Shown here: positions 1 to 64,000 of the stretch, one piece after another
Position numbering within the stretch: the stretch's first letter is position 1
Layout: each line of letters begins with the position of its first letter
From: Thermodesulfobacteriota bacterium
GTDB lineage: Bacteria > Desulfobacterota > DSM-4660 > Desulfatiglandales > Desulfatiglandaceae
Reading direction: 5' to 3'
NCBI GenBank assembly: GCA_028278625.1
Contig: JANQDY010000272.1
Coordinates: 38,611 to 102,610 of the forward strand
Length of the DNA: 64,000 nucleotides
Translations under genes and position numbers: made by a program
Notes under the pieces: model-generated
What the model was told of the DNA's origin: nothing
Seen by the model: the letters and a program-made list of their open reading frames with translations, nothing else
The model's database searches: none

Positions 1-150
1 GCCCTCCATAACGGCTTCAACGGTGCCTTCCGGCCGGTTCCTCACCCAGCCGCGGACACCCAGGGAAACTGCCTGCCGGCGGGTTGATTCCCTGAACCAG
101 ACACCCTGAACCCGTCCTTCAATCATCAGATGTATGCGTTTGTTTTCCAA
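1..150 (-). CDS. acyP: Acylphosphatase, C-terminal part cut by window edge
   Basis: Only the first 50 codons are inside the window. The reading frame opens with TTG at 150, just after the ligA stop, and carries the family signature: the R-V-Q-G-V-W-F-R loop that binds acyl phosphate, followed by G-V-R-G-W-V-R-N and a P-E-G-T-V-E motif containing the catalytic Asn. Acylphosphatases are about 90 residues, so a little under half is missing. They hydrolyse carboxyl-phosphate bonds in the cytosol. A GGGAG element lies about 9 nt upstream of the TTG, inside the end of ligA, suggesting translational linkage with ligA. The start is inferred; the family assignment is secure. Confidence 0.85.
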
Positions 151-154
151 AATG

Positions 155-2188
<2,034 letters not shown>

Positions 2189-3238
2189 TTACAATTGACC
2201 CGTTCTTTCAAGAACCGCTTTTACAAGGCCGAAACAGCCGGTGAGCATCATATCTCCGAAAGGCGCAGCCATATGTCCGTTAAGGCTCACAAAACCCTCC
2301 CGATTGGGGCCGGTAACGGCAACGGCGCCAAATGCGCTCTCTTTTTTAGCGCCGGGCAGCACATGACAGCCATGGCCCATTTCATCCAGTATTTCCTGGT
2401 TTGTCAGGTCCTCCATCCGAAAACGCTGAAGGTGAATGCCAAGTTTTTCGGGATTCATCAGGGAGGTATGATGCTCGTAGATGCCCCATACCTTTTCATT
2501 TTTGACCAAGGCCACCAGAATGTGTTCGTTTCCGATATTGATGAGGGTGATGCCCTCCCGTGACTTTTCCGCGGCCCAGGGGTCCAAAAGCGCACCCAAA
2601 ATGGCGCATGCGCCGGTGTCCATCAAAAGGGCCCCGGGGTTGATGGCGGTAACGGCTTTCATCCTTGTCAGGTAATCCGGCGGTTTGTCATAGATGAGAG
2701 ACGTAAGGGGTTTCCCTGATTCAAGGAGTCGTTTCCATTGCTGGAATCTGAATACCCGGTTGCTCATATCCGGTGAAAAGCCGTGGTCCTGTACCGCCAC
2801 GGCAACCGTTTCCGGCATTGGTTCGTGGAACAGTTGGAGGGCCCGCTCAATGGCCGGCAGGTTCAGGTCCCCCATTTCCAACTGGGTCAACGGTTCAATG
2901 GCCGGCCTTTTGTCCACGATTTCGATTCCCATGGCGGCGATCTTGTCCAGGCGGTCGTGAAATGAGAGGGCCGGCTTCTTAAGAGAAAAGACCCTTAAAC
3001 CGGCTGAAACATGATTTCGAACGGCCTTGGTTGAGGCGCCCCCTCCCATGGTGTGTCCCGATAGAAAAATGTGATGTCCTTTTCTTGTGGCTTCTTTCAC
3101 CTTTCTTGAAATGATGGTGGTGGGTGAGGGAAGAATCAGTTTGACGCAGTTTTCAATCCGAAGGTCTTTGCGCCACACCAGAATGTCCTGGGTGCCGCTG
3201 CCCACGTCGATGGCTAAAATGCCCTTATGGTTATTCAT
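2189..3238 (-). CDS. DUF1786-like ASKHA-fold protein
   Basis: A 349-residue protein starting at the ATG at 3238, which overlaps the TGA of the upstream phosphorylase gene (ATGA) and is preceded by a GGAG element. The N-terminus, L-A-I-D-V-G-S-G-T-Q-D, is the phosphate-1 loop of an actin/Hsp70/sugar-kinase (ASKHA) fold, and a second glycine-rich loop (L-L-M-D-T-G-A-C-A) lies in the middle. The whole resembles the DUF1786 family, which I recall from methanogens and deltaproteobacteria. Biochemical role unknown; ATP or nucleotide binding is plausible from the fold. It sits between a nucleoside phosphorylase and ligA, which gives no clear functional hint. Confidence 0.7.
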   Translation of the reverse strand: MNNHKGILAIDVGSGTQDILVWRKDLRIENCVKLILPSPTTIISRKVKEATRKGHHIFLSGHTMGGGASTKAVRNHVSAGLRVFSLKKPALSFHDRLDKIAAMGIEIVDKRPAIEPLTQLEMGDLNLPAIERALQLFHEPMPETVAVAVQDHGFSPDMSNRVFRFQQWKRLLESGKPLTSLIYDKPPDYLTRMKAVTAINPGALLMDTGACAILGALLDPWAAEKSREGITLINIGNEHILVALVKNEKVWGIYEHHTSLMNPEKLGIHLQRFRMEDLTNQEILDEMGHGCHVLPGAKKESAFGAVAVTGPNREGFVSLNGHMAAPFGDMMLTGCFGLVKAVLERTGQL

Positions 3239-4011
3239 TTGGTCTCTCTCCAAGGAATATCGGAACGGCCGAGATGTTGATGGACATCCAACAGCACTTC
3301 CGCGGCAACACGGCTGCTTTTTTTTAGCCGGTCGTCTGAAAATCCGGGCCGCCACTTCAGTGTGGAGAGTTCGTCTGAGACCACCAGTAGTGCCGCCATG
3401 GACACAGCACGAAATGAACTGACCGCCAGCATCGCAGATATTTCCATCTCTACCGCGAGTATGTTTTGCTGCTGGTACGCTTTTACCTTTTTCGGTGTTT
3501 CACGATATATGGCATCCGTAGTCCAAATCGGCCCTTTTGTAAAGGGGGTCCTGCATTCCAGAAGGCGGTTCTCGATCATTTGGCTGAGTACGGCATCCGC
3601 GGTGGGATTCTCTGAATCGGTGGGATAATGCCGGGAAGTCCCTTCCTCGCTGATGGCAAAAGTGGGTATTACCAGATCTCCGATTTCAATGGACGGTTGA
3701 ATGGAACCGCACAAGCCAAGCACCAGAATTCTCTCCGCGCCCATGGCGATCAGCTTTTCCATTCCCATTACCGCATGGGGTGCGCCGATGAAAGGACCCG
3801 CCAGAGTGACGGAAGGCCCTTCTTGAACATGCTTTATATACAGATCATATATCCGCATATTGCTGAAGGCCGTCCTGGCGGCACCGGATTTCTCTACCAG
3901 AAACCGGAGTTCTCCATGTGTCAATACCATGAGAACATTCGGTCCCAAATGGGGATCACCCTTTCCCTTTCTCGGTTGAATAATCCCTTCGTTCTGTTTT
4001 TCTGCTGACAT
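3235..4011 (-). CDS. Nucleoside phosphorylase (PNP/UDP family)
   Basis: 258 residues, the usual size for the trimeric or hexameric purine/uridine phosphorylase superfamily. Visible motifs are the glycine-rich phosphate-binding segment V-L-G-L-C-G-S-I, the I-G-D-L-V-I-P strand, and the nucleoside-binding A-V-E-M-E-I-S-A signature in which the second Glu contacts the ribose. The reaction is phosphorolysis of a nucleoside to base and ribose 1-phosphate; the base cannot be read from the sequence, and uridine phosphorylase, MTA phosphorylase or MTA/SAH nucleosidase relatives are all possible. It is the first gene of a minus-strand unit with the DUF1786-like gene and ligA, divergent from ffh. Confidence 0.85.
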   Translation of the reverse strand: MSAEKQNEGIIQPRKGKGDPHLGPNVLMVLTHGELRFLVEKSGAARTAFSNMRIYDLYIKHVQEGPSVTLAGPFIGAPHAVMGMEKLIAMGAERILVLGLCGSIQPSIEIGDLVIPTFAISEEGTSRHYPTDSENPTADAVLSQMIENRLLECRTPFTKGPIWTTDAIYRETPKKVKAYQQQNILAVEMEISAMLAVSSFRAVSMAALLVVSDELSTLKWRPGFSDDRLKKSSRVAAEVLLDVHQHLGRSDIPWRETK

Positions 4012-4168
4012 TGGTATTTAATCAACTTGGGACGCCGCAAGGAAATCATATGACATTTTCCACGGATCCATGTATGCTAGTGATTGCCGCCAACAATATT
4101 AGAGGGTACGCCATCTGTTGGCAACAGCAAAATGATGTGGTGTTTTTTTGAGTAGACCCTATTTTTTG

Positions 4169-4197
4169 TTGACATTCGTGATATCAAGAAGTAATCT
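4169..4197 (+). promoter_or_regulatory. Sigma-70-type promoter for ffh operon
   Basis: TTGACA at 4169-4174, a 17-bp spacer, and TAATCT at 4192-4197. It lies in the divergent spacer between the phosphorylase gene and ffh, with about 34 bp from the -10 box to the ffh start. Spacing and consensus match are good; it probably drives the long plus-strand operon beginning with ffh. Confidence 0.75.
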
Positions 4198-4231
4198 TGA
4201 GAGTTTATGAAATGTAAGGGTCCGAGCTGAT

Positions 4232-5557
4232 ATGTTTGACAGTCTATCCGAAAAACTCAACCGTGTTTTCAAAAAACTGAAAGGGCGGGGGAGGCTTACT
4301 GAAGCCAATATTCAGGAGGCCTTAAAAGAGGTGCGTCTAGCGCTTCTTGAGGCGGATGTCAACTACAAAGTCGTCAAAAAGCTGATTGAAGACATTCGTC
4401 AGCGTGCCGTGGGACAGGATGTTTTGGAGAGTCTCACGCCCGGTCAGCAGATCATCAAAATCGTCAATGACGAGTTGGCCCGGCTCATGGGTGAGGCACA
4501 CACGGGCCTTGAACTGTCAGGGGAAACGCCCCATTCGCTGATGTTGGTGGGGCTTCAGGGTTCGGGTAAGACCACCACTGCCGCAAAGCTGGCCGCGCAT
4601 TTAAGGAAAAACGGCAGGCATCCGCTAATGGTACCGGCGGATGTATATCGACCGGCTGCGGTGGATCAGCTCAAAAAGCTGGGGCTTCAGATCGACGTCC
4701 CGGTATACCCCACGGAAGAAGGGCAGACGCCCGATAGCATCTGTGCTGACGCAATGGCCGGCGCCACGAACCAGGGGGCGGACATCGTGATCCTGGATAC
4801 GGCCGGGCGGTTGCACGTGGATGAAGCCCTGATGGATGAACTGGTGGTTATCAAGGAAAGGGTCAATCCCACCGAAATCCTCCTGGTGGCGGACGCCATG
4901 ACCGGTCAGGACGCGGTCAATGTGGCAAAGAACTTTAACGAGACCCTCGATATTACCGGTGTGATTCTATCCAAGATGGAAGGCGATGCCCGAGGCGGTG
5001 CGGCATTGTCCATCAAGGCGGTCACCGGAAAGCCGATCAAGTTCGTGGGGGTTGGGGAAAAAGTCAGTGCTCTTGAGCCCTTTCACCCCGACCGAATGGC
5101 TTCACAGATACTGGGCATGGGGGATGTTCTTTCCCTGATAGAGCGGGCGGAGGCCCAGTTTGATGAAAAAGAGGCAAGAAAACTCGAAAAGAAACTGAAG
5201 AAGAGCGAATTTGATCTGGAGGATTTCAGGGCTCAGCTGAAACAGGTGAAAAAACTGGGGTCTCTGGAAGATATTCTGGGGATGCTTCCCGGGATGGGTA
5301 AACTCAAACAACTTAAGAAACTCAAACCCGATGAGAAGGAACTGGTAAAGGTCGAGGCGATTATCAATTCCATGACCCCGGAGGAGCGGCGCAGGTTCAA
5401 GATCATTAACGGAAGCAGGAGGCGTCGCATTGCACTGGGCAGCGGTACGACGGTACAGGATGTAAACCGACTGTTGAAGAATTTTGCCCAGACCAAGAAG
5501 ATGATGGAGCAATTTACCAAAAAAGGCGGGCTGAACATGCCCTCGCTCTTCGGATAG
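4232..5557 (+). CDS. ffh: Signal recognition particle protein Ffh (SRP54)
   Basis: 441-residue GTPase that binds 4.5S RNA and signal sequences of nascent inner-membrane proteins and docks with FtsY. The N domain carries the A-L-L-E-A-D-V-N motif, the G domain has the P-loop G-L-Q-G-S-G-K-T-T-T (about residues 107-116), D-T-A-G-R and the T-K-x-D-equivalent S-K-M-E-G-D, and the methionine-rich M domain follows, ending with the R-R-R-R-I-A-x-G-S-G RNA-binding segment. Length is normal. It is the first gene of the plus-strand translation operon, downstream of a good promoter. Confidence 0.98.
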   Translation: MFDSLSEKLNRVFKKLKGRGRLTEANIQEALKEVRLALLEADVNYKVVKKLIEDIRQRAVGQDVLESLTPGQQIIKIVNDELARLMGEAHTGLELSGETPHSLMLVGLQGSGKTTTAAKLAAHLRKNGRHPLMVPADVYRPAAVDQLKKLGLQIDVPVYPTEEGQTPDSICADAMAGATNQGADIVILDTAGRLHVDEALMDELVVIKERVNPTEILLVADAMTGQDAVNVAKNFNETLDITGVILSKMEGDARGGAALSIKAVTGKPIKFVGVGEKVSALEPFHPDRMASQILGMGDVLSLIERAEAQFDEKEARKLEKKLKKSEFDLEDFRAQLKQVKKLGSLEDILGMLPGMGKLKQLKKLKPDEKELVKVEAIINSMTPEERRRFKIINGSRRRRIALGSGTTVQDVNRLLKNFAQTKKMMEQFTKKGGLNMPSLFG

Positions 5558-5595
5558 AAGGGTCGATCCACAATTTGAAAACAATATGAACATCA

Positions 5596-5624
5596 TTTCC
5601 GCTTTCGCGGAAAAACCTTTTTTT
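5596..5624 (+). terminator. Weak hairpin with U-run after ffh
   Basis: Arms tttccgc (5596-5602) and gcggaaa (5607-5613) around a 4-nt loop, followed after a few bases by a run of seven T. The gap between stem and U-run suggests an attenuator rather than a full stop, since the same operon continues into rpsP. Confidence 0.35.
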
Positions 5625-5649
5625 AAGCCTAAGGGGGTGATAGAGGAAA

Positions 5650-5913
5650 ATGGCCGTTAGAATTCGATTGGCAAGAATGGGAGCAAAGAAAAAACCGTTC
5701 TACCGTTTGGTGGCAGCTGACAAAGAGGCGCCCAGAGATGGCAGATTTTTGGAAATACTGGGATATTACGATCCAATGAAGGACCCTGCGGTGGTGAAAA
5801 TCCACGAAGATAAGATGGCGTACTGGATTGAAAAAGGCGCCAAACTCTCGGACGCCGTACGCGCCCTGGTAAAACGGGAAAACGCCGCAAAATCCCATTC
5901 AGCAGCAACCTGA
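5650..5913 (+). CDS. rpsP: 30S ribosomal protein S16
   Basis: 87 residues, with the S16 signature V-R-I-R-L-A-R-x-G-x-K-K-x-P-F-Y-R at the N-terminus and the G-Y-Y-D-P-M motif. It is an assembly protein of the small subunit body. A GGGGGTGATAG element precedes the ATG. Position between ffh and khpA is the usual arrangement in this phylum. Confidence 0.97.
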
Positions 5914-5953
5914 ACGCGACATTTCTGTGTATTCCAACGGGAGGTGAACCGAG

Positions 5954-6184
5954 ATGAAAGAGCTAGTTTCGTACATTGCGAAAGCACTGGTTGATAAGCC
6001 GGAAGATGTGGTCGTCACAGAAATCGAAGGTGAACAGACATCGGTTCTTGAACTCAAAGTCGCTAAAGAAGACTTGGGCAAGGTCATCGGTAAACAGGGC
6101 CGAACCGCACGGGCCATGAGAACGATTCTCAGCGCAGCCTCCACGAAGATTAACAAACGATCCGTGTTGGAGATTATTGAATAG
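5954..6184 (+). CDS. khpA: KhpA, KH-domain RNA-binding protein (YlqC family)
   Basis: 76 residues forming one type II KH domain, with the V-I-G-K-Q-G-R loop (the GxxG motif) at about residues 46-52 that contacts single-stranded RNA. KhpA proteins work with KhpB in several bacteria in cell-size control and small-RNA binding; which of these applies here cannot be told. It has a strong RBS (gggaggtgaac) and its stop is 2 bp from the rimM start. Confidence 0.92.
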
Positions 6185-6186
6185 CT

Positions 6187-6720
6187 TTGAATTCAGGCTT
6201 GCCTGACAATGTGTTCCTTTTTGGGAAGGTCCTCCGTCCCCACGGGCTGGCGGGCCTTCTCAGGATAAGGTCATATTCAGACTCGGCAGCCTCGCTATTG
6301 AACGCAGAGACGGTTTTTTTTAAACTGATTACTGGTGAAACCCATCATTCAAAGGTGGTTTCCGCCGTGCCGCACAAAAACGTCTTTCTGGTAAAAGTAG
6401 CAGGGCTGAGAGATGCCGACCAAGCGGAAGCTTTCAGAGGGGCAGACATCTATATCAGCAAAGACGCCCTTGTTCGAGAAGAAGGGGAGTACTTTTGGTT
6501 TGAGTTGCTGGGGCTTGAGGTTTTTGTAAACGATGTCGAGTTTCTGGGCGTGCTGACACGGATTATTCCCGCGGGAAGCAATGAGATCTACTTGGTCAAA
6601 GACGGTGACCGGGAGATACTGCTTCCGGCTTCCGGCGAGGTGATAAACCGCATTGATCTTAAAAAGGGAAGAATGAATGTCTCCCCCGTGGAAGGGTTAT
6701 TGGATTTGAATGAGGTTTGA
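6187..6720 (+). CDS. rimM: 16S rRNA processing protein RimM
   Basis: 177 residues starting with a TTG two bases after the khpA stop. The N-terminal RimM barrel begins [14 protein letters not shown] and the C-terminal PRC-barrel contains [11 protein letters not shown]. RimM binds S19 and assists maturation of the 30S head. The gene overlaps trmD by 11 bp. The TTG start and lack of a strong own RBS suggest reinitiation from khpA. Confidence 0.93.
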
Positions 6721-7432
6721 CGTTCTTACGCTGTTTCCGGACATGTTCACTTCCTACCTTGAGGAAGGGATTTTAGGCCGCGCCATCCAAAGAGGCCTTG
6801 TGGAAGTGGCACTGCTGAATATAAGGGATTTTGCCAAAGGTCCTCACCGGACGGTGGATGACCGGCCGTACGGTGGCGGCGAAGGCATGGTAATGAAAGC
6901 GGGACCGATCTTTCGGGCCCTGCAATCAGTACAACGATTTAAAGGTCGCGGACCCGTGATTCTCCTGTCTCCGCAGGGGGTGCCCTTTACCCAGAAATTG
7001 GCATGGGAAATGGCCGATTGGCGTCAGTTGATTATGGTCTGCGGGCGATATGAAGGTGTGGATGAGCGGGTGCGGTCCACGTGCATCGATATGGAGGTTT
7101 CCATCGGGGATTACGTGTTAAACGGTGGCGAACTGGCCGCCATGGTGGTTGTTGAAGCGGTCACAAGGCTGATTCCGGGTGTTTTGGGTGGAGAGGGATC
7201 TAACAGGGAAGACACTTTTGAAAACGGTCTCTTGGAATATCCCCATTACACGCGGCCGAGGGTATTTCAGGAACAGTCGGTGCCGCCGGTGCTTCTGTCC
7301 GGGGACCATGAGAAAATTCGACTGTGGCGCAAAGAGCAATCCCTTAAAAGGACTCTGGAAAGAAGGGCGGATTTGCTCGAAAGCGCCCGACTGTCTGCCG
7401 AAGATCATGAAATATTGAAAAAGCTGTCCTGA
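6710..7432 (+). CDS. trmD: tRNA (guanine-37-N1)-methyltransferase TrmD
   Basis: 240 residues, the standard size of this SPOUT methyltransferase, which makes m1G37 next to the anticodon and prevents +1 frameshifting. Seen are the N-terminal [13 protein letters not shown], the knot motif [11 protein letters not shown] and the [13 protein letters not shown] cofactor loop. It overlaps rimM, and the next gene is also a SPOUT-type methyltransferase. Confidence 0.97.
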
Positions 7433-7440
7433 AGGTTTGT

Positions 7441-8004
7441 ATGCGTCTCTATGTGGGGCTTGTCCATTTTCCCGTTTACAACAAACATGGGGAGACAATC
7501 GCTTCGGCCATAACGCCTCTGGACATTCATGATTTCGCCCGGCTCGGAAAAACCTATGATGTTAGCGGGTTTTTTGTGATTACGCCCCTTGAGGATCAGC
7601 AGGCCCTGGTGTATCGAATTCTGCGCCACTGGACCCGTGGGTATGGCGCAACGTACAACCGGCACCGTAAAGAGGCCATGGACCTGGTCAGTGTAACGCC
7701 GTCGCTGGAGGCGGCCCTCGAGAATGTATTGAAGAAGGAAGGGGAGGAACCCAGGATCGTCGCCACGGATGCGGTTTTGCAGGAAGACCGCCCCATCGGT
7801 TACGGACCGTTGCGTCACCTGATTCTATCAAATGAACTGATTTTGCTGCTGTTTGGAACCGCATGGGGGCTCCACACTGAACTCCTCGGAAAAGCAGACA
7901 GCGTGCTGGAGCCCATTTTTGGAAGATCCCGTTACAATCACCTTTCCGTAAGAACGGCGGCGGCCATTATCATGGATCGCCTGGTCGGGGGGTCCAGCAG
8001 TTGA
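7441..8004 (+). CDS. SPOUT-like RNA methyltransferase (RNA_Me_trans family)
   Basis: 187 residues; matches my memory of the small RNA_Me_trans family (PF09936) found between trmD and rplS in deltaproteobacteria and Aquificae. Signs include the opening R-L-Y-V-G-L-V-H-F-P-V-Y, a Rossmann-like V-A-T-D-A strand and L-L-L-F-G-T-A-W-G-L near the C-terminus, which has the glycine pattern of a SPOUT knot cofactor loop. The substrate is not known. It starts 8 bp after trmD. Confidence 0.75.
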   Translation: MRLYVGLVHFPVYNKHGETIASAITPLDIHDFARLGKTYDVSGFFVITPLEDQQALVYRILRHWTRGYGATYNRHRKEAMDLVSVTPSLEAALENVLKKEGEEPRIVATDAVLQEDRPIGYGPLRHLILSNELILLLFGTAWGLHTELLGKADSVLEPIFGRSRYNHLSVRTAAAIIMDRLVGGSSS

Positions 8005-8076
8005 TGAAAAACCGTATTTTTTGAAGGGGCCGTTTTGAGATTGGCCCGGGAATAACGAAAGAGGCAGGAGAAAAAA

Positions 8077-8421
8077 ATGAATGTTGTAGAAATGCTCGAG
8101 ATGGAGCAGATGCGCGGCGACATCCCCGAATTCAAGCCCGGAGACACCGTTAAGGTCCATGCCAGGATCAAGGAGGGCGAGAAAGAGCGCGTCCAGGTGT
8201 TTCAAGGCGTTGTCATCAGAAAACGAAATGGCAGAACCGGCGCCACATTTACGGTGAGGAAGGTTTCCTATGGTATCGGTGTGGAACGTATTTTTCCCTT
8301 TCACTCTCCTAACATCGATAAGGTTGAAGTGGTGACGAGGGGAAAGGTCAGAAGGTCACGGCTCTATTATCTCAGAAGTCGGCGGGGCAAGGCTGCCAGA
8401 ATCAAGGAAAAGAGATACTAA
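8077..8421 (+). CDS. rplS: 50S ribosomal protein L19
   Basis: 114 residues; L19 at the 30S-50S interface. Diagnostic stretches are [21 protein letters not shown] and the C-terminal [21 protein letters not shown] purine-rich RBS (gaggcaggagaaaaaa) precedes the ATG. Confidence 0.97.
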
Positions 8422-8480
8422 TATCCTTTTTGCGGACCAGGGGACTCCAATAATGATGCCTGTCTGCGAGACTTCGGCAA

Positions 8481-9182
8481 GTGCGTCGGCCTTATAACCT
8501 GAACCTGTTTCCCAATGAATTATGCCAAAGGCCACCGGACCCATTTTACCACGAAAACCTGGCACGGAAAGCGGGTTACCGACTGATTGCCGGCGTTGAC
8601 GAGGCGGGGAGGGGGCCTCTGGCCGGACCCGTGGTGGCCGCGGCGGTGATGATTCCCGAGGGGACTCCATTTTCCGGAATTACGGATTCAAAAAAGATGA
8701 CTGCCGGTGCCAGGTTGGAAGCGTTCCGAGCAATCAGGGCCGGCGCTTTGACGTTTGGTATCGGTGTAGCGTCCGTCTCCCATATTGAGACATTCAATAT
8801 TCTGAACGCTTCCCTGAAAGCCATGCTGCGTGCCATCCGGATGCTGGATCCGCAACCGGAAATGATCCTTGTAGACGGTATTCACAAAGTCCCCACACCC
8901 ACCCGGCAGAAATGTCTGAAGAAAGGGGACCAGGTCTCAAGAAGCATTTCGGCGGCGTCGGTACTCGCCAAGGTGTATCGGGACCGGATCATGGCTGCTT
9001 ACCACGAGATGTACCCCGAATACGATTTTCTAAAGAACAAGGGTTACGGAACACGGAAACATCTGGCGGCGTTAAAAGCTCACGGACCCTGTCCGGTCCA
9101 TCGCCGCACATTCAAAGGAGTCGCATCGGGTGACCCGGGAAAGGCTCGAACTGGGGAAGCAGGGCGAAGCCTTGGCGCTTGA
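8481..9182 (+). CDS. rnhB: Ribonuclease HII
   Basis: Up to 233 residues. The catalytic core begins with G-V-D-E-A-G-R-G-P-L-A-G-P-V (first two acidic residues), continues with I-L-V-D-G and S-I-S-A-A-S-V-L-A-K-V-x-R-D, the standard RNase HII motifs, so the enzyme should cut at ribonucleotides in DNA. The start is uncertain: the frame is open to a GTG at 8481 without a good RBS, and no ATG lies between it and the core. The 3' end overlaps yraN by 53 bp. Confidence 0.94.
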   Translation: MRRPYNLNLFPNELCQRPPDPFYHENLARKAGYRLIAGVDEAGRGPLAGPVVAAAVMIPEGTPFSGITDSKKMTAGARLEAFRAIRAGALTFGIGVASVSHIETFNILNASLKAMLRAIRMLDPQPEMILVDGIHKVPTPTRQKCLKKGDQVSRSISAASVLAKVYRDRIMAAYHEMYPEYDFLKNKGYGTRKHLAALKAHGPCPVHRRTFKGVASGDPGKARTGEAGRSLGA

Positions 9183-9501
9183 AGAAATCAGGCGTCTGGG
9201 CTACCGAAACATTCGGAAGAACTATCGTTGCCCTTTGGGTGAAGTGGATTTGGTGGCCAATGATGGGGATGTTTTGGTGTTCATTGAGATAAAGACGAGA
9301 AAAGGGCGGTCCCTGGGATATGCAAAGGAGGCTGTTACCCCGAGGAAACAAAAACAGCTGTCAAAAGTGGCGCTCACTTACATGAAAACCAACAACTGCA
9401 CTGATGTAAGTGCCCGATTTGATGTGGTGGCAGTGACGGTGGGGGACGGTGCCCCTCGCATTGAAGTGGTCAAAAACGCGTTTGAATTGGCTTATGGATA
9501 A
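9130..9501 (+). CDS. yraN: YraN/UPF0102 nuclease-fold protein
   Basis: 123 residues with a GTG start inside rnhB. It has the UPF0102 pattern G-x-x-G-E-x-x-A, the PD-(D/E)xK-like core G-E-V-D-L-V-A plus F-I-E-I-K-T-R (catalytic-type D...E-x-K), and R-K-Q-x-Q-L. The family is widespread next to rnhB and is thought to be nuclease-like, but its function is not established. The stop overlaps the rsmI start. Confidence 0.9.
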   Translation: MTRERLELGKQGEALALEEIRRLGYRNIRKNYRCPLGEVDLVANDGDVLVFIEIKTRKGRSLGYAKEAVTPRKQKQLSKVALTYMKTNNCTDVSARFDVVAVTVGDGAPRIEVVKNAFELAYG

Positions 9502-10375
9502 AGCGCCCGGATCATCGGCCAAGGGAAAGGGCCTTTTGTATGTGGTGGCAACGCCCATCGGCAATCTGGAGGATATTACGCTTAGGGCTTTAAGGGTTTT
9601 GAAGGACGTTGATCTGATACTGGCCGAAAATCAAAACCGCACGAAACGTCTATGCGATCACCACGGCATCAAGACAAAGATCGCCACATATAATCAACAT
9701 TCCCGGAAAAGCCGAACTGAAAGGCATGTTTCCCAGCTTAACGCGGGAATGAACCTGGCCCTTGTCTCTGATGCGGGAACACCCGGTATTTCGGATCCGG
9801 GAATTGGGCTTGTCAGCGCCGCCGTTTTGGAACAAATCCCCACGGTCCCGATTCCGGGGCCGTGTGCCGCGGTAACGGCTCTTTCGGTCTGTGGGTTTTC
9901 ATTGAGTGCATTTCTCTTCCTGGGATTCTTGTCGAACCACCCTGGGAAAAGGAAAAATCAATTGAAGGGTCTTGCTTCTGAAAAGCGGACCATGATCTTC
10001 TATGAATCCCCTCACCGAATCAAAGGGACGTTAAGGGATATGGCTGTTGTTTTTGCCTCCAGGCAAATGATGCTTCACCGTGAAATGACCAAGATGTTTG
10101 AACAGATTCTGCGCGGAACACCCGGTGATCTGCTGGAGCGGCTAACTCCCGAGAATACCAGGGGGGAATTCACCCTGGTGGTTTCCGGGAAAGGTGTTGA
10201 AAACGATTCGGAAGGATTGAGCCAGCACATTTTGGATGAGATCGAGCACCGTCTCAAAGAGAATGGCACGAGTGTCAGGGATATTGCGACCGGCATTGCC
10301 GAAAAAGAGCGCCTGACCTATCGAAAGGTATATAAGGCGTGTATTGCCCTAAAAGAGACCCCAAAGGATTCTTGA
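9494..10375 (+). CDS. rsmI: 16S rRNA 2'-O-ribose C1402 methyltransferase RsmI
   Basis: 293 residues from the ATG at 9494, which overlaps the yraN stop. The tetrapyrrole-methylase fold is clear: Y-V-V-A-T-P-I-G-N-L-x-D-I-T, A-L-V-S-D-A-G-T-P-G-I-S-D-P-G, P-I-P-G-P-C-A and F-Y-E-S-P-H-R. One deviation: the usual A-E-D-T-R motif after the first helix reads A-E-N-Q-N-R-T here. RsmI modifies C1402 in the decoding centre. Frame is open another 15 codons upstream, but the overlap start is more natural. Confidence 0.93.
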   Translation: MDKAPGSSAKGKGLLYVVATPIGNLEDITLRALRVLKDVDLILAENQNRTKRLCDHHGIKTKIATYNQHSRKSRTERHVSQLNAGMNLALVSDAGTPGISDPGIGLVSAAVLEQIPTVPIPGPCAAVTALSVCGFSLSAFLFLGFLSNHPGKRKNQLKGLASEKRTMIFYESPHRIKGTLRDMAVVFASRQMMLHREMTKMFEQILRGTPGDLLERLTPENTRGEFTLVVSGKGVENDSEGLSQHILDEIEHRLKENGTSVRDIATGIAEKERLTYRKVYKACIALKETPKDS

Positions 10376-10378
10376 TCA

Positions 10379-10651
10379 ATGGAGATGGTCAGACGGCTCA
10401 AAATCCTTAACAGCCTTGGGCTTCACGCACGCGCGGCGGCGAAGATCGTTGAACTGGCCGAACGCTACCAGTCACAACTGTTTTTTGAGAAAGACGGGCG
10501 TCGGGTGGACGGGTCCAATATCCTTTCGATCCTCACATTGGCCTGTCCCAGGGACACTGAGGTGGAAGCGCGAATTATCGGGGAAGACGCCAATGAGCTC
10601 ATGAGGGAAATAGATGCGCTGTTTCAGGGGAAATTCGGGGAAAACCAATGA
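10379..10651 (+). CDS. ptsH: Phosphocarrier protein HPr
   Basis: 90 residues. The phosphorylation-site motif G-L-H-A-R-A-A carries the catalytic His at about 16, and V-D-G-S-N-I-L-S-I covers the regulatory-Ser region, with Ser slightly shifted from the classic K-S-I. It overlaps ptsI (ATGA). No sugar permease genes are nearby, and deltaproteobacteria often use HPr and EI mainly for regulation or for a mannose-type EIIA, so a regulatory role is plausible but not shown. Confidence 0.93.
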   Translation: MEMVRRLKILNSLGLHARAAAKIVELAERYQSQLFFEKDGRRVDGSNILSILTLACPRDTEVEARIIGEDANELMREIDALFQGKFGENQ

Positions 10652-12426
10652 ATAAAGAAGCGGTTGCCGGTGAAAAATCTTTGAAAGGTATCGCCGTTTA
10701 TCCGGGAATTGTCATCGGCAAGGCCCATCTTGTAGACCGAAGTAAAGTCAAGATTGTCTATCAGTATCTGGTCAACACGGAAAACCTCAACGATGAGGTG
10801 GAGCGTTTTGAGGAGGCGCTTCGGGTTGTTGAAGAGGAGATGCTGTCCATTAAGAACGGAATGGCTGAGAAATTGAACGATCTCTCCTTTATTCTCGACA
10901 GCCATTTGATGATCCTTAAGGACAGTATGCTCAAGGATTCAACCATTCGCACAATCCGCGACGAAAAAATCAACGCTGAATGGGCTCTCAAGAAATCCCT
11001 TGAAAAGATCCGGAAGGTTTTTGATCAGATCGATGATGAATATATCAGCAACCGGATCAGTGATGTTGAAAACGTCACTGAAAGGATTCTGAGGAAACTC
11101 AGCGGGAAACCCCATCAAAGCCTTTCGGAAATCGACAAACGGGTCATCATCGTGGCTCACGACCTCTCTCCGGCAGATACCACGGAACTGAATATCGGAA
11201 GGGTCATGGGTTTCATTACCGATGTGGGGGGGCGGACCTCACATACGGCCATTATGGCCCAGGCCCTTGAAATACCGGCGGTTGTGGGCCTCGAGAGCGC
11301 CACCGACGCGGTGGCTGACGGCGATCTCCTGATCGTGGACGGCAGCACGGGTGTGGTGGTTGTCAACCCCGACGATAGCGCCATTATCTACTATCAGGAG
11401 AAAAAGCTTCAGCTGGAGGATTATCGTTCCAGCATTGCCAGGCAGAGCCATCTGCCGGCGGTGACGCCCGACGGCCAACGGATTTCCATCACGGCAAATA
11501 TCGAATTCCTGGAAGAAGTGACTGCCGTGCGCGATTACGGGGGAGAGGGTATCGGGTTATATCGAACGGAGTTCCTTTATTTGAGAAGCAAGGGTTTTCC
11601 GAAGGAGGAAGAGCTTTTCGAGGATTACCGTGACGTGGCTGAACTCATGTCACCTGAACCGGTGAACATCCGAACCCTCGATATCGGTGGCGACAAATTC
11701 GTTTCAAAGCTCGACATCTCTAAAGAGATGAATCCGGCACTGGGACTTCGAGCCATTCGCTTCTGTTTGAAACAGCCTGAAATTTTCAAAACGCAGCTCC
11801 GTGCCATTCTTAGGGCCAGTGTGCATGGCCATGTCCGCCTGATCTTCCCTATGATATCGGGACTTCAGGAACTGCTGGACGCAAAAAAAATCCTGGGTGA
11901 TGTCAAAGAGGAATTGGATCAAGAGAAGATTCCCTACAATGACAAAATAAAAGTGGGGATTATGGTGGAAGTACCCTCAGCGGTGGTTATGGCGGAAGTC
12001 CTTGCTAAACACGTGGATTTTTTCAGCATCGGCACCAATGATCTGACGCAATACTCTCTGGCCATTGACAGGGTCAACGAATATGTGGCACACATGTATC
12101 AGCCTTTTGATCCCGCGCTCATCCGTATGATCGAAAAGGTTGTTAATGCCGGCAGGCAAGAGGGCATTTGCGTAAACCTCTGTGGTGAGATGGCGGGTGA
12201 TCCTTTGTGTGTTCCGATCCTGTTGGGTTTGGGGCTTGAAGCTTTCAGCATGAACGCCAGATCCATTCCCCTGATCAAGAAAATGGTACGGGCCATGCCC
12301 ATCACCCAGGCACGGGACGATTTAAGGAAAATCATGGAACTGCACACCGCCGAAGCGGTTCAGCAATACCTGTTGGAGCGTACCGGCGGGATGTTTCCGG
12401 AGTTGAGAGAAAAGGGGTACCTGTAA
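10648..12426 (+). CDS. ptsI: Phosphoenolpyruvate-protein phosphotransferase (Enzyme I)
   Basis: 592 residues, normal for EI. The active-site His lies in D-V-G-G-R-T-S-H-T-A-I-M-A (about residue 195), the PEP-binding G-I-G-L-Y-R-T-E-F-L-Y and the C-terminal barrel signatures I-M-V-E-V-P-S-A, F-S-I-G-T-N-D-L-T-Q-Y and L-C-G-E-M-A-G-D are all intact. It passes phosphate from PEP to HPr and is coupled to ptsH by a 4-bp overlap. Confidence 0.97.
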   Translation: MNKEAVAGEKSLKGIAVYPGIVIGKAHLVDRSKVKIVYQYLVNTENLNDEVERFEEALRVVEEEMLSIKNGMAEKLNDLSFILDSHLMILKDSMLKDSTIRTIRDEKINAEWALKKSLEKIRKVFDQIDDEYISNRISDVENVTERILRKLSGKPHQSLSEIDKRVIIVAHDLSPADTTELNIGRVMGFITDVGGRTSHTAIMAQALEIPAVVGLESATDAVADGDLLIVDGSTGVVVVNPDDSAIIYYQEKKLQLEDYRSSIARQSHLPAVTPDGQRISITANIEFLEEVTAVRDYGGEGIGLYRTEFLYLRSKGFPKEEELFEDYRDVAELMSPEPVNIRTLDIGGDKFVSKLDISKEMNPALGLRAIRFCLKQPEIFKTQLRAILRASVHGHVRLIFPMISGLQELLDAKKILGDVKEELDQEKIPYNDKIKVGIMVEVPSAVVMAEVLAKHVDFFSIGTNDLTQYSLAIDRVNEYVAHMYQPFDPALIRMIEKVVNAGRQEGICVNLCGEMAGDPLCVPILLGLGLEAFSMNARSIPLIKKMVRAMPITQARDDLRKIMELHTAEAVQQYLLERTGGMFPELREKGYL

Positions 12427-12443
12427 AGGGAACCGAATTAAAT

Positions 12444-12893
12444 ATGAAAATCGTTTGTCAGAACAAAAAGGCGCGCCATGAATACTTCCTGGATGAGTTC
12501 ATGGAAGCGGGGCTGGTGCTTCTGGGCGCTGAAGTTAAATCCCTTCGAGAAGGACGGGCCAGTCTGGTGGACAGCTATGCAAGGGTGAAAAAGGGAGAGG
12601 TCTTTCTCCATAACATGCACATTACCCCTTACCCCTTTGCCCACCATGTGGAACTGGATCCCATGCGGAAACGAAAACTTCTTTTGAACAAACGGGAGAT
12701 CAAACGGCTCATCGGTAAGACGGAACAGAGAGGCTATTCATTGATTCCTACAAAGGTCTATTTCACCCGCGGCAAAGCCAAAGTTGAGATCGCCTTGGCA
12801 AAAGGGAAGAAGAAACACGACAAAAGAAGCGCTTTGAAAGAAAGAGAGTTGAAACGGGAAATGGATCAGGCGCGAAAAAGAGGGGAATATTGA
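12444..12893 (+). CDS. smpB: tmRNA-binding protein SmpB
   Basis: 149 residues with N-K-K-A-R-H-E-Y-F-L, the G-x-x-L-x-G-x-E-V-K-S-L-R pattern and the basic C-terminal tail (K-G-K-K-x-H-D-K-R) that enters the mRNA channel. It partners with the tmRNA gene that follows 80 bp downstream, so both halves of the trans-translation system are together. Confidence 0.97.
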   Translation: MKIVCQNKKARHEYFLDEFMEAGLVLLGAEVKSLREGRASLVDSYARVKKGEVFLHNMHITPYPFAHHVELDPMRKRKLLLNKREIKRLIGKTEQRGYSLIPTKVYFTRGKAKVEIALAKGKKKHDKRSALKERELKREMDQARKRGEY

Positions 12894-12973
12894 CTTTTTT
12901 TCGGGCAGTGGTTAACATTAAACCGTTGTTAAAAAAACAGGACTTTCCGACCCATCAGCAAAATTCAAAGAGA

Positions 12974-13329
12974 GGGGGCGAAACGGTTTCGACGGGGATA
13001 GTTGAAGCTTGGATTGCATACCGAGGTTCCGACTGCTCGTAAAACGGTTGGGCGAAACACAAACGCAGACGACTATGCGTATGCTCTAGCCGCATAAATG
13101 GCTAGCGTCTTCCCGGCCTTTGCCTGCGTGGCCGGAAAAAGGCGTCGACTAGCGGGCTAGCCGATTCATTTGACCTGTGGAATGTTGAGGCGAATACCAA
13201 CACGGGTTAGCCTTTGAGCGAGCTTGTTCAGTTGCAACCCCAAAGGCGAATACTCTTAACTGAACTACGTATGTAGATGTCTAAGTGGAATATTTTCGGA
13301 CGCGGGTTCGACTCCCGCCGCCTCCACCA
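12974..13329 (+). ncRNA. ssrA: Transfer-messenger RNA (tmRNA)
   Basis: The 5' end GGGGGCG pairs over 7 bp with CGCCTCC before the 3' ACCA, and the T-arm GGTTCGACTCC lies just inside. The mRNA-like part contains an ORF ending ...A-D-D-Y-A-Y-A-L-A-A then TAA at about 13095, a typical degradation tag. Pseudoknot-like pairings follow (gctagc and gcggctagc repeats around 13100 and 13155). One-piece form, about 356 nt, CCA encoded. The exact resume codon is uncertain. The 3' end is the target for the integrase gene next door. Confidence 0.96.
13305..13329 (+). other. Putative left attachment site in ssrA 3' end
   Basis: The integrase gene lies 87 bp away and points at the 3' end of ssrA, a favourite target of tyrosine recombinases. 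The last 25 bases of tmRNA (T-arm plus acceptor) are the likely att core because they stay intact. A second copy should mark the other end of the element; I saw none in the window on either strand, by eye only. Confidence 0.55.
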
Positions 13330-13416
13330 TCTAAAAAAATAATAAAATCAATAATTTAACCACTTAGGGCAACCTCGAAATAGGCCATTGTGCCCAAAAT
13401 TGTGCCTATTTTGTGT

Positions 13417-14691
13417 TTAGACCGGTTGCCTTTTTTCATTTGCAGCCTCCAAATACTGCTTTTCAAACGCGGAACCGTCCTGCCGTGTAAGGTTGGGGAT
13501 GTAGCGGCCGTAGGTTCTGTAGACCATGGAGGTGTCCACGTGTCCCAGGGTGCGGGCCACCCACTCCGGTGTCTCCCCTGCCGCCAATGCCCAGGATGCG
13601 AACGTATGCCGGGTTTCATACATGCGGCGGTACCGAATGTCCGTTTTCTTTAAGACCCTTGTCCACACCTCCCTGAGCTTATCTTGAAGTATCGGTCTCC
13701 CTTCCGTGTTTATGAACACATAAGGACTATCGAAATGCTGGCTAAGCCCCCTTTGCTCCTTCAGGCACTCTTTCATGCCCGGCCGGATTCGGATACTCCG
13801 TCTGCTTTCTTCGGTCTTGAGATCAGTTTTTTCCCTGTTGCGCACCCGGCTCAATTCAATATGGACATACTCCTTATCTATGGCTTTCCATTTGAGCGCG
13901 ACCTGTTCCGAGGGCCTGAGACCTGTTTGAACAGCAAAACAAAAGTACGGTTTATACCAGGGAAGCATGTGCCTCATGACCGTTTCCCACTCTTCGAAAC
14001 TAAAGGGTAGAATCCTCATCTTTCTCACTTTTGGGAGTTTGAGCCTTGAAAAAGGATCTGGAAGATCGGTCCAGCCGTACTCATCGATCGCATCCCTTAC
14101 AATGATTCGCAAAGGGATCATGACGTTCTGAATCGTCTTTGCGGAAATGGGCTGTCCGTATCGGTTCTTCTTGCTCTTGAGGTGCGCCACGTATTTTTTC
14201 ATCCCAACCTTTGAGCAGATTTCCCCAAAAGATGCCTTTCTAAAATAGGGGAGATGGTGTTGCTTTAAGACGGTGGTGTAGTCTTTGATTTGGCTGAAAC
14301 TCATTCCTGGTTCCATTTCATTCCACCACTTTTCCAAGTATTCCCCAAACTGGACCTCTTCAGGACTTCTAACAACGTTTTTTCCCTCCAGCGTGGCAAA
14401 GTGTTCTTTCTTCTTGCTGTGAGGAAATCTCTCCGCAAAGTCAAACATGCCGTTTTCAATTTCGGCCACAACGAGATCCAGCTGCTTACGAACGATTTTC
14501 CGATTTTTCGCGGTATCTTTCAGGCCTGAAGGTTCGCGAACACGTTCATTCAGATACCGGAAGTCCACCCACAGTTTTCCTCTACGGCTGTAAACCCTCC
14601 CCCTTTTTCCCGCATTCAGCGGGCCGCGTTCTCTCTTTTTTTCTTCATCCTTGCGGTAACGGGATATTTGAACAACTTTAGACTGTCTCAT
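13417..14691 (-). CDS. Tyrosine recombinase/integrase
   Basis: About 424 residues. The C-terminal catalytic domain shows the first Arg in T-G-L-R-P-S-E, the R-H-T-F pair, G-H-V-D-T-S and the nucleophile in M-V-Y-R-T-Y-G-R-Y. The N-terminal half has the basic arm-binding and SAM-like core-binding domains. Its position next to ssrA marks it as the integrase of the element occupying the rest of the window. I chose the ATG at 14691; a GTG at 14721 with a nearby GGAAGGGAG is an alternative. Confidence 0.95.
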   Translation of the reverse strand: MRQSKVVQISRYRKDEEKKRERGPLNAGKRGRVYSRRGKLWVDFRYLNERVREPSGLKDTAKNRKIVRKQLDLVVAEIENGMFDFAERFPHSKKKEHFATLEGKNVVRSPEEVQFGEYLEKWWNEMEPGMSFSQIKDYTTVLKQHHLPYFRKASFGEICSKVGMKKYVAHLKSKKNRYGQPISAKTIQNVMIPLRIIVRDAIDEYGWTDLPDPFSRLKLPKVRKMRILPFSFEEWETVMRHMLPWYKPYFCFAVQTGLRPSEQVALKWKAIDKEYVHIELSRVRNREKTDLKTEESRRSIRIRPGMKECLKEQRGLSQHFDSPYVFINTEGRPILQDKLREVWTRVLKKTDIRYRRMYETRHTFASWALAAGETPEWVARTLGHVDTSMVYRTYGRYIPNLTRQDGSAFEKQYLEAANEKRQPV

Positions 14692-14794
14692 AAAAACTTC
14701 CCTTTCCGCTTTTCCAATCACCTCCCTTCCGTCTGGATATCACCACAGAAATGGCTACCATGAACCGGAAGAGGCGGTCAAACAAAAACTGGGA

Positions 14795-15022
14795 TTATAT
14801 GTTTATCAGTCCTTTTGGGTAGTTGTCCGGTTGGGAGGAGTTGGTGGTGTCACGGTAGAGCCATTTTTGAACTTCGGTCCAAATGAACAGCAGTTTTCTG
14901 GATGTTGGCTTAAGATAGTGGATATTCTGTTTGAGTTCCTTTTTCCAAACAAGATTGCGGATGGTGCCGGGCGCCATTTTAATCCGTTCACTGAGTTCTA
15001 TGGTGGTGAGATACTCTTCCAT
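14795..15022 (-). CDS. Small HTH protein, excisionase-like
   Basis: 75 residues from an ATG preceded by GAGGGG. The sequence L-T-T-I-E-L-S-E-R-I-K-M-A-P-G-T-I-R-N resembles the winged HTH of MerR/AlpA/Xis-type proteins. Placed directly upstream of the integrase in the same direction, it is a reasonable recombination directionality factor or element regulator. A GTG at 15052 would extend it by 10 codons and overlap the primase gene. Function is inferred from position and size. Confidence 0.7.
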   Translation of the reverse strand: MEEYLTTIELSERIKMAPGTIRNLVWKKELKQNIHYLKPTSRKLLFIWTEVQKWLYRDTTNSSQPDNYPKGLINI

Positions 15023-15048
15023 TTTGACCCCTCGCAAAAATACAGGCT

Positions 15049-16146
15049 TCACATTTCTCTTTCATTGAGGTGATTTTTTTCCGAAGACTGTGCGGTATTA
15101 TGCCTATTCTGGTTTTTTACCGGACAGGATGTCGTGCAATAGATATTGATGGCTGCGCTGTTACAGCCGTACCCGGAATAGGTATGATCATAGGCATATG
15201 CTGTTTGGGCGAGGATCTCCGATTCCCGAATGACCCCTTTCCCGTTGATGGGCCGGTTTTTAAGCGCCCAGGTCTTGAGGGAGACAACCGCTACGTCATA
15301 TGGCAGCCCAAGCCTTTTGAGATGGACCGCCAGCCGGAAACATACGACCCGCTGAAATTGCGTAACGCCTTCCCGAAATATCCTGATGGCGCAGGGCGGC
15401 AGGCCGAAAGTGCCACTGCTGCGCGTTTTCAGGGAATGGGTAATCGGCTGTTGAAATTCTTCTACCCTTAAGTCGTTTGTTTCAATCACATCGTCCAGGA
15501 CCTGTTCCCCAATTTTTTCTACAGATTCAAGGAAGTCCCACTGATTCAGATAGGGATGGAAAGTCCGGGGATCTACGAATGCGGTTCTTCCTTTCGGTAC
15601 GAGCGGGCCAAATAATGGGGCGTTAATGAAATTGCCAAATTGTTTGTCAATGCTGAGTTGGTTCTGCTTGGGAAAGATCTCCGTTTGCGGCTGTTCAATT
15701 TCTTCCAGAATGAATTGAACCACGCGTCTCGCTTTGAATGCCGGGACCATCCGCCGATCAAAGAATAGCCATACATGAAATCCCTTGGACTTGCTTCGTT
15801 CAATGTAGGCTGAAATTCCAAAATGGTTTGCCCTGTTCACAAATTCCGATGGTCCGATTCTGTCTTGTGTATCAAAATCGACGGCAACGGCGCATATTCG
15901 GTCTTTTACCAGAAGATACACCCCAAAAGGCTGTTTTCCGGTCAGATGGGCCAGAATCACATGATTTGTCAGCGGTGCCTTTACCTGGCTGGCCCGGCCG
16001 GTTTTTCGATCGTATGTTCCGTAGACGTCTTTACGCCCGAAAAACAATGATCGAAAAATTGTGATCTTCTGGTCTGTGCTTCTTCTGATGATACGACCCA
16101 TTTCCTGAAACCACTCTCTATGAAAAAGCTTTTCAATCGGAAACAC
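15049..16146 (-). CDS. Archaeo-eukaryotic-type primase (TOTE-like AEP domain)
   Basis: 365 residues, GTG start after AGGAAAA. The core has the metal-binding D-x-D in A-V-A-V-D-F-D-T and the s-x-H step in K-G-F-H-V-W-L-F-F-D, the catalytic signature of AEP primases. Overall it matches the AEP domain known from TOTE conflict systems and many integrative elements, where it precedes a helicase. Here the helicase part is absent. It overlaps the upstream end of the HTH frame and lies in the integrase operon, so an element-encoded priming role is likely. Basic N-terminus F-F-G-R-K-D-V-Y-G-T-Y is also typical. Confidence 0.8.
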   Translation of the reverse strand: MFPIEKLFHREWFQEMGRIIRRSTDQKITIFRSLFFGRKDVYGTYDRKTGRASQVKAPLTNHVILAHLTGKQPFGVYLLVKDRICAVAVDFDTQDRIGPSEFVNRANHFGISAYIERSKSKGFHVWLFFDRRMVPAFKARRVVQFILEEIEQPQTEIFPKQNQLSIDKQFGNFINAPLFGPLVPKGRTAFVDPRTFHPYLNQWDFLESVEKIGEQVLDDVIETNDLRVEEFQQPITHSLKTRSSGTFGLPPCAIRIFREGVTQFQRVVCFRLAVHLKRLGLPYDVAVVSLKTWALKNRPINGKGVIRESEILAQTAYAYDHTYSGYGCNSAAINIYCTTSCPVKNQNRHNTAQSSEKNHLNEREM

Positions 16147-16194
16147 TTATATCGTTTTCCTAACCTGAAAAGCGGCAGGGCAAGGTCTGTCTTT

Positions 16195-16818
16195 TCAGTC
16201 GATCATAAAATAATCGACATGTGAGCGTCTTATCCTGTTAACGGTGTGATCGACAGCCTTTATCAGTTTGATTAAATGGGGTATGGCATCGGCCAAATAG
16301 GCAGGCTTGCATGAACGGATTGAGGATGGCAGGAGGCTCGCCCATTGATTCAATAAAATCTCTGCAATCAGGCATCTTGAGGACCAGTCAAGGAAATCTA
16401 TGCGACTTCGGAATACCCACGCCTGATGGTTGTTTCTGAGTCTGTTGATGATAAACTCAGCCATTCGGGAAAGGACATTTGAAATGTCATGTATCCCATG
16501 TGCCAATGCAGCATCATAGGCCGGACATTCTTCATTTCCATAGGCTTTTTCGATAATGCTGACGGCTTCCGCGCGAGCTTTGGAATGGGGCAGATCAATA
16601 TGGACGCTTGGGCCTTTTATATGGAGCTTCAGAACAAAGGCTCCGATAACATCAAGAAAAATTTCATTGCTGAATCCGGTATTTTTATCATATTGAAAAT
16701 CGGCGAGAATTCGTTCCATAGGCTCATCGATGAAACTTTTCAGGTATTCCTCACTGGTCAGCTCAAAGACCTCCTTTAAAATTGCCTCTGCTTTCTCTCT
16801 TTTTTTAGAATTCCTCAT
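16195..16818 (-). CDS. Helical protein, fourth member of GGL-like family
   Basis: 207 residues, mostly alpha-helical, without recognised domain. Its middle aligns by eye with the proteins at 30090, 30683 and the tail of 31290: an F-x-x-V-I-G-A-F-V-x-x-L helix, a K-A-Y-G acidic helix followed by A-Y-D-A-A-L-A-x-G, then a helix (N-V-L-S-R-M-A-E), and an L-x-x-W-A-S-L-L-P-S-S-I ending similar to S-G-P-Y-L-G-N-S-I. The characteristic G-G-L is degenerate (H-D-I). It overlaps the HerA-like gene by 14 bp. Role unknown; a scaffold or adaptor function is a guess. Confidence 0.6.
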   Translation of the reverse strand: MRNSKKREKAEAILKEVFELTSEEYLKSFIDEPMERILADFQYDKNTGFSNEIFLDVIGAFVLKLHIKGPSVHIDLPHSKARAEAVSIIEKAYGNEECPAYDAALAHGIHDISNVLSRMAEFIINRLRNNHQAWVFRSRIDFLDWSSRCLIAEILLNQWASLLPSSIRSCKPAYLADAIPHLIKLIKAVDHTVNRIRRSHVDYFMID

Positions 16819-19276
16819 AGTCGAAACGCTCTTCGTTTTCGGGATCTATGAAGGAAGGACTCAGGGTTGCGTGTGGTACGACCCACCGGTCGCCGGCATG
16901 CCGTATCCATTTTTTCACTTCCGCTGAGGGTTTACAGAATTTCCTCCTGGAATTGTGGATGATTTGTTCCCTCAAATGTTTCAGAGGCAGATCAAGCGGT
17001 GGCCGGGTTTTCATTTTGATGATGTCCCTGCCGATTCTGGCGAAAGCTTCTCCCACATCAAGAGACACAAGGTCCTCGGGTTTTACTTTCAATTGCAGAT
17101 CTTTTGCCAAATAGTCGGCATCCCGCTTGTCCACCTTGAAAATGATCGAAGTGCCCACGCTCGAAAGGGCATCCCGTTTTTTGGCATTGAATTGGCTCAA
17201 ATACTGGTGCGCCAATGACAGGCCTACCCGGTATTTGCGAGTTTCAGCGATAAGGTTTTCCAGGGAATCGGTCATAAAATTGTGTGCTTCATCGCAGAAA
17301 ACATGGAACTGCTTTCTTTCGCCAATCGGTGTATCACTCCGGCTCAAGGCATTTAGGTGGAGTGTTGAAAGAATGAAGCACCCCAAAACTTTTCGAACGG
17401 TCACTCCCATATTCGAGAGATTTATCAATAGAATTTCCCCCTGGTCCATGATTCTTCGGAAATTGAAACGGTTCTCCGGCTGGGAGAGCATCAGGGATAC
17501 CGGGCCTGAAATGAGGAGTTTGGACAATTTATTGATGGGAGGACTCAGTTCGCTTTTACTATACCCTTTGTAATCGTGTTCCCAGAACTGCCTTGCGGTC
17601 TGATTGTCAATAACCTTTAATATTTCCCGTACCAACACATCATTCGTTTTGGATTTGTTGTGGAGAAGGTTTGAGATATCCAAAAAGGTGGCACCGGGCA
17701 AATGGCCCAAGCCGAAGACCAGGTTCCGAAGGATATTCTCTAAGCGGTCACCCCATCCTCCGCTCTCAACAAAACTTCTGATCGCCATGACCAGGTCATT
17801 TGCAAGTCGGCCGATCTCCATGCCCCGAATTGGTGTCAACGGATTCCAGAGTGGTACCCAATCCGGATCGGCAGGGTTGAAATACATGGTTCTTCCAACC
17901 TGTCGTTCGGGTATCAGGCACAAAAGCCGTTCTACCATATCGCCGTGTGGATCAATGACGGCTACACCGTGACCTCCATTGATGTCCTCAAGTATCATGT
18001 TTTCAATGGTTGTGGTTTTACCATACCCGGAAGCGCCGATTAAATGAAGATGACGTCTTCTGGACTTCTCAGGGATACAGGCGTTTTGGGAAGAACCCGC
18101 ATAATCGCAGGTGCCGATCCAGGTGCCTGAAAGCAGATCGGGATTGCGGACCGGGAGCGTTTCGAGAACGCATGTGGGTGTGGTGCAGAGATCGTTTTCG
18201 GAAAACGTCGGAATGTGGACCGGTCCGGTGAGTTCCTGGGAGTTGACCAAGAAGCCGGGATGGTAGGTCAATCCCTGTAAAAACATATCCCTGATCTGAT
18301 TTGCCGGAACTACTCCACGATATTCCCTTTCGGTCAAATACCCCAAAGGCCTTCCGCCGTGTTGGAAAAGGCCCATAAAAGTGGAAATGGCACTCAGAAG
18401 TTCCTTTCCTTTATTTTCAGACCCTACCACTGCCAGGCGTAACGCGGCGGAATAAAAGGGCTTATCGTTATGGGACTTGCTTTCCAATTCATAAGCGGAT
18501 TGCCGGAGATCTCCTGATGGCGATTGCTGGGTATATCGTTGTGAAATACCGGTACTGTTTTGAAGTTTTGCCATATATTCCATATCGAGTAAAATTTCCA
18601 CGTTCCGGCCCCAGTTATGGGAGGGCGATACAGGTTGCATAAGCGCCTGATATACTCCTATGCCGGGCGCCTCGATGCCGGATAGTGAAGCCATGAGAGG
18701 GATGAGAGGAGAAAGGTGAAGTTCCTGGGGCCTGGTTAAGAGATGTGAATAGGGCGGCGGCGGAAAATAGTCTCTCATAAGTATGTCTCGCCAGCCCGCA
18801 TTTTTTATGCCGTCCATCAGGGATTGTTCCATCAAAGTCAATTCGCACAGCTCGAATTCACCACGGAAAGCAGACATAATGATGGGTAAATCCTTTCGGT
18901 TAAGAAGAAAACCGATTGATACGCCATCACGATTGCCGATCACCTCGAAACCAAACCGATAATGGAGGAGTTGGAGCTGTTTAAGAAAACGCTCCGAATG
19001 GATCCAATCGAAGGCATATTCGGGGGAAATCCAAACCTGATAGCGCAGCAGTTCCTCCGGGGGTGCGGGTTGATTGATTGTCCGTGCGGCACCATCATCC
19101 ACATCCAGCCTGTTTTCGATCTTCCACAAAGGCATAAAGCAGGGTTCAAGGGCAACCGGACTTCTTGATAAGTCAGGACTGCAACCTTTCCGAATCTCTT
19201 CGCGCATAATGGCATGCAGCTTTGCCCCAATCATATGGGGTTGTGCCAGGGTTATCAGGGCCTGCTCAATGGACAT
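16805..19276 (-). CDS. HerA/TraG-like ATPase
   Basis: 823 residues. An approximately 400-residue N-terminal region of unknown fold precedes a pumping ATPase domain with Walker A G-A-S-G-Y-G-K-T (414-421), I-D-P-H-G-D, Walker B H-V-F-C-D-E-A-H-N-F, and the Q-Y-L-S-Q-F segment of TraG/VirD4 and HerA-type ATPases. No transmembrane segment is evident, so it differs from membrane coupling proteins. It may act on DNA as a motor, or move protein, as part of the neighbouring system; conjugative coupling is possible, but no relaxase was found. The 161-bp gap upstream of it is the largest inside this gene run. Confidence 0.8.
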   Translation of the reverse strand: MSIEQALITLAQPHMIGAKLHAIMREEIRKGCSPDLSRSPVALEPCFMPLWKIENRLDVDDGAARTINQPAPPEELLRYQVWISPEYAFDWIHSERFLKQLQLLHYRFGFEVIGNRDGVSIGFLLNRKDLPIIMSAFRGEFELCELTLMEQSLMDGIKNAGWRDILMRDYFPPPPYSHLLTRPQELHLSPLIPLMASLSGIEAPGIGVYQALMQPVSPSHNWGRNVEILLDMEYMAKLQNSTGISQRYTQQSPSGDLRQSAYELESKSHNDKPFYSAALRLAVVGSENKGKELLSAISTFMGLFQHGGRPLGYLTEREYRGVVPANQIRDMFLQGLTYHPGFLVNSQELTGPVHIPTFSENDLCTTPTCVLETLPVRNPDLLSGTWIGTCDYAGSSQNACIPEKSRRRHLHLIGASGYGKTTTIENMILEDINGGHGVAVIDPHGDMVERLLCLIPERQVGRTMYFNPADPDWVPLWNPLTPIRGMEIGRLANDLVMAIRSFVESGGWGDRLENILRNLVFGLGHLPGATFLDISNLLHNKSKTNDVLVREILKVIDNQTARQFWEHDYKGYSKSELSPPINKLSKLLISGPVSLMLSQPENRFNFRRIMDQGEILLINLSNMGVTVRKVLGCFILSTLHLNALSRSDTPIGERKQFHVFCDEAHNFMTDSLENLIAETRKYRVGLSLAHQYLSQFNAKKRDALSSVGTSIIFKVDKRDADYLAKDLQLKVKPEDLVSLDVGEAFARIGRDIIKMKTRPPLDLPLKHLREQIIHNSRRKFCKPSAEVKKWIRHAGDRWVVPHATLSPSFIDPENEERFDYEEF

Positions 19277-19438
19277 TCTTTGACTTCCTTAGAAATAGGG
19301 TATCTCACATTGGAAAGCGGCAGGAAGAAACAGCATGTTTCAGAAAAATGCCTCAACGTGGCGGATTTCAAAAGGCTGGGAGCCCCCGTTTGAGGGGAAT
19401 GATTCAATTTCGTAGGAAAAAAACTGAATGCGGATCTA

Positions 19439-20692
19439 TCAGGAAGAAGAAAAGGTCAATGTGCAGCCTACTGATTTTGTAAGTGAATGACAGTTGTCTT
19501 TGAATATGTTGATCAGCTTCAATGCATCCGGAAGTTCCATTCTATCCAAGGTGTTGGCGGAAAAAAGCAGAAGTTCTTCGTTTCTGCAACGCTGCTCAGC
19601 AACGGGACAGCTTCCTTTTTCATGGGATGGATGCGAATAGGCTTGCGGCCAGACTTTGTCGCCATGTTTCTGGAATGCAGGCCTCAGATGAATCGGCATC
19701 CTGACGGGACCGGAATTGATTGAAACTCCTGAGGGATGCATCGATTCAATAAAGGACTCCCTGGACCTTCCGTTGCATTCCCGAAATTCGTAAGTCAAGG
19801 GCACACCATAGGCAGCAGAAATGTCTTCTCGCCTGCAACAAACGGCTTCAATATCCGGAATGGTTTTCGCTGTTTCATGTACCGCGCCCAGAATCCGTTT
19901 CCGGTGAGCAATCCTTTTGGGGGACAATTCGAGGTCCGCCAATGCCAGAGAGGCTGCCAGAGGATGGATGCGATAATTCCGGTTCAGTTCGGACCCTGCT
20001 ATATCGGGCTTGCCGATGACGTCCCGGAATACTCTGAGGGGGTGCTGTGAAATGGCAACCGCTTTTTCATAATGAGCCCGGTCATCGGTCGCCAGAACCC
20101 CACCCTCACCGCCAAAAACCGCCTTGCCCCGTCCCAGGCTGAAACAGGTCATATGACCCAGACCGCCGATTTTTCTCCCCTTTGAAAAGGCCCCCAGGGC
20201 CTGGGCTGCATCTGAAATGATATGGATTTCCCGATCTTTTGCCAGATCACACAAACTGTCCATATCCGCGGGATTTCCGAACAGATGAACCGGAAGGATA
20301 GCCTTTGTCCTGTTCGAAATTCTGGACTTGACGGAAAGCGGATCAAGGGTCAATGTGTCGTCAATATCCGCGAAGACGGCGGTTGCACCGGTAAAAAGAA
20401 CTGGCGAAACGCTCTGTCCCCATGAGTAGGGACTGACAATGACCTCATCGCCCGGACCCACACCTGCCGCCAACAATGCCGTGTGAAGCGCCGCCGTGCA
20501 GCTTGAAAGCGCCAGAGCAAAGCGAGCACCGCACGCATCGGCAAATGCGCTTTCGAATTCAGCAATCGGTCCAACGCCGGACAGGGAAGAGACCGAGGTG
20601 GAATCACGGAATCCCCGTCTCAGGACTTCCAGGACGGCTTTTTCATGTGCAGGCGTGATAATTCCGGATTCAAGAGACAACTGTTCTTCCAT
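19439..20692 (-). CDS. DegT/DnrJ/EryC1/StrS-type aminotransferase
   Basis: About 417 residues, fold-type I PLP enzyme. Features: L-S-S-C-T-A-A-L-H phosphate-binding loop, D-A-A-Q-A-L-G-A PLP-ring Asp, and the Schiff-base Lys in S-L-G-R-G-K followed by G-G-E-G-G. The family transaminates nucleotide-linked keto-sugars. It is odd here: no other sugar-nucleotide gene is in the window, and it sits between an AAA+ ATPase gene (GTGA/ATGA-type junction) and a HerA-like ATPase gene. Start could also be the GTG at 20701. Confidence 0.88.
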   Translation of the reverse strand: MEEQLSLESGIITPAHEKAVLEVLRRGFRDSTSVSSLSGVGPIAEFESAFADACGARFALALSSCTAALHTALLAAGVGPGDEVIVSPYSWGQSVSPVLFTGATAVFADIDDTLTLDPLSVKSRISNRTKAILPVHLFGNPADMDSLCDLAKDREIHIISDAAQALGAFSKGRKIGGLGHMTCFSLGRGKAVFGGEGGVLATDDRAHYEKAVAISQHPLRVFRDVIGKPDIAGSELNRNYRIHPLAASLALADLELSPKRIAHRKRILGAVHETAKTIPDIEAVCCRREDISAAYGVPLTYEFRECNGRSRESFIESMHPSGVSINSGPVRMPIHLRPAFQKHGDKVWPQAYSHPSHEKGSCPVAEQRCRNEELLLFSANTLDRMELPDALKLINIFKDNCHSLTKSVGCTLTFSSS

Positions 20693-20697
20693 GTTTA

Positions 20698-22464
20698 TCA
20701 CCGCATGGCCTTGGCATATTGCCGGGCACGCTGAAGCTCTTCCAGTTTTACATGAAGCGCTTCACGGTTGAGGCGACCTGTTTTGGGATCGACAATATCA
20801 TCGGCAATCAGGTTCTCGGGTATTTCCGCATCGTCTCTCAGACCCTCCATGGACATCCAGGGGAGCAGAGAATTGGCACTGCACATGGAAAGGGATGTGA
20901 GGGTAATAAACGACATCTCCAAAGGGGTTTCAGAAGGAAGGTAGTCTTCGGCCGCCGCCATGAGATGTTTCATTCCAATGGGATTTCCCGGCGTCTTTCT
21001 GTTGTGGTCGGCCCGGAGTCCGGCATGCACCAGGATTTCCTGAAGACTCCGACCGGTAGGCCGAAGCGGTGCAAGTGTTGCAGCGGATTTCTTGACGGAA
21101 ACATTCTTGAAAAGCCTGCGATCGAATTTTTTCAGAAGAATGGCAAAGAGTTCGGCTATTTCGCTTTGGCTTGGATGAAGTACCGGTATGGAGACCTTAA
21201 AACGGTCGACAATGGCCGGATCCAGCAGATCGGGCCGATTGGACGCGCCCACAAAGAGAATCCGACCACGGTGCTCCGGCAACGCCATCCATGACATGAT
21301 TCTGGCCAGCATCCTTTCGGAAGTCCCAGAGTCGCCCGAAGCACCGGTTCCCCTCTGGCCGATGAGTTGGTCTATTTCATCAAAGAAAATGATGCACCGC
21401 TCAAACTGCTCGGCCACCCTGATTACATGTTCCAATTGCTGCTCACTTTGACCCACATATGGCCCTCTGACATTGCGGAATTGAATCAGGACCCAGTCCA
21501 GGAAATTGGCCATGGACGCAACAACATGGGATTTTCCACAACCGGGGACCCCATTAAACAGAATCGATTGCGGAACGCCTTTTTGTCCACTCCTCAGCTG
21601 ATCCCTCAGTTTTATTAAAAACTCTTTAACCTGCCTGAATCCGGCGACCTGTTCCATGGTATCCTCCGGCTCAGACACTTCGAGAAGGTCACCTGTTAAC
21701 TGCCGGATGGAACGGGCCTTTGCAACCTTTACCTGTTCCCTGGTTACTTTTGTACTGTAGTGGTGTGAAGTTCGAAAAAGCTTTTCGATTTCCACCAACG
21801 GCATCCCGGCAGTGATGCCGGCCAATTCATCAGTATCCAATCCCGTTTCCAGATCTCCAAGGATTTTGCGCTCTTTTAAAAAATTGATAAAGGATAGACG
21901 TTCTTCAGTGCCGGGAAGGTTGACCTGGATCACCCGGTATCCATAAGACCGCGTGATCAGATCGGCGGGCATTTCACCGTAAGTGATGATCACGGCCCTT
22001 GATGCGCCTGCGGCAATACCGTCGTCCATGGACAACATGTGGAGCAGTTCTGTTGCACGTATCTGATCCGGAACCGCAGATGCGGAGATACCCAAGGAGT
22101 TCGCGGGAACCAGATGCTCTCCGTAATGAATCAGAACCAGCCATCTATCGCTTTTGTCCCTGAGCATTGAAATGATCTCATTTAGAACAACTGATGGTTC
22201 CTGTTGAGGCGACAAACTCCGCAGTTTTCGGTTATTTTTGTCGTCTGCTTGCCGAGGATTCAGTTCATTCAAACCCGTTGCGGCTGAATACTGCGCGATT
22301 CGATATTCCTGTTGGGCATATATTCCTGCGAGGAAGAATGAGAGGTATACGGGGCCGATTCTTTTTTCCTCCCAATAGTATCGGTCTGCCGTGTTGAAAT
22401 GGAGAATTGTGTGTTGCCGGCATGAAAAGGCTTTTTCCAATTCATCCAAGAATGCGGGTTTCAT
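20698..22464 (-). CDS. AAA+ ATPase, Ycf46-like, two-part
   Basis: 588 residues. The N-terminal 240 residues look like a degenerate AAA or Ycf46-type N-domain without a Walker A. The second half is an active classic AAA module: G-V-P-G-C-G-K-S (305-312), the pore-region R-G-P-Y-V-G-Q-S, Walker B I-I-F-F-D-E-I-D (358-365), sensor N409 and the arginine finger in P-A-I-V-D-R-F. The start overlaps the upstream gene by ATGA and has a GGGGGT RBS. Such ATPases remodel or unfold protein complexes. It resembles the Ycf46-like protein at 48945 but is clearly a different branch. Confidence 0.85.
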   Translation of the reverse strand: MKPAFLDELEKAFSCRQHTILHFNTADRYYWEEKRIGPVYLSFFLAGIYAQQEYRIAQYSAATGLNELNPRQADDKNNRKLRSLSPQQEPSVVLNEIISMLRDKSDRWLVLIHYGEHLVPANSLGISASAVPDQIRATELLHMLSMDDGIAAGASRAVIITYGEMPADLITRSYGYRVIQVNLPGTEERLSFINFLKERKILGDLETGLDTDELAGITAGMPLVEIEKLFRTSHHYSTKVTREQVKVAKARSIRQLTGDLLEVSEPEDTMEQVAGFRQVKEFLIKLRDQLRSGQKGVPQSILFNGVPGCGKSHVVASMANFLDWVLIQFRNVRGPYVGQSEQQLEHVIRVAEQFERCIIFFDEIDQLIGQRGTGASGDSGTSERMLARIMSWMALPEHRGRILFVGASNRPDLLDPAIVDRFKVSIPVLHPSQSEIAELFAILLKKFDRRLFKNVSVKKSAATLAPLRPTGRSLQEILVHAGLRADHNRKTPGNPIGMKHLMAAAEDYLPSETPLEMSFITLTSLSMCSANSLLPWMSMEGLRDDAEIPENLIADDIVDPKTGRLNREALHVKLEELQRARQYAKAMR

Positions 22465-23399
22465 GGCGACCCCCTTTTGATACGGTTCATGTTGATCTGA
22501 TGCATACGATTCAACAGTAAATGTCTATGGTATTCCGGTTTGATACCGAGGTTCCTGGCGGAAGTCTGTTTGGCAGAGATACTACTGGCCGCAATCTGGC
22601 CTTTCAGTACTTCTTTTTCAAATGAAGGAAATAGATCCTTCAGCTGATGGTTTTTCTTGTATTTCCTGAAAGGGTCTTCACAGATCCTTCCAAGAACAAG
22701 ACCTTTTCGCCGCAAGGCCCTTTCGAGCCTTGCCATCTCTTTCTGACAGGAAAGCCCGGGATAAGCAGTGCTGTCCAGACGCAACCGTCCTCCTTCGGCC
22801 CTGGCGCGGAGACAGACTTTCCCTTTTGCCCCGACAATATCCCTGCCGTTTCTATGTACGTCATAACCCAGACCGCTCAATTCTCCGGAGAGGGTTTCCA
22901 CAGCCACCAGGTCCTCTGTTTTGGAAAGAAAATAATGGGCGTCTTTTGCCGTCTCCCGCAGCAGCGGTTCACATTTCAGGGCCAGAAGATCAACGGCCTG
23001 GGCATCAGCCACCGCTTCCTCAAAATGGGTTTTGATGGTTTGCACAAGGGCGGAGGCTTTTTTCAGTTTCTCCCCATGTTTTTTCCTGGCGACAGTGGCT
23101 AAAGGTTGGATCCGGGTGATAGCATCATCGATCGCCAGGACATGGATCCCTCTCATCAAACCTTTGTTCTTTGTTTCTTTTAAAAGAACCTGTTCTTTGG
23201 GTTCCAGCTTTTTAGGAAGATACTCTGCTTCAAGCCTGATACGGTTTTTCAAATAGGCATTTTGAGCGGCTGACTCCCGTTCCATGGTTGTTGAATATGA
23301 CCCGCTCAGCGATATCCCTAGATCTTCCAATAGCCTTGATACTTCCCGCCTGATATCGCCCATGGCAACAACGATTGAAAAAATGCTCAGTTCGGACAT
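22461..23399 (-). CDS. Unknown helical protein
   Basis: 312 residues from an ATG with a strong RBS (ataggaggtgcac). Family not recognised. Residues 20-150 are charged and helical, with likely coiled coils; residues about 175-215 look like a small beta unit (G-Y-D-V-H-R-N-G, then G-R-L-R-L-D-S-T); the C-terminus is basic (R-M-H-Q-I-N-M-N-R-I-K-R). It is coupled to both neighbours, so it likely works with the AAA+ ATPase downstream and the membrane protein upstream. Confidence 0.7.
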   Translation of the reverse strand: MSELSIFSIVVAMGDIRREVSRLLEDLGISLSGSYSTTMERESAAQNAYLKNRIRLEAEYLPKKLEPKEQVLLKETKNKGLMRGIHVLAIDDAITRIQPLATVARKKHGEKLKKASALVQTIKTHFEEAVADAQAVDLLALKCEPLLRETAKDAHYFLSKTEDLVAVETLSGELSGLGYDVHRNGRDIVGAKGKVCLRARAEGGRLRLDSTAYPGLSCQKEMARLERALRRKGLVLGRICEDPFRKYKKNHQLKDLFPSFEKEVLKGQIAASSISAKQTSARNLGIKPEYHRHLLLNRMHQINMNRIKRGSP

Positions 23400-23408
23400 G
23401 TGCACCTC

Positions 23409-24536
23409 CTATTTTGCAAAAGGGTTCCATCCTTCACTAGATGGCTCAATTATTGATTCACTCTGCTTTTCTTCCTGATTTTCTTGTGGATTTTCAGCAT
23501 GCTCTGTGTGGTGATCTTCGTCTGGGGACTCGGGATCATCAGCGTCATGCACATCCAGTTGCTCCCAACCGAGCAGTGTTAAAATCCGACGTCCCATTGC
23601 ACCGAACAGCTGAATCGCCACGCTCGAAAATTGGTAAAATCTCTGAACGACTTCAGCCCAAATTCTTGATGAGAGAAGGAGGAGACCAAGGGGTGAGATG
23701 ATCAGGAAAGCCGCAATGAGCATGAGGAATTTAATAACCGCCACAAGGCTCCAACTGGAAAAGACGCCGCCAAAAAGAACGAGGATAGGAATACTGATAT
23801 TGGCGATGATGGGGATCCAATAATAGAGGCCTTCTTTCGGAGCATCCGCTATTTCGTCGGAAACCCCAAAAAAGTCAGCTCTCAAACCGCTGTTGAAACC
23901 ATTCAAAGACCCATTTTCTGAATAAGAAGAAGAGGACGGATCGAGACTTTCATCGGCAATTACTTTTCCTCTAAAAAGTCCCATCGTTACGGTCACGAAT
24001 AGGGACAATAAAAGAGAGAAAACAACCATATAGAGCAGGCATCTCTTGTATTGGGATGAAATCGTTTCCCTCCAGGGAATCGTTCGGGTGATACCGATAA
24101 GGTCACAAATGATGGCGCCCCATAAAAGAATGCTTGAAATGATCGCTAACGCTGTCAGAGTTCCGGCTCCCATGGGCGGATTGTAATGTCCTACATCGAT
24201 CCCCGCCGCCACCAGTGACAAAGCCAGAAGATGGAACTCCGAAAAAATGAAAACAAGGAAAAACGAACAATGTATTTTGGCTCCGATAAACTCAAGAAAG
24301 ACGTCCTGCAGATCGAGCTTCCCTTCCACAGTGAACTGTCCTCGATAAAACTTTGCGACGCCTCCCCAGAACTTTTCCAGGGAGTCGCCGATCAGAATGA
24401 ACGGATTCAGCAAAAGACTGAAAAAGGCCTCTGCTACAACCCTGATCCGACTTTCGAAGGCGCCACAAATGATCAGAACCAGTGTGCTACCCACGACACC
24501 AACGATTGTATATACCGCAAAAGACGGAAAACTCAT
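23409..24536 (-). CDS. Polytopic membrane protein with acidic tail
   Basis: 375 residues; the ATG at 24536 overlaps the TGA of the lipoprotein gene (ATGA). Hydrophobic stretches suggest about seven to nine TM helices, for instance near residues 5-25, 90-110, 120-145, 170-190, 255-280 and 285-310. A Ser-rich loop (S-S-S-S-Y-S-E-N) lies in the middle, and the C-terminal 60 residues are a hydrophilic Glu/Asp/His-rich tail. No family recognised. In this operon it is the best candidate for a membrane channel or anchor. Confidence 0.75.
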   Translation of the reverse strand: MSFPSFAVYTIVGVVGSTLVLIICGAFESRIRVVAEAFFSLLLNPFILIGDSLEKFWGGVAKFYRGQFTVEGKLDLQDVFLEFIGAKIHCSFFLVFIFSEFHLLALSLVAAGIDVGHYNPPMGAGTLTALAIISSILLWGAIICDLIGITRTIPWRETISSQYKRCLLYMVVFSLLLSLFVTVTMGLFRGKVIADESLDPSSSSYSENGSLNGFNSGLRADFFGVSDEIADAPKEGLYYWIPIIANISIPILVLFGGVFSSWSLVAVIKFLMLIAAFLIISPLGLLLLSSRIWAEVVQRFYQFSSVAIQLFGAMGRRILTLLGWEQLDVHDADDPESPDEDHHTEHAENPQENQEEKQSESIIEPSSEGWNPFAK

Positions 24537-25273
24537 TGTGGCCCTCCCAAAAAGTGGTTCATGGTGAAATCGTCCTCTATGGCTAAGAAGACAATCTTGG
24601 CGGCACCCGCTTCCGAAAGGTATTTCACCCATCGGCTCTTGAATTTCAGGGTTTTCGAGGGATCTTTGTCATTTTGGAATCCGGTGATGGCCACATTGAC
24701 TCTCGCCAATTGGGGTTTGACGTCGTAGCCGATGTTATCCTGCAGATCTGATGCGATGATCAGGATTCGCTGGTATCCATAGGGGATCAAGGCAAATTTG
24801 TCGCTGGCAGCGGCGAGAAATCCATAAACATCGGTTTTCATGACCTTCGTGAAAGGAGAAACGGACAACTTATTGCACGCCTCCTTCTTCATCATATTGA
24901 TCTGAAACAGCTCTCTGGATCGCTGGTTTTTTGATTTTCGGTCAAATGGGTTGTCATCGTGGTATTCCTTCAAGGCCGGGATTTCGAGCCTGAAAATGCT
25001 GCAATTATCCAGGTATGATGAATCGGTAATGGCCCGGCAGTAAAGAATGTCCCCCGGCCTCAGCTTTTCAATGATCCAGCAGAGCATATCCTTGGCCTGG
25101 TTGAGAAGTTTGTAGGAACCCGAGAAATCGATGGCCACGACAATCACGCGTTTAGGTCTTTCAATCATCTGGCTTTTTTGCGAAACTAAAGGCTCTTCCT
25201 TTTTCTCGGCTTCACATCCCGAAAAAGCTAAAAACATCAAAAACATCCACAAGAAAAAACGCTTGGTTTCCAT
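24533..25273 (-). CDS. vWA-like lipoprotein
   Basis: 246 residues; ATG at 25273 follows GGAGGTTGGCC. The N-terminus is a lipoprotein signal with lipobox L-A-F-S-G-C. The rest resembles a von Willebrand A domain: V-V-A-I-D-F-S-G-S gives a metal-binding D-x-S-x-S MIDAS, a conserved Thr may be in K-T-D-V-Y-G, and I-I-A-S-D-L-Q-D supplies the third acidic position. It should sit on the periplasmic face, anchored by lipid, and bind a partner protein through a divalent metal. Translationally coupled to the following membrane protein. Confidence 0.8.
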   Translation of the reverse strand: METKRFFLWMFLMFLAFSGCEAEKKEEPLVSQKSQMIERPKRVIVVAIDFSGSYKLLNQAKDMLCWIIEKLRPGDILYCRAITDSSYLDNCSIFRLEIPALKEYHDDNPFDRKSKNQRSRELFQINMMKKEACNKLSVSPFTKVMKTDVYGFLAAASDKFALIPYGYQRILIIASDLQDNIGYDVKPQLARVNVAITGFQNDKDPSKTLKFKSRWVKYLSEAGAAKIVFLAIEDDFTMNHFLGGPQ

Positions 25274-25334
25274 GGCCAACCTCCTTTCATTTTGGAATTC
25301 AAAAGGGATTTACTTCCAGTGAAAAATTGTCGTT

Positions 25335-25559
25335 TCAGATCCTCAAACCCAATCGGTTACAGACTCGGTTAATCGACTCCGTAGTCGATTCGAAAGCCTT
25401 CAAGAACTCCGAAACCTGTCGCTCAAACGCTTCCCATATTTCTGTTTCAAAACGCCGCTTCATTTTGTCATCCCACAATGTTTCGGTTTCATTCCATTGG
25501 ATACTGAGCCTGTGCCATTGGCGCAGTAGCCTCTCCAATTCCAGCCTCAGCATTTCCAT
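25335..25559 (-). CDS. WXG100-like small helical protein (W-x-D) 2
   Basis: 74 residues, no signal peptide, predicted helical hairpin. The turn carries W29-D-D followed by K-R-R-F37-E-T-E, the same W-x-D-x5-F-E-x-E spacing as the 90-residue protein at 26014. WXG100 proteins are about 100 residues, with W-x-G between two helices, and are exported by FtsK-like ATPases; here Asp replaces Gly. Its start lies inside the end of the 173-residue coiled-coil gene. RBS gaaggggggtg. Confidence 0.65.
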   Translation of the reverse strand: MEMLRLELERLLRQWHRLSIQWNETETLWDDKMKRRFETEIWEAFERQVSEFLKAFESTTESINRVCNRLGLRI

Positions 25560-26010
25560 GATGTCCACCCCCTTCCACGTCGCTTCTGTAAATGAAAACG
25601 CCAATATATTTTTCCAGCTCCTCGATCTTTCGTTGAAGTGTGGAAATCGCTTTTGTTGCCTCTCCATCAAGGATCCTCTTCATCATACATGCCGCCGATC
25701 GATATTTAAGGATCTCCCGGCCCACCTCTTTGCGGCCCTTCTTTATGTCGGCCAACCGTGCTTGTGCACTCTCAAGACCAGGGTTTGATATGATAAGAGA
25801 TTGATTTCCGAAAGTTCTCCGAACCGCCTGCAAGAGAGAATTCACGTGGTTCTGTGCAATAGTTTCTTCTTGGTGCAGACGATTCTGAATCCTGAAATGA
25901 ATCCTTTCCGTGTTGGCCATGGCTTCTTTCGTTTCGCCATTGAAACGGCTGGAAGCCTGTTTTAGTCTTTCAAGGGCTTCAATCTCCTTTACTTGAATGG
26001 CCTGCTCCAT
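25489..26010 (-). CDS. Coiled-coil protein between the two WXG-like genes
   Basis: 173 residues. The first 140 form charged helices (E-A-L-E-R-L-K-Q-A, I-S-T-L-Q-R-K-I-E-E-L-E-K-Y) typical of coiled coils; the last 30 are Gly/Ala-rich and overlap the next gene by 71 bp, which is unusual for this operon and may mean that the functional part ends earlier. ATG 3 bp after the stop of the upstream WXG-like gene. Unknown family; LXG-like or chaperone-like partners of WXG proteins have a similar helical look. Confidence 0.6.
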   Translation of the reverse strand: MEQAIQVKEIEALERLKQASSRFNGETKEAMANTERIHFRIQNRLHQEETIAQNHVNSLLQAVRRTFGNQSLIISNPGLESAQARLADIKKGRKEVGREILKYRSAACMMKRILDGEATKAISTLQRKIEELEKYIGVFIYRSDVEGGGHHGNAEAGIGEATAPMAQAQYPME

Positions 26011-26013
26011 TTT

Positions 26014-26286
26014 TCACCTCGCTTCCAGGTATTTTTCAGCCGCATCGGCCTTTCTGATCAGGAAGGGGACGTATTTGTCAGATGCGTCCAGAAACTGTTT
26101 TATGGTCCGGCCCGTACGGTCGAATTCCATTTCGAATTTTTTGTGCTCCTGATCCCGCCAGGTTTCCCCGAGTTGTTTGAACCTTGAATGGGTTTGTGCA
26201 AATTTCTCTTTCAGCTCTTCATTGAAACGTTTCAAATCAGAGGCAAACTTGCGAAGCGCCTCTGGTGATACGATGGCTTGTCTCAT
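26014..26286 (-). CDS. WXG100-like small helical protein (W-x-D) 1
   Basis: 90 residues from an ATG with RBS ggaggtgttacc. Two amphipathic helices flank W43-R-D45, and K-K-F51-E-M-E follows, as in WXG100 proteins where W-x-G sits in the turn. Aromatic and aliphatic spacing (F14, L18, F21, L25, F29) fits the first-helix pattern. Position in an operon with a large FtsK-like ATPase supports the assignment, although proteobacteria usually lack this system. No signal peptide. Confidence 0.72.
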   Translation of the reverse strand: MRQAIVSPEALRKFASDLKRFNEELKEKFAQTHSRFKQLGETWRDQEHKKFEMEFDRTGRTIKQFLDASDKYVPFLIRKADAAEKYLEAR

Positions 26287-26318
26287 GGTAACACCTCCTT
26301 CTCGTTGCTTTTTCTGGT

Positions 26319-26495
26319 TTAGAATGCGGACAGACCGATCAGGACGATAACGCCCGCAAGGACCGATGATGCAATTAAGATCCTCTTTGTGATCCTGTTC
26401 CGTATTCTGATTTTGAATACTATTCCTACCTCTAGTTGGATCTGATCGACCTCCCCATGAATTTGCCTGTTTAGTTCCGACATCTTCATTAACAT
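26319..26495 (-). CDS. Small single-TM protein
   Basis: 58 residues; ATG after gaggggaaaaaaa. The N-terminal 37 residues are polar and partly basic (K-I-R-I-R-N-R-I-T-K-R), and the last 20 form one hydrophobic segment (I-L-I-A-S-S-V-L-A-G-V-I-V-L-I-G), so it looks tail-anchored with the body in the cytosol. Located between the coiled-coil and WXG-like genes. No family known to me. Confidence 0.6.
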   Translation of the reverse strand: MLMKMSELNRQIHGEVDQIQLEVGIVFKIRIRNRITKRILIASSVLAGVIVLIGLSAF

Positions 26496-26506
26496 TTTTT
26501 TTCCCC

Positions 26507-26905
26507 TCAATGTCGTGCACCGAACAGTGGGATTAGATGACCAAGTCCAACCCTTTGAAGCAACTTATGGGCTCTTTTCATTTGGCTAAAAGACTCATTC
26601 CTCATATGCCTGGCTTCCCTATTCAGTTTGTCCTTTTCCAGAGCCGCTTTTGAAATCTCCCCTTCTTCGTGCTGTTCTAATTCCCTAAGCCGTTCATGGT
26701 GCCGTGTAATGGCTCTTTGTTCTTCCTGGAAATATTCTTCCTGGCTATTCTTCAGTTGGGCTTCTAATTTCTTTCGAAGCAATATTTTTTGTTCCTGCAG
26801 TCTTTCTTCAAGTCTCCTTATTTCCCTCTTAGTTTCCTCATAGGATGACAGGAATACCTTTACGGCGTTTCTGCATGAGAAATCTTTTGGCGGTGCATTT
26901 TTCAT
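26507..26905 (-). CDS. Coiled-coil protein downstream of FtsK-like ATPase
   Basis: 132 residues from the ATG at 26905, overlapping the stop of the ATPase gene (ATGA). Long heptad-like charged helix (R-R-L-E-E-R-L-Q-E-Q, then E-E-Q-R-A-I-T-R-H-H-E-R-L-R-E-L-E), about residues 25-120. Similar in character to the N-terminal coiled coil of the ATPase itself, so a complex between them is possible. Confidence 0.65.
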   Translation of the reverse strand: MKNAPPKDFSCRNAVKVFLSSYEETKREIRRLEERLQEQKILLRKKLEAQLKNSQEEYFQEEQRAITRHHERLRELEQHEEGEISKAALEKDKLNREARHMRNESFSQMKRAHKLLQRVGLGHLIPLFGARH

Positions 26906-29900
26906 AGGACACCTCCCGTTTGCTTTAACCATTCCTCATCAGGCATGGCATAGGGACGGAACTTCTCAAGTTGTTCCGCCCTGTCCTCGTCATAAAGAAT
27001 GGCTCTGAATTTGCCGAGCTTTGCGGCATCAGAACAGTCGATGAATTCATTGGATTCACCAACCGGCATCTGTAATGCCACCCGAAAACCGAATTCATGC
27101 AGGTTTCGACCAATTATCCGTTCGGTATTTCTAAGGGTATCCCCCCAGCAGATCGTGAATACCGCTGTTTCCGGACCGTGATCCAAAATGTGAATAAGTC
27201 TTTCGGTCGTCTCGGGAAAGGTGTAACCATCCTCGCTCCTTAGTTTTGAAGCCCGATGAATCCCCATGAGAATCAGAAAAACAGCCGTATCCGTTTTATC
27301 AGACATGGTTTTCTCCCGCATATTGACGCATTCAAAGGCCTTATCGATGCCATTGTTCACCGTGCCCCTGTCGTATAATGCCATTTTGTGAGGGAAGTAA
27401 TTCCGAAGGGAGCGAATGGCATGGTGTCCATTGCTATCCGGTCTAGTGAAGTCAAAGAGAAGAAATTCAATGCCTTTTGTTGACTTCTGGGCGGCCAGGC
27501 TGATTACGGCGTTGGCCTTCATGGCGGTTGACACCTTTTCATTTTTTCCGATTATCAGAAGATTGGATCGGCTTTCTCTATGAAAATTGACCCCTGTTGG
27601 CGGCTTGATGGCAATGGGTTCGCCCAGCCAGGCGATCAGTCCCGTTTTCGGATCATGGGACGAGACGGGGATTTTGAGAATCGCTTTCAGTTTTTCGTTG
27701 TTTCTAATATTGGCGGGGGCGTTGCCTTCAAAGATGACTTTTGTGGGGTTGGACGATTTCCTTTTCCAGGATTTTTCGAGACGACCAAGCTCTTTGAGGT
27801 TTTGTTTGCGCTGGCGGTCTGGCAAATGGAAGACTTGAAACAGGACATTACCTTCAATCAGCCCGTTTTTGTTGTTCAGGCAGGCTTCTCCTGGTCTTGA
27901 TAGTAATTTGGCCTGCGGATTGTCCTCGCCGAGAATCAGGCGAGATTCCATATCCGAACACTGAAGCGCGATGCGGATACCCATCTGGTCGAACGTTGAT
28001 CGAGGAAGGGTTTGTACCCCAGCCATTGACTGGCTTGCCAGGACAAGATGTATTCCGAAGGATCTGCCTTTTCTTGCCAACCGGTCAATGCTTGATACGG
28101 TTCCCTGAGAAAGCCTGTCATCTTCAGCGAAAAAATCCTGGAACTCGTCTATGACCATGACAATCCTCGGCATAATTCGTTCAGGGTATTTGCTACGAAA
28201 CTGGCCGATATTCTGAACACCCTCATTCCGGAATAGATCACCACGGCGGTTCATTTCGAGGATCAGTTTTTGAACTACGCTCAATCCATACTCTCTATCG
28301 CTTTCGATGGCGATGACCTTTACATGTGGAAATTCCACCCCGGCGTACTCTTTGAACTCCACCCCTTTTTTAAAATCTACGAGGTAGAGATTAACCTCCT
28401 CTGGCGCATAATGTATGCAAAACCCGGTGATGATTACGTGAAGCAGGTTGCTTTTTCCGGCCCCCGTCATCGCTCCAATCAGAACGCTGATATCGCTCCC
28501 TTTTCCTAACTCAAGATATACAATTCCATTTGCGCTTGACCGGCCAATGGGAATGGAGAGCCCTTCGCTTGAACCCGATTCCCAGCATTTGGAAAGCTGG
28601 TTGATGACCGTACTGTATGGTACCTCGATTTTGGAAGCTGAGATGGCTTTCTCCCCTACAGTTTTCAGAAGGCGCTTGGTCTTTTCCCAGGGCGGCAATT
28701 TGTCAATGGACAATTCGAAATCCTTTAAATCGGCATCATGCCAATTAATCCTATCTCCCTCGGCACTGATCACAATGGAGATGTTTTCCATTGAAGCCAG
28801 GTCGAAGTTTGGCGGGAATCTCCGGCTCATATCCCTAAGAAGAAGCAGATAAACACCGGTCCTGGGTCCGTTAGTAGCGATTGTCAAAAGCCTTTGTGCC
28901 GCCGTTTCCGTGAAATTGGCAGGGAAATCCAAAATAATGATCACTCGATAGGGCTCGGCGATTTTCCCGGCATGGCGGTTGTAATCCCCTATGGATGAAA
29001 AATCGTTTCTAAGATACGTCTGATAGACTTTTTCCTGGTCTTCGGTAATGGCCATTAATCTGCGTTCAATCTGTTCAGGCTCGGTCCAGATCTTTGAACC
29101 CACGATAACCTCAGGAAGGTGCATGAATCCCGCCATATTCGATCCAAGGCCTAGAGGGTCCAGCATTTCGATCTTGAGCTTGCCTGGTGGAATTCCCACC
29201 AAAAGCCGCAACATCAGGATCCGCATCATTTGAAGTGCCCTGTTTCTGAGGGATTCACACGCCTTGATGATAACGTTTTGAACCGAGATAATTGGCAGGA
29301 AGGCCGGAACCAATAATGGATTCCTCGCCCCGTCAACCTCCATTCTATATTCTCCAACCCGCGTTAGGGCAGATGATGGCATTTCTTCTGGTGGTGTGTA
29401 ATGGTGGTCCCAATAATCATCGTCCCATGACTTCCATTCTGTGGGATGTGTCCTTTCTGTCTTTTTTAGCTTTCTAGCCAAGACAGCTCGTTTTTTTGAT
29501 AAGTTGCTTTTTATTCTCTTGATTTCTCCCTGATGGTTTTTTTCCGTCTCATTCAGCTCTTTTTGAAATGCACTTTCCACCTGCGCCACTAGATTCCTTC
29601 TTTTTTTCTTCAGCAGCGTGATTTCTTTCTGAAAATCTTTCTTGGCCGCGTGCCGTTTTTCTTGGTAACGATGTTCAATATCAGCCACTTTTTTTCTGGC
29701 CTCCTGATCTATCGAAGCCTTGGCCGTTTGGTATGTTTCATTTATATTGTTGTTAAGATCAGCCACCCGCCGGCCGCGATTTTCTATAGATTGAAGGAGT
29801 TCCTTGTAGTGTGAATAAAAAAGAGTAGCCCGATGCCTGGAATTTAATTCATCAGAATGATCGTTTATGACGACATGTAGGGGCTTGGGCTCAATGCGAT

Positions 29901-30012
29901 TCGCAATGGTGTCGATGAAGGCAGGGACGGCATTTAGAAAATCACGCCCACGATTAAAAAACCGGTGCAGAGTTCCAATAAAGTCTTTGTATGGTTTTGT
30001 GGGGGACATCAC
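26902..30012 (-). CDS. FtsK/EssC-like ATPase with N-terminal coiled coil
   Basis: 1036 residues. About 60-185 is coiled coil; 240-460 contains a nucleotide-binding-like fold without a good P-loop (I-E-M-L-D-P-L-G, V-I-I-I-L-D-F-P); 480-720 is an active FtsK/SpoIIIE domain with Walker A G-A-M-T-G-A-G-K-S (513-521), L-Y-L-V-D-F-K-K-G, Walker B I-V-M-V-I-D-E-F-Q (617-625) and L-A-S-Q-S; 795-1000 is a second, degenerate domain where Walker A reads I-I-G-K-N-E-K-V-S-T. One active plus degenerate ATPase units is the layout of EccC/EssC, the motors of type VII secretion. Unlike these, it lacks FHA and TM segments. Start is GTG or the next ATG. Confidence 0.82.
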   Translation of the reverse strand: MMSPTKPYKDFIGTLHRFFNRGRDFLNAVPAFIDTIANRIEPKPLHVVINDHSDELNSRHRATLFYSHYKELLQSIENRGRRVADLNNNINETYQTAKASIDQEARKKVADIEHRYQEKRHAAKKDFQKEITLLKKKRRNLVAQVESAFQKELNETEKNHQGEIKRIKSNLSKKRAVLARKLKKTERTHPTEWKSWDDDYWDHHYTPPEEMPSSALTRVGEYRMEVDGARNPLLVPAFLPIISVQNVIIKACESLRNRALQMMRILMLRLLVGIPPGKLKIEMLDPLGLGSNMAGFMHLPEVIVGSKIWTEPEQIERRLMAITEDQEKVYQTYLRNDFSSIGDYNRHAGKIAEPYRVIIILDFPANFTETAAQRLLTIATNGPRTGVYLLLLRDMSRRFPPNFDLASMENISIVISAEGDRINWHDADLKDFELSIDKLPPWEKTKRLLKTVGEKAISASKIEVPYSTVINQLSKCWESGSSEGLSIPIGRSSANGIVYLELGKGSDISVLIGAMTGAGKSNLLHVIITGFCIHYAPEEVNLYLVDFKKGVEFKEYAGVEFPHVKVIAIESDREYGLSVVQKLILEMNRRGDLFRNEGVQNIGQFRSKYPERIMPRIVMVIDEFQDFFAEDDRLSQGTVSSIDRLARKGRSFGIHLVLASQSMAGVQTLPRSTFDQMGIRIALQCSDMESRLILGEDNPQAKLLSRPGEACLNNKNGLIEGNVLFQVFHLPDRQRKQNLKELGRLEKSWKRKSSNPTKVIFEGNAPANIRNNEKLKAILKIPVSSHDPKTGLIAWLGEPIAIKPPTGVNFHRESRSNLLIIGKNEKVSTAMKANAVISLAAQKSTKGIEFLLFDFTRPDSNGHHAIRSLRNYFPHKMALYDRGTVNNGIDKAFECVNMREKTMSDKTDTAVFLILMGIHRASKLRSEDGYTFPETTERLIHILDHGPETAVFTICWGDTLRNTERIIGRNLHEFGFRVALQMPVGESNEFIDCSDAAKLGKFRAILYDEDRAEQLEKFRPYAMPDEEWLKQTGGVL

Positions 30013-30089
30013 AGATCGTGCTCCCTAGCAAGTGCTCCCATGCGTTTTCGCAGCCGCTTTTCATTAATTGATAAGGTTTTTTTCGAACC

Positions 30090-30668
30090 CTATCTGAAAC
30101 CCTTTCTGATCCTTCGGATCATATCCGGATGCGCTTCGAGCACCCTGGCAAAATTGGATTTGATTCGGGCGGCACTCTCCTCCGTCAGCTCGTGAGGGAG
30201 AAGATGACCGTATTCTTCGAGATAAGTGTTGCAGGTCTCCAATTCTTCATCCACCGAAAGCCCTACCAGGAAAATGCCTACGCGAGCTTGAATTTCTTTG
30301 GTGGCATACTCATGGGCCATGCGTTTTGCCATGGACTTCAGAACAGAATAGAGACCTCCTTCCACTCCTGTACGGCATATTTCGAAAGCCGTTCTCGGGC
30401 CGCTGGGGCCATATTCGGCATTCAGCAAATCCATACAGCGAGTCCAACACCTGTCCTTATCAAAGGCTATTTCAGAGGAAATACGAAGGGCTTTCCGCTC
30501 CATATTGCAGTAACATTTAGCCAGGAACATCCTAAATTGATCCCAATCATCAAGTACCGGATTTTCAACTCGAAGCGTTGTCAATGCTTCATTCAAACGT
30601 TCCTCCATCGGATCAAGGGTCCTTGACGGATCGATATCCTGCAACAAACTATTTAAGCTCTTTTTCAT
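30090..30668 (-). CDS. Helical protein, GGL family member A
   Basis: 192 residues, RBS aaggag. The centre has D-Q-F-R-M-F-L-A-K-C-Y-C-N, then L-L-N-A-E-Y-G, A-F-E-I-C-R-T-G-V-E-G-G-L-Y-S-V-L-K, and C-N-T-Y-L-E-E-Y-G-H-L-L-P-H-E-L. The same sequence of elements occurs in the next upstream protein and in the tail of the Lon-like protein. Unknown function; likely cytosolic. Confidence 0.7.
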   Translation of the reverse strand: MKKSLNSLLQDIDPSRTLDPMEERLNEALTTLRVENPVLDDWDQFRMFLAKCYCNMERKALRISSEIAFDKDRCWTRCMDLLNAEYGPSGPRTAFEICRTGVEGGLYSVLKSMAKRMAHEYATKEIQARVGIFLVGLSVDEELETCNTYLEEYGHLLPHELTEESAARIKSNFARVLEAHPDMIRRIRKGFR

Positions 30669-30682
30669 AGGTTTTCTCCTTT

Positions 30683-31264
30683 CTATAATCGTCTGAGCGT
30701 TCTTGCCGTTTTTGTGAGCCCATCTGTATAGGCTCTAATAAGCTCCTCATAATTATGAGCATAGCGCTCCGGCGAATCGGCCTGGATCGAATTGCCGAGA
30801 TAGGGGCCGCTCAATTCAATAAAATGGCGTATGATTTCCACTTTCTCTTCCCACGCGTTGGGTGCGACATTTCGATCAAAAACGTCGCGGATATAGAATG
30901 CCACTGACTCACTTTTAAGCTTTTCACAGAGAACATCCAGAATCTGGCGAAGACCACCGTTGGTCCCGTTGCATGCATCGTTAAATGCCATCAGGATATC
31001 ACCCCCGTAACGCCTCCGGTACTCCTGGTCCAGAATCTCCTTGGCGCGACCTGCGGCTTCCGTAGATGACATACTGCCCCCCATCGAGATGCAGTTGCGG
31101 TAATGATGGATTAGATATTGACCAATAATGGTGCCGAATTCGTCGTAGTCAGAGACCGTATTGGATGACAGCCTGAACGTCGTTCTGGCCGTATCCGCAG
31201 GAATCCCCACCGCTTGAGCAATTCGTGCCTCATCGAGTTCTCCCAGAATATTGGTGATCGACAT
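30683..31264 (-). CDS. Helical protein, GGL family member B
   Basis: 193 residues from the ATG at 31264, preceded by gaggaggaacct. Key elements: I-I-G-Q-Y-L-I-H-H-Y-R-N, L-D-Q-E-Y-R-R-R-Y-G, A-F-N-D-A-C-N-G-T-N-G-G-L-R-Q-I-L-D-V-L-C-E-K-L-K, and F-I-E-L-S-G-P-Y-L. It is the best link between the Lon-like tail (G-G-L-R-Y-V-F-D-L-I-T-E-K-L-K) and the shorter proteins. Function unknown. Confidence 0.72.
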   Translation of the reverse strand: MSITNILGELDEARIAQAVGIPADTARTTFRLSSNTVSDYDEFGTIIGQYLIHHYRNCISMGGSMSSTEAAGRAKEILDQEYRRRYGGDILMAFNDACNGTNGGLRQILDVLCEKLKSESVAFYIRDVFDRNVAPNAWEEKVEIIRHFIELSGPYLGNSIQADSPERYAHNYEELIRAYTDGLTKTARTLRRL

Positions 31265-31289
31265 AGGTTCCTCCTCTCTTGATTTCATT

Positions 31290-32966
31290 TCATATGGCTA
31301 TGAAAGCTCTTTTTAACTTCTCCATTGATTCCAATAAATTTCTTGCAAGTATTTCGCAGGATTCCACAAATTTCTCAGGGGGCTGTGAAACGATTTCAGG
31401 AGGCAAGTGATCCCTCAGATGTTCAATCAGTGCTTTTGTCACGACAAGTCTCTTTTGCCTGTCCAACGGGTCCAGAACGGTTTTGAACAGGAGACGCAAT
31501 TGTTTTTCCTGCTCTTCTCGTTTTAATTTTTCTGTAATTAAATCGAACACATAGCGTAAGCCACCTCTCGGAGCATCTCGGGCTTCTGCCAGCGCTGCCT
31601 TGAGACCCCCTTCTCGTGCAAAAGCACTCTCCAAAACTTCACAGCAGGCGGCCTGGGAAAACATAGAATCAGGTGATTCCAGCATTTCTCCGTAGTGACG
31701 CTGGATATGTATGAAAAAAGCTGTTGCAGCATCCATGGCCTTCTCAGAATCTTCGGCAATTACTGAATCGATGCGATAGGCGGCACGGGCAGAGTCAAAC
31801 TTTTTTGCGATGTCGGATCGAATCCTATTGGCCTCTGTTATCAGAAATTGCAGTTTTGCTTTACCGTTGTTGGCGCTTTTACCGAAGGCCTTGAAATCAC
31901 TTCCGGCGATTGGGGAAGCATTGGCTTTGCCTGACGCAGCCAGTAAAAGATATTGAGCGTCCTCATGGTCGATAGTGCGGACAAATTGGCAGAGTTTGAA
32001 AATCTTTCCCGTGGAAGTCAGCGGGAATTTGATTTTAAGACGCCGGATCTCCGGGGGAAGAGAAAGTAACAGACCATACAACCGATTGCCGAGCTTACTT
32101 GGATACCGTTTCTGGTGTAGAAAATAGTCTACATATGCAGTCAAAAGCCTTTTGGCATCCTGACTCCGACCTTCAACGAGCTGGTGTTCCAGTACTTTCC
32201 AGAATCGCGCCGAATTTTCTGCCAATAGAAATTCGGATACCTTGGAAACAGGCGATCTTTCGTTTTGAACTGGTGGAATGCCTTCAAAAAAGCGAAAATT
32301 CAGACTGGCAATCACAATTTGTTCATCTGAGAAAACCGACCGTACAAGGTCGATGATATTTAGAACCGGGGCGACCTTGATGTGCTTTTTTGCCTGAATA
32401 ATGGCATCCTCAACACGTCGTTTTTCATGAGGCGTAAAAATATCAATTGAAGAATCCTGATTCATTGTCGGATATATAAATCTACTCATTTTGGCCGTCA
32501 CAGCTGCCGACACTTTGGCCGGTATGCCCCTTACCATTCCAATATCGCCATCCAGTGAAGCGATGTGCCCGGTTATGACTAGATCATCTGGTAGGTTCAA
32601 TTTGAGTCCTGCGGCCAGAAACAAGACAACTAGGGGGGCATCAGATGAGAATCCTGAAATTTTGGTCCCGAGGTCATAAAGGGACGCCGCGCCGGGATTG
32701 ACAATTGAAATGTAGAAACGCAATTTCGGGATACCCAAGTTTCCTAGAATTTCGTCTGCTATCGGAAGCAGTATTTTTTGAATATGTTGTTCAGCCTTTT
32801 CGTCGAACTGGGCGGGGCCGATAAACCAGAGGCGATTACCTTCGTTCCACACAGATCCTCTGACAGCCACAATGGAAATTATTGCCGAGGCGGCTTCTCC
32901 TTGACCTTGCACAAAAACGGCGTTAGATCTGGCCGTAAATGAATGATTTCGCGAACTACTCGCCAT
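31290..32966 (-). CDS. Stand-alone Lon-like (S16) peptidase with helical tail
   Basis: 558 residues. Residues about 20-215 match the proteolytic domain of Lon without its AAA part: S-G-F-S107-S108-D-A, L-V-I-T-G-H-I-A-S-L-D-G, R-G-I-P-A-K151-V-S-A-A, F-I-Y-P-T-M-N-Q. S108 to K151 is 43 residues, the Ser-Lys dyad spacing of Lon (679 to 722 in E. coli). The usual small residue after Ser is Asp here, so activity needs proof. The last 160 residues carry the GGL helical domain shared with two following genes. The start overlaps the previous gene by 11 bp. Confidence 0.72.
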   Translation of the reverse strand: MASSSRNHSFTARSNAVFVQGQGEAASAIISIVAVRGSVWNEGNRLWFIGPAQFDEKAEQHIQKILLPIADEILGNLGIPKLRFYISIVNPGAASLYDLGTKISGFSSDAPLVVLFLAAGLKLNLPDDLVITGHIASLDGDIGMVRGIPAKVSAAVTAKMSRFIYPTMNQDSSIDIFTPHEKRRVEDAIIQAKKHIKVAPVLNIIDLVRSVFSDEQIVIASLNFRFFEGIPPVQNERSPVSKVSEFLLAENSARFWKVLEHQLVEGRSQDAKRLLTAYVDYFLHQKRYPSKLGNRLYGLLLSLPPEIRRLKIKFPLTSTGKIFKLCQFVRTIDHEDAQYLLLAASGKANASPIAGSDFKAFGKSANNGKAKLQFLITEANRIRSDIAKKFDSARAAYRIDSVIAEDSEKAMDAATAFFIHIQRHYGEMLESPDSMFSQAACCEVLESAFAREGGLKAALAEARDAPRGGLRYVFDLITEKLKREEQEKQLRLLFKTVLDPLDRQKRLVVTKALIEHLRDHLPPEIVSQPPEKFVESCEILARNLLESMEKLKRAFIAI

Positions 32967-33516
32967 TGTTGGTATCCTTGATCTCTATCTGCAGAAATCC
33001 AGCCTCAAGGCCAGGATAGACCCTAAGTATCAGATCGCCTTTCATCAGTATGATTTCGCGGGTTCTTTGAGTTGTTTGGTCCCCCGTATCAGCCGCTAAA
33101 AGAAAACTTTCTTCAGGAAAGGCGTATTTCCAAAGAAGTTCTTGTTCCGTTAAACGCCCTTCCCAAAGGAAACGTCCCGTATTCAGTTTGATTGTATATA
33201 ACCCTGGTCTTGCGTCTTTGATTACTCTTACAGAAGGAATTTGGGCTATCAAAAAGGAATCAATGGCTTTATTCTTTCTTAGAATGTGCATTTCCAGTGG
33301 AATCAGGTCATGTTCCGGCTCCACTTTCTGCCTACCAGGTAGATCCAGGCTTTTTCTAGCTTCAGCCATAAAACGCCTGAACTGAATATGGCCTTGTTCG
33401 TAGCCTGCCTTTCCACCCAATAGTTCGATTTGTTCAAAAGCTTTCAGGAGGGAGTTCCTCGGATTACTATCCTGGAAAGCCCGGGCTATCAGCCTGATGA
33501 AATAGAGATCTTCCAT
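32956..33516 (-). CDS. Unknown protein, helical N-half and beta-rich C-half
   Basis: 186 residues; RBS gggaggaaaaaatcg. First 60 residues helical (F-I-R-L-I-A-R-A-F, Q-F-R-R-F-M-A-E-A-R). From about 90 on it is beta-rich: S-V-R-V-I-K-D-A-R-P-G-L-Y-T-I-K-L-N-T-G, R-F-L-W-E-G-R-L-T, L-I-L-R-V-Y-P-G-L-E-A-G-F-L-Q-I-E-I, a layout like a regulatory or anti-sigma-type sensory domain. It lies between the sigma-like gene and the Lon-like gene, so a role in controlling the former is conceivable. Family not recognised. Confidence 0.65.
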   Translation of the reverse strand: MEDLYFIRLIARAFQDSNPRNSLLKAFEQIELLGGKAGYEQGHIQFRRFMAEARKSLDLPGRQKVEPEHDLIPLEMHILRKNKAIDSFLIAQIPSVRVIKDARPGLYTIKLNTGRFLWEGRLTEQELLWKYAFPEESFLLAADTGDQTTQRTREIILMKGDLILRVYPGLEAGFLQIEIKDTNNGE

Positions 33517-33531
33517 CGATTTTTTCCTCCC

Positions 33532-34653
33532 TTATTTCTGTCCTGGGCCGTTGGTTTCAAGAACCTCTTTAATCGTGTTGAGGTATCCCGCTTCTTTAGC
33601 CACTTCCAAGAAGATGGGATTTTTTGACAGGACTGAAGCCGTGTTTCGCCACAAATCCGGCACAGATGAGCCATTATCCCGCCAACGGATTCCCGCAAAG
33701 CGTGACATGGTACTTTTTGAAATATGAAACTCCGATGCCAATGGGCCCTCTTTGAATTCGCCGCAGTCGAGGTCTTCAAAGACTCTTAGGATCAAGCTTT
33801 TCAGTTTTTCCGGACCCAAACTTTTGATGGAACGGCGCTGTTTTTGGATGTTCTCAGCCTTTTCCTCGGCCACTTCCCGGGCCAGAAGAAAAGAGAAATC
33901 ATCTTTTGGGCTTTCACTCAATCCACAATTGTCATCAGCAGGAATCATAGCTTCTTCAAATGTAACCCAGCAATTGGACTCAAGTTTTTTGTTGATAATC
34001 TCTTGAACTCTTCTCTTTTCGTTAGGTCTATCGGGATCAGGATCCGGCACATTGGTGTCCAGCCATTCCCTGCGCTCCTTTCCCAGAAGCGTTTTAGGGA
34101 GCCAAACGCTGATCTTTCCGCCCTTGACTGACCAGGTAAACCTTGAGCGGAATGTCTGTGACATTCTGATGGCCTCAAGCCGGCAGAATTGACTTTGTCG
34201 AATCACAAAACTCCGCAAAATGACCACCGAGATTCTCTCTTCTTCAATTTTGTTTTTTGGTGGATTCTTAATAAGCTCAGCGCACATCCGGTTTAGACAG
34301 GCCGATAGATAAAAGCGGCAGTCTGGGCCTTTTTGTTTCACATTTGGCTTTGAAAAAGGAAGATCATGGTCATCTGGCAGATTAGTGAGCCTGTCGGTCA
34401 GGAGGTCGATCATTATCTCGGCGACCATTTCGGAATCGATCCCTGACCATCGTCCATTGGAAAGGGCCTCACGCATTAGGTTGAGATAATCGTGTAACGG
34501 CAAATCGGTTTTATCCCCAAATTTGAAAACCGGACGGCTAGGAAATTCATCAAGAGCTTGCCGATCCGAGTTTTCCACAATGCATGTTAAAAGCTGTTTT
34601 AGGGATATGAATCGATATCTGTCTGGCAGCGCTTTCCCAATTCGTTTAGGCAC
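33532..34653 (-). CDS. Sigma-like DNA-binding protein, first gene of cluster
   Basis: About 373 residues. A middle helix (R-F-Y-L-S-A-C-L-N-R-M-C-A-E-L-I-K) resembles sigma region 2 ends, and near residue 320 a helix-turn-helix reads L-A-S-E-F-H-I-S-K-S-T-M-S-R-F-A-G after a leucine-rich helix, like region 4. A divergent sigma-70/ECF-type factor or regulator that lost canonical residues is the best guess. It begins the long minus-strand run and is divergent from an HTH-phosphatase gene. Start taken as GTG 34653 after GGAAGGG; TTG 34671 is open too. Confidence 0.55.
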   Translation of the reverse strand: MPKRIGKALPDRYRFISLKQLLTCIVENSDRQALDEFPSRPVFKFGDKTDLPLHDYLNLMREALSNGRWSGIDSEMVAEIMIDLLTDRLTNLPDDHDLPFSKPNVKQKGPDCRFYLSACLNRMCAELIKNPPKNKIEEERISVVILRSFVIRQSQFCRLEAIRMSQTFRSRFTWSVKGGKISVWLPKTLLGKERREWLDTNVPDPDPDRPNEKRRVQEIINKKLESNCWVTFEEAMIPADDNCGLSESPKDDFSFLLAREVAEEKAENIQKQRRSIKSLGPEKLKSLILRVFEDLDCGEFKEGPLASEFHISKSTMSRFAGIRWRDNGSSVPDLWRNTASVLSKNPIFLEVAKEAGYLNTIKEVLETNGPGQK

Positions 34654-35122
34654 TTTTCCCTTCCAATCCAAATTAGGTTAACGGTTTACATCGGCATATT
34701 AGTTTGAAAGGTTTGCTAGAAAGTTTTAGTCGTCACGCGCTCTATGGTGCAGGGGCTAAACGGATTTCGGAAGAGGGGTGACAAAGGTGAAACAAAGGAG
34801 AACTGTCGTTCGATTGAATCGTAGCCTAAGTGGATAACTCCTGTCATAATGTCGGAGCATTTGATATATTCTGCAAAGATAAGCCATAGCCAGCAGGTAC
34901 CCCGGGCTGATGTTGAACTATAAAATAAAAAGTGTGTGCACTATATAATAATTTTTTTCGAATGTCAAGGAAAAAATCAGAAAAGTCACATCACAAAAAA
35001 ATAAGGTGCGCACATATTGATTGATTCTGTTTCTGACATAAGATACAGAGCGTCATTGCAGGCATCTTCGGCCATGTGTGGTCACTTTTGTGGGTTAGGC
35101 CAGAAACCAAAGGAGGGCAAAA
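34654..35122 (-). promoter_or_regulatory. Divergent control region of the cluster
   Basis: About 470 bp without a gene, AT-rich at 34915-35020. Two similar elements occur: GTGTGCAC followed by TATAT at 34934, and GTGCGCAC followed by ATATT at 35006, about 72 bp apart. These could be operators for the adjacent HTH protein. TATAAT-like hexamers lie between them (for example tataataat near 34943). No clear single promoter can be chosen. Confidence 0.45.
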
Positions 35123-36532
35123 ATGGGAATAGAGAAGCAAACGTTGGGCGAAAAAATAAGTAATTTCCGAAAGGAAAAGGGATTGACGCAAAAAGGGCTT
35201 GGTGATCTGCTGGGTGTGGCAAGAGCGACGGTTGCCTCATGGGAAACCGGAAGGGCAGTGCCTTCAGAAGGTCAACTGAACAGACTAGCTGACGAATTGG
35301 GAGTTCAACTGGACCTTTTGAAACCCACTGAATTTAAGTTGTCCCAGAGGATTAACAGAATCAGAGACATTTGTCTCAGCAAATTGCCCCATTTAGTCAA
35401 TGAATTGAGGGGTAAGCTTCTGGGATCTACCTTTAGAAAAGCTTCGCCCATGAAAGCCTTGGATCAAATCGCCAATAGAGACTTTATAGAGTTTATCAAA
35501 CAGAATATCGCTCCGGAATTTAGTAAAGGCATTATTCTTTTCTCAGAGGAAGACAATCTAGAGCCGCTGGTCATACAAAATGATGGGAAGATAAAGGAAA
35601 GTGAAAAGGAAATAGAAATCGATTTTTCTTGTGAGCACTATTTGGTATTGGATCCAATAGACAGAACGACAGAAGCCGTAAAATCTATTACAGGATTTTC
35701 ACATTTTAGTTTATGCTCTTTTGCAGATGGCCCCCTATTTTCAATTATTTGCTTACTCTTTGATCCCTACATTATGTTCTATTACGCTGTGAAAGGCCAA
35801 GGCGCTTTTATAAGAACGAGAGATTCAGACACCATCACGTTGTCACCGAGTACCACACGATATTTGCCTGGCGCAAATATTGGCGCCTATGTTGGAAAAC
35901 CCAGCCGACTGAAGGGATTGGGTGAATGCGAGCATTTCTTTAATCGTCAAAAGGAAGAAAGCGTGTTTGTCAATATTTCAGGAAGTTACGGTTTTGCCTT
36001 GCCGGCTTCAGGACAAATTGATGGTTTTTTTGAAATCATAAAGGGATATCGCTGGCATGATATCGTCAGCGGTGCGCATATCCTGCAAGAGGCCGGGGGA
36101 GTGATAAGAAATCTGGATTTTCATGAGCTGGCTGACCCCTTCACTTCCAGGTATTTCAAAATTACAGAAGACACTTCTGGAGGAGTTAAGAATGAATACG
36201 AAAAGAAACACAAGTCGGATATACCTGCAAAGATCCTGGAATCACTTAGTCAATGGATATCTTTAGTGAATGGAGACGAAAATGCCGGAGGTTATATTAG
36301 CTTTAAAGAGATTACACAGTTTTTTGATGATTTATCCAAACATAATGAAGATTCAAAAGCTTGTTTGGGCAAACTCAAGGTTCTGGTTTTAAATTACACA
36401 TGCCAACGCGAAAAACTAATTAGCAAACTGAAAGAACGGCAACGCTTCGTAAGCGCCGGCAACTATGATTTGGCAGCACAGATGTGTGTTGAATTGGCCA
36501 GAGACAATCTTTCTCTAAAGGAGTGGGATTAA
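35123..36532 (+). CDS. XRE-type HTH fused to inositol-monophosphatase-like domain
   Basis: 469 residues, RBS aaaggagggcaaaa. Residues 8-62 are a Cro/CI HTH (L-T-Q-K-G-L-G-D-L-L-G-V-A-R-A-T-V-A-S-W-E). Residues 90-340 match the IMPase/FBPase superfamily: S-E-E (141-143), L-D-P-I-D-R-T-T (176-183) and W-H-D...E-A-G-G (311-326). The canonical D-P-x-D-G-T has Arg for Gly, so it may be a ligand sensor more than a phosphatase. The last 110 residues are helical. It is divergent from the large cluster and so a likely regulator of it. Confidence 0.85.
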   Translation: MGIEKQTLGEKISNFRKEKGLTQKGLGDLLGVARATVASWETGRAVPSEGQLNRLADELGVQLDLLKPTEFKLSQRINRIRDICLSKLPHLVNELRGKLLGSTFRKASPMKALDQIANRDFIEFIKQNIAPEFSKGIILFSEEDNLEPLVIQNDGKIKESEKEIEIDFSCEHYLVLDPIDRTTEAVKSITGFSHFSLCSFADGPLFSIICLLFDPYIMFYYAVKGQGAFIRTRDSDTITLSPSTTRYLPGANIGAYVGKPSRLKGLGECEHFFNRQKEESVFVNISGSYGFALPASGQIDGFFEIIKGYRWHDIVSGAHILQEAGGVIRNLDFHELADPFTSRYFKITEDTSGGVKNEYEKKHKSDIPAKILESLSQWISLVNGDENAGGYISFKEITQFFDDLSKHNEDSKACLGKLKVLVLNYTCQREKLISKLKERQRFVSAGNYDLAAQMCVELARDNLSLKEWD

Positions 36533-36733
36533 AACCTGTCAAAGAAAAAAGGGGGCAGATGCCTATTGCGCTAAACCCAACGAATAGTCCTGTCAAGACC
36601 GCAATTACAAACGACCGTTGGTCACTTTAGGGCCTCAATGAATCACAAAGATACTTTCTACGAGAATTTCCAATTTTGATTGAATTGAAGGATTGCAGGG
36701 TATTGGTTGCAGCTACGTGCCTCTCGAATTCGC

Positions 36734-37006
36734 TTACCCCATTAACCCTCTCCCTTTTCCCTCCAGAAGCCACTCCCAAGAGAAGTTTTCCTGCAGTAAA
36801 TCGTTTTGGTCTGCCAGTTCCTTGATTTTTATCAGTTGATACAAGGTGGGGGCGGATCGCCCGATTTCAATCTTGGATATCTGGGACTGGGCAGTACCCA
36901 TCAATTCAGACATCTGTCTCTGGTCCAGGTTAAGGATGGTCCTTACCACCTTGAATCGGTGTCCTAATGCCTTTAGTTGTTCTTTTGAGAGTTTCTGAGT
37001 TTTCAT
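36734..37006 (-). CDS. XRE-family HTH regulator
   Basis: 90 residues from ATG 37006 (frame open 6 codons more). Cro/CI-type HTH: L-D-Q-R-Q-M-S-E-L-M-G-T-A-Q-S-Q-I-S-K-I-E-I-G-R-S-A-P. Convergent with the HTH-phosphatase gene and divergent from the small ORF at 37140. A GCTACCATATAGC palindrome overlaps its own start region, suggesting autoregulation. Confidence 0.85.
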   Translation of the reverse strand: MKTQKLSKEQLKALGHRFKVVRTILNLDQRQMSELMGTAQSQISKIEIGRSAPTLYQLIKIKELADQNDLLQENFSWEWLLEGKGRGLMG

Positions 37007-37059
37007 AAAGCTACCATATAGCAAAAGTGAAAACAGATTTCCATAAAAGAATATTCATC

Positions 37060-37086
37060 TTGACATAGAGCTTTTTGAGCTATAAT
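37060..37086 (+). promoter_or_regulatory. Strong promoter downstream of XRE gene
   Basis: TTGACA at 37060-37065 and TATAAT at 37081-37086, 15-bp spacer, so both boxes are perfect but the spacing is short by two. AGCT/GAGCTATA sequences within it resemble the GCTA-TAGC palindrome at the XRE start, so the regulator may bind both. Confidence 0.65.
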
Positions 37087-37139
37087 ATGGTTTAAAAAAA
37101 TATAAAAGGCATTATAAGCATATTAAGGAGGGCCATTTG

Positions 37140-37214
37140 ATGAAAAGAGAACAGCAGTTGAGGGCTTGGGGCATGACGAACTGCTTGGGTTCAATTGCAG
37201 ATTTCACAAACTGA
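37140..37214 (+). CDS. 24-residue ORF with excellent RBS
   Basis: ATG at 37140 after aaggagggccatttg, TGA at 37212. The peptide is polar, has one Cys and two Trp/Phe residues, and no hydrophobic stretch, so it is neither a toxin-like TM peptide nor an obvious leader. It is placed 54 bp after a strong promoter and 78 bp before the LPP20-like gene. May be a leader controlling the next gene, or a real microprotein. Confidence 0.4.
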   Translation: MKREQQLRAWGMTNCLGSIADFTN

Positions 37215-37291
37215 TTACCTGAAGGCCAACTTGATGTCGCAAAAACCTGATAAAGGAAGTATTCCCAAAATTGCATAAGGAGGATTGACCC

Positions 37292-38173
37292 ATGACATTT
37301 GTGTGTGGTTTGGCGTTTATGCTGTTGGTCAATGTTTCTGCCATAAAACCTGTTGGCCGCCCGGCGGAAGCCTCTTTTCAAAAAATCCCGGAAGCCCGGA
37401 ACCTTCTGCTTCCAAAAACAACAAATATCCCCTACTGGGTTACTCGCACACCTGAAAACCACTTTGTGGGGATTTCGAGGGTTTGCAGATCCATTGAGGA
37501 GGCTAGGCAAGGCGCTTTGGATTCCGGGATCGCTCAAATCCTCCAGGCAATGGGCGCCAAATACACCTTGAAGCACATTTCTACCCAAAGAGGGAATGAA
37601 ACCCATGGAAATCATGACCTGAATGAAAAACTGACCTATACGGCCAAATGGTTTCTACAATCTCTGCAACAAACTGTCACAGAATCGAGCATTCAGGAGG
37701 CAAGAGATGGATTTGTGTGTTTTGTCTTACTATACTTCCCGCCAGACAAAATTATAAGGTTACGGCAATTGAACGTCGGCCCGGAAATCGGCGCTAGAAT
37801 TGTCAAAGAGAACAAGCACAGAGCATTAATCGAGGTCAGAGAAAAGAACGGCGTTCGGGTGACGCTCACAGATTATCAAATAGAATTGGAAACACAAAAC
37901 CGGCACGCGGACTTGGTCACTCTTTTTGCCTGGAAAGTTCCAAAGGGCTCGCTTAAACGCTCCAAAGGCATTCTCGGCCAAAAAATCTCTGTCAGGGGTG
38001 ATTCTCAGACCTTTTCAATTCCGAAACCCTCCGTCAGTACAAACATCGAGAATTGGATCTTGGGCTCCGAGACCCGGGTCAAAATATTCCTAAATGGATA
38101 CGACGAATTAGGACGTCAAATCCGAGTAACTGTGAGGAATATTAATGCTGGCAAAGCAGAACCCTCATTTTGA
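37292..38173 (+). CDS. Secreted LPP20-like protein
   Basis: 293 residues; RBS ataaggaggattgaccc. Short N-terminal hydrophobic segment (F-V-C-G-L-A-F-M-L-L-V-N-V-S-A) ending in a likely signal peptidase site. The stretch F-V-G-I-S-R-V-C-R-S-I-E-E-A-R-Q-G-A-L-D-S-G is typical for the LPP20 family (periplasmic, often found in stress or surface contexts). Two beta-rich segments follow. Function unknown. Confidence 0.65.
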   Translation: MTFVCGLAFMLLVNVSAIKPVGRPAEASFQKIPEARNLLLPKTTNIPYWVTRTPENHFVGISRVCRSIEEARQGALDSGIAQILQAMGAKYTLKHISTQRGNETHGNHDLNEKLTYTAKWFLQSLQQTVTESSIQEARDGFVCFVLLYFPPDKIIRLRQLNVGPEIGARIVKENKHRALIEVREKNGVRVTLTDYQIELETQNRHADLVTLFAWKVPKGSLKRSKGILGQKISVRGDSQTFSIPKPSVSTNIENWILGSETRVKIFLNGYDELGRQIRVTVRNINAGKAEPSF

Positions 38174-38412
38174 GGGGGAAAATTCGAGCTATTGCGCTTG
38201 GCAACTGCAAAAATGAATGCAGTGAATAGGTTGATGTGCAGCACCTTTCTCAATCTCTACGACACTATTTCAGAAGCAGGCCGGTACCATCCTGTCCCAA
38301 GCGGACATCCTCAGATATTCTGTTCTGTACAAGATTTTGAAATTACTATATTGTTGTGCATCAAGATTCAAGAAGTCAGCAAACGCTTAACAGCCTTCAA
38401 GGAGCACGATCC

Positions 38413-38697
38413 GTGGCCATCACTAAAACCAAATTAGTTGAAGCTGTATCCAGAAAATCTGAAATTCCAAAACAAACATCAGTATCAACCGTTGAATCCC
38501 TGCTTGAAATCATGAAGAGAACCTTGGAATCTGGCGAAGACCTTCTAATCTCCGGCTTTGGAAAATTTTCAGTGAAAGAAAAGAAGAAACGAAAAGGAAG
38601 AAACCCGCAGACAGGCGACGACCTGATTCTGGATTCCAGACGGATTGTTTCTTTCAAATGTTCCAACAAACTGCGCGACCTACTGAACGATCGGTAA
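38413..38697 (+). CDS. IHF/HU-family DNA-bending protein
   Basis: 94 residues from a GTG at 38413 with RBS aaggagcacgatcc. T-K-T-K-L-V-E-A-V and the arm sequence I-S-G-F-G-K-F-S-V-K-E-K-K-K-R-K-G-R-N-P-Q-T-G are those of IHF alpha/HU; the R-N-P-Q-T-G intercalating Pro is present. An element-coded IHF-like protein could serve integration or replication. Upstream ATG in frame gives 19 more codons but lacks an RBS. Confidence 0.88.
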   Translation: MAITKTKLVEAVSRKSEIPKQTSVSTVESLLEIMKRTLESGEDLLISGFGKFSVKEKKKRKGRNPQTGDDLILDSRRIVSFKCSNKLRDLLNDR

Positions 38698-38878
38698 GTT
38701 TAAATCTGCAATTCCTTCGTGTTTTTCAGAATACAGAACTGCTCAATCGCAAACAGTTGTAAGTTCTCAGGCTGGTTATCAGGGAAAACGGCAATCGGTC
38801 AGATCCATCTTCAATCTCCCCTTAGACGACTTGTTTCAATCTCCGTGATAACCAATTTGGAAAGGACCCCTCAAGGGG

Positions 38879-41251
38879 ATGGATCTTTTGTACAACGGCT
38901 TTATATTATCAAGCAGGCAGATTCAGGCCCAAAACAGAACCCAGCTGATTTTTCAGGGACGGCTTTCTGACGACAGACGGTTTCACTGGACGGTGACGCG
39001 CCCGCCCATTGTATTCTTTGTCGATCATCTCCAGAAATGGACGCCTTCAGGGGCGTTCAGAAAACCCTTAGAACTGTGCAGTCTCGCAGGGAGTCCTGTT
39101 GATGGTTTATATTTCAACCAGGCTACTGATCTTTTCAAGGCCCGAAAAGCCTGCGCCGAGCGATATCTACCCACCTATGAAGCAGATGTAAACCTCCCGG
39201 GCCGGTATCTTATGGAGCATTTTATAAAGGGAAGTGTGCGATTTGCGAGCAAGCCTTCGCGCATGCACAACGGCTGCCTCTTTTTTGTGGACCCCAAAAC
39301 CCATCCCTCTGATTACACACCGGAATTGAAAACCCTTTCCATTGATATTGAGTGCTCGATGAAATCAGACCTTTATTCAATTGCGCTTTACGGAAAAGAG
39401 ATGCGAGAAGTATTGGTGGTGGATCCGAATAATCAACAAGGAAAAAGCAAATACCAGCGATTTTCAGACGAAAGAAGCCTGCTCAAAACCTTTTTCTCCC
39501 TTGTTCGTCAATATGATCCGGACGTTCTCATCGGATGGAACCTCATCGGTTTTGATTTGAGATGGCTTTACAGAAAATGCAATATGCTGAACCTCCCATT
39601 TGATATGGGAACCCAAGGGCCGACCGAGATGCTGGCACCGCGTAAAAACCACAATCAGTGGGTTGCCAGAATTCCCGGCAGGGCCGCATTGGACGGGATC
39701 CCCATGATTCGAAGCGCGTACGTCAAAGTCGATGACTATTCTCTTTCAACCGTTTCTCAAAAGGTTCTTGGGCGAAAGAAGCTGATTGAAAAAAGCGGAA
39801 GAGAGAAATTAGATGAGATTACGCGGCTCTTCCACAAAGATAAACCCTCTCTTGCAGCATACAACCTTGAAGATGCCAGACTGGTTCATGAGATCTTCGA
39901 AAAGCTCAACCTCACACAGCTTGCTGTTCGCCGGTCCCAATTGACCGGTCTCGCCGTTGATCGCACTGGGGGCAGTGTGGCGGCATTTGATTTTCTTTAT
40001 CTGCCACGTCTGCACAGAAAAGGTTATGTGGCCTATACGGATCCACGGCCGCCAAAAGGAGACGCAGCACCCGGTGGATTGGTCCTGAACAGCCAGCCGG
40101 GATTCTATCAGAATGTGGCCATCCTTGATTTCAAGAGTCTTTATCCCAGCATCATTCGTACTTTTTTCGTTGATCCCCTTGCAGCCAACAGGATCCTTCA
40201 CACATCCAAGAATGACTCAACGCCGTCCCCAAAAAGCCACATCGTGAAAGGGCCTGCTGGTCTTTCTTTTGACACGGAATGGGCCATCCTGCCAGGGATT
40301 ATTGAGCATTTGTGGAACGAACGGGACAGAGCCAAAAAGGCGAATGATGCCACCCTGTCCCAGGCCGTTAAAATCATCATGAATTCGTTTTATGGTGTGC
40401 TCGGGAGTCAGGGATGCCGATTCTATGATCCACGCATCGCAGGAACCATCACTCGTACGGGTCACTGGGTCCTGAATTTTTCGAGGGAATTCATTGAAGA
40501 AAAAGGCTTCAGTGTAATCTACGGTGATACCGATTCGCTTTTTGTTTGCCTGGGTAACGGCGATCCGGAGAAGATTCACAAGCTGGGACAAAACCTGGCC
40601 GAAAACCTCAATGCATTTCTTAGAAAGGAATTGAAAAAGCGGTTTGGCGTGGAAAGCTATCTGGACATAGAATTTGAAAAGACCTTTCTTCAGTTTTTCA
40701 TGCCGACCATTAGAGGCCGGGATTCTGGCTCCAAAAAGCGATATGCGGGTTTGCTGACGGGTAAGGACGGAACATCTGAACTTTACTTTGCCGGACTGGA
40801 ATCCAGTAGAAGGGACTGGACTGAGCTTGCTAAGAATTTTCAGGCTGATCTTTTTTCGCTCATATTCTCGCGCCATGAGCAGCGGGACCTCAAAGAGTCC
40901 CTGATTGAGTTGGTGAAAGAACGGCACCGTCAGCTATTTGCCAGTGAACTGGACCAACAGCTGACATATCGCAAAGGGATCAGCAAACCACTCAAAGATT
41001 ACACCAAAACAGCACCACCCCATGTCAGGGCCGCCAGAATGCTTGATGAATTTGAGGGCCGCGTCATCCGTTATGTGATGACCGCTAAAGGTCCTGAACC
41101 GATTCAAAAAAGATCAGGTGCGCCATTTGATTACAACCATTACAGTGAAAAGCAACTGGCCCCTGTGGCAGATATGGTGCTTCGGTTTTTTGGCTTGGAC
41201 TATCAGGTCATCACGAGCAATCAGAATCAATTGAACCTGTTTGAATCCTGA
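38879..41251 (+). CDS. polB: DNA polymerase II (family B)
   Basis: 790 residues, full length. Similar along its length to E. coli Pol II: Y-E-A-D-V...R-Y-L-M-E-x-F-I, exonuclease I motif S-I-D-I-E (about 154-157), D-V-L-I-G-W-N, D-F-K-S-L-Y-P-S-I-I-R-T-F (about 417-429), K-I-I-M-N-S-F-Y-G-V-L-G and Y-G-D-T-D-S. The last residues Q-N-Q-L-N-L-F form a beta-clamp-binding motif. Pol II is an SOS and translesion polymerase in enterics. Here it is on the mobile element, downstream of the IHF-like gene. Confidence 0.95.
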   Translation: MDLLYNGFILSSRQIQAQNRTQLIFQGRLSDDRRFHWTVTRPPIVFFVDHLQKWTPSGAFRKPLELCSLAGSPVDGLYFNQATDLFKARKACAERYLPTYEADVNLPGRYLMEHFIKGSVRFASKPSRMHNGCLFFVDPKTHPSDYTPELKTLSIDIECSMKSDLYSIALYGKEMREVLVVDPNNQQGKSKYQRFSDERSLLKTFFSLVRQYDPDVLIGWNLIGFDLRWLYRKCNMLNLPFDMGTQGPTEMLAPRKNHNQWVARIPGRAALDGIPMIRSAYVKVDDYSLSTVSQKVLGRKKLIEKSGREKLDEITRLFHKDKPSLAAYNLEDARLVHEIFEKLNLTQLAVRRSQLTGLAVDRTGGSVAAFDFLYLPRLHRKGYVAYTDPRPPKGDAAPGGLVLNSQPGFYQNVAILDFKSLYPSIIRTFFVDPLAANRILHTSKNDSTPSPKSHIVKGPAGLSFDTEWAILPGIIEHLWNERDRAKKANDATLSQAVKIIMNSFYGVLGSQGCRFYDPRIAGTITRTGHWVLNFSREFIEEKGFSVIYGDTDSLFVCLGNGDPEKIHKLGQNLAENLNAFLRKELKKRFGVESYLDIEFEKTFLQFFMPTIRGRDSGSKKRYAGLLTGKDGTSELYFAGLESSRRDWTELAKNFQADLFSLIFSRHEQRDLKESLIELVKERHRQLFASELDQQLTYRKGISKPLKDYTKTAPPHVRAARMLDEFEGRVIRYVMTAKGPEPIQKRSGAPFDYNHYSEKQLAPVADMVLRFFGLDYQVITSNQNQLNLFES

Positions 41252-41322
41252 ATCCAGCTCCACGAAGGGCCAGTCATCCCAAACGTTGAGTCTGGTGGAA
41301 TGGTTTGCTTTGATGGCTCTTC

Positions 41323-41619
41323 TTAGTCCTCGGATTTGGAGTTTTTGAGGTCGTAAGCCTTTTCTTGCTGGAACCAAATTGTCATGTCTCTATGGTCCGG
41401 TATCATTCTTTTAAAGACATCAGAGATCCAATCCACCACTTTGTATTGAGCTTCATTTTTCATTCTGAATATGACCGTTGCCTTTTCCGGGAAGTCATCT
41501 GATTTTTGTATTTGAATATCGGAAGGGTCTTTCGATAGCTTCTCCGCCGCTAATACCATGAAATGTAACTCGTTATTGGTGGGCTCATCAGAAAATTCTA
41601 TTTCAACTCCTGCTATCAT
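41323..41619 (-). CDS. Small unknown protein
   Basis: 98 residues, acidic N-half (V-E-I-E-F-S-D-E-P-T-N-N-E-L), then V-I-F-R-M-K-N-E-A-Q-Y-K-V-V-D-W-I-S and a charged C-terminus. An AAGGA lies upstream at longer than usual distance. No family known. Faces polB convergently. Confidence 0.5.
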   Translation of the reverse strand: MIAGVEIEFSDEPTNNELHFMVLAAEKLSKDPSDIQIQKSDDFPEKATVIFRMKNEAQYKVVDWISDVFKRMIPDHRDMTIWFQQEKAYDLKNSKSED

Positions 41620-42069
41620 GGCTGATTTCTATCCTTGTATCACTTAGTTTCCGATTAATACGCCGGCTGAAATCAAGAAGCTTTCCGGAAAGACGTTCAA
41701 TTAACTTTCTGTGGGCGATTTTTCAAGCCAAGGCCTGGCAATATCATTTACCCCGAAAATGCTTCCGCAAGTTGACCATATTTGGCGCCGGTCGTGTCCG
41801 CGTCATCTCCCAGGTTCACGGCCAAAAGACACCCGTCTTTGAAAGAAGTGGAATGGCAAAAGGCCCAGAGCGCCGCTTCCAGGGATTTTGCCACAGCAAT
41901 TCACGATTTTTCCTCTCAAGGCGCTTCTTGGCTTTGCAGCGGCATGGCGATGCACAATCACTTTCCTGATCAATTCTAAATTACGATGTGATCCGTTTCT
42001 GAAGAGCCGGATATTTCGCTCAGGTTAGTCTAAATCCGGCCCCTTGGAAACGAAAGAGTTTCTGGCATA
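41620..42069. other. Gene-poor spacer, about 450 bp
   Basis: No convincing gene. Two short overlapping plus-strand frames (41772 and 41782) lack RBS and known motifs. A GC change and several in-frame stops suggest remnants of a former gene. Lies between two minus-strand genes. Confidence 0.4.
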
Positions 42070-44382
42070 TCAAAAAAGCGCAAACTGGGTATGAACATGG
42101 CAGTCCTTTTTGGCCACCATCGTTTCCAGCTCCGCTTCCCTGACCTCGATGTGGGTCACCTTTTTCTTACGCTTTCCCACATATTCCACAAAATGAACCT
42201 TCACGATCCTTTCCCCGATTTTTTCTACCTCGGTACTTGCCTTTTTGATGTCCTTGGACGGTTTTTCGGTTGCCTCATTCAAGAGGATTTCCGGTTCATT
42301 TTCCGGATCGTTTATATCCCTTTTCATGCCCTTTTCCACCTGCACCTCCTTTTTCCGATAAGCCGCCCAGATGTCCTTGAGGCTTTGATTGTCTCCGGAT
42401 TCGGCCTTCTCAAAGAGCATTTTTGCCAGTTCCCGGGTCATGGAATCCGATGTCTCTGACAGGGCCGCGAGTCCCTTGTCCGACAGCTCCCCTTCGAGCG
42501 TCAGGCTTGAGATGAGCTTGTCGGCCATGAGCTGCATAAGCCGCGTCTGCATGGTCCCGCGGTATGCCAGAAAGTACACTTTGACCGGTTTCCTCTGAGG
42601 GATCCGCCAGGATCGTCGGGATGCCTGACGCAATGTGTAAGTGCTCATGGGGATCTGGTAGAAGACGATGGACGGAAAATCCAGCAAGTCCATCCCCACC
42701 TCCACTTTCCTGGGGTTGGTCATGAGCACATCGATTCCCTTTTTGACCCACTTGTCGATGATTTTTGCCCTTCCTTGGGTATCCCCGGATCTCAGGACCT
42801 TTACACGAATACTCCTCTCTTCCAGCATCGATACGATTCGAGGACTGATATCCGTGGAAAGGGAATTCTCAAAATAGACCATCACCCTTCTCCCTTGTTT
42901 CACCTCACGCCCGATGATGGAAAGGAGTTCATGCTCCTTTGGCATGACGCCCTCAAGGGGTGGACCACAGGCCACGATCTCTTTTGTACGAGGATGGATC
43001 ACCTCAACCCCTTTGTGGATTCGTTCGGGATAGGACAAAAGGGCATGAAGATACCCACCCAACAGGGAGTTGTCCCCCATGGCCAGGGCCTTGCGGAGCG
43101 CATTTTTGAGGGTGTTTTCAAAAACCATGTAGCGTTCTGCCATTTGAGGATCCATGGAAAGCTCAATTACCTCCTCATCATAGGGTTGTAGATGCTCCAT
43201 GCAGTCGGACAACCTCATGAACACCGAGTTTGGAATGAACATCTTACCCAAAAGGAGCGGGCTGATCCCCGGCTTTTCCTTGACCACCGTGCTTCGTTTG
43301 GCCTTGGTGGTCAATCCGTCTTCCTGTTTCACCGTGGTGATTTTCTCTAAAACCCCGTACCGCTCGATAAAGCGCCTTGGATTGCCCCAGGGGCTTTTGT
43401 CTTCAAGCATGAGCCGGGGATGGGTCCTGAACAGGAGATGATAGACATCGGAAGCGTAGCCGCCCGCCAGGGTGCCTGTGAGACAGAGGATATACCGGCA
43501 TGAAGCGGCCAATGCACCGAATGCATATCCCTGGCCCGACTGGTTTTTGTACATATGGACTTCGTCCGCCACCAGTAAATCGAAGCAGCCTTTCATCCGC
43601 TTTTTGATGTATTTGGCCGGGATATATTTGCGATAATTCTTTCGGGTGACATCCGGCTGCCAGAGGGGTTCATTGCAAGGGACCATGATTCTCCGATGAA
43701 TTCCCTCATTTGGGTTGAACTGCCATTTCATGACGGAATTGTTGCATAAGTATTTTTTCTTGACTCTTCCCCTGGCATTGGTTTCAAAAACCCCCAACGG
43801 ACACCCGTCCATATCCAGCAGTTCCTGACCGCATCTGGGGCAGAAAAGACCCGGCCCTTTCTTGACTACTGCCGGCCGCCACAAAAATCCTGTCTTGGCC
43901 CGTTCCCGGCCAATGACAAAAAACGCCAGGCCTCTAGAGGGAGGTCTTTTCCTGATATGTTCGAGCCGTCGGAGAACATCTTTACCGTTAAGGTTGGTGA
44001 CCTTCGCACCTGAGACGCTCTCCCTGATCTCCTGGATCCATTTCAGTACCAGATGCGGCGGGCAGATCACCAGGACCCGATTGAGTTTTTTCAGTCTGTG
44101 AAGAAGGTAGCACACCGCAATGGCCATGAGCGTCTTTCCGGTCCCCATTTCGCAGACCGTATAGACCGCCCTGTTTCCGCACATCAGGGATTTGTAGCCG
44201 GCTTTGATGATCTCCTCCTGAGCCGGAAAGGGCTTCTTTTTCAATTCAGCAAGCACAGATGAAAATCCATCTTCCCTTTGAGCGGAAGGATCGTGGATGA
44301 CCTTAAGTTCCCGGGTGACCTTCTCCGCCATGCTTTCGCCGTAGGTTTCCAGAAAATCTTTAAGAGGGATTGTATTTGCCAT
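42070..44382 (-). CDS. Superfamily 2 helicase with zinc ribbon
   Basis: 770 residues, RBS gggaaggagacaatt. Helicase motifs: C-E-M-G-T-G-K-T (I), V-I-C-P-P-H-L-V-L-K-W (Ia), A-D-E-V-H-M-Y-K-N (II), L-C-L-T-G-T-L-A-G-G (III), V-M-Y-F-E-N-S-L and Q-A-S-R-R-S-W-R-I-P-Q (VI), as in the SNF2/DEAD-like SF2 branch. An insert C-P-R-C-G...C plus a second Cys pair forms a zinc ribbon between Ia and II. It overlaps the preceding gene by 23 bp. Such helicases are common in large integrative elements, where they are believed to aid replication or transcription. Confidence 0.88.
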   Translation of the reverse strand: MANTIPLKDFLETYGESMAEKVTRELKVIHDPSAQREDGFSSVLAELKKKPFPAQEEIIKAGYKSLMCGNRAVYTVCEMGTGKTLMAIAVCYLLHRLKKLNRVLVICPPHLVLKWIQEIRESVSGAKVTNLNGKDVLRRLEHIRKRPPSRGLAFFVIGRERAKTGFLWRPAVVKKGPGLFCPRCGQELLDMDGCPLGVFETNARGRVKKKYLCNNSVMKWQFNPNEGIHRRIMVPCNEPLWQPDVTRKNYRKYIPAKYIKKRMKGCFDLLVADEVHMYKNQSGQGYAFGALAASCRYILCLTGTLAGGYASDVYHLLFRTHPRLMLEDKSPWGNPRRFIERYGVLEKITTVKQEDGLTTKAKRSTVVKEKPGISPLLLGKMFIPNSVFMRLSDCMEHLQPYDEEVIELSMDPQMAERYMVFENTLKNALRKALAMGDNSLLGGYLHALLSYPERIHKGVEVIHPRTKEIVACGPPLEGVMPKEHELLSIIGREVKQGRRVMVYFENSLSTDISPRIVSMLEERSIRVKVLRSGDTQGRAKIIDKWVKKGIDVLMTNPRKVEVGMDLLDFPSIVFYQIPMSTYTLRQASRRSWRIPQRKPVKVYFLAYRGTMQTRLMQLMADKLISSLTLEGELSDKGLAALSETSDSMTRELAKMLFEKAESGDNQSLKDIWAAYRKKEVQVEKGMKRDINDPENEPEILLNEATEKPSKDIKKASTEVEKIGERIVKVHFVEYVGKRKKKVTHIEVREAELETMVAKKDCHVHTQFALF

Positions 44383-44971
44383 AATTGTCTCCTTCCCATT
44401 TCATGCAGTCTATGATCTCAGGGACTCCTTTTCTAAATGCTTCTGATATGAGGTCCTGGAGCTGTTTCGGATGAAACCTGAAGGCATAACCGCTGTAGTT
44501 TCCGGCCAGGGTCTCAAGCTTTGTGATCCATTCGTCCTGATCTTCGAAAAGGCGCCAAAGCCATTCCGCCCATGACCGGTGAAGAGGGATGTCCGCCTTT
44601 TCATCCAGATGACGGAAGAACATCTCCTTTTCCTCAGCCTCTTGGTTCGTAAAAACGAAGAACCGGTTCTTTTTTTCTTCTGTGTGGCCGGGCAGCGTCA
44701 GTACCGGATAAAGCAGGGCATGCGCCCGTGTGGACGGAAGCTTTTTCAACTGAACCTTGTACCCGAGATCGGCCCGCATCAGATAGTATTCACCGCTTTC
44801 CAGCTCAATACTGATCCCGTAGCTCTCCAAGAATGCGGCGATGATCCCTTTTACGGTCACCTGATACCCGCAGATGGACATAAAATAGGCCGTTTCCGGA
44901 TCTATTGGATCTACGATGAGATCCGAGCAATAGGCCCGGATCCCCGTGGCCATGACCGGATATAATTTCAT
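44360..44971 (-). CDS. Unknown protein upstream of helicase
   Basis: 203 residues, RBS gaaaggagcaagtc. Mixed alpha/beta (Y-Y-L-M-R-A-D-L-G-Y-K-V-Q-L-K, then R-F-F-V-F-T-N-Q-E). A helical tail follows. No family recognised. Overlaps the helicase gene and lies 12 bp after the methyltransferase gene, so it belongs to that transcription unit. Confidence 0.7.
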   Translation of the reverse strand: MKLYPVMATGIRAYCSDLIVDPIDPETAYFMSICGYQVTVKGIIAAFLESYGISIELESGEYYLMRADLGYKVQLKKLPSTRAHALLYPVLTLPGHTEEKKNRFFVFTNQEAEEKEMFFRHLDEKADIPLHRSWAEWLWRLFEDQDEWITKLETLAGNYSGYAFRFHPKQLQDLISEAFRKGVPEIIDCMKWEGDNYGKYNPS

Positions 44972-44983
44972 GACTTGCTCCTT

Positions 44984-46030
44984 TCACTGGATGGTACACA
45001 TGTCACCTTCTCGGTTGAATGCCTTGATAAACGGTTTGATCTGGTTCCGTTCAATATGCTTTTCCCTATTGCCGTTGGTTTCCACGGAATAGAGGATCTC
45101 CTTTTTCGTCCTTCCTTTGATCAGGAGAGGATTCTTCCTGTCCGGATCCCAAACGACACCGTTCATGAAACCGCTGGCAATGAACTGTGCCATATGCCCG
45201 TACTTGAGCGGCATGACGGCCCGAATGATCTCTTTCATTCGAAAGGGGGTCGTCATTTCCCTGAACCGCTCGAAAAGCCCGTGCTCAAGGATTTCTTCTG
45301 CCAGCTCTTCAGGATCGATGGATTTGCTCATAAAAACGAAGCGGCCATTTGAAGGGGCTACGGGGACCTCGTAGATCATTTGCGGAACTTCGGGAAGATA
45401 GGGGACGGGCGCCTGTTGACGGCCGCAATCCTTTAGGTACCGGGCAGTCTCGTCGTCCTTTCCAGGGGTTTTCTTCCGGCGGCCCAGAATGGCCACCTGT
45501 TTGAACGCCTGATATTCTTCTTTTGGGAACCTGAAAATGCTTATTTGCTCGAACCGGTAGGAGAGCATCCTGGCGATATGCCCGTCGAGTCTCGCCTGGG
45601 GGATCAGATAGACCAGAATGCCCAGGGGACAGACGTAGGTCACGCAATCTCTCAAGAAAGCTCTTTCCATCCGTTCGGGGGGGTTAAGCTCTTCATCTTT
45701 TACGGACCAGTCGTAAGGTGGGTTGAGCCACAAAAGGCTGAAGGATTTGTGGCTGATGCGGGTGTTCTGGTAATCCGTCACCAGGCACCGGTTCAAAGTC
45801 TTCTTGGCTGTTTCACCGCGGTCAAGATCGATCTCGATACCGTAAGTGTCGGCCTTAAGATGTTTTCCGACGATGGATAAAGCGGTCCCCTCACCGGCAC
45901 AGGGATCAAGGGCCCGGATAAGCCCCGGACGTTTCGGGGTGAGCCATTTTACGATTTTTTTCGTCACCCCTTCCGGTGTGGGGTAATAGCCCATTTTGGC
46001 TTGTGCGGCTAATCTCATTATCGCCTCCAT
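44984..46030 (-). CDS. Class I SAM methyltransferase, DUF6094-like
   Basis: 348 residues from ATG 46030 (RBS aaaggaggtcc). G-Y-Y-P-T-P precedes the SAM site A-L-D-P-C-A-G-E-G-T-A-L; catalytic motif L-W-L-N-P-P-Y-D-W marks an amino-group (N6-adenine type) DNA methyltransferase. I recall DUF6094 for this gene in elements next to an SF2 helicase. Could protect the element from restriction, or be part of a restriction-like pair with the helicase. Frame extends further up but has no RBS. Confidence 0.82.
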   Translation of the reverse strand: MEAIMRLAAQAKMGYYPTPEGVTKKIVKWLTPKRPGLIRALDPCAGEGTALSIVGKHLKADTYGIEIDLDRGETAKKTLNRCLVTDYQNTRISHKSFSLLWLNPPYDWSVKDEELNPPERMERAFLRDCVTYVCPLGILVYLIPQARLDGHIARMLSYRFEQISIFRFPKEEYQAFKQVAILGRRKKTPGKDDETARYLKDCGRQQAPVPYLPEVPQMIYEVPVAPSNGRFVFMSKSIDPEELAEEILEHGLFERFREMTTPFRMKEIIRAVMPLKYGHMAQFIASGFMNGVVWDPDRKNPLLIKGRTKKEILYSVETNGNREKHIERNQIKPFIKAFNREGDMCTIQ

Positions 46031-46189
46031 AAAAAAGGACCTCCTTTCTCTTTTTAGAAAAAGCGGCAGAAGGCCCTGATATTTTTCAATTGTTTCCCAG
46101 TCGCTGAAAGGCTTTTCCTTAGACCGGCTGGTTATCCCATTTATCTCTGATACTGTTTTGGTGCAGCTCACCTTTTGGTATCGTGAAGC

Positions 46190-46657
46190 TCACGCAAAAG
46201 TGACGGTAAAGAACTCCTGCCATGCCGTGTCAAAGGCCATTGCCCTTTTCCTGAAGGGAAAGGCATGCTGGAATAGCATTTCGGAGACTCCCTTTTCCCA
46301 GTGAAGCTGCACCGGCTTTCCGATTTTTATGGCGTATTCCACCTCAAATCCTGTGCCGCCGGTGCACCCATCCTCCCGGCTCAGAAAGGCATGAACCAGA
46401 TCGCATCTCTCGATGAGTTCCCGGTTTCTCTGGTAATACCTTTCCGCCACCTCGAAATTGGATCGGATGTGGGTCAAATCCGGGACAAAAGCCTCCACTT
46501 CCATACCCCGTTTTTCCGCCACTCGAATGGTCCAGGTGCACACCCCTTTGCATTTGCTCGTGACGATGACCGAATCAATGGGAAGGTATTCCACCAGATT
46601 GATGACCGACCGCCTGTCCCGGTATTTCCGGGCCCCGACAATTCCGACAAAGGCCAT
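46190..46657 (-). CDS. Rossmann-fold (SLOG/DprA-like) nucleotide-binding protein
   Basis: 155 residues from ATG 46657 (gaaaggagggtcaat). Starts V-G-I-V-G-A-R-K-Y-R-D-R-R, like the G-S-R motif of SLOG domains, with V-T-S-K-C-K-G-V (GG-like step) and D-L-V-H-A-F-L and F-E-V-E-Y-A-I-K-I-G-K-P-V downstream. Such proteins bind nucleotides or related signals. No partner effector adjacent. Confidence 0.72.
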   Translation of the reverse strand: MAFVGIVGARKYRDRRSVINLVEYLPIDSVIVTSKCKGVCTWTIRVAEKRGMEVEAFVPDLTHIRSNFEVAERYYQRNRELIERCDLVHAFLSREDGCTGGTGFEVEYAIKIGKPVQLHWEKGVSEMLFQHAFPFRKRAMAFDTAWQEFFTVTFA

Positions 46658-46678
46658 ATTGACCCTCCTTTCAAAGAC

Positions 46679-46715
46679 AAAAAAAGCCCCGCCGGCAGAT
46701 ACCGGAAGGGCTTTT
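46679..46715 (-). terminator. Intrinsic terminator after RadC gene
   Basis: Arms aaaagccc (46682-46689) and gggctttt (46708-46715), with ccgg/ccgg extension inside, and a run of seven T on the minus strand (46679-46685). Ends the transcript of the RadC-like gene. Confidence 0.8.
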
Positions 46716-46766
46716 GATAACGGGTTTGCGATCAAAATCCTCTGTATGGGGGTTTTGATCGAAGAT

Positions 46767-47288
46767 TCAGCAAGTGTTTTGGCTATTGAAAAAACCCTTT
46801 ACCTGACGATTGATTTCTTCCATGATTCCTTGTTCCGAAAAGCTGTAATAGTCGTCGCCTATGACGATGTGGTCGTGGAGACGGGCGTCGACGGCGGTGA
46901 GCGCTAATGCCACTTTGCGGGTAATCAATCGGTCTTCCTCTGAGGGTTCGGTGTGTCGTGAGGGATGGTTGTGTACCAGAACGGCGGCGCCGGCTTTTAG
47001 CGCCAGGAGGCGCTTCACGATTTCTCTTGGATAAACGGCGGAATTCGACAAGGTCCCTGTGGACATTTTTTCAATGCCCAGGATGTGATTTCGGATATCC
47101 AGGAAAATGCAGTAGAGCCTTTCCACGTCGTCGTTTTCCGCAAAAATCGGTTTTACGATATTAAATACTTCGTGAGGGCCGTTCAAACATTGCCCTTTGG
47201 CCTCTTCCTTTACCATGGCTGCAAATTTGCCGGATCGTAGATCTTCCCAGAAACGCTGCTTTGTACTCATCGGTTTGCTCTCTTTCAT
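46767..47288 (-). CDS. RadC-like JAB-domain protein
   Basis: 173 residues from ATG 47288 (gaaaggaggaaccgg). JAMM metal motif L-V-H-N-H-P-S-R-H-T-E-P-S-E-E-D, preceded by I-F-L-D-I-R-N-H. The family is frequent in phages and integrative elements; the old link to DNA repair is doubtful, peptidase or nuclease roles are proposed. Short version, lacking the HhH N-domain. Confidence 0.9.
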   Translation of the reverse strand: MKESKPMSTKQRFWEDLRSGKFAAMVKEEAKGQCLNGPHEVFNIVKPIFAENDDVERLYCIFLDIRNHILGIEKMSTGTLSNSAVYPREIVKRLLALKAGAAVLVHNHPSRHTEPSEEDRLITRKVALALTAVDARLHDHIVIGDDYYSFSEQGIMEEINRQVKGFFNSQNTC

Positions 47289-47312
47289 CCGGTTCCTCCT
47301 TTCACAAGTATG

Positions 47313-47349
47313 AAAAAAGCCCCTTGGCACCATTACCCGAGGGGCTTTT
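47313..47349 (-). terminator. Intrinsic terminator after DUF3150 gene
   Basis: Arms aaaagcccc (47315-47323) and ggggctttt (47341-47349); six T on the minus strand. 37 bp past the DUF3150 stop and upstream of the RadC gene RBS. Confidence 0.8.
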
Positions 47350-47385
47350 AAGATTTTGATTTTGAAATCTTCGGAGTGTTCAGTC

Positions 47386-48258
47386 TCAGTCCATGACAAT
47401 CCTTCTCCGGGGTCTTGTAAGCATTTCATCCATGGCTTTTTCCACTTCCGACATACCGTCCCGGATCTCATTTTTCAGTTGATCATTTGACCGGATAACA
47501 TCGGCTGTGTTGCCTCCGAGAACGGCCCTGGAACGTTCAACCAGTTCCGCCAGCTCACGATCATCGAAGATGTTTCGTTCTTTGAAAGTCTCAAAGAAAG
47601 CATAAAAGTTGTTGATGGTGCCATTTTTGAAGACCTTGGGTTTAGTGTTGGCACCGTTGGTGAAACGCTCCGTAATCCGTTGAATCATGCCTGAAAATTC
47701 CTCTCTCAGGCTCATGACCGCCAGTTCACGGGCATCTTCCATGGTTTGAATGAATTTGTGTTTTTCCCGTTCATACACTTCGGGCGAAAGCACCCCGGAT
47801 CGGCCGTTTGGCACATCGAGGATGACGAAACGCCAGGCAAAGGAAAATTTGGATTGAATGTTCACCGGATAGTCCGTCTCGTTAAAAAGATCTCCCAGGT
47901 ACACCATTGCCGTTTCCCGCAGGCTTTCATAACGGTTCATGAATTCAGAAACCTTTTCTTTAAATTCCGATTGGAATCGGGTCAGTCTTTGATCCACCTT
48001 AGAAATCATCTCTCGGGGGACGAACACCATGCCGTTAATGGGAAAGGGCAGGCTCACGCCCGAAAGATAACCGCGTGCGGCATTGGCCACTTTCTGGATC
48101 GGTTTAAGGGCACATGGATCAATCAGCTTTTTGCGGGTACTGATCCACTGGTTGGCATCGGTCATGTGGGTGATCTGCTCGGCCTTGATTTTTCGTCTGG
48201 CACCCCAGACGCTGGTGGAAAGCTGGATCAAACATCCTTTTTCAAATATATTCTCCAT
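47386..48258 (-). CDS. DUF3150-like helical protein
   Basis: 290 residues, RBS aggagaatactgat. Long helices with L-I-D-P-C-A-L-K-P-I-Q, S-L-P-F-P-I-N-G and F-V-P-R-E-M-I, as I recall for DUF3150 found in elements with Ycf46-like AAA+ and DUF2997 genes. Function unknown; may be a substrate or partner for the ATPase. Confidence 0.68.
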   Translation of the reverse strand: MENIFEKGCLIQLSTSVWGARRKIKAEQITHMTDANQWISTRKKLIDPCALKPIQKVANAARGYLSGVSLPFPINGMVFVPREMISKVDQRLTRFQSEFKEKVSEFMNRYESLRETAMVYLGDLFNETDYPVNIQSKFSFAWRFVILDVPNGRSGVLSPEVYEREKHKFIQTMEDARELAVMSLREEFSGMIQRITERFTNGANTKPKVFKNGTINNFYAFFETFKERNIFDDRELAELVERSRAVLGGNTADVIRSNDQLKNEIRDGMSEVEKAMDEMLTRPRRRIVMD

Positions 48259-48277
48259 ATCAGTATTCTCCTTATGA

Positions 48278-48305
48278 CCCTGGCATCAGCAGAATGATGC
48301 CAGGG
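48278..48305. repeat. 10-bp perfect hairpin before DUF3150 gene
   Basis: Arms ccctggcatc (48278-48287) and gatgccaggg (48296-48305), loop of 8. No T-run on either side, so more likely a leader structure or processing site than a terminator. Confidence 0.6.
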
Positions 48306-48356
48306 CTCCAAACAAAATTGTAATTGTGAGTGGTTCTTTTGAGAGGCGCTGAGGGT

Positions 48357-48554
48357 TTAGCCGCAAAGGGGCAGGTATTTTTTGCTATGGGTTCGGTTTT
48401 CCTGAAAGTATGCGGGGGTAAGGTTTTTGGCTGTTTCCCGGCCCAGGAGCTTTTTCAGGAATTCGGATTCCGTAACGCAACCCTTTCCCTTGAACCCCCG
48501 GGTTTCGATCTTGATTTCTCCATTATTTCTGACTTCCACAATGATTTCCTTCAT
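48357..48554 (-). CDS. DUF2997 protein
   Basis: 65 residues. M-K-E-I-I-V-E-V-R-N-N-G-E-I-K-I-E-T-R-G-F-K-G-K-G-C is the DUF2997 pattern, ending in L-T-P-A-Y-F-Q. The family co-occurs with DUF1257 and Ycf46-type ATPase genes, exactly the next two upstream genes. Function not known. Confidence 0.82.
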   Translation of the reverse strand: MKEIIVEVRNNGEIKIETRGFKGKGCVTESEFLKKLLGRETAKNLTPAYFQENRTHSKKYLPLCG

Positions 48555-48567
48555 GCCTTATCTCCTT

Positions 48568-48942
48568 TCATGATATGCGAACGTGAAGCCGGATGCTTTG
48601 TTCCGCCTTCTTTTCCATAACGGAATATCCCTTTCTTCTGGCCTCAATCTTTGTTTTTGTGACCGCATAGGCCTGCTTGAGGAGCCCTCCTTTGGCACCG
48701 ATAATCTTTTCCAGGTGGTGATCATGAAAATCACAGGAGAGCTCATAGGAATGTTCTTTTCGGATTACGCCGATTTCATAGTCCGCTCCCGGAACCTGAA
48801 TGGCATGATCACACCTGGCATCTTTACCGTACCACCGAAATGTTTTCTGATTTTTAATCAACTGCAACTCGAGCGCTATACAAGCTTGCCCCAGAATGCC
48901 CAGATCCTTTACCTCCAGTTCGATTCTGCTGATGTGCGACAT
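48568..48942 (-). CDS. DUF1257 (Ycf35-like) protein
   Basis: 124 residues from ATG 48942, right after the Ycf46-like stop. M-S-H-I-S-R-I-E and Y-E-I-G-V...L-S-C-D-F are DUF1257 hallmarks, with Y-A-V-T-K-T near the end. Ycf35 and Ycf46 are also plastid-encoded; in bacteria they form a small conserved set of unknown role. Confidence 0.82.
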   Translation of the reverse strand: MSHISRIELEVKDLGILGQACIALELQLIKNQKTFRWYGKDARCDHAIQVPGADYEIGVIRKEHSYELSCDFHDHHLEKIIGAKGGLLKQAYAVTKTKIEARRKGYSVMEKKAEQSIRLHVRIS

Positions 48943-48944
48943 TG

Positions 48945-50348
48945 CTATTTGATCCTCCGTACGGTTTTTGGGGTTTCTTCCGGCATGCTGGCACGTCTGG
49001 CACGTGTCGCGGCCCATTGCTGCAGGGCCCCGATTTCCTCTTTCATGGTTTTTGAAAGCGGTACGATGGTTTTAACGGCTGCATCCAAACCGTCAAAGAG
49101 GCTGTCTTTGGCCAGTTGTTCGATTTCGGCGCCGGTCCAGCCATTCAGGCTATTCTCATATTCTTCTGGAATTTCAGTTTGGTATCGGCTGTTCATGATC
49201 TCAATGATCTCCAGACGTTCATTGCGGGTGGGAAGATCCACGAAAAACATGGCATCGAAGCGACCGGCCCTCATGAACTCAGGGGGCAGATCCATGAGGT
49301 TGTTGGCGGTGGCCATCACAAGGACCGGGCTTTTTGTTTCCTGCATCCAGGTCAGAAAATGACCGAACATGGAGGCAGTGGTGCCACCGTCTGTCCTGGA
49401 TGACGATTTAACCCCGCCAAAGGCTTTTTCGATTTCATCCAGCCAGACGACCGCCCTACCGAAAGCCTCGATGGTGGCGGTTGCCTGCCGGATCTTCCGT
49501 TCACTTTCCCCCACGAGTGATCCTTTAAGGGAAGAAATATCCAAAAGGATCAAGGGCCAGCCGAAGATTGAAGCCGCCGCCTTGCAGGAAAGGGACTTGC
49601 CGGTTCCCGGGATACCCACCAGCAGAAGGGCCTTGGGTCTGGGAAGATGATCGTTTCCCGGTTCAAAGGCGGTTTTCCGGTTGGATAGATAGGTTTTCAG
49701 AAGATCCAGCCCGCCAACCTGGTCCGCTGGCACGGGCGGCCAGAATTCCATGAGTCCGGTCCGTCGAATCATCTGCATTTTCTGTTGGGTGACAATATTC
49801 GCACAAAACCGCTTTTTGAGAACCAGGCTCAGGGCAAAGGCGGTTTCGCTTTCAAACTCCGTAAGTCCTGAGGCGGCTTCCACGGCATCTTCCGCCATAT
49901 CTACGCCGACACTTTCCGCAAGTTCCTGCTGAATCCGGCGGATCTCCTCCCGGGACGGGAGCCTGAAATCCATAATGCTGAAAAACTTCTCGATTTCCTG
50001 AGGAAGATTGGCCGGTGGTCCCACCATGATCAGGCAGCAGCCCGATGCTTTCCAGAGGGGGACGCTGGTCTGGATCTCCTGGATGATTTCAACGGAAGAG
50101 ATGAAATGATGAAAATTTTGAACGATCAAAACCGTGTCGTTTTGATCTCCAAGCCATTTCAAGGCGCCCAGGGGATCGGGCAGGTCTTCTATGGTCCGGC
50201 CCGTCTGGGTATCCGTAAGCCCCCTCAGACAATCCCAGGAAAAGGACTGCCAGCCGGGTACTTGAATGGACGAAATGGCCCGAAGCGGTTCTTCGGTTTC
50301 AATGTAAAATCCTGGATAACCTGCTTTGAGATAATTCTGTAAATCCAT
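48945..50348 (-). CDS. Ycf46-like AAA+ ATPase
   Basis: 467 residues. N-domain begins Y-P-G-F-Y-I-E-T-E-E, typical of Ycf46. AAA module: G-I-P-G-T-G-K-S (245-252), V-V-W-L-D-E-I-E (300-307), T-A-N-N and the R-A-G-R-F-D arginine finger. Forms a unit with DUF1257 and DUF2997 genes. A relative (20698) is in the type VII-like cluster. Confidence 0.9.
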   Translation of the reverse strand: MDLQNYLKAGYPGFYIETEEPLRAISSIQVPGWQSFSWDCLRGLTDTQTGRTIEDLPDPLGALKWLGDQNDTVLIVQNFHHFISSVEIIQEIQTSVPLWKASGCCLIMVGPPANLPQEIEKFFSIMDFRLPSREEIRRIQQELAESVGVDMAEDAVEAASGLTEFESETAFALSLVLKKRFCANIVTQQKMQMIRRTGLMEFWPPVPADQVGGLDLLKTYLSNRKTAFEPGNDHLPRPKALLLVGIPGTGKSLSCKAAASIFGWPLILLDISSLKGSLVGESERKIRQATATIEAFGRAVVWLDEIEKAFGGVKSSSRTDGGTTASMFGHFLTWMQETKSPVLVMATANNLMDLPPEFMRAGRFDAMFFVDLPTRNERLEIIEIMNSRYQTEIPEEYENSLNGWTGAEIEQLAKDSLFDGLDAAVKTIVPLSKTMKEEIGALQQWAATRARRASMPEETPKTVRRIK

Positions 50349-50367
50349 TGATGTCTCCTTTCAGGAT

Positions 50368-50408
50368 AAAAAAAGGGCCGAACCAGCAAATGCTGTCGCA
50401 GCCCTTTT
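50368..50408 (-). terminator. Intrinsic terminator before Ycf46 gene
   Basis: Arms aaaagggc (50371-50378) and gccctttt (50401-50408), inner cagca/tgctg pairing, seven T on the minus strand (50368-50374). Follows the gene at 50449. Confidence 0.8.
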
Positions 50409-50448
50409 CGGGGGTTTTCAGGGGAAAACCAGAAAATGGTATTTCCCG

Positions 50449-50961
50449 CTATATACCTTTAAAAACGTATTCTTCCACCAGCGTCATATCGAAATCCTCG
50501 ATTTCTGATTCGGCATTTTGTTTGACAAGCTCCGCATTTTGAACAACGGGTCCGCTTACCGGTTGCACCAGAAAGAGTTTCAGATGATTGCCGAAATCCT
50601 TTCGCATGGTTCCGAGATCCGATACTATCTCGGCTGGATCCGTGTAACCCATTGGGTCATCCGGTGACGTGACCATGAAGCCGAGCGGATGGCTGGGGTT
50701 GGCGATGATGTAAACAGATCTTCTGCGTTCTTTGGACACCTCCCTTATCAAGGTTCGGTTTTCGCTGAACCGGTCCTGCTCGTCCAGGAAATGCCGGGTA
50801 TTTGCAACGAGCCCATTGGTGTCATACAGGGCAGCATCATCATGTTCGGGGTCCATGTCCCGAACGTGGTTTGACAGGGCCTGGATTGCCGATTCCGGGT
50901 CTTCGAAGAAGACCGCGTTGTCGATGATCCCCCTTGACAGCGTGATTAATACGTATGTCAT
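50449..50961 (-). CDS. Unknown protein, element-specific
   Basis: 170 residues from ATG 50961 (aaggaggagaatcg). Starts T-Y-V-L-I-T-L-S-R-G-I-I, alpha/beta, with a middle Y-I-I-A-N-P-S-H-P-L-G and a helical, acidic C-terminus. Flanked by its own terminator. Not recognised. Confidence 0.7.
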   Translation of the reverse strand: MTYVLITLSRGIIDNAVFFEDPESAIQALSNHVRDMDPEHDDAALYDTNGLVANTRHFLDEQDRFSENRTLIREVSKERRRSVYIIANPSHPLGFMVTSPDDPMGYTDPAEIVSDLGTMRKDFGNHLKLFLVQPVSGPVVQNAELVKQNAESEIEDFDMTLVEEYVFKGI

Positions 50962-51058
50962 TCGATTCTCCTCCTTTCTTAGAGCACCAGTATGTCGATC
51001 ATTCCCTCCACATGCCGTGCGGTAGTGAAGTCCTTGTACATAGATTCTCCTTTCGATA

Positions 51059-51082
51059 CAAAAAACCCTGGGATAGCTCCCA
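51059..51082 (-). terminator. Short terminator
   Basis: Arms ctggga (51068-51073) and tcccag (51077-51082), T-run on minus strand (51060-51065). Past the Cys-rich gene at 51119. Confidence 0.55.
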
Positions 51083-51118
51083 GAAGGCTCATTTGCTCTT
51101 TGAATGATTGATATTGTG

Positions 51119-51319
51119 TTACACGGTCTTTTCACAAAAAAGGCATCGCCCGCAGAAACTGTTGTCCCTGCACGCCTTGCAGACGAGTTCACGGTCCACC
51201 TCTTTTGCGACCTGGAAGATCACTTCTTCAAGTGCCGTTGTCATGGGCAGGTTGATGGCCCATGCGATCCGTCTCAAGGCACCGCTGAACTCCTGGTTGA
51301 GTTCCGGGGTGTATGCCAT
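51119..51319 (-). CDS. Cys-rich microprotein
   Basis: 66 residues, RBS gaaaggaggtgaaac. C-terminal C-x2-C-x5-C-x2-C-x2-C cluster, likely zinc. Preceded by a helix A-L-E-E-V-I-F-Q-V-A-K-E-V. Overlaps the zinc-ribbon gene upstream by 92 bp in another frame; RBS supports it. Confidence 0.65.
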   Translation of the reverse strand: MAYTPELNQEFSGALRRIAWAINLPMTTALEEVIFQVAKEVDRELVCKACRDNSFCGRCLFCEKTV

Positions 51320-51530
51320 GTTTCACCTCCTTTCTTGGATAACCGTTTTTGTCGACGACCCGGTCTGTAAGTTCATAGATGTCCTGCCATGTTGCATCAC
51401 ATTCTGTGCAGCGCATTTTCTGAAAGGCCTTGCCTGCTTCTATCTCCACGAAGCCGCCCTGAATGGATAGAGAACCACATAATGGGCAGGAAAGCCCTTT
51501 TCCTGCTAAGGCGATTTTTCTGTCTAACAC
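51228..51530 (-). CDS. Zinc-ribbon protein
   Basis: 100 residues, GTG start after ggaaaggca. C-P-L-C-G at 15-19 and C-T-E-C-D-A-T-W-Q-D-I-Y at about 41-52 form a ribbon common in phage-like small proteins. The C-terminal part overlaps the next gene and is of lower quality. GTG overlaps the end of the DUF2958 gene. Confidence 0.6.
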   Translation of the reverse strand: MLDRKIALAGKGLSCPLCGSLSIQGGFVEIEAGKAFQKMRCTECDATWQDIYELTDRVVDKNGYPRKEVKHGIHPGTQPGVQRCLETDRMGHQPAHDNGT

Positions 51531-51955
51531 TGCCTTTCCTCCTTCCTGTCCAACGACTGCCCCGGCTTATTACTGGCTCCCGAAATCAAGTCCCGGCACA
51601 AATCAAAGACGTTTTCCTCCCTGTTCCAGCCCTGGGCGATCCGTATCTTTTCGACGTCGATCGCCCTTTTCACTTCCCACACGTTTTCAAGTTCGCAGTC
51701 CACTTCGAGCCAGCCATTTACCTTGATGTTGCACAATTCCCTGAGGGATACATATCCCCACTCCGCCATCTCATAGTCGCTGTTGAGGATGCAGAATCCC
51801 CACATGAGGTCATGCCGGTCCGTCTCGCAAATGTACCAGTCGCATCCGGCCACAAAGAAATGGAGATGCACCCGCTTTTCCTTGAGCGGCAATGCCCCGG
51901 TTTCGTGAATGAGTGGCAGTTTTTTCAATCTCTCTTCTGTCGGTTTATTCCACAT
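51524..51955 (-). CDS. DUF2958 protein
   Basis: 143 residues from ATG 51955 (aaaggaggtgaaac). H-L-H-F-F-V-A-G-C-D-W-Y-I-C-E-T-D, D-L-M-W-G-F and E-M-A-E-W-G-Y-V-S-L-R-E-L match DUF2958, a family of mobile elements. Function unknown. Confidence 0.8.
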   Translation of the reverse strand: MWNKPTEERLKKLPLIHETGALPLKEKRVHLHFFVAGCDWYICETDRHDLMWGFCILNSDYEMAEWGYVSLRELCNIKVNGWLEVDCELENVWEVKRAIDVEKIRIAQGWNREENVFDLCRDLISGASNKPGQSLDRKEERQC

Positions 51956-51975
51956 ATGTTTCACCTCCTTTGGAC

Positions 51976-52005
51976 AAATGACCTGTCATTCTTGAACAGG
52001 TCATT
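51976..52005 (+). repeat. 11-bp perfect inverted repeat before DUF2958 gene
   Basis: Arms aaatgacctgt (51976-51986) and acaggtcattt (51995-52005). Directly upstream of the RBS of the DUF2958 gene; followed on plus strand by T's. May act as an operator or leader hairpin. Confidence 0.6.
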
Positions 52006-52010
52006 TTTTC

Positions 52011-52050
52011 AAAAAAAAACGAAAGCCACCCTAACGGCGGGGTGGCTTTC
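52011..52050 (-). terminator. Strong intrinsic terminator
   Basis: Arms gaaagccacc (52021-52030) and ggtggctttc (52041-52050), nine T on the minus strand (52011-52019). Ends the small zinc-protein transcript (52074-52681). Confidence 0.88.
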
Positions 52051-52073
52051 ATGAGGGTAGATCCGCCCTCGCT

Positions 52074-52238
52074 TCAGACCTCGGTAAACATGCCACAGGA
52101 TTGGCATTTTATGTGCCCGAAACCATAGGCCTTTGCGCACCTGTCATCTTTCACAACGACATAGGGCGCACCGCAAACCGGGCAGATCTTTTCATCTTCA
52201 TTTTGATCCACATGGAATTCCCATACCGTTTCTTCCAT
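52074..52238 (-). CDS. Zinc-ribbon microprotein
   Basis: 54 residues from ATG 52238 (ggaaaggatgtgaacaat). C-P-V-C-G and C-Q-S-C-G separated by 24 residues. Small ribbon protein of unknown role. Confidence 0.65.
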   Translation of the reverse strand: MEETVWEFHVDQNEDEKICPVCGAPYVVVKDDRCAKAYGFGHIKCQSCGMFTEV

Positions 52239-52311
52239 ATTGTTCACATCCTTTCCTGAAAGACCGGCATGCGCCGGAAACTGTTTTGTGTCCCTGGCCT
52301 CACCGATTAGA

Positions 52312-52494
52312 TCAGCATCGGGACCACCCGCAGTACTGACAGACAGGGCATCCACCCCCGCGGTAAAGCTGCTCATTACAATCGGGGCATCGGGTCCCGT
52401 TGCTTCGATTGGGCAGGAACATGGAAACTGCAACTTCTTTCTTTGAGGGCTTGAAGTCCCTTTTCGATGGTGCGTTCTCCTTTTGTGAATTCAT
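52312..52494 (-). CDS. Zinc-ribbon microprotein, C-terminal CGWSRC
   Basis: 60 residues. C-P-D-C, C-P-V-C-Q-Y-C-G-W-S-R-C at the end, a frequent motif in small mobile-element proteins. Basic N-half. Overlaps the gene at 52376 in another frame; start ATG has no strong RBS. Confidence 0.55.
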   Translation of the reverse strand: MNSQKENAPSKRDFKPSKKEVAVSMFLPNRSNGTRCPDCNEQLYRGGGCPVCQYCGWSRC

Positions 52495-52681
52495 GGATCA
52501 ATCGCCTCCTTTCTTTTCGATTTTGGGTTTTGTGGATGCGGGCTTCGACCAAATGAAGCCTCAGCATGGCCAGCACCATGGTGGCGCCAAATTCCTTTGT
52601 TGGTTCGATCACGCTCATAACATGTGTGAATTTCTCTCTCAGGGTTTCCAGTTGGTTACGGATCTTACGGGACCTGTTCAT
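52376..52681 (-). CDS. Small helical basic protein
   Basis: 101 residues; tandem ATG after aaaggaggta. Helical and basic (R-K-I-R-N-Q-L-E-T-L-R-E-K-F), with R-K-E-R-R-R-L-I-H-E-F. No family. Its last third overlaps the zinc-ribbon gene. Confidence 0.55.
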   Translation of the reverse strand: MNRSRKIRNQLETLREKFTHVMSVIEPTKEFGATMVLAMLRLHLVEARIHKTQNRKERRRLIHEFTKGERTIEKGLQALKERSCSFHVPAQSKQRDPMPRL

Positions 52682-52767
52682 CATTACCTCCTTTCATTGC
52701 GGGTCTTTGGAAAACGTCTTTTGTTGCGCTAAATGGCCAAGAAAACGGGGTTAGAGGTTCAACTAAA

Positions 52768-52794
52768 CAAAAAACGCCTCCCGACGGAGGCGTT
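52768..52794 (-). terminator. Strong intrinsic terminator ending nuclease operon
   Basis: Arms aacgcctcc (52773-52781) and ggaggcgtt (52786-52794), T-run on minus strand. About 110 bp beyond the stop of the HerA-nuclease gene. Confidence 0.88.
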
Positions 52795-52904
52795 CATACG
52801 GATGGCTCCTATGTCACTTTTGGTATTCTGCCGGTGTTAAAGGACCTGTTGCTCCTTTTGCTGCAGGGTGGTTATCGACAACGCGGGTCCTGTTCAGGGT
52901 GTGA

Positions 52905-54878
52905 TCATGAAATGGATGAAAGGATTTTGGAGAGGTCCCGGGCAAGGATGACCTGGATGGCGTCCTTGTCAGGGAAAGGGGTGTCGGCCAGCAGGGCCTT
53001 TGATTTTTGAAGGGCGATGGGGTTGGTGGCCATGATGAATCGTTCATCGGCCAGGTGAAACTTGATAAGCTTCTCGATGTTTTTCCGTGTTTGATCCGGG
53101 TTGTTTTTGCCGGTTTCAAACTCCATTGCAATGACCCGATCGTCTTTCTCCAGGACCAGGTCGATGTCATTTTTTTCCTTGTAAGTGAACCATCCCTTTT
53201 GAAGGAAGGTCTGTCTCACCTGTTCCAGGAAATACCGGTGTTCGAGACCCTGGTTGCCGTCACGATTCACTTTGATGCCGATCCTTGAAAGGGTCTCGGC
53301 ACCTGATGTGGTGATCTCGAAGAGTTTTTTTCGATCCGCCGTGATGGGGGTGATGACCTCGTTTTCAATCAGGGTTTTCTGGATCCGGGTCGCATCCCTG
53401 GGGATCAGGCCCAGCCTTTTAGCCCTTTTGTCCGCCCCTTCAAAGGGGTGATTGATCAGATCTTCCAGGAAAATTCGTTCCAGGGGGGAGGGGATAAACT
53501 GTTTTGTAGGAATCTGGAGCGGTCTTGTTTCAATCAACGGAAGGGTTTTTGGGCTGTAATCCTTGTAAAAGTCCTTCATATGCTGTTGAATTTCCGAATC
53601 GCCCACATATTGCGGTTTTCGGGTAAACGGAACATCGATCATGAAAGGATAAATATATCTTCCCATGAGCCTGCAGATGGTCTGGCCGGTTTTGAGCATG
53701 CCGATGAATTTTCGTTCGTCGTAAGCCATGTTCATGGCGTTGGCCACTGCGGCCACATTTTTCTGATGGTTCAATGAAAATGTGATCTTGGTATAGAGGT
53801 TTTCAAACACCGGGTTCGGAATCAGAGAGGGGGTCTGGTCGATGATCAGAAGACCGGTTCCGTACTTTCGGATCTGGCGGAAAATCTTCTGGATGAGATC
53901 GTCCTTTTGACTGTTGTCAACGATGTTGTGAAACTCCTCAAAGACCAAAAGGTGCTTGAGGCGTTCGTCCTCGGCCCCCTGATATTCCTTGTAAAGCCAG
54001 TACCAGAGGGTGAACATCTCGATGAAAAACACCTTGTCATTGCTGTTTGAGAGCGCCCCCAGTTCAAATATGACAAAGTCTTCCTGGAGTTTTTCGATGG
54101 GGTAAAAGTCATGTACATTATAGAGCTTGCCCGTGCCGCCGTAGCTCAGAAACTCCAGCATTCGAAGGGAACTCTGTTTCCAAAGCATCTCCCTGCCTCG
54201 CATTTTGTTCCCGGTCATCCCTTTTGAAAGGATCTTTCTGGCATCTTCGGTGGTGGGTGCATCGTGTTCCCGGTACACCTGGTCAAAGACCTTTAGTAGC
54301 ACGCTGTCTGATCCCACGCCGCCCAGATAGGCCCGGTTGAAGACCTCCACCACGTTTTTCACGTACTCCTGATAACTCAGCCCTTCGGGCATTTTCAGGT
54401 AGTTGAAAAAGAAGGGGGAAACATCCGAGCCGATGGTGAAGACCTTGACCCGGGGAAATTCTTTTACCAGGTCCCGGTAGTTTTTCTCCCAGTCAAAGAC
54501 CATGAAGGGGACGTTTATCCGGGTCATTTCCCGCAAGATATTCTTGGTAAGTGTTGTCTTTCCGGTTCCGGTGCTTCCGAATACTCCGGTATGTCTTGTC
54601 AGTTCCGGACGGTTGATACCGACGGGGTATGCGGGGTGGTCCAGATAACGAATATTCCCCAATGGAATCTCTCCGGTGGCCAGGTTCCGGTCCGGCGGGG
54701 GGAGAACGATATCCTCCTCGATGTCGTCGATGTGGTATTTGTCTTTCAGAAGATGGATGATGGTGAGCCATTCCTGGCGTTCTTTCGGGTTGGAAGCATT
54801 CAATCTGATCCAGAGGCCGTCGGCTTTCTTTCCGATGAACGGTTTCAGTTTGCGAAGTATGGATTTAATGTCCTCCAT
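52905..54878 (-). CDS. HerA-like ATPase fused to winged-helix and nuclease domain
   Basis: 657 residues from ATG 54878. ATPase part: V-F-G-S-T-G-T-G-K-T-T, F-D-W-E-K-N, Walker B L-V-F-E-E-F-H-N, I-I-D-Q-T-P as in DUF87/HerA. About 480-560 is a winged helix-like region. The C-terminus has D-I-D-L-V-L-E-K...M-E-F-E-T-G-K, a PD-(D/E)xK nuclease core. Overlaps the RecB/Cas4-like gene. The pair looks like an end-processing machine, similar in idea to HerA-NurA. Confidence 0.85.
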   Translation of the reverse strand: MEDIKSILRKLKPFIGKKADGLWIRLNASNPKERQEWLTIIHLLKDKYHIDDIEEDIVLPPPDRNLATGEIPLGNIRYLDHPAYPVGINRPELTRHTGVFGSTGTGKTTLTKNILREMTRINVPFMVFDWEKNYRDLVKEFPRVKVFTIGSDVSPFFFNYLKMPEGLSYQEYVKNVVEVFNRAYLGGVGSDSVLLKVFDQVYREHDAPTTEDARKILSKGMTGNKMRGREMLWKQSSLRMLEFLSYGGTGKLYNVHDFYPIEKLQEDFVIFELGALSNSNDKVFFIEMFTLWYWLYKEYQGAEDERLKHLLVFEEFHNIVDNSQKDDLIQKIFRQIRKYGTGLLIIDQTPSLIPNPVFENLYTKITFSLNHQKNVAAVANAMNMAYDERKFIGMLKTGQTICRLMGRYIYPFMIDVPFTRKPQYVGDSEIQQHMKDFYKDYSPKTLPLIETRPLQIPTKQFIPSPLERIFLEDLINHPFEGADKRAKRLGLIPRDATRIQKTLIENEVITPITADRKKLFEITTSGAETLSRIGIKVNRDGNQGLEHRYFLEQVRQTFLQKGWFTYKEKNDIDLVLEKDDRVIAMEFETGKNNPDQTRKNIEKLIKFHLADERFIMATNPIALQKSKALLADTPFPDKDAIQVILARDLSKILSSIS

Positions 54879-55614
54879 TTTGAGAGATGAATTCTTTTTG
54901 GCACCACCCGCCGCAGGTGCAGGGGTAGTCTGTCTCAAGGGTAGAGGCGGTTTTCTTGTGGATATCCCGGACCTGCTTCAGAGCAAAGTCTACAAACTGT
55001 CGGGTCACCTTGAACCGTCGCTCCTTTCCCGTTTTCAAAAAATCAATGGCCACCACGTCGGGCAACGTACCGAAACAATCCAGGCACAAAAGAGCATAAA
55101 GCGCCATCTGGATCTTGATGTCCGGCGTTATGTCATCCTTTTTGCTGGTTTTGTAATCGGTGATCATGACCTGGTCGTTGCGTTTTTCCAAGGCATCGAT
55201 AATGCCCATGATATAATAGGTTTTCGAAAAGAGTTTCACCTCGGCCGAGGTGTTCGCCAAAATCCTTCCGTCCTGTCTTATGTATTTGTCGAGCCACCCT
55301 GAGAGCATCTCCCAGGATTCCCGGTAATACCCGTTGATTACGGTTTCTCCCAGTCTGAGTTGTTTAAGCTGGTCAGCGTGGCGGAGCCACGCATCCTCAA
55401 AAAGGCTCCAAAGAGCTGCCTTCAGTTTTTGAGTATTCCGGCTGTCCCGGATGTTCAATTGATGAAATCCCGCAATGGCTTCATGCACCGCGCTTCCCCG
55501 GACCAGATAGATACTGGGCTTCTGTTTCAGTCGCCTTATGTATCTGAGATAGTATTTTCTTGGGCACCTCAGGTACATGTTGATGGATGTGGCTGATTGA
55601 AGTCTGCGGGCCAT
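54865..55614 (-). CDS. PD-(D/E)xK nuclease, RecB/Cas4-like
   Basis: About 249 residues. S-A-T-S-I-N-M-Y-L-R-C-P-R-K-Y-Y-L-R-Y entry motif, G-S-A-V-H-E-A-I, G-I-I-D-A-L...M-I-T-D-Y-K-T-S (catalytic D and D-Y-K), Q-M-A-L-Y-A-L-L. Three Cys near the end (C-T-C-G-G-W-C) together with the early Cys could bind an Fe-S cluster as in Cas4/AddB. Start: ATG 55614, or TTG 55620 overlapping the previous stop. Confidence 0.87.
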   Translation of the reverse strand: MARRLQSATSINMYLRCPRKYYLRYIRRLKQKPSIYLVRGSAVHEAIAGFHQLNIRDSRNTQKLKAALWSLFEDAWLRHADQLKQLRLGETVINGYYRESWEMLSGWLDKYIRQDGRILANTSAEVKLFSKTYYIMGIIDALEKRNDQVMITDYKTSKKDDITPDIKIQMALYALLCLDCFGTLPDVVAIDFLKTGKERRFKVTRQFVDFALKQVRDIHKKTASTLETDYPCTCGGWCQKEFISQNGGH

Positions 55615-55616
55615 TT

Positions 55617-55760
55617 TCAAGGTGGACTCCGGGCCATGCCCCGCATGTTTTTGATCTCCACAAAGGCCACGATGACCTGCTCGATTTCATGATCGTCCAT
55701 CATGAGCGCAAAGTCGGTGGCGTACTTCTTGAGCTTTCTGACATCTTTCTGGGTTATCAT
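55617..55760 (-). CDS. 47-residue protein coupled to nuclease gene
   Basis: ATG 55760 with a near-perfect RBS (ggaggtctaaa), stop TGA overlapping the TTG of the nuclease. Helical, with V-R-K-L-K-K-Y-A-T-D-F and E-I-E-Q-V-I-V-A-F-V-E-I-K. No recognised family. The strong RBS and 4-base stop/start overlap support a real gene or a coupling leader. Confidence 0.6.
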   Translation of the reverse strand: MITQKDVRKLKKYATDFALMMDDHEIEQVIVAFVEIKNMRGMARSPP

Positions 55761-55761
55761 T

Positions 55762-56334
55762 TTAGACCTCCATCCCCGATATAAGCGAATTCTTCTGAGC
55801 CTCTTCCTGGTACTGTATAAGGGCCTCTCGAAGTTCTCTGTTCAAAAGCGATGTATCCTTGAAATAGTCCGTGGTCTCTCTTCTTTTCTGTTGTTCCAGG
55901 TCGAATTTCATCCGTTCGATTTTGAGCCGGTCGCGATCCACCCTGTAGATTTCCGTCCCCCAGGCTGAAAGAAGATCGTAAGCTCGGCAGGTGTCTTTCT
56001 GGATGCCGTAGATCACGTCATGGTGAATCGTTTTTCTCTGGCTGAGTTGAAGGAGAATCAGGTCGATTTTGGATCGAATGAGATCCAGGCGGTCCTCGAA
56101 TATTTCATCGATGCTTCCTTTGCCTTCCGTTCTGGAATGACATTGCTGGAGGGACTGTGTCATGTAGTCTACCAGTTCATTACCGCCGGCAATCGGAAAA
56201 CCGCCATCCCGTTTGTCAGATGACGGGGTGTCCAAAGGATACCTTGCGGTATTCAAATGGCCGTATATGTCCGTGTTTTTCACCCGGCCATACCGGTAGT
56301 ATTCCTCTATTTCAGCGATAATTCTTTCTTCCAT
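55762..56334 (-). CDS. Unknown helical protein
   Basis: 190 residues from ATG 56334; possible longer start at 56361. Mostly helix and coiled coil (R-L-D-L-I-R-S-K-I-D-L-I-L-L-Q-L, R-L-K-I-E-R-M-K-F-D-L-E-Q-Q-K-R). No motif. First gene of the nuclease operon; an AT-rich stretch upstream (56345-56400) may hold its promoter. Confidence 0.65.
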   Translation of the reverse strand: MEERIIAEIEEYYRYGRVKNTDIYGHLNTARYPLDTPSSDKRDGGFPIAGGNELVDYMTQSLQQCHSRTEGKGSIDEIFEDRLDLIRSKIDLILLQLSQRKTIHHDVIYGIQKDTCRAYDLLSAWGTEIYRVDRDRLKIERMKFDLEQQKRRETTDYFKDTSLLNRELREALIQYQEEAQKNSLISGMEV

Positions 56335-56540
56335 CTTTTCTACTTTGAGGTAGTAATGCATTAAAATATATAAATTTTTCGGTTTAAGGAGAGAAAAAGA
56401 CTTGGAATAGATGAACTTTATGCAAACAATATGTTTCTTTGGTTTTTCGGTGTACGGTAATCCGAAATTCAGGATACTTTTGACTTGGCGACAGCAATAA
56501 TCAGGGGGTTTCAAGGCAGAAAGGGCGTAGCCCTTCTACC

Positions 56541-57110
56541 TTAAGCGCTGTAGGCATGCTCTTGCCAGATTCTCCTGCATATTCGGATCTTTGCGTTCAA
56601 TTCCGCAATCCGGTCGAAGAGCTTTTTCTTGTTAACCAGGTGTGGATGCTTTTGATAGCTTGCCAGCAGCATGGTCACTTTGTCTCTGAATGCATCTTTC
56701 ACCAGTATTTCGAACCTCTTGACGGTGTTGGCTTTCCCTTCCTGCTGACGGATGCAGCTGTGTCGGATGGCCAGTTCTTCCACTTTTTCGAAAATTTTTC
56801 TGACCTTGTGCGTGTACTTGTTGAAAGGATGATATCTTTGATAATCCATCGAGCTGTACGGAAAGGATATTGAAAGATCATCTTCAAAGCTCCAGAAATC
56901 CTTTTGATGAACAGGTTTTGGCAGGGTGAGAAGCACTGCCATATCCCGGCTCATGGCCCACTCCATGAAATCCTTATAGGCCTCCCGTTCTTCCTCGTCT
57001 TTCGGATACAAATCGTCAAATCTCCGGATCGGTGTCAGGTCCGGCCGTGACGGCAATTCCTGTTCATCAATCCAGAAATCCACTGTTTCCTTTATCTGAT
57101 TTCCATTCAT
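56541..57110 (-). CDS. Unknown protein at edge of noncoding region
   Basis: 189 residues, RBS cggaggtaaataaa. Charged, helical C-half (K-V-R-K-I-F-E-K-V-E-E-L-A, R-I-A-E-L-N-A-K-I-R-I-C-R-R). A middle aromatic segment F-W-S-F-E-D-D-L-S-I-S-F-P-Y. No family recognised; downstream of the palindrome at 57139. Confidence 0.65.
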   Translation of the reverse strand: MNGNQIKETVDFWIDEQELPSRPDLTPIRRFDDLYPKDEEEREAYKDFMEWAMSRDMAVLLTLPKPVHQKDFWSFEDDLSISFPYSSMDYQRYHPFNKYTHKVRKIFEKVEELAIRHSCIRQQEGKANTVKRFEILVKDAFRDKVTMLLASYQKHPHLVNKKKLFDRIAELNAKIRICRRIWQEHAYSA

Positions 57111-57965
57111 TTTATTTACCTCCGGGACCCGGGTTTCGACTCTCTCTCAGGTCGCCCATTCACCTGAGAGAGAGTAATCTCTGCGCAGGTTTTTGTCCGG
57201 GTCAGTTTGTGGGAACCGGAAATGCCACCGGAGGGGAATTGAAGATCTAATAGGAAAAATCAGAATCGAGGCCAAAAACTGAAAGATTTAAATTGGAGCG
57301 TGGCTTTTTGGGGAATTATTGCATACAGCAAGAGAAATTCTGCTCCGGATGGTTTGTTGTCGGAAATGGGGGCATTCATTTCCACGCTCTTTTTATAGCT
57401 TTCACAGGCTATCTGCCAAAGGGAGGGTTTGGGAGGGAAAGAAGGTTTCCCTCCCATATTTTATAGGTGGCGCCATAGGCGTCCCTGTAAGGGGAAAGAT
57501 TTAAATTGGGTGTTTGTGAAGAGCAAAGCGAAGCGGACCCCTTTTAAAGCTTTAGCCGTGAAGTGGCGCCAATCGTTTGGGTGTAAATTAACCCGTCGAG
57601 AAGATTCAAAGGGAATGACGTCGGCGGCGTTTCAGGAAACCAGCATCGTCAGGCTTTGACCGGGAAAGAAACTCGTGATGATGCCGGTTCTTGGTTGCAC
57701 AAAATCCAATGTGTTTCTCCCCTCAAGTTGGGATTCTTGCCTTTTTTTATAGCTGTCTTCAAGGGCAATCCCATCCAGGCATCTATGGAATTGCCGCTTC
57801 AAAAAAAGCGGATGCCATCAGACATTATTTTACTGCTTCAATTTCTTCGATAGGGACTGCTTCCCCCGGCCCTGCATGTTTCTGCTCCTTGTCATTTCTC
57901 GATTTTTCGGCAACCTCCACTTTGAACAGGTTCACGGTCTGGTTCCGTTTGTTGGTGGTTTGTCC
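57111..57965. other. Gene-free region with repeats, possible origin
   Basis: About 855 bp without a supported gene. Contains the perfect 14-bp inverted repeat at 57139-57175, two identical 16-bp copies of gaaagatttaaattgg at 57281 and 57494, and paired ggcgcca motifs (near 57470 and 57565). The element's other spacers are short, so this one probably has a cis-function such as transfer or replication origin. No direct evidence for either. Confidence 0.5.
57139..57175. repeat. Perfect 14-bp inverted repeat
   Basis: actctctctcaggt (57139-57152) and acctgagagagagt (57162-57175), 9-base spacer. No T-run, so not a plain terminator. Lies just upstream of the gene at 56541, in the position of an operator, nick region or leader hairpin. 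Confidence 0.8.
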
Positions 57966-58193
57966 TTAAAAGGTAATCCGCACCCTGTCTCTGATTTTGG
58001 CATATTGCATCCTGTCATCCAGGACCGCAGTGCCCCAGACGAAAAACATGCCCGCCTCTGTCTCAAGATAATATCTGGCGCTTAAGCCTGTTTTTTCATC
58101 TTTGGGTTCTTTACTGATCAAAACACCCGTTATCTGCTCCCCTGTATGTTGCGGTTTCCAAACGCCTGGTTCTATGGTCTTCCATTCATCCAT
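57966..58193 (-). CDS. Small OB-fold-like protein
   Basis: 75 residues from ATG 58193 (gaggtggaaaga). W-K-P-Q-H-T-G-E-Q-I-T-G-V-L-I, R-Y-Y-L-E-T-E-A-G-M-F-F-V-W-G-T-A-V-L-D and R-V-R-I-T-F make a beta-rich OB pattern as in phage and plasmid single-strand-binding-like proteins. A longer start at 58256 lacks a good RBS. Function inferred only. Confidence 0.6.
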   Translation of the reverse strand: MDEWKTIEPGVWKPQHTGEQITGVLISKEPKDEKTGLSARYYLETEAGMFFVWGTAVLDDRMQYAKIRDRVRITF

Positions 58194-58310
58194 TCTTTCC
58201 ACCTCTGGTTTTCTTAATGGAGGTTTTTCCCCATTCATCATCAAAGAGTCGTCCATCCTTATTAAAGCTTTGCATTTCGAGACCCGGAGGGTTCGCAGGT
58301 CCCGATCTAA

Positions 58311-58694
58311 TCATTCTTCCAGTGCCATTGGTTCTTTCCCCTGCTCCACCATTTCCGCAATTTCTGTGAACAGACAATAGGTCTTTAAAACTTCCTGTTT
58401 GAAAATATCCCTTTGTTTCTCGTAGATATCATGGCCGTATTTGCGCCAGAGCCGGAAGCATTCCTTCATGGCCATACCCAAGCGAGGTTCGTTGACCTTT
58501 ACACGCGGGAGAGCATTTTTGTTCCTCGCAGAATTTACCGTCTTGCCAAGCAGCATCTCGATAATTCCGGAAGCCTCCTTCACGCTCAGGTCCCGTGACA
58601 GTTTCAGGTCCTTTACGCCGAGATCCCGCTGAAGCACTTTTATGTATCCCACCTGTTTTGCTGTGGCTGTCTTTTCCTTTTGATCCGATGCCAT
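58311..58694 (-). CDS. Unknown helical protein, recombination-like position
   Basis: 127 residues, RBS ggaggtgatatgg. Starts with T-A-T-A-K-Q-V-G-Y-I-K-V-L-Q-R-D-L-G-V, a pattern often seen in small element proteins with the motif that binds other proteins, then S-G-I-I-E-M-L-L. Helical throughout. Not recognised beyond that. Confidence 0.65.
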   Translation of the reverse strand: MASDQKEKTATAKQVGYIKVLQRDLGVKDLKLSRDLSVKEASGIIEMLLGKTVNSARNKNALPRVKVNEPRLGMAMKECFRLWRKYGHDIYEKQRDIFKQEVLKTYCLFTEIAEMVEQGKEPMALEE

Positions 58695-58786
58695 CCATAT
58701 CACCTCCAAAGCCTCCGGTACCCGAAGACCTCTTTCAATCCCCGGAAAGAGGTCTTCGAACAATTCTTAACGGTTGGCATCAAGGA

Positions 58787-59953
58787 TCAGCCGATTTTCC
58801 GTTCCTTTTTGAGAAGACTGCGCTCGACATCGATCAGGTGCAGGAGCCTGTTTTCGACGGTTTTTACTTCTTTGATCATTTCCGTCAGATCCTTCACAAC
58901 GATCCTCGCTCTCACGATATGTGACAGCCCATCGTAAGTATATCCCGTTTCTATTTTGGCCACTGCTGAGCCAAGCGAGGCATTGAGGGAATAGAGATAC
59001 TGATCGGTTTTTAACTGAAAATCGGCAACGGCCTTTTCAATCCTGATTTTCTCCTTTTCTCGGTCAACCGCCTTTTTGAGAATCTGCTTTTCCTTGCCCG
59101 ACAAGCGGTCAAGACGCTGTTTGAGCTCATGTAATTCACTGCTGTCCCTCATCTCGATGCGCTGAAAGGTTTTGGCAAGTTCAAGGGTTGCCCTTTTAAA
59201 GAGAGCTTCCTTTCCTGAAATCGCTTTCAGGATTTGAGAGATCTTCTGCCTCTCATCATGTGAAAGGCTGTTTTTGCCGCCTTCAACGATTCTTTGCATA
59301 TGGGCCAGCTCTTTGGCGATATCTTCTATGGTATGAAGTTCTAAATTTGTTATCTTCTTTGCCCGGCGTTTGATCATACGCTTCTCCTGGTCTTGGGCAT
59401 CCAATTCGTGATCGATATCAGGTTTGAAAGGGTTGGCGCTGGTCAGTTCCTCGGCCATGGTACGCGGTGATTTCCCCATTTTGATCATCTTGTAGGCACT
59501 GAAGATACAGAGAATCAGTAAAGCCAGGTTGACAAGGCCCAGATTACGATCGGCAAGTTTGCTGTACATCTGCGGGAACTTGACCCATGACAGAATATAG
59601 AAAAGGATGTAGGTCAGGTAGAATGATTTTCTTGCGGGCAATCCGAATCCCCTGCACAGACCGTACGGAATCATAGCGGTGATGAATGCCAGCAGTATGG
59701 CGCCCAGAATGCCCCATCCTTCAAAAACGGACGTGAGAGAGTCCCTGTATTTGAATATGCCGATGGTGAAAAGCATCGCCACCGAGAAGATTAATGGCTT
59801 TAGATACGATTTTGAAAAATGCTTTCTGAGGGTGATGCCTGCTATCGAGACAAAAAAGACGAAGACAACGGCAAAGTAGATCCAGTCCGAATACTTTGAC
59901 AGGATTTCACCTGGCTGAACAGTATCAAACGGGAACAGGGCATAGAGGAGCAT
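58787..59953 (-). CDS. Membrane protein with C-terminal coiled coil
   Basis: 388 residues. About five TM helices in the first 170 residues (for example V-V-F-V-F-F-V-S-I-A-G-I, L-I-F-S-V-A-M-L-F-T-I-G, L-T-Y-I-L-F-Y-I-L-S-W, L-A-L-L-I-L-C-I-F-S-A-Y), then long charged helices (L-K-Q-R-L-D-R-L-S-G-K-E-K-Q-I-L-K-K) in the cytosol. No family known. First gene of the minus-strand unit before the gene-free region. Confidence 0.7.
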   Translation of the reverse strand: MLLYALFPFDTVQPGEILSKYSDWIYFAVVFVFFVSIAGITLRKHFSKSYLKPLIFSVAMLFTIGIFKYRDSLTSVFEGWGILGAILLAFITAMIPYGLCRGFGLPARKSFYLTYILFYILSWVKFPQMYSKLADRNLGLVNLALLILCIFSAYKMIKMGKSPRTMAEELTSANPFKPDIDHELDAQDQEKRMIKRRAKKITNLELHTIEDIAKELAHMQRIVEGGKNSLSHDERQKISQILKAISGKEALFKRATLELAKTFQRIEMRDSSELHELKQRLDRLSGKEKQILKKAVDREKEKIRIEKAVADFQLKTDQYLYSLNASLGSAVAKIETGYTYDGLSHIVRARIVVKDLTEMIKEVKTVENRLLHLIDVERSLLKKERKIG

Positions 59954-60036
59954 ATCCCTTTTGATATAAGGAAGGATATAAATAATTTGTGGTTAATTGT
60001 GGATTCTTATGGGCTTTTCGAAGGTTTTGAGCAAAA

Positions 60037-60480
60037 TCAGGAATTGTGATCAGCCGCAATGTGACTGACGATTTCGATCAAAGCATCAACCGAATTGGCA
60101 ATTCTGCCGCAAGAGCATTCGATCATGGCATTCACAATTGATTGCTCGGTCTCCCCGGCGTTTCTGAAATCTGTTCTGACACCGATGATGGGCAGTCTGT
60201 TCGAATGTTTGCAGTAGAAATACCCGATTTCCCACGCTGTGCCGTCATCCACTTGCGGGCCATCGAGAACACAAACCAGGATGTCCACCTCATCAAGGTA
60301 GGACCTGCACACTTCAAATATGTTCTGTCTATCTCCGGAATCCGGATGGTCACGCGGGATAAGGTCATAGGGCCAAATGACGGTTATGTCTGAAGATACG
60401 GATTCCATTTGGCGTTTGATATTCACCAGCCAAGCCCGTTCGGATTCCGAAAATAAAGGCCCCGCAAGATAGATTTTAAT
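60037..60480 (-). CDS. Nucleoside 2-deoxyribosyltransferase-like, no standard start
   Basis: The frame contains the family motifs I-Y-L-A-G-P-L-F at the N-terminus, D-G-P-Q-V-D-D-G-T-A-W-E-I-G-Y (catalytic Glu and substrate Asp) and a C-terminal R-I-A-N-S. The N-terminal motif is encoded upstream of the first GTG (60426), but between the preceding in-frame TGA and the motif there is no ATG, GTG or TTG; only an ATT at 60478-60480 fits. The gene may use a rare start or be decaying. About 147 residues if ATT. Confidence 0.7.
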   Translation of the reverse strand: MKIYLAGPLFSESERAWLVNIKRQMESVSSDITVIWPYDLIPRDHPDSGDRQNIFEVCRSYLDEVDILVCVLDGPQVDDGTAWEIGYFYCKHSNRLPIIGVRTDFRNAGETEQSIVNAMIECSCGRIANSVDALIEIVSHIAADHNS

Positions 60481-60520
60481 TTTGAGGGTGTTCTTTTTGG
60501 AATATCTTCAATAATTGAAT

Positions 60521-60831
60521 TGCGGTTTCCGGCACTCAGTTCACATCAGCTGATTTTCTCGATCCCAAAATACCACAAGAATTCTGAATCCTCAATACCG
60601 TTGTCCGTACCAAGATGATTCAACCTGTTGAAGTAATGGGGTACCATCTGTATTCTTGAGTTATTGTTGGTGCTTGGCACTCAAGGTTAGGATAATGATC
60701 TTTGAGTCCCATCATATTGGAAAATGATGGCTGCAGCTTTTTCGTGTATTTCTCCCATTTATACAGACGTCTCACAGAAAGTCGAGGTGGTCGATATTTT
60801 GTTTTCGGCTTTAGGAGGGCATCAAAGCCTA
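60521..60831. other. Spacer before IS element
   Basis: About 310 bp. A short minus-strand frame (60620 on) enters the IS and has no RBS or motifs. Nothing else seen. Confidence 0.4.
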
Positions 60832-62054
60832 GTACCATGTAACGTTTACAAATTCGGATAGAGGCGTTTAAGCTTGATACGCGCATCAGATGTCGTAAAC
60901 TGCCAATCTATTGGTTTCATCGCATTATTCCGGTTGGCCTCCCATGCTGCAACTTCGGCTTGGACAGAAGCCATGTCAGGGATACGGCGATCAAGGCATT
61001 GGCTTTTCAGTACGCTGAGTTCGATTTCCGCCATATTAAGCCAACTTCCATGTTTCGGTGTAAAATGAATATCAAGTCGTTCGGCCAACCGCCGTGCTTC
61101 TGCGGGCTTGAAAGTTTCGTATAATGAAGCCACACTATGAGTGTTGAGATTGTCCATAACCAATCTAACCTGCAACGCATCAGGGTATCGCTCGTCGAGC
61201 ATCTGTTTGATCTGCTGCGCCCAATCCTTTCTGGTCCGGCGTTCGGTTATTGCCACATGCCTCTTACCGGCCAGCGTTTCAACTTCCATGAAAATTTGCA
61301 CCACGCCATTTCTTACATACTCATCATCAAAACGGGCAGGTTGTCCCGGTTCGCACGGAATTGGTGTGCGAACTTCACCGATCAATTGCTTGCTGGATTC
61401 GTCCATACACACCACAGGATATTTAGAATCATACGCCAGATGGTACACCTCCAGAACATCTTCCATCGCCGCTACAAATTGCGCGCTCTCTTTCGGCGGG
61501 ATCTTCCAGTACTTTTTGAGGTGAGGCTTACATTCATTTTTTTTAAGATCCGCTGCACAGTCATGTGGGAAACCGATGGAGCAAGATTGAGTTCCACTGC
61601 CTTGTCAGCCAACAATCGGACTGTCCAGCGTCAGTATCCCTCTGGAGCATCAGAACAGGCTAAGGCAATAATCCGAGCTTCGAATGCCCCGTCAAAAATA
61701 ATTTCTCGCGGCGGTCTCACCCTTGGTTTACGGACAAGGGCGGCTTCAATGCCTTCCTCAACAAAACGCTTTTTTAAATGCTCTATGGTTCGACTTGTTA
61801 CCCCCAGGGCTGTCGCCACATCAGCAACTTTCCATGCTGGACCCCCAGGAGAAGCATCACAGAGCAATAATGCCCGCGCATGGATAAACTTCTTTGCTGG
61901 TGTTTTGCCATTACGTGTTAATCCCTCAAGCTCTTTCCGCTCTTGCGGAGTGAGCGTGACACGGTATCGTGGAGCCATGGCAACCTCCTTTTAATGGTTG
62001 CCATATTATACACGATAAAATGATAAATACGAAGAATATAATGTTACATGGTAC
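60832..62054 (-). mobile_element. IS630-family insertion sequence, inactive
   Basis: Ends are GTACCATGTAAC at 60832-60843 and its reverse complement GTTACATGGTAC at 62043-62054, each followed by TA, the IS630/mariner target duplication. Length 1223 bp. Contains one transposase reading frame broken twice. Inserted in noncoding DNA, not through an ORF. Confidence 0.9.
60846..61978 (-). pseudogene. IS630-family transposase, interrupted
   Basis: First part (61978-61631): HTH domain with V-A-D-V-A-T-A-L-G-V-T-S-R-T-I-E-H. Second part (from about 61466): DDE core C-M-D-E-S-S-K-Q-L (first Asp), V-M-D-N-L-N-T-H (second Asp) and H-G-S-W-L-N-M-A-E-I-E-L (Glu). Between them an in-frame TGA splits G-Y-stop-R-W-T-V-R-L-L-A-D, and an A8 run at 61537-61544 needs a -1 shift to continue into P-H-L-K-K-Y-W. 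The A8 could be programmed slippage, but the TGA suggests decay. Confidence 0.85.
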
Positions 62055-62143
62055 TAGACCTTACCCATACTGATTTGAATGTAACAGATTGCTCTGGAAA
62101 CTACGTACGTCCCCTTTAATTTGCTATTAAGCTACTGATGGCC

Positions 62144-64000
62144 TCACACATCTTCCCACTGCATTCCGGAAAATGAAAAAGAAAAGCCTTCCATACCAGA
62201 GTCGATACTTGATCCCAAGATCATTGCCTTTCCGCCAGAACCATCGTTCAATTTTACTTCCACCTCACCCTCCAGCGGGAAAGACTCTAAATAGCCTGAA
62301 GTCCACCCATCTCCTTCCCATCTCAGGGGCTTCCCTATCCCTTCAGATTCCCATCTGCGTATGACTAACATGGCCTCTCTCTCGGTACCTGAGATTATTA
62401 CCTTGCCGGACTGTCGGATGGTCTGTGCCCCAGGTGGTGACCAATCCGGCGTTTTCTTACGCTGTCGCTCCTGGATCTTCTTTTCCAGCTTCTCCATTAT
62501 CATCTTAATCCAAAAGCGTTGATTTGGGCGAAGATTTCGCCGGGCGTGATGCAGCTGTAGGGATTTCAGATGAGCGCGGTGTCCAATTTCGATTAGGGCG
62601 GCTCCATGTTTCCACGCTCTAAGTATAGAAACAGTGTCTCCATCACATTTGAGGACAGCGTCAAGTTGTGACCAGGCCAAACTCAATTCATATCGGGTTT
62701 TTATTGAAGCACGACATGTCTCCCGCACACGCCGTTCGGGAGCACCCATTAATGTGGCTGCAACTCTTTTAAATATCTCACCATCACTGATCGCCCACAA
62801 AGACTCCGCCGCTAGCCTTAGATCACTTTCAGAGGACTGTTTCAAATCAGCTCGAATCTCTATGAGAGCATTTAACGATTTAGGATAAAGTGTCATCCAG
62901 GCCTCACGTGTGGTTTGCCTTACTTCTTCCACCGGGTCTCGTTCGAGTGCTCCAAGTATGGCTGAGACATTCGGAAATTGCTTATTTAAATCACGCTTTG
63001 CAGCTATTTGCGTTGCTACAATTAGCGCGATACGTGATTCTGTAGACCAATCGGGCCAGTGCTTTCCCCATTCTGTTTGGAGAAGCTTTTCAGGGGCAAG
63101 CTGAGCAAGAAATTTGAACAAGTTAGTTTCGGCGTAGGAGCTGGACATTCTATCAAGAATCCGAGCAATGAGAGCATTGGAAATAGCATCATCCAAATGC
63201 TTAGCGTTCGCCTTAATATTGGAAAGCACACGCAGAAGTTGTGATACTGCCCGCCATTCTCCGTTGGCTATTACGGCTGCTATCGGAAGAACACTGTTTC
63301 CATTTTTTAGATAATCATGGCCGAGAAGATATGCTCCCAATTCCGAAACATTGGCCTCATCAGCCACAGTGAAAGTTCCATCAATTCTGATTAGCCCGTT
63401 TTTCTTGAGCAACCGATCATCGTCAATTTCACCCGCTTTCTCTAATGCTGACACACCATAGGCCGCTATCCAGCTATTATCGTGAATAGCCAATCTCTTT
63501 AGACGATTCAGGGTGTTTTCATCCGAAAAGTTAGTTGCGACGATTCGAGCCAAAGGGCACAAGGCGAAGACATCGTCAGAAAAATCTAATTCATTGAAGA
63601 GTCGAACAACTTCTCTGGTTTCATTATCATCAAGGCTAAATTCTGCCGACACCGCTTCTAGAGCAGCGGCTGCAAGCATACGTCTTGGTCTAACACCATC
63701 CGCTTTGCCCTTCCAATCACTGCTGAAACCTGAAAGTAGTTGTGAAATTACGGTTCGCGCTTCGGCTTTCTTGTTCTCGTTTTTTCGAATTCGCTCAACA
63801 CAGTACATCGATAAGGCATTGGCCGCACTCAACGGAGCCTGGCCACGGTAAGTCAAACCTAAATCCAGGAGCCATTCGAGAACTCGCGGATCTGATGAGT
63901 GCCCCGCAAGCCTAATCGCGGGATCTTTGTAGAAAACTTGCGGATTTTCACCGCCACCATCTTTCTTCACCCTTTCGCGCAACCATGGTTCTATCTCGTC
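62144..64000 (-). CDS. Helical-repeat (HEAT-like) protein, N-terminus beyond window
   Basis: At least 618 residues; the frame stays open to position 64000. Repeated helix pairs (for example D-V-F-A-L-C-P-L-A-R-I-V-A, S-W-I-A-A-Y-G-V-S-A-L-E-K-A-G, D-A-I-S-N-A-L-I-A-R-I-L-D) look like HEAT/ARM repeats. The last 80 residues are beta-rich (G-K-V-I-I-S-G-T-E, G-E-V-E-V-K-L-N-D). Such proteins are often parts of defence systems together with ATPases; the neighbour needed to tell is outside. Confidence 0.65.
   Translation of the reverse strand, partial: DEIEPWLRERVKKDGGGENPQVFYKDPAIRLAGHSSDPRVLEWLLDLGLTYRGQAPLSAANALSMYCVERIRKNENKKAEARTVISQLLSGFSSDWKGKADGVRPRRMLAAAALEAVSAEFSLDDNETREVVRLFNELDFSDDVFALCPLARIVATNFSDENTLNRLKRLAIHDNSWIAAYGVSALEKAGEIDDDRLLKKNGLIRIDGTFTVADEANVSELGAYLLGHDYLKNGNSVLPIAAVIANGEWRAVSQLLRVLSNIKANAKHLDDAISNALIARILDRMSSSYAETNLFKFLAQLAPEKLLQTEWGKHWPDWSTESRIALIVATQIAAKRDLNKQFPNVSAILGALERDPVEEVRQTTREAWMTLYPKSLNALIEIRADLKQSSESDLRLAAESLWAISDGEIFKRVAATLMGAPERRVRETCRASIKTRYELSLAWSQLDAVLKCDGDTVSILRAWKHGAALIEIGHRAHLKSLQLHHARRNLRPNQRFWIKMIMEKLEKKIQERQRKKTPDWSPPGAQTIRQSGKVIISGTEREAMLVIRRWESEGIGKPLRWEGDGWTSGYLESFPLEGEVEVKLNDGSGGKAMILGSSIDSGMEGFSFSFSGMQWEDV

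What the first reader, a model, noticed from the sequence alone, without database searches (positions are those of the whole stretch)
16195..34653. A type VII secretion-like cluster with unfamiliar partners on an integrative element
The sequence shows one long minus-strand run, mostly with overlaps, that combines an EssC-like ATPase, two WXG100-like proteins, a vWA lipoprotein, a polytopic membrane protein, AAA+ and HerA ATPases, a Lon-like peptidase and a sigma-like regulator. Each part is known on its own; I know of no named system with this set, and WXG100-type export is rare in proteobacteria. Whether it is a secretion machine or a defence system is inference. Against secretion: the ATPase lacks TM segments. 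For it: lipoprotein and membrane protein in the same coupled operon.
Basis: partly seen in the sequence, partly recalled or inferred. Interest (0 to 1): 0.9.

Follow-up and report, generated by a model that had tools for sequence, protein, structure and literature searches.

The report
Mobile type VII-like cassette, unusual partners
A gene run on what looks like an integrated mobile element carries an already described "mobile" relative of the type VII secretion motor and its small WXG100 proteins, but here it sits with its own membrane protein, a probable lipoprotein, a second motor and a Lon-like protein, a rare combination that could show how such membrane-less motors reach the membrane.

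Summary
The run is real: 16 minus-strand genes (34671-19439), gaps at most 77 bp, then a HerA-like pair after 162 bp. Its core (TM-less EccC/EssC-like ATPase, two WXG100-like proteins) is not new: a 2012 survey calls solo WXG plus a three-domain, middle-active ATPase "mobile versions of T7SS" (PMC3482391), and the CoCoNuT paper describes such a cassette (PMC11090510). Here, too, only the middle domain keeps its Walker residues (125 of 125 sequences), and WXG1 lies within 2 kb of FtsK in 23 of 34 related loci. New is the partner set: a conserved polytopic protein (34 homologs), a vWA-like lipoprotein (motif only), a CDC48-like AAA+, a Lon-like protein and a four-copy helical domain. Searches of 37 other FtsK loci found none of them. 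FtsK, polytopic and Lon-like relatives report the same 24,059-bp contig length, so the set is probably conserved in a narrow clade. Best reading: a membrane-anchored variant of the mobile T7SS module; secretion or defence is unproven.

The parts
33532..34671 (-).
   Evidence: ORF; no Pfam or PHROG hit
32956..33516 (-). 186-aa protein, unknown
   Evidence: ORF; no Pfam or PHROG hit
31290..32966 (-). 558-aa Lon-like protein with C-terminal helical domain
   Evidence: 6 relatives besides itself; protease La homolog structures 2.3e-6; family alignment
30683..31288 (-). helical-domain paralog 1
   Evidence: phmmer to Lon-like 2.9e-13, to next gene 1.7e-9
30090..30668 (-). helical-domain paralog 2
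   Evidence: phmmer to paralog 1 8.3e-10
26902..30012 (-). EccC/EssC-like ATPase: long helix, degenerate domain, active domain, degenerate domain; no TM
   Evidence: PF01580 4.4e-31; EccC 4nh0 1.6e-45; model and fold matches; Walker residues; hydropathy
26507..26905 (-). 132-aa charged, probably coiled-coil protein
   Evidence: ORF, 4-nt overlap with FtsK
26319..26495 (-). 58-aa single-TM ORF
   Evidence: hydropathy; no match in 37 loci
26014..26286 (-). WXG1, 90-aa WXG100 protein (W-R-D motif)
   Evidence: PF06013 1e-8 (scanned in the longer frame 26014-26520); found in 23 of 34 FtsK loci
25489..26010 (-). 173-aa coiled-coil-like protein between the two WXG genes
   Evidence: weak relatives between WXG1 and FtsK in L080 and L088
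25335..25559 (-). WXG2-like, 74 aa (W-D-D motif)
   Evidence: model of relatives hits 20 of 34 FtsK loci, 4 by construction
24533..25273 (-). 246-aa predicted lipoprotein with MIDAS-like (vWA) motif
   Evidence: lipobox LAFSGC and DFSGS by reading; no Pfam or PDB support
23409..24536 (-). 375-aa polytopic membrane protein with conserved C-terminal W-x-P-F tail
   Evidence: 34 homologs besides itself; alignment A2; tail motif in 24 of 24 aligned; 8 hydrophobic segments
22461..23399 (-). 312-aa protein, unknown
   Evidence: ORF; nothing over a Pfam cut-off
20698..22464 (-). 588-aa CDC48/p97-like AAA+ ATPase
   Evidence: PF00004 1.4e-24; VCP-like ATPase 3.1e-35; one P-loop at 305
19439..20701 (-). 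DegT/DnrJ/EryC1 aminotransferase, last gene of the tight run
   Evidence: PF01041 6.7e-67; 4-nt overlap
16805..19276 (-). 823-aa HerA/TrwB-like ATPase with a 400-aa N-terminal region; after a 162-bp gap
   Evidence: PF10412 3.1e-8; P-loop at 414
16195..16818 (-). helical-domain paralog 3
   Evidence: phmmer to Lon-like 6.5e-5
15049..16146 (-). AEP-TOTE primase (element backbone)
   Evidence: PF22548 1.2e-39
14795..15052 (-). small HTH protein (AlpA-like by reading), element backbone
   Evidence: HTH_17 0.0045, below cut-off
13417..14721 (-). tyrosine integrase (element backbone)
   Evidence: XerA-type model 3.8e-12, below cut-off; phage integrases about 30% identical
12974..13329 (+). tmRNA, probable integration site
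   Evidence: ARAGORN

Best explanation
The core is a mobile type VII-like cassette: a cytosolic EccC/EssC-type ATPase, probably hexameric, with one active motor domain, which handles the two WXG100-like helical hairpins through its degenerate flanking domains (shown: gene content, domain order, catalytic residues; inferred: hexamer, WXG binding). Unlike the related cassettes examined, this one carries a membrane platform: the polytopic protein, whose acidic, low-confidence (probably disordered) tail ends in a W-x-P-[FYI] peptide in all 24 aligned members, recruits the cytosolic ATPase(s), and the adjacent vWA-like lipoprotein works on the far side of the inner membrane (inferred). The CDC48-like AAA+ and the Lon-like protein, the latter tied to other members by the shared helical domain, unfold or turn over clients or the complex itself (inferred). 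Net effect proposed: ATP-driven protein translocation or membrane-associated protein handling by a mobile element, i.e. a membrane-anchored variant of the mobile T7SS, more likely than a purely cytosolic defence cassette.
Confidence: 0.45

Rival explanations
1. Intracellular conflict (anti-phage) module: the cassette acts in the cytosol as part of a defence island, as proposed for the EssC/WXG100, CDC48-like and VirB4-like inserts of Type III-A CoCoNuTs.
For: L011-L014 hold WXG1 and FtsK in all four; Pfam on L012 shows vWA, Card1-type nuclease, PP2C, kinase and an SF1-type helicase, and on two L011 proteins a methylase and RE_endonuc. PMC11090510 describes EssC-like, CDC48-like and VirB4-like ATPases as inserts of three different Type III-A subtypes; this window holds one ATPase of each broad type. 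Elsewhere in the element region lie a DUF6094 methyltransferase, a SNF2/ResIII helicase and a PD-(D/E)XK nuclease.
Against: No McrBC, kinase, PP2C or nuclease over a cut-off among the 20 proteins scanned in and beside the run. PADLOC hits are superfamily-level motor matches (10 proteins). The L011-L014 FtsK proteins are only 26-32% identical to the window's; in the tree they served as outgroup, so their outside position is by construction.
Confidence: 0.3
2. DNA-transfer machinery of the element: polytopic protein, lipoprotein and HerA/TrwB-like ATPase form a minimal conjugation apparatus and FtsK pumps DNA.
Against: No relaxase or T4SS channel component among the window proteins scanned, though the contig goes on past the window. 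I recall no role of WXG proteins in conjugation. EccC outranks FtsK and TcpA by sequence.
Confidence: 0.12
3. Two unrelated modules side by side: a stand-alone WXG/FtsK cassette dropped into another gene cluster, with no joint function.
For: None of 37 other FtsK loci showed the outer partners; DegT and genes of unknown role lie in the run.
Against: Small gaps or overlaps throughout the run; shared 24,059-bp contig length for FtsK, polytopic and Lon-like homologs; the window FtsK lies in a clade of 20 proteins (support 1.0) with none of the 34 locus sequences.
Confidence: 0.13

Closest known systems
'Mobile versions of T7SS': solo WXG plus YueA-like ATPase with three HerA/FtsK domains, only the middle active (PMC3482391 Table 1 footnote 6; passages seen)
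   Same: Solo WXG100, three-domain ATPase with only the middle one active, probable mobile setting
   Different: The footnote names no membrane protein, lipoprotein, AAA+ or Lon-like partner
[quoted passage not shown] passages seen)
   Same: TM-less EssC-like ATPase with N-terminal coiled coil, two WXG100 proteins (one atypical), coiled-coil protein, vWA nearby
   Different: No McrBC-type core, kinase or phosphatase and no nuclease fusion found; the vWA-like protein here has a lipobox; polytopic, AAA+ and Lon-like genes added
Canonical and novel T7SS subtypes of Gram-positives (PMC11217815; abstract and passages seen)
   Same: EccC/EssC-family ATPase and WXG100; T7SSc also has a vWA protein
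   Different: ATPase here is not membrane-bound; no ubiquitin-like TsxB or other core component recognised; no recognised substrates
Helicobacter pylori WxG/FtsK islands, one listed as 'WXG100 secretion system' (PMC4978471; passages seen)
   Same: WxG and FtsK called a minimal T7SS set
   Different: Clusters there list a DnaK homolog and an HNH/EndoVII nuclease

Membership tests
Mobile T7SS version (PMC3482391) | WXG100 protein encoded without toxin fusion | tested here: met
   PF06013 1e-8; 90 aa from the ATG at 26286
Mobile T7SS version (PMC3482391) | EccC/YueA-like ATPase with three FtsK-type domains, only the middle active | tested here: met
Mobile T7SS version (PMC3482391) | carried by a mobile element | tested here: inconclusive
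   integrase 87 bp from tmRNA, no second att copy in the window
Type VII secretion system | membrane-bound EccC/EssC ATPase (N-terminal TM) | tested here: not met
   no N-terminal hydrophobic segment; the single 19-mer above threshold (from residue 230) is predicted as strands 232-238 and 245-250
Type VII secretion system | WXG100 protein | tested here: met
Type VII secretion system | ubiquitin-like EsaB/YukD (TsxB), present in most subtypes | tested here: inconclusive
   no Pfam match among the scanned proteins; folds of the small proteins not predicted
Type VII secretion system | export of the WXG100 protein | not testable with these tools
   needs experiment
CoCoNuT Type III-A | McrBC-type core (CnuB/CnuC) with helicase | tested here: not met
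   no McrB, DUF2357 or SF1 helicase over a cut-off in the 20 proteins scanned
CoCoNuT Type III-A | TerY-P triad (frequent, not counted as core by its authors) | tested here: not met
   no PP2C or kinase; vWA-like motif only
CoCoNuT Type III-A, EssC extension | EssC-like ATPase with N-terminal coiled coil, only the central domain active, two WXG100 | tested here: met
   the second WXG by model of relatives only
S16 Lon-type peptidase | Lon proteolytic fold with Ser-Lys dyad | tested here: inconclusive
   profile match 2.3e-6 with GFSAD aligned to G(A/D)SAS and GIPAK to GVTQK (catalytic roles recalled); below Pfam cut-off; activity unknown
vWA domain | vWA fold with MIDAS | tested here: inconclusive
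   DFSGS-T-D by reading; no profile or PDB support

The most novel reading that the evidence does not exclude
An autonomous, mobile protein-translocation machine: a TM-less EccC-like motor with WXG100 proteins docks on a dedicated polytopic membrane protein through a C-terminal W-x-P-F peptide, with a lipoprotein outside and a CDC48-like AAA+ and Lon-like protease inside. It would unite in one locus ATPase types that different CoCoNuT subtypes carry singly.
Probability: 0.25. Interest if true: 0.78.

Novelty: new variant of a known kind. Interest (0 to 1): 0.5.

Why it matters
Published comparative work reads these ATPase/WXG100 cassettes as mobile T7SS versions (PMC3482391) or as secretion-linked parts of defence operons whose missing TM segments make a different mechanism likely (PMC11090510). 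This locus offers a concrete membrane partner family with a strongly conserved tail peptide, so the question how, or whether, these motors work at a membrane becomes testable.

Tried and rejected
Dead ends: viral-contig scans with FtsK, the polytopic family, the Lon-like family and the HerA-like protein found no relative; the FtsK-alignment scan gave 38 loci that matched mainly over the active ATPase domain, which I did not analyse further. Plasmids: FtsK hit 652 records, all under 60% identity, HerA-like 204, Lon-like and vWA-like none, the second HerA 11. Polytopic family in whole genomes: 0 of 398, 0 of 194 and 0 of 246 in three phyla; no positive genome was known and no Desulfobacterota genome could be reached, so this shows little. 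Fold search with the polytopic model: no meaningful match, which shows neither a new nor a known fold. Promoter and terminator scans were at chance level.

Considered and rejected: an inactive first AAA domain in the AAA+ protein (comparison below shuffles; no PDB match for that part), so I claim only one P-loop. Homology of the vWA-like protein to the L012 vWA. PADLOC hits (SspH, mad8, DndH, IetA and others) read as superfamily motor matches. BREX/DISARM: a Lon-like protein alone is not enough.

Alignments used 20 of 120 listed FtsK homologs, 24 of 35 polytopic hits and all 7 Lon-like; the tree used 60 of 120 proteins and 34 loci. Gene calls in relatives came from a greedy ORF script; absence statements rest on ORFs of 45 aa or more at E 0.1 (profiles) or 0.001 (single proteins). 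Some loci are cut by contig ends (for example L001, L083). WXG1: 23 of 34 loci, 5 of them in the model; WXG2: 20 of 34, 4 in the model. In L102-L104 two ~90-aa ORFs follow FtsK but their WXG relation is weak.

Full report
WHAT IS THERE. The window starts with chromosomal genes (LigA, Ffh, TrmD, RNase HII, a 16S rRNA methyltransferase, a PEP-protein phosphotransferase) and a tmRNA at 12974-13329. Directly after it lie a minus-strand tyrosine integrase, a small HTH protein and an AEP-TOTE primase, then the cluster. Transcribed from 34671 downwards, 16 genes follow with gaps between -71 and +77 bp: 379-aa protein, 186-aa protein, Lon-like, two helical paralogs, FtsK-like ATPase, 132-aa coiled-coil-like protein, 58-aa single-TM ORF, WXG1, 173-aa coiled-coil-like protein, WXG2-like, vWA-like lipoprotein, polytopic protein, 312-aa protein, CDC48-like AAA+, and a DegT aminotransferase. 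After 162 bp come a HerA/TrwB-like ATPase and another helical paralog. Further on, the element-like region carries a family B DNA polymerase, a SNF2/ResIII helicase, a DUF6094 methyltransferase, RadC, DUF3150, another AAA, a HerA and a PD-(D/E)XK nuclease. No relaxase or T4SS channel gene was seen among the proteins I scanned.

THE CASSETTE IS WIDESPREAD AND KNOWN. 31 of 246 genomes sampled from the phylum of the Kuenenia genome have this ATPase at E 1e-100 or better, and 4 of 398 from the phylum of the Nitrosomonas genome at 1e-40; both samples include genomes already known to match, and the profile comes from the window's own relatives, so more distant forms may be missed. Of 34 loci examined, 23 carry WXG1, always within 2 kb of FtsK, and 20 carry the WXG2-like gene; WXG2 was found only in the Planctomycetes and Limisphaera loci. 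WXG1 and FtsK also occur together in two Pseudomonas genomes, a Nitrosomonas and a Hominisplanchenecus; in L012 (Pseudomonas) they lie with vWA, PP2C, kinase, Card1-type nuclease and helicase genes, which fits the Type III-A CoCoNuT extension of PMC11090510. PMC3482391, Table 1 footnote 6, describes such an ATPase and calls the systems mobile versions of T7SS. PMC4978471 reports WxG/FtsK islands in Helicobacter pylori. The core is therefore not new.

WHAT THE KNOWN CASSETTE DOES NOT EXPLAIN. Among 4503 ORFs of 37 FtsK loci (the 34 plus L102-L104), none matched the polytopic, Lon-like or helical-domain profiles (E 0.1), nor the vWA-like, 312-aa, AAA+, HerA-like, 379-aa, 186-aa, 132-aa, 58-aa or primase proteins (E 0.001); only the 173-aa protein (2 weak hits) and DegT (4 hits, three next to FtsK) did. 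The polytopic protein has 34 homologous clusters besides itself, 38-72% identical, none with an NCBI source. The 24 that I aligned all carry W-x-P-[FYI] near the end, after an acidic stretch that the model leaves at low confidence. The Lon-like protein has only 6 relatives; its profile finds protease La homolog structures at 2.3e-6, with GFSAD and GIPAK aligned to the segments that I recall as carrying the Ser and Lys of archaeal LonB. The Lon-like protein, its two downstream neighbours and the gene after HerA share one helical domain (lon/g4 1.2e-13, g5/g4 8.3e-10, g17/lon 6.5e-5; plain two-sequence BLASTP of g4 and g5 shows nothing), which ties the two ends of the cluster together. In the protein database the 67% FtsK relative, the 72% polytopic relative and the 63% Lon-like relative (a 319-aa piece) each name a longest contig of 24,059 bp. 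I take this as one contig, though equal length is indirect evidence, and no other length is shared. The window's ATPase sits in a clade of 20 proteins (support 1.0; some inner nodes weak) that contains none of the 34 locus sequences; its one named member is from Desulfamplus.

HOW IT MIGHT WORK. Shown: domain order, catalytic residues, gene order, conservation of the tail motif. Inferred: the motor is a hexamer, binds WXG hairpins and is brought to the membrane by the polytopic tail; the lipoprotein acts outside; AAA+ and Lon-like handle client proteins. WXG1 is better conserved than the whole ATPase in 22 of 23 pairs (means 45% and 36%) but better than its active-domain region (mean 49%) in only 7 of 23, which mildly favours a working part over a fast-changing effector. 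Against secretion stand the missing TM, the missing substrates, the DNA-translocase fit of the active domain and the fact that the related loci examined manage without these partners.

A PARALLEL WORTH TESTING. PMC11090510 describes three kinds of inserts in different Type III-A CoCoNuT subtypes: EssC-like with WXG100, CDC48-like AAA+, and a VirB4-like ATPase with a small helical partner. Here an EssC-like, a CDC48-like and a HerA/TrwB-like ATPase with a helical neighbour occur in one locus without the CoCoNuT core. I tested membership only for the first kind; for the other two this is resemblance, and an inactive first AAA domain, as reported there, was not supported here.

VERDICT. Real, well-formed locus; core already described; the partner set did not come up in the nine paper searches I ran, of which I saw passages of four papers. 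New variant of a known kind.

Noticed in passing
window 30090-31288, 31290-32966 (C-half), 16195-16818: Four copies of one ~170-aa helical domain in the cluster, three as separate genes and one fused to the Lon-like domain; nothing over a Pfam cut-off and no match in 37 FtsK loci.
   Followed up: partly
window 19439-20701; L082, L093, L094: A DegT/DnrJ aminotransferase overlaps the AAA+ gene; DegT-family genes also lie directly next to FtsK in three of the 20 loci.
   Followed up: no
L102, L103, L104: FtsK-like ATPase followed by two ~90-aa ORFs; in L103 the run goes on to a GDPD-domain protein and a 799-aa protein with four hydrophobic segments, with an Hsp70-like gene on the other strand: another partner set with a membrane protein.
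   Followed up: partly
window 35123-36532: Plus-strand protein joining an XRE-type HTH to an inositol-monophosphatase-like domain.
   Followed up: no
window 23409-23520: C-terminus of the polytopic protein: conserved W-x-P-[FYI] after an acidic low-confidence stretch, a likely docking peptide.
   Followed up: partly
window 60846-61466: Looks by reading like the end of a DDE transposase; not searched.
   Followed up: no
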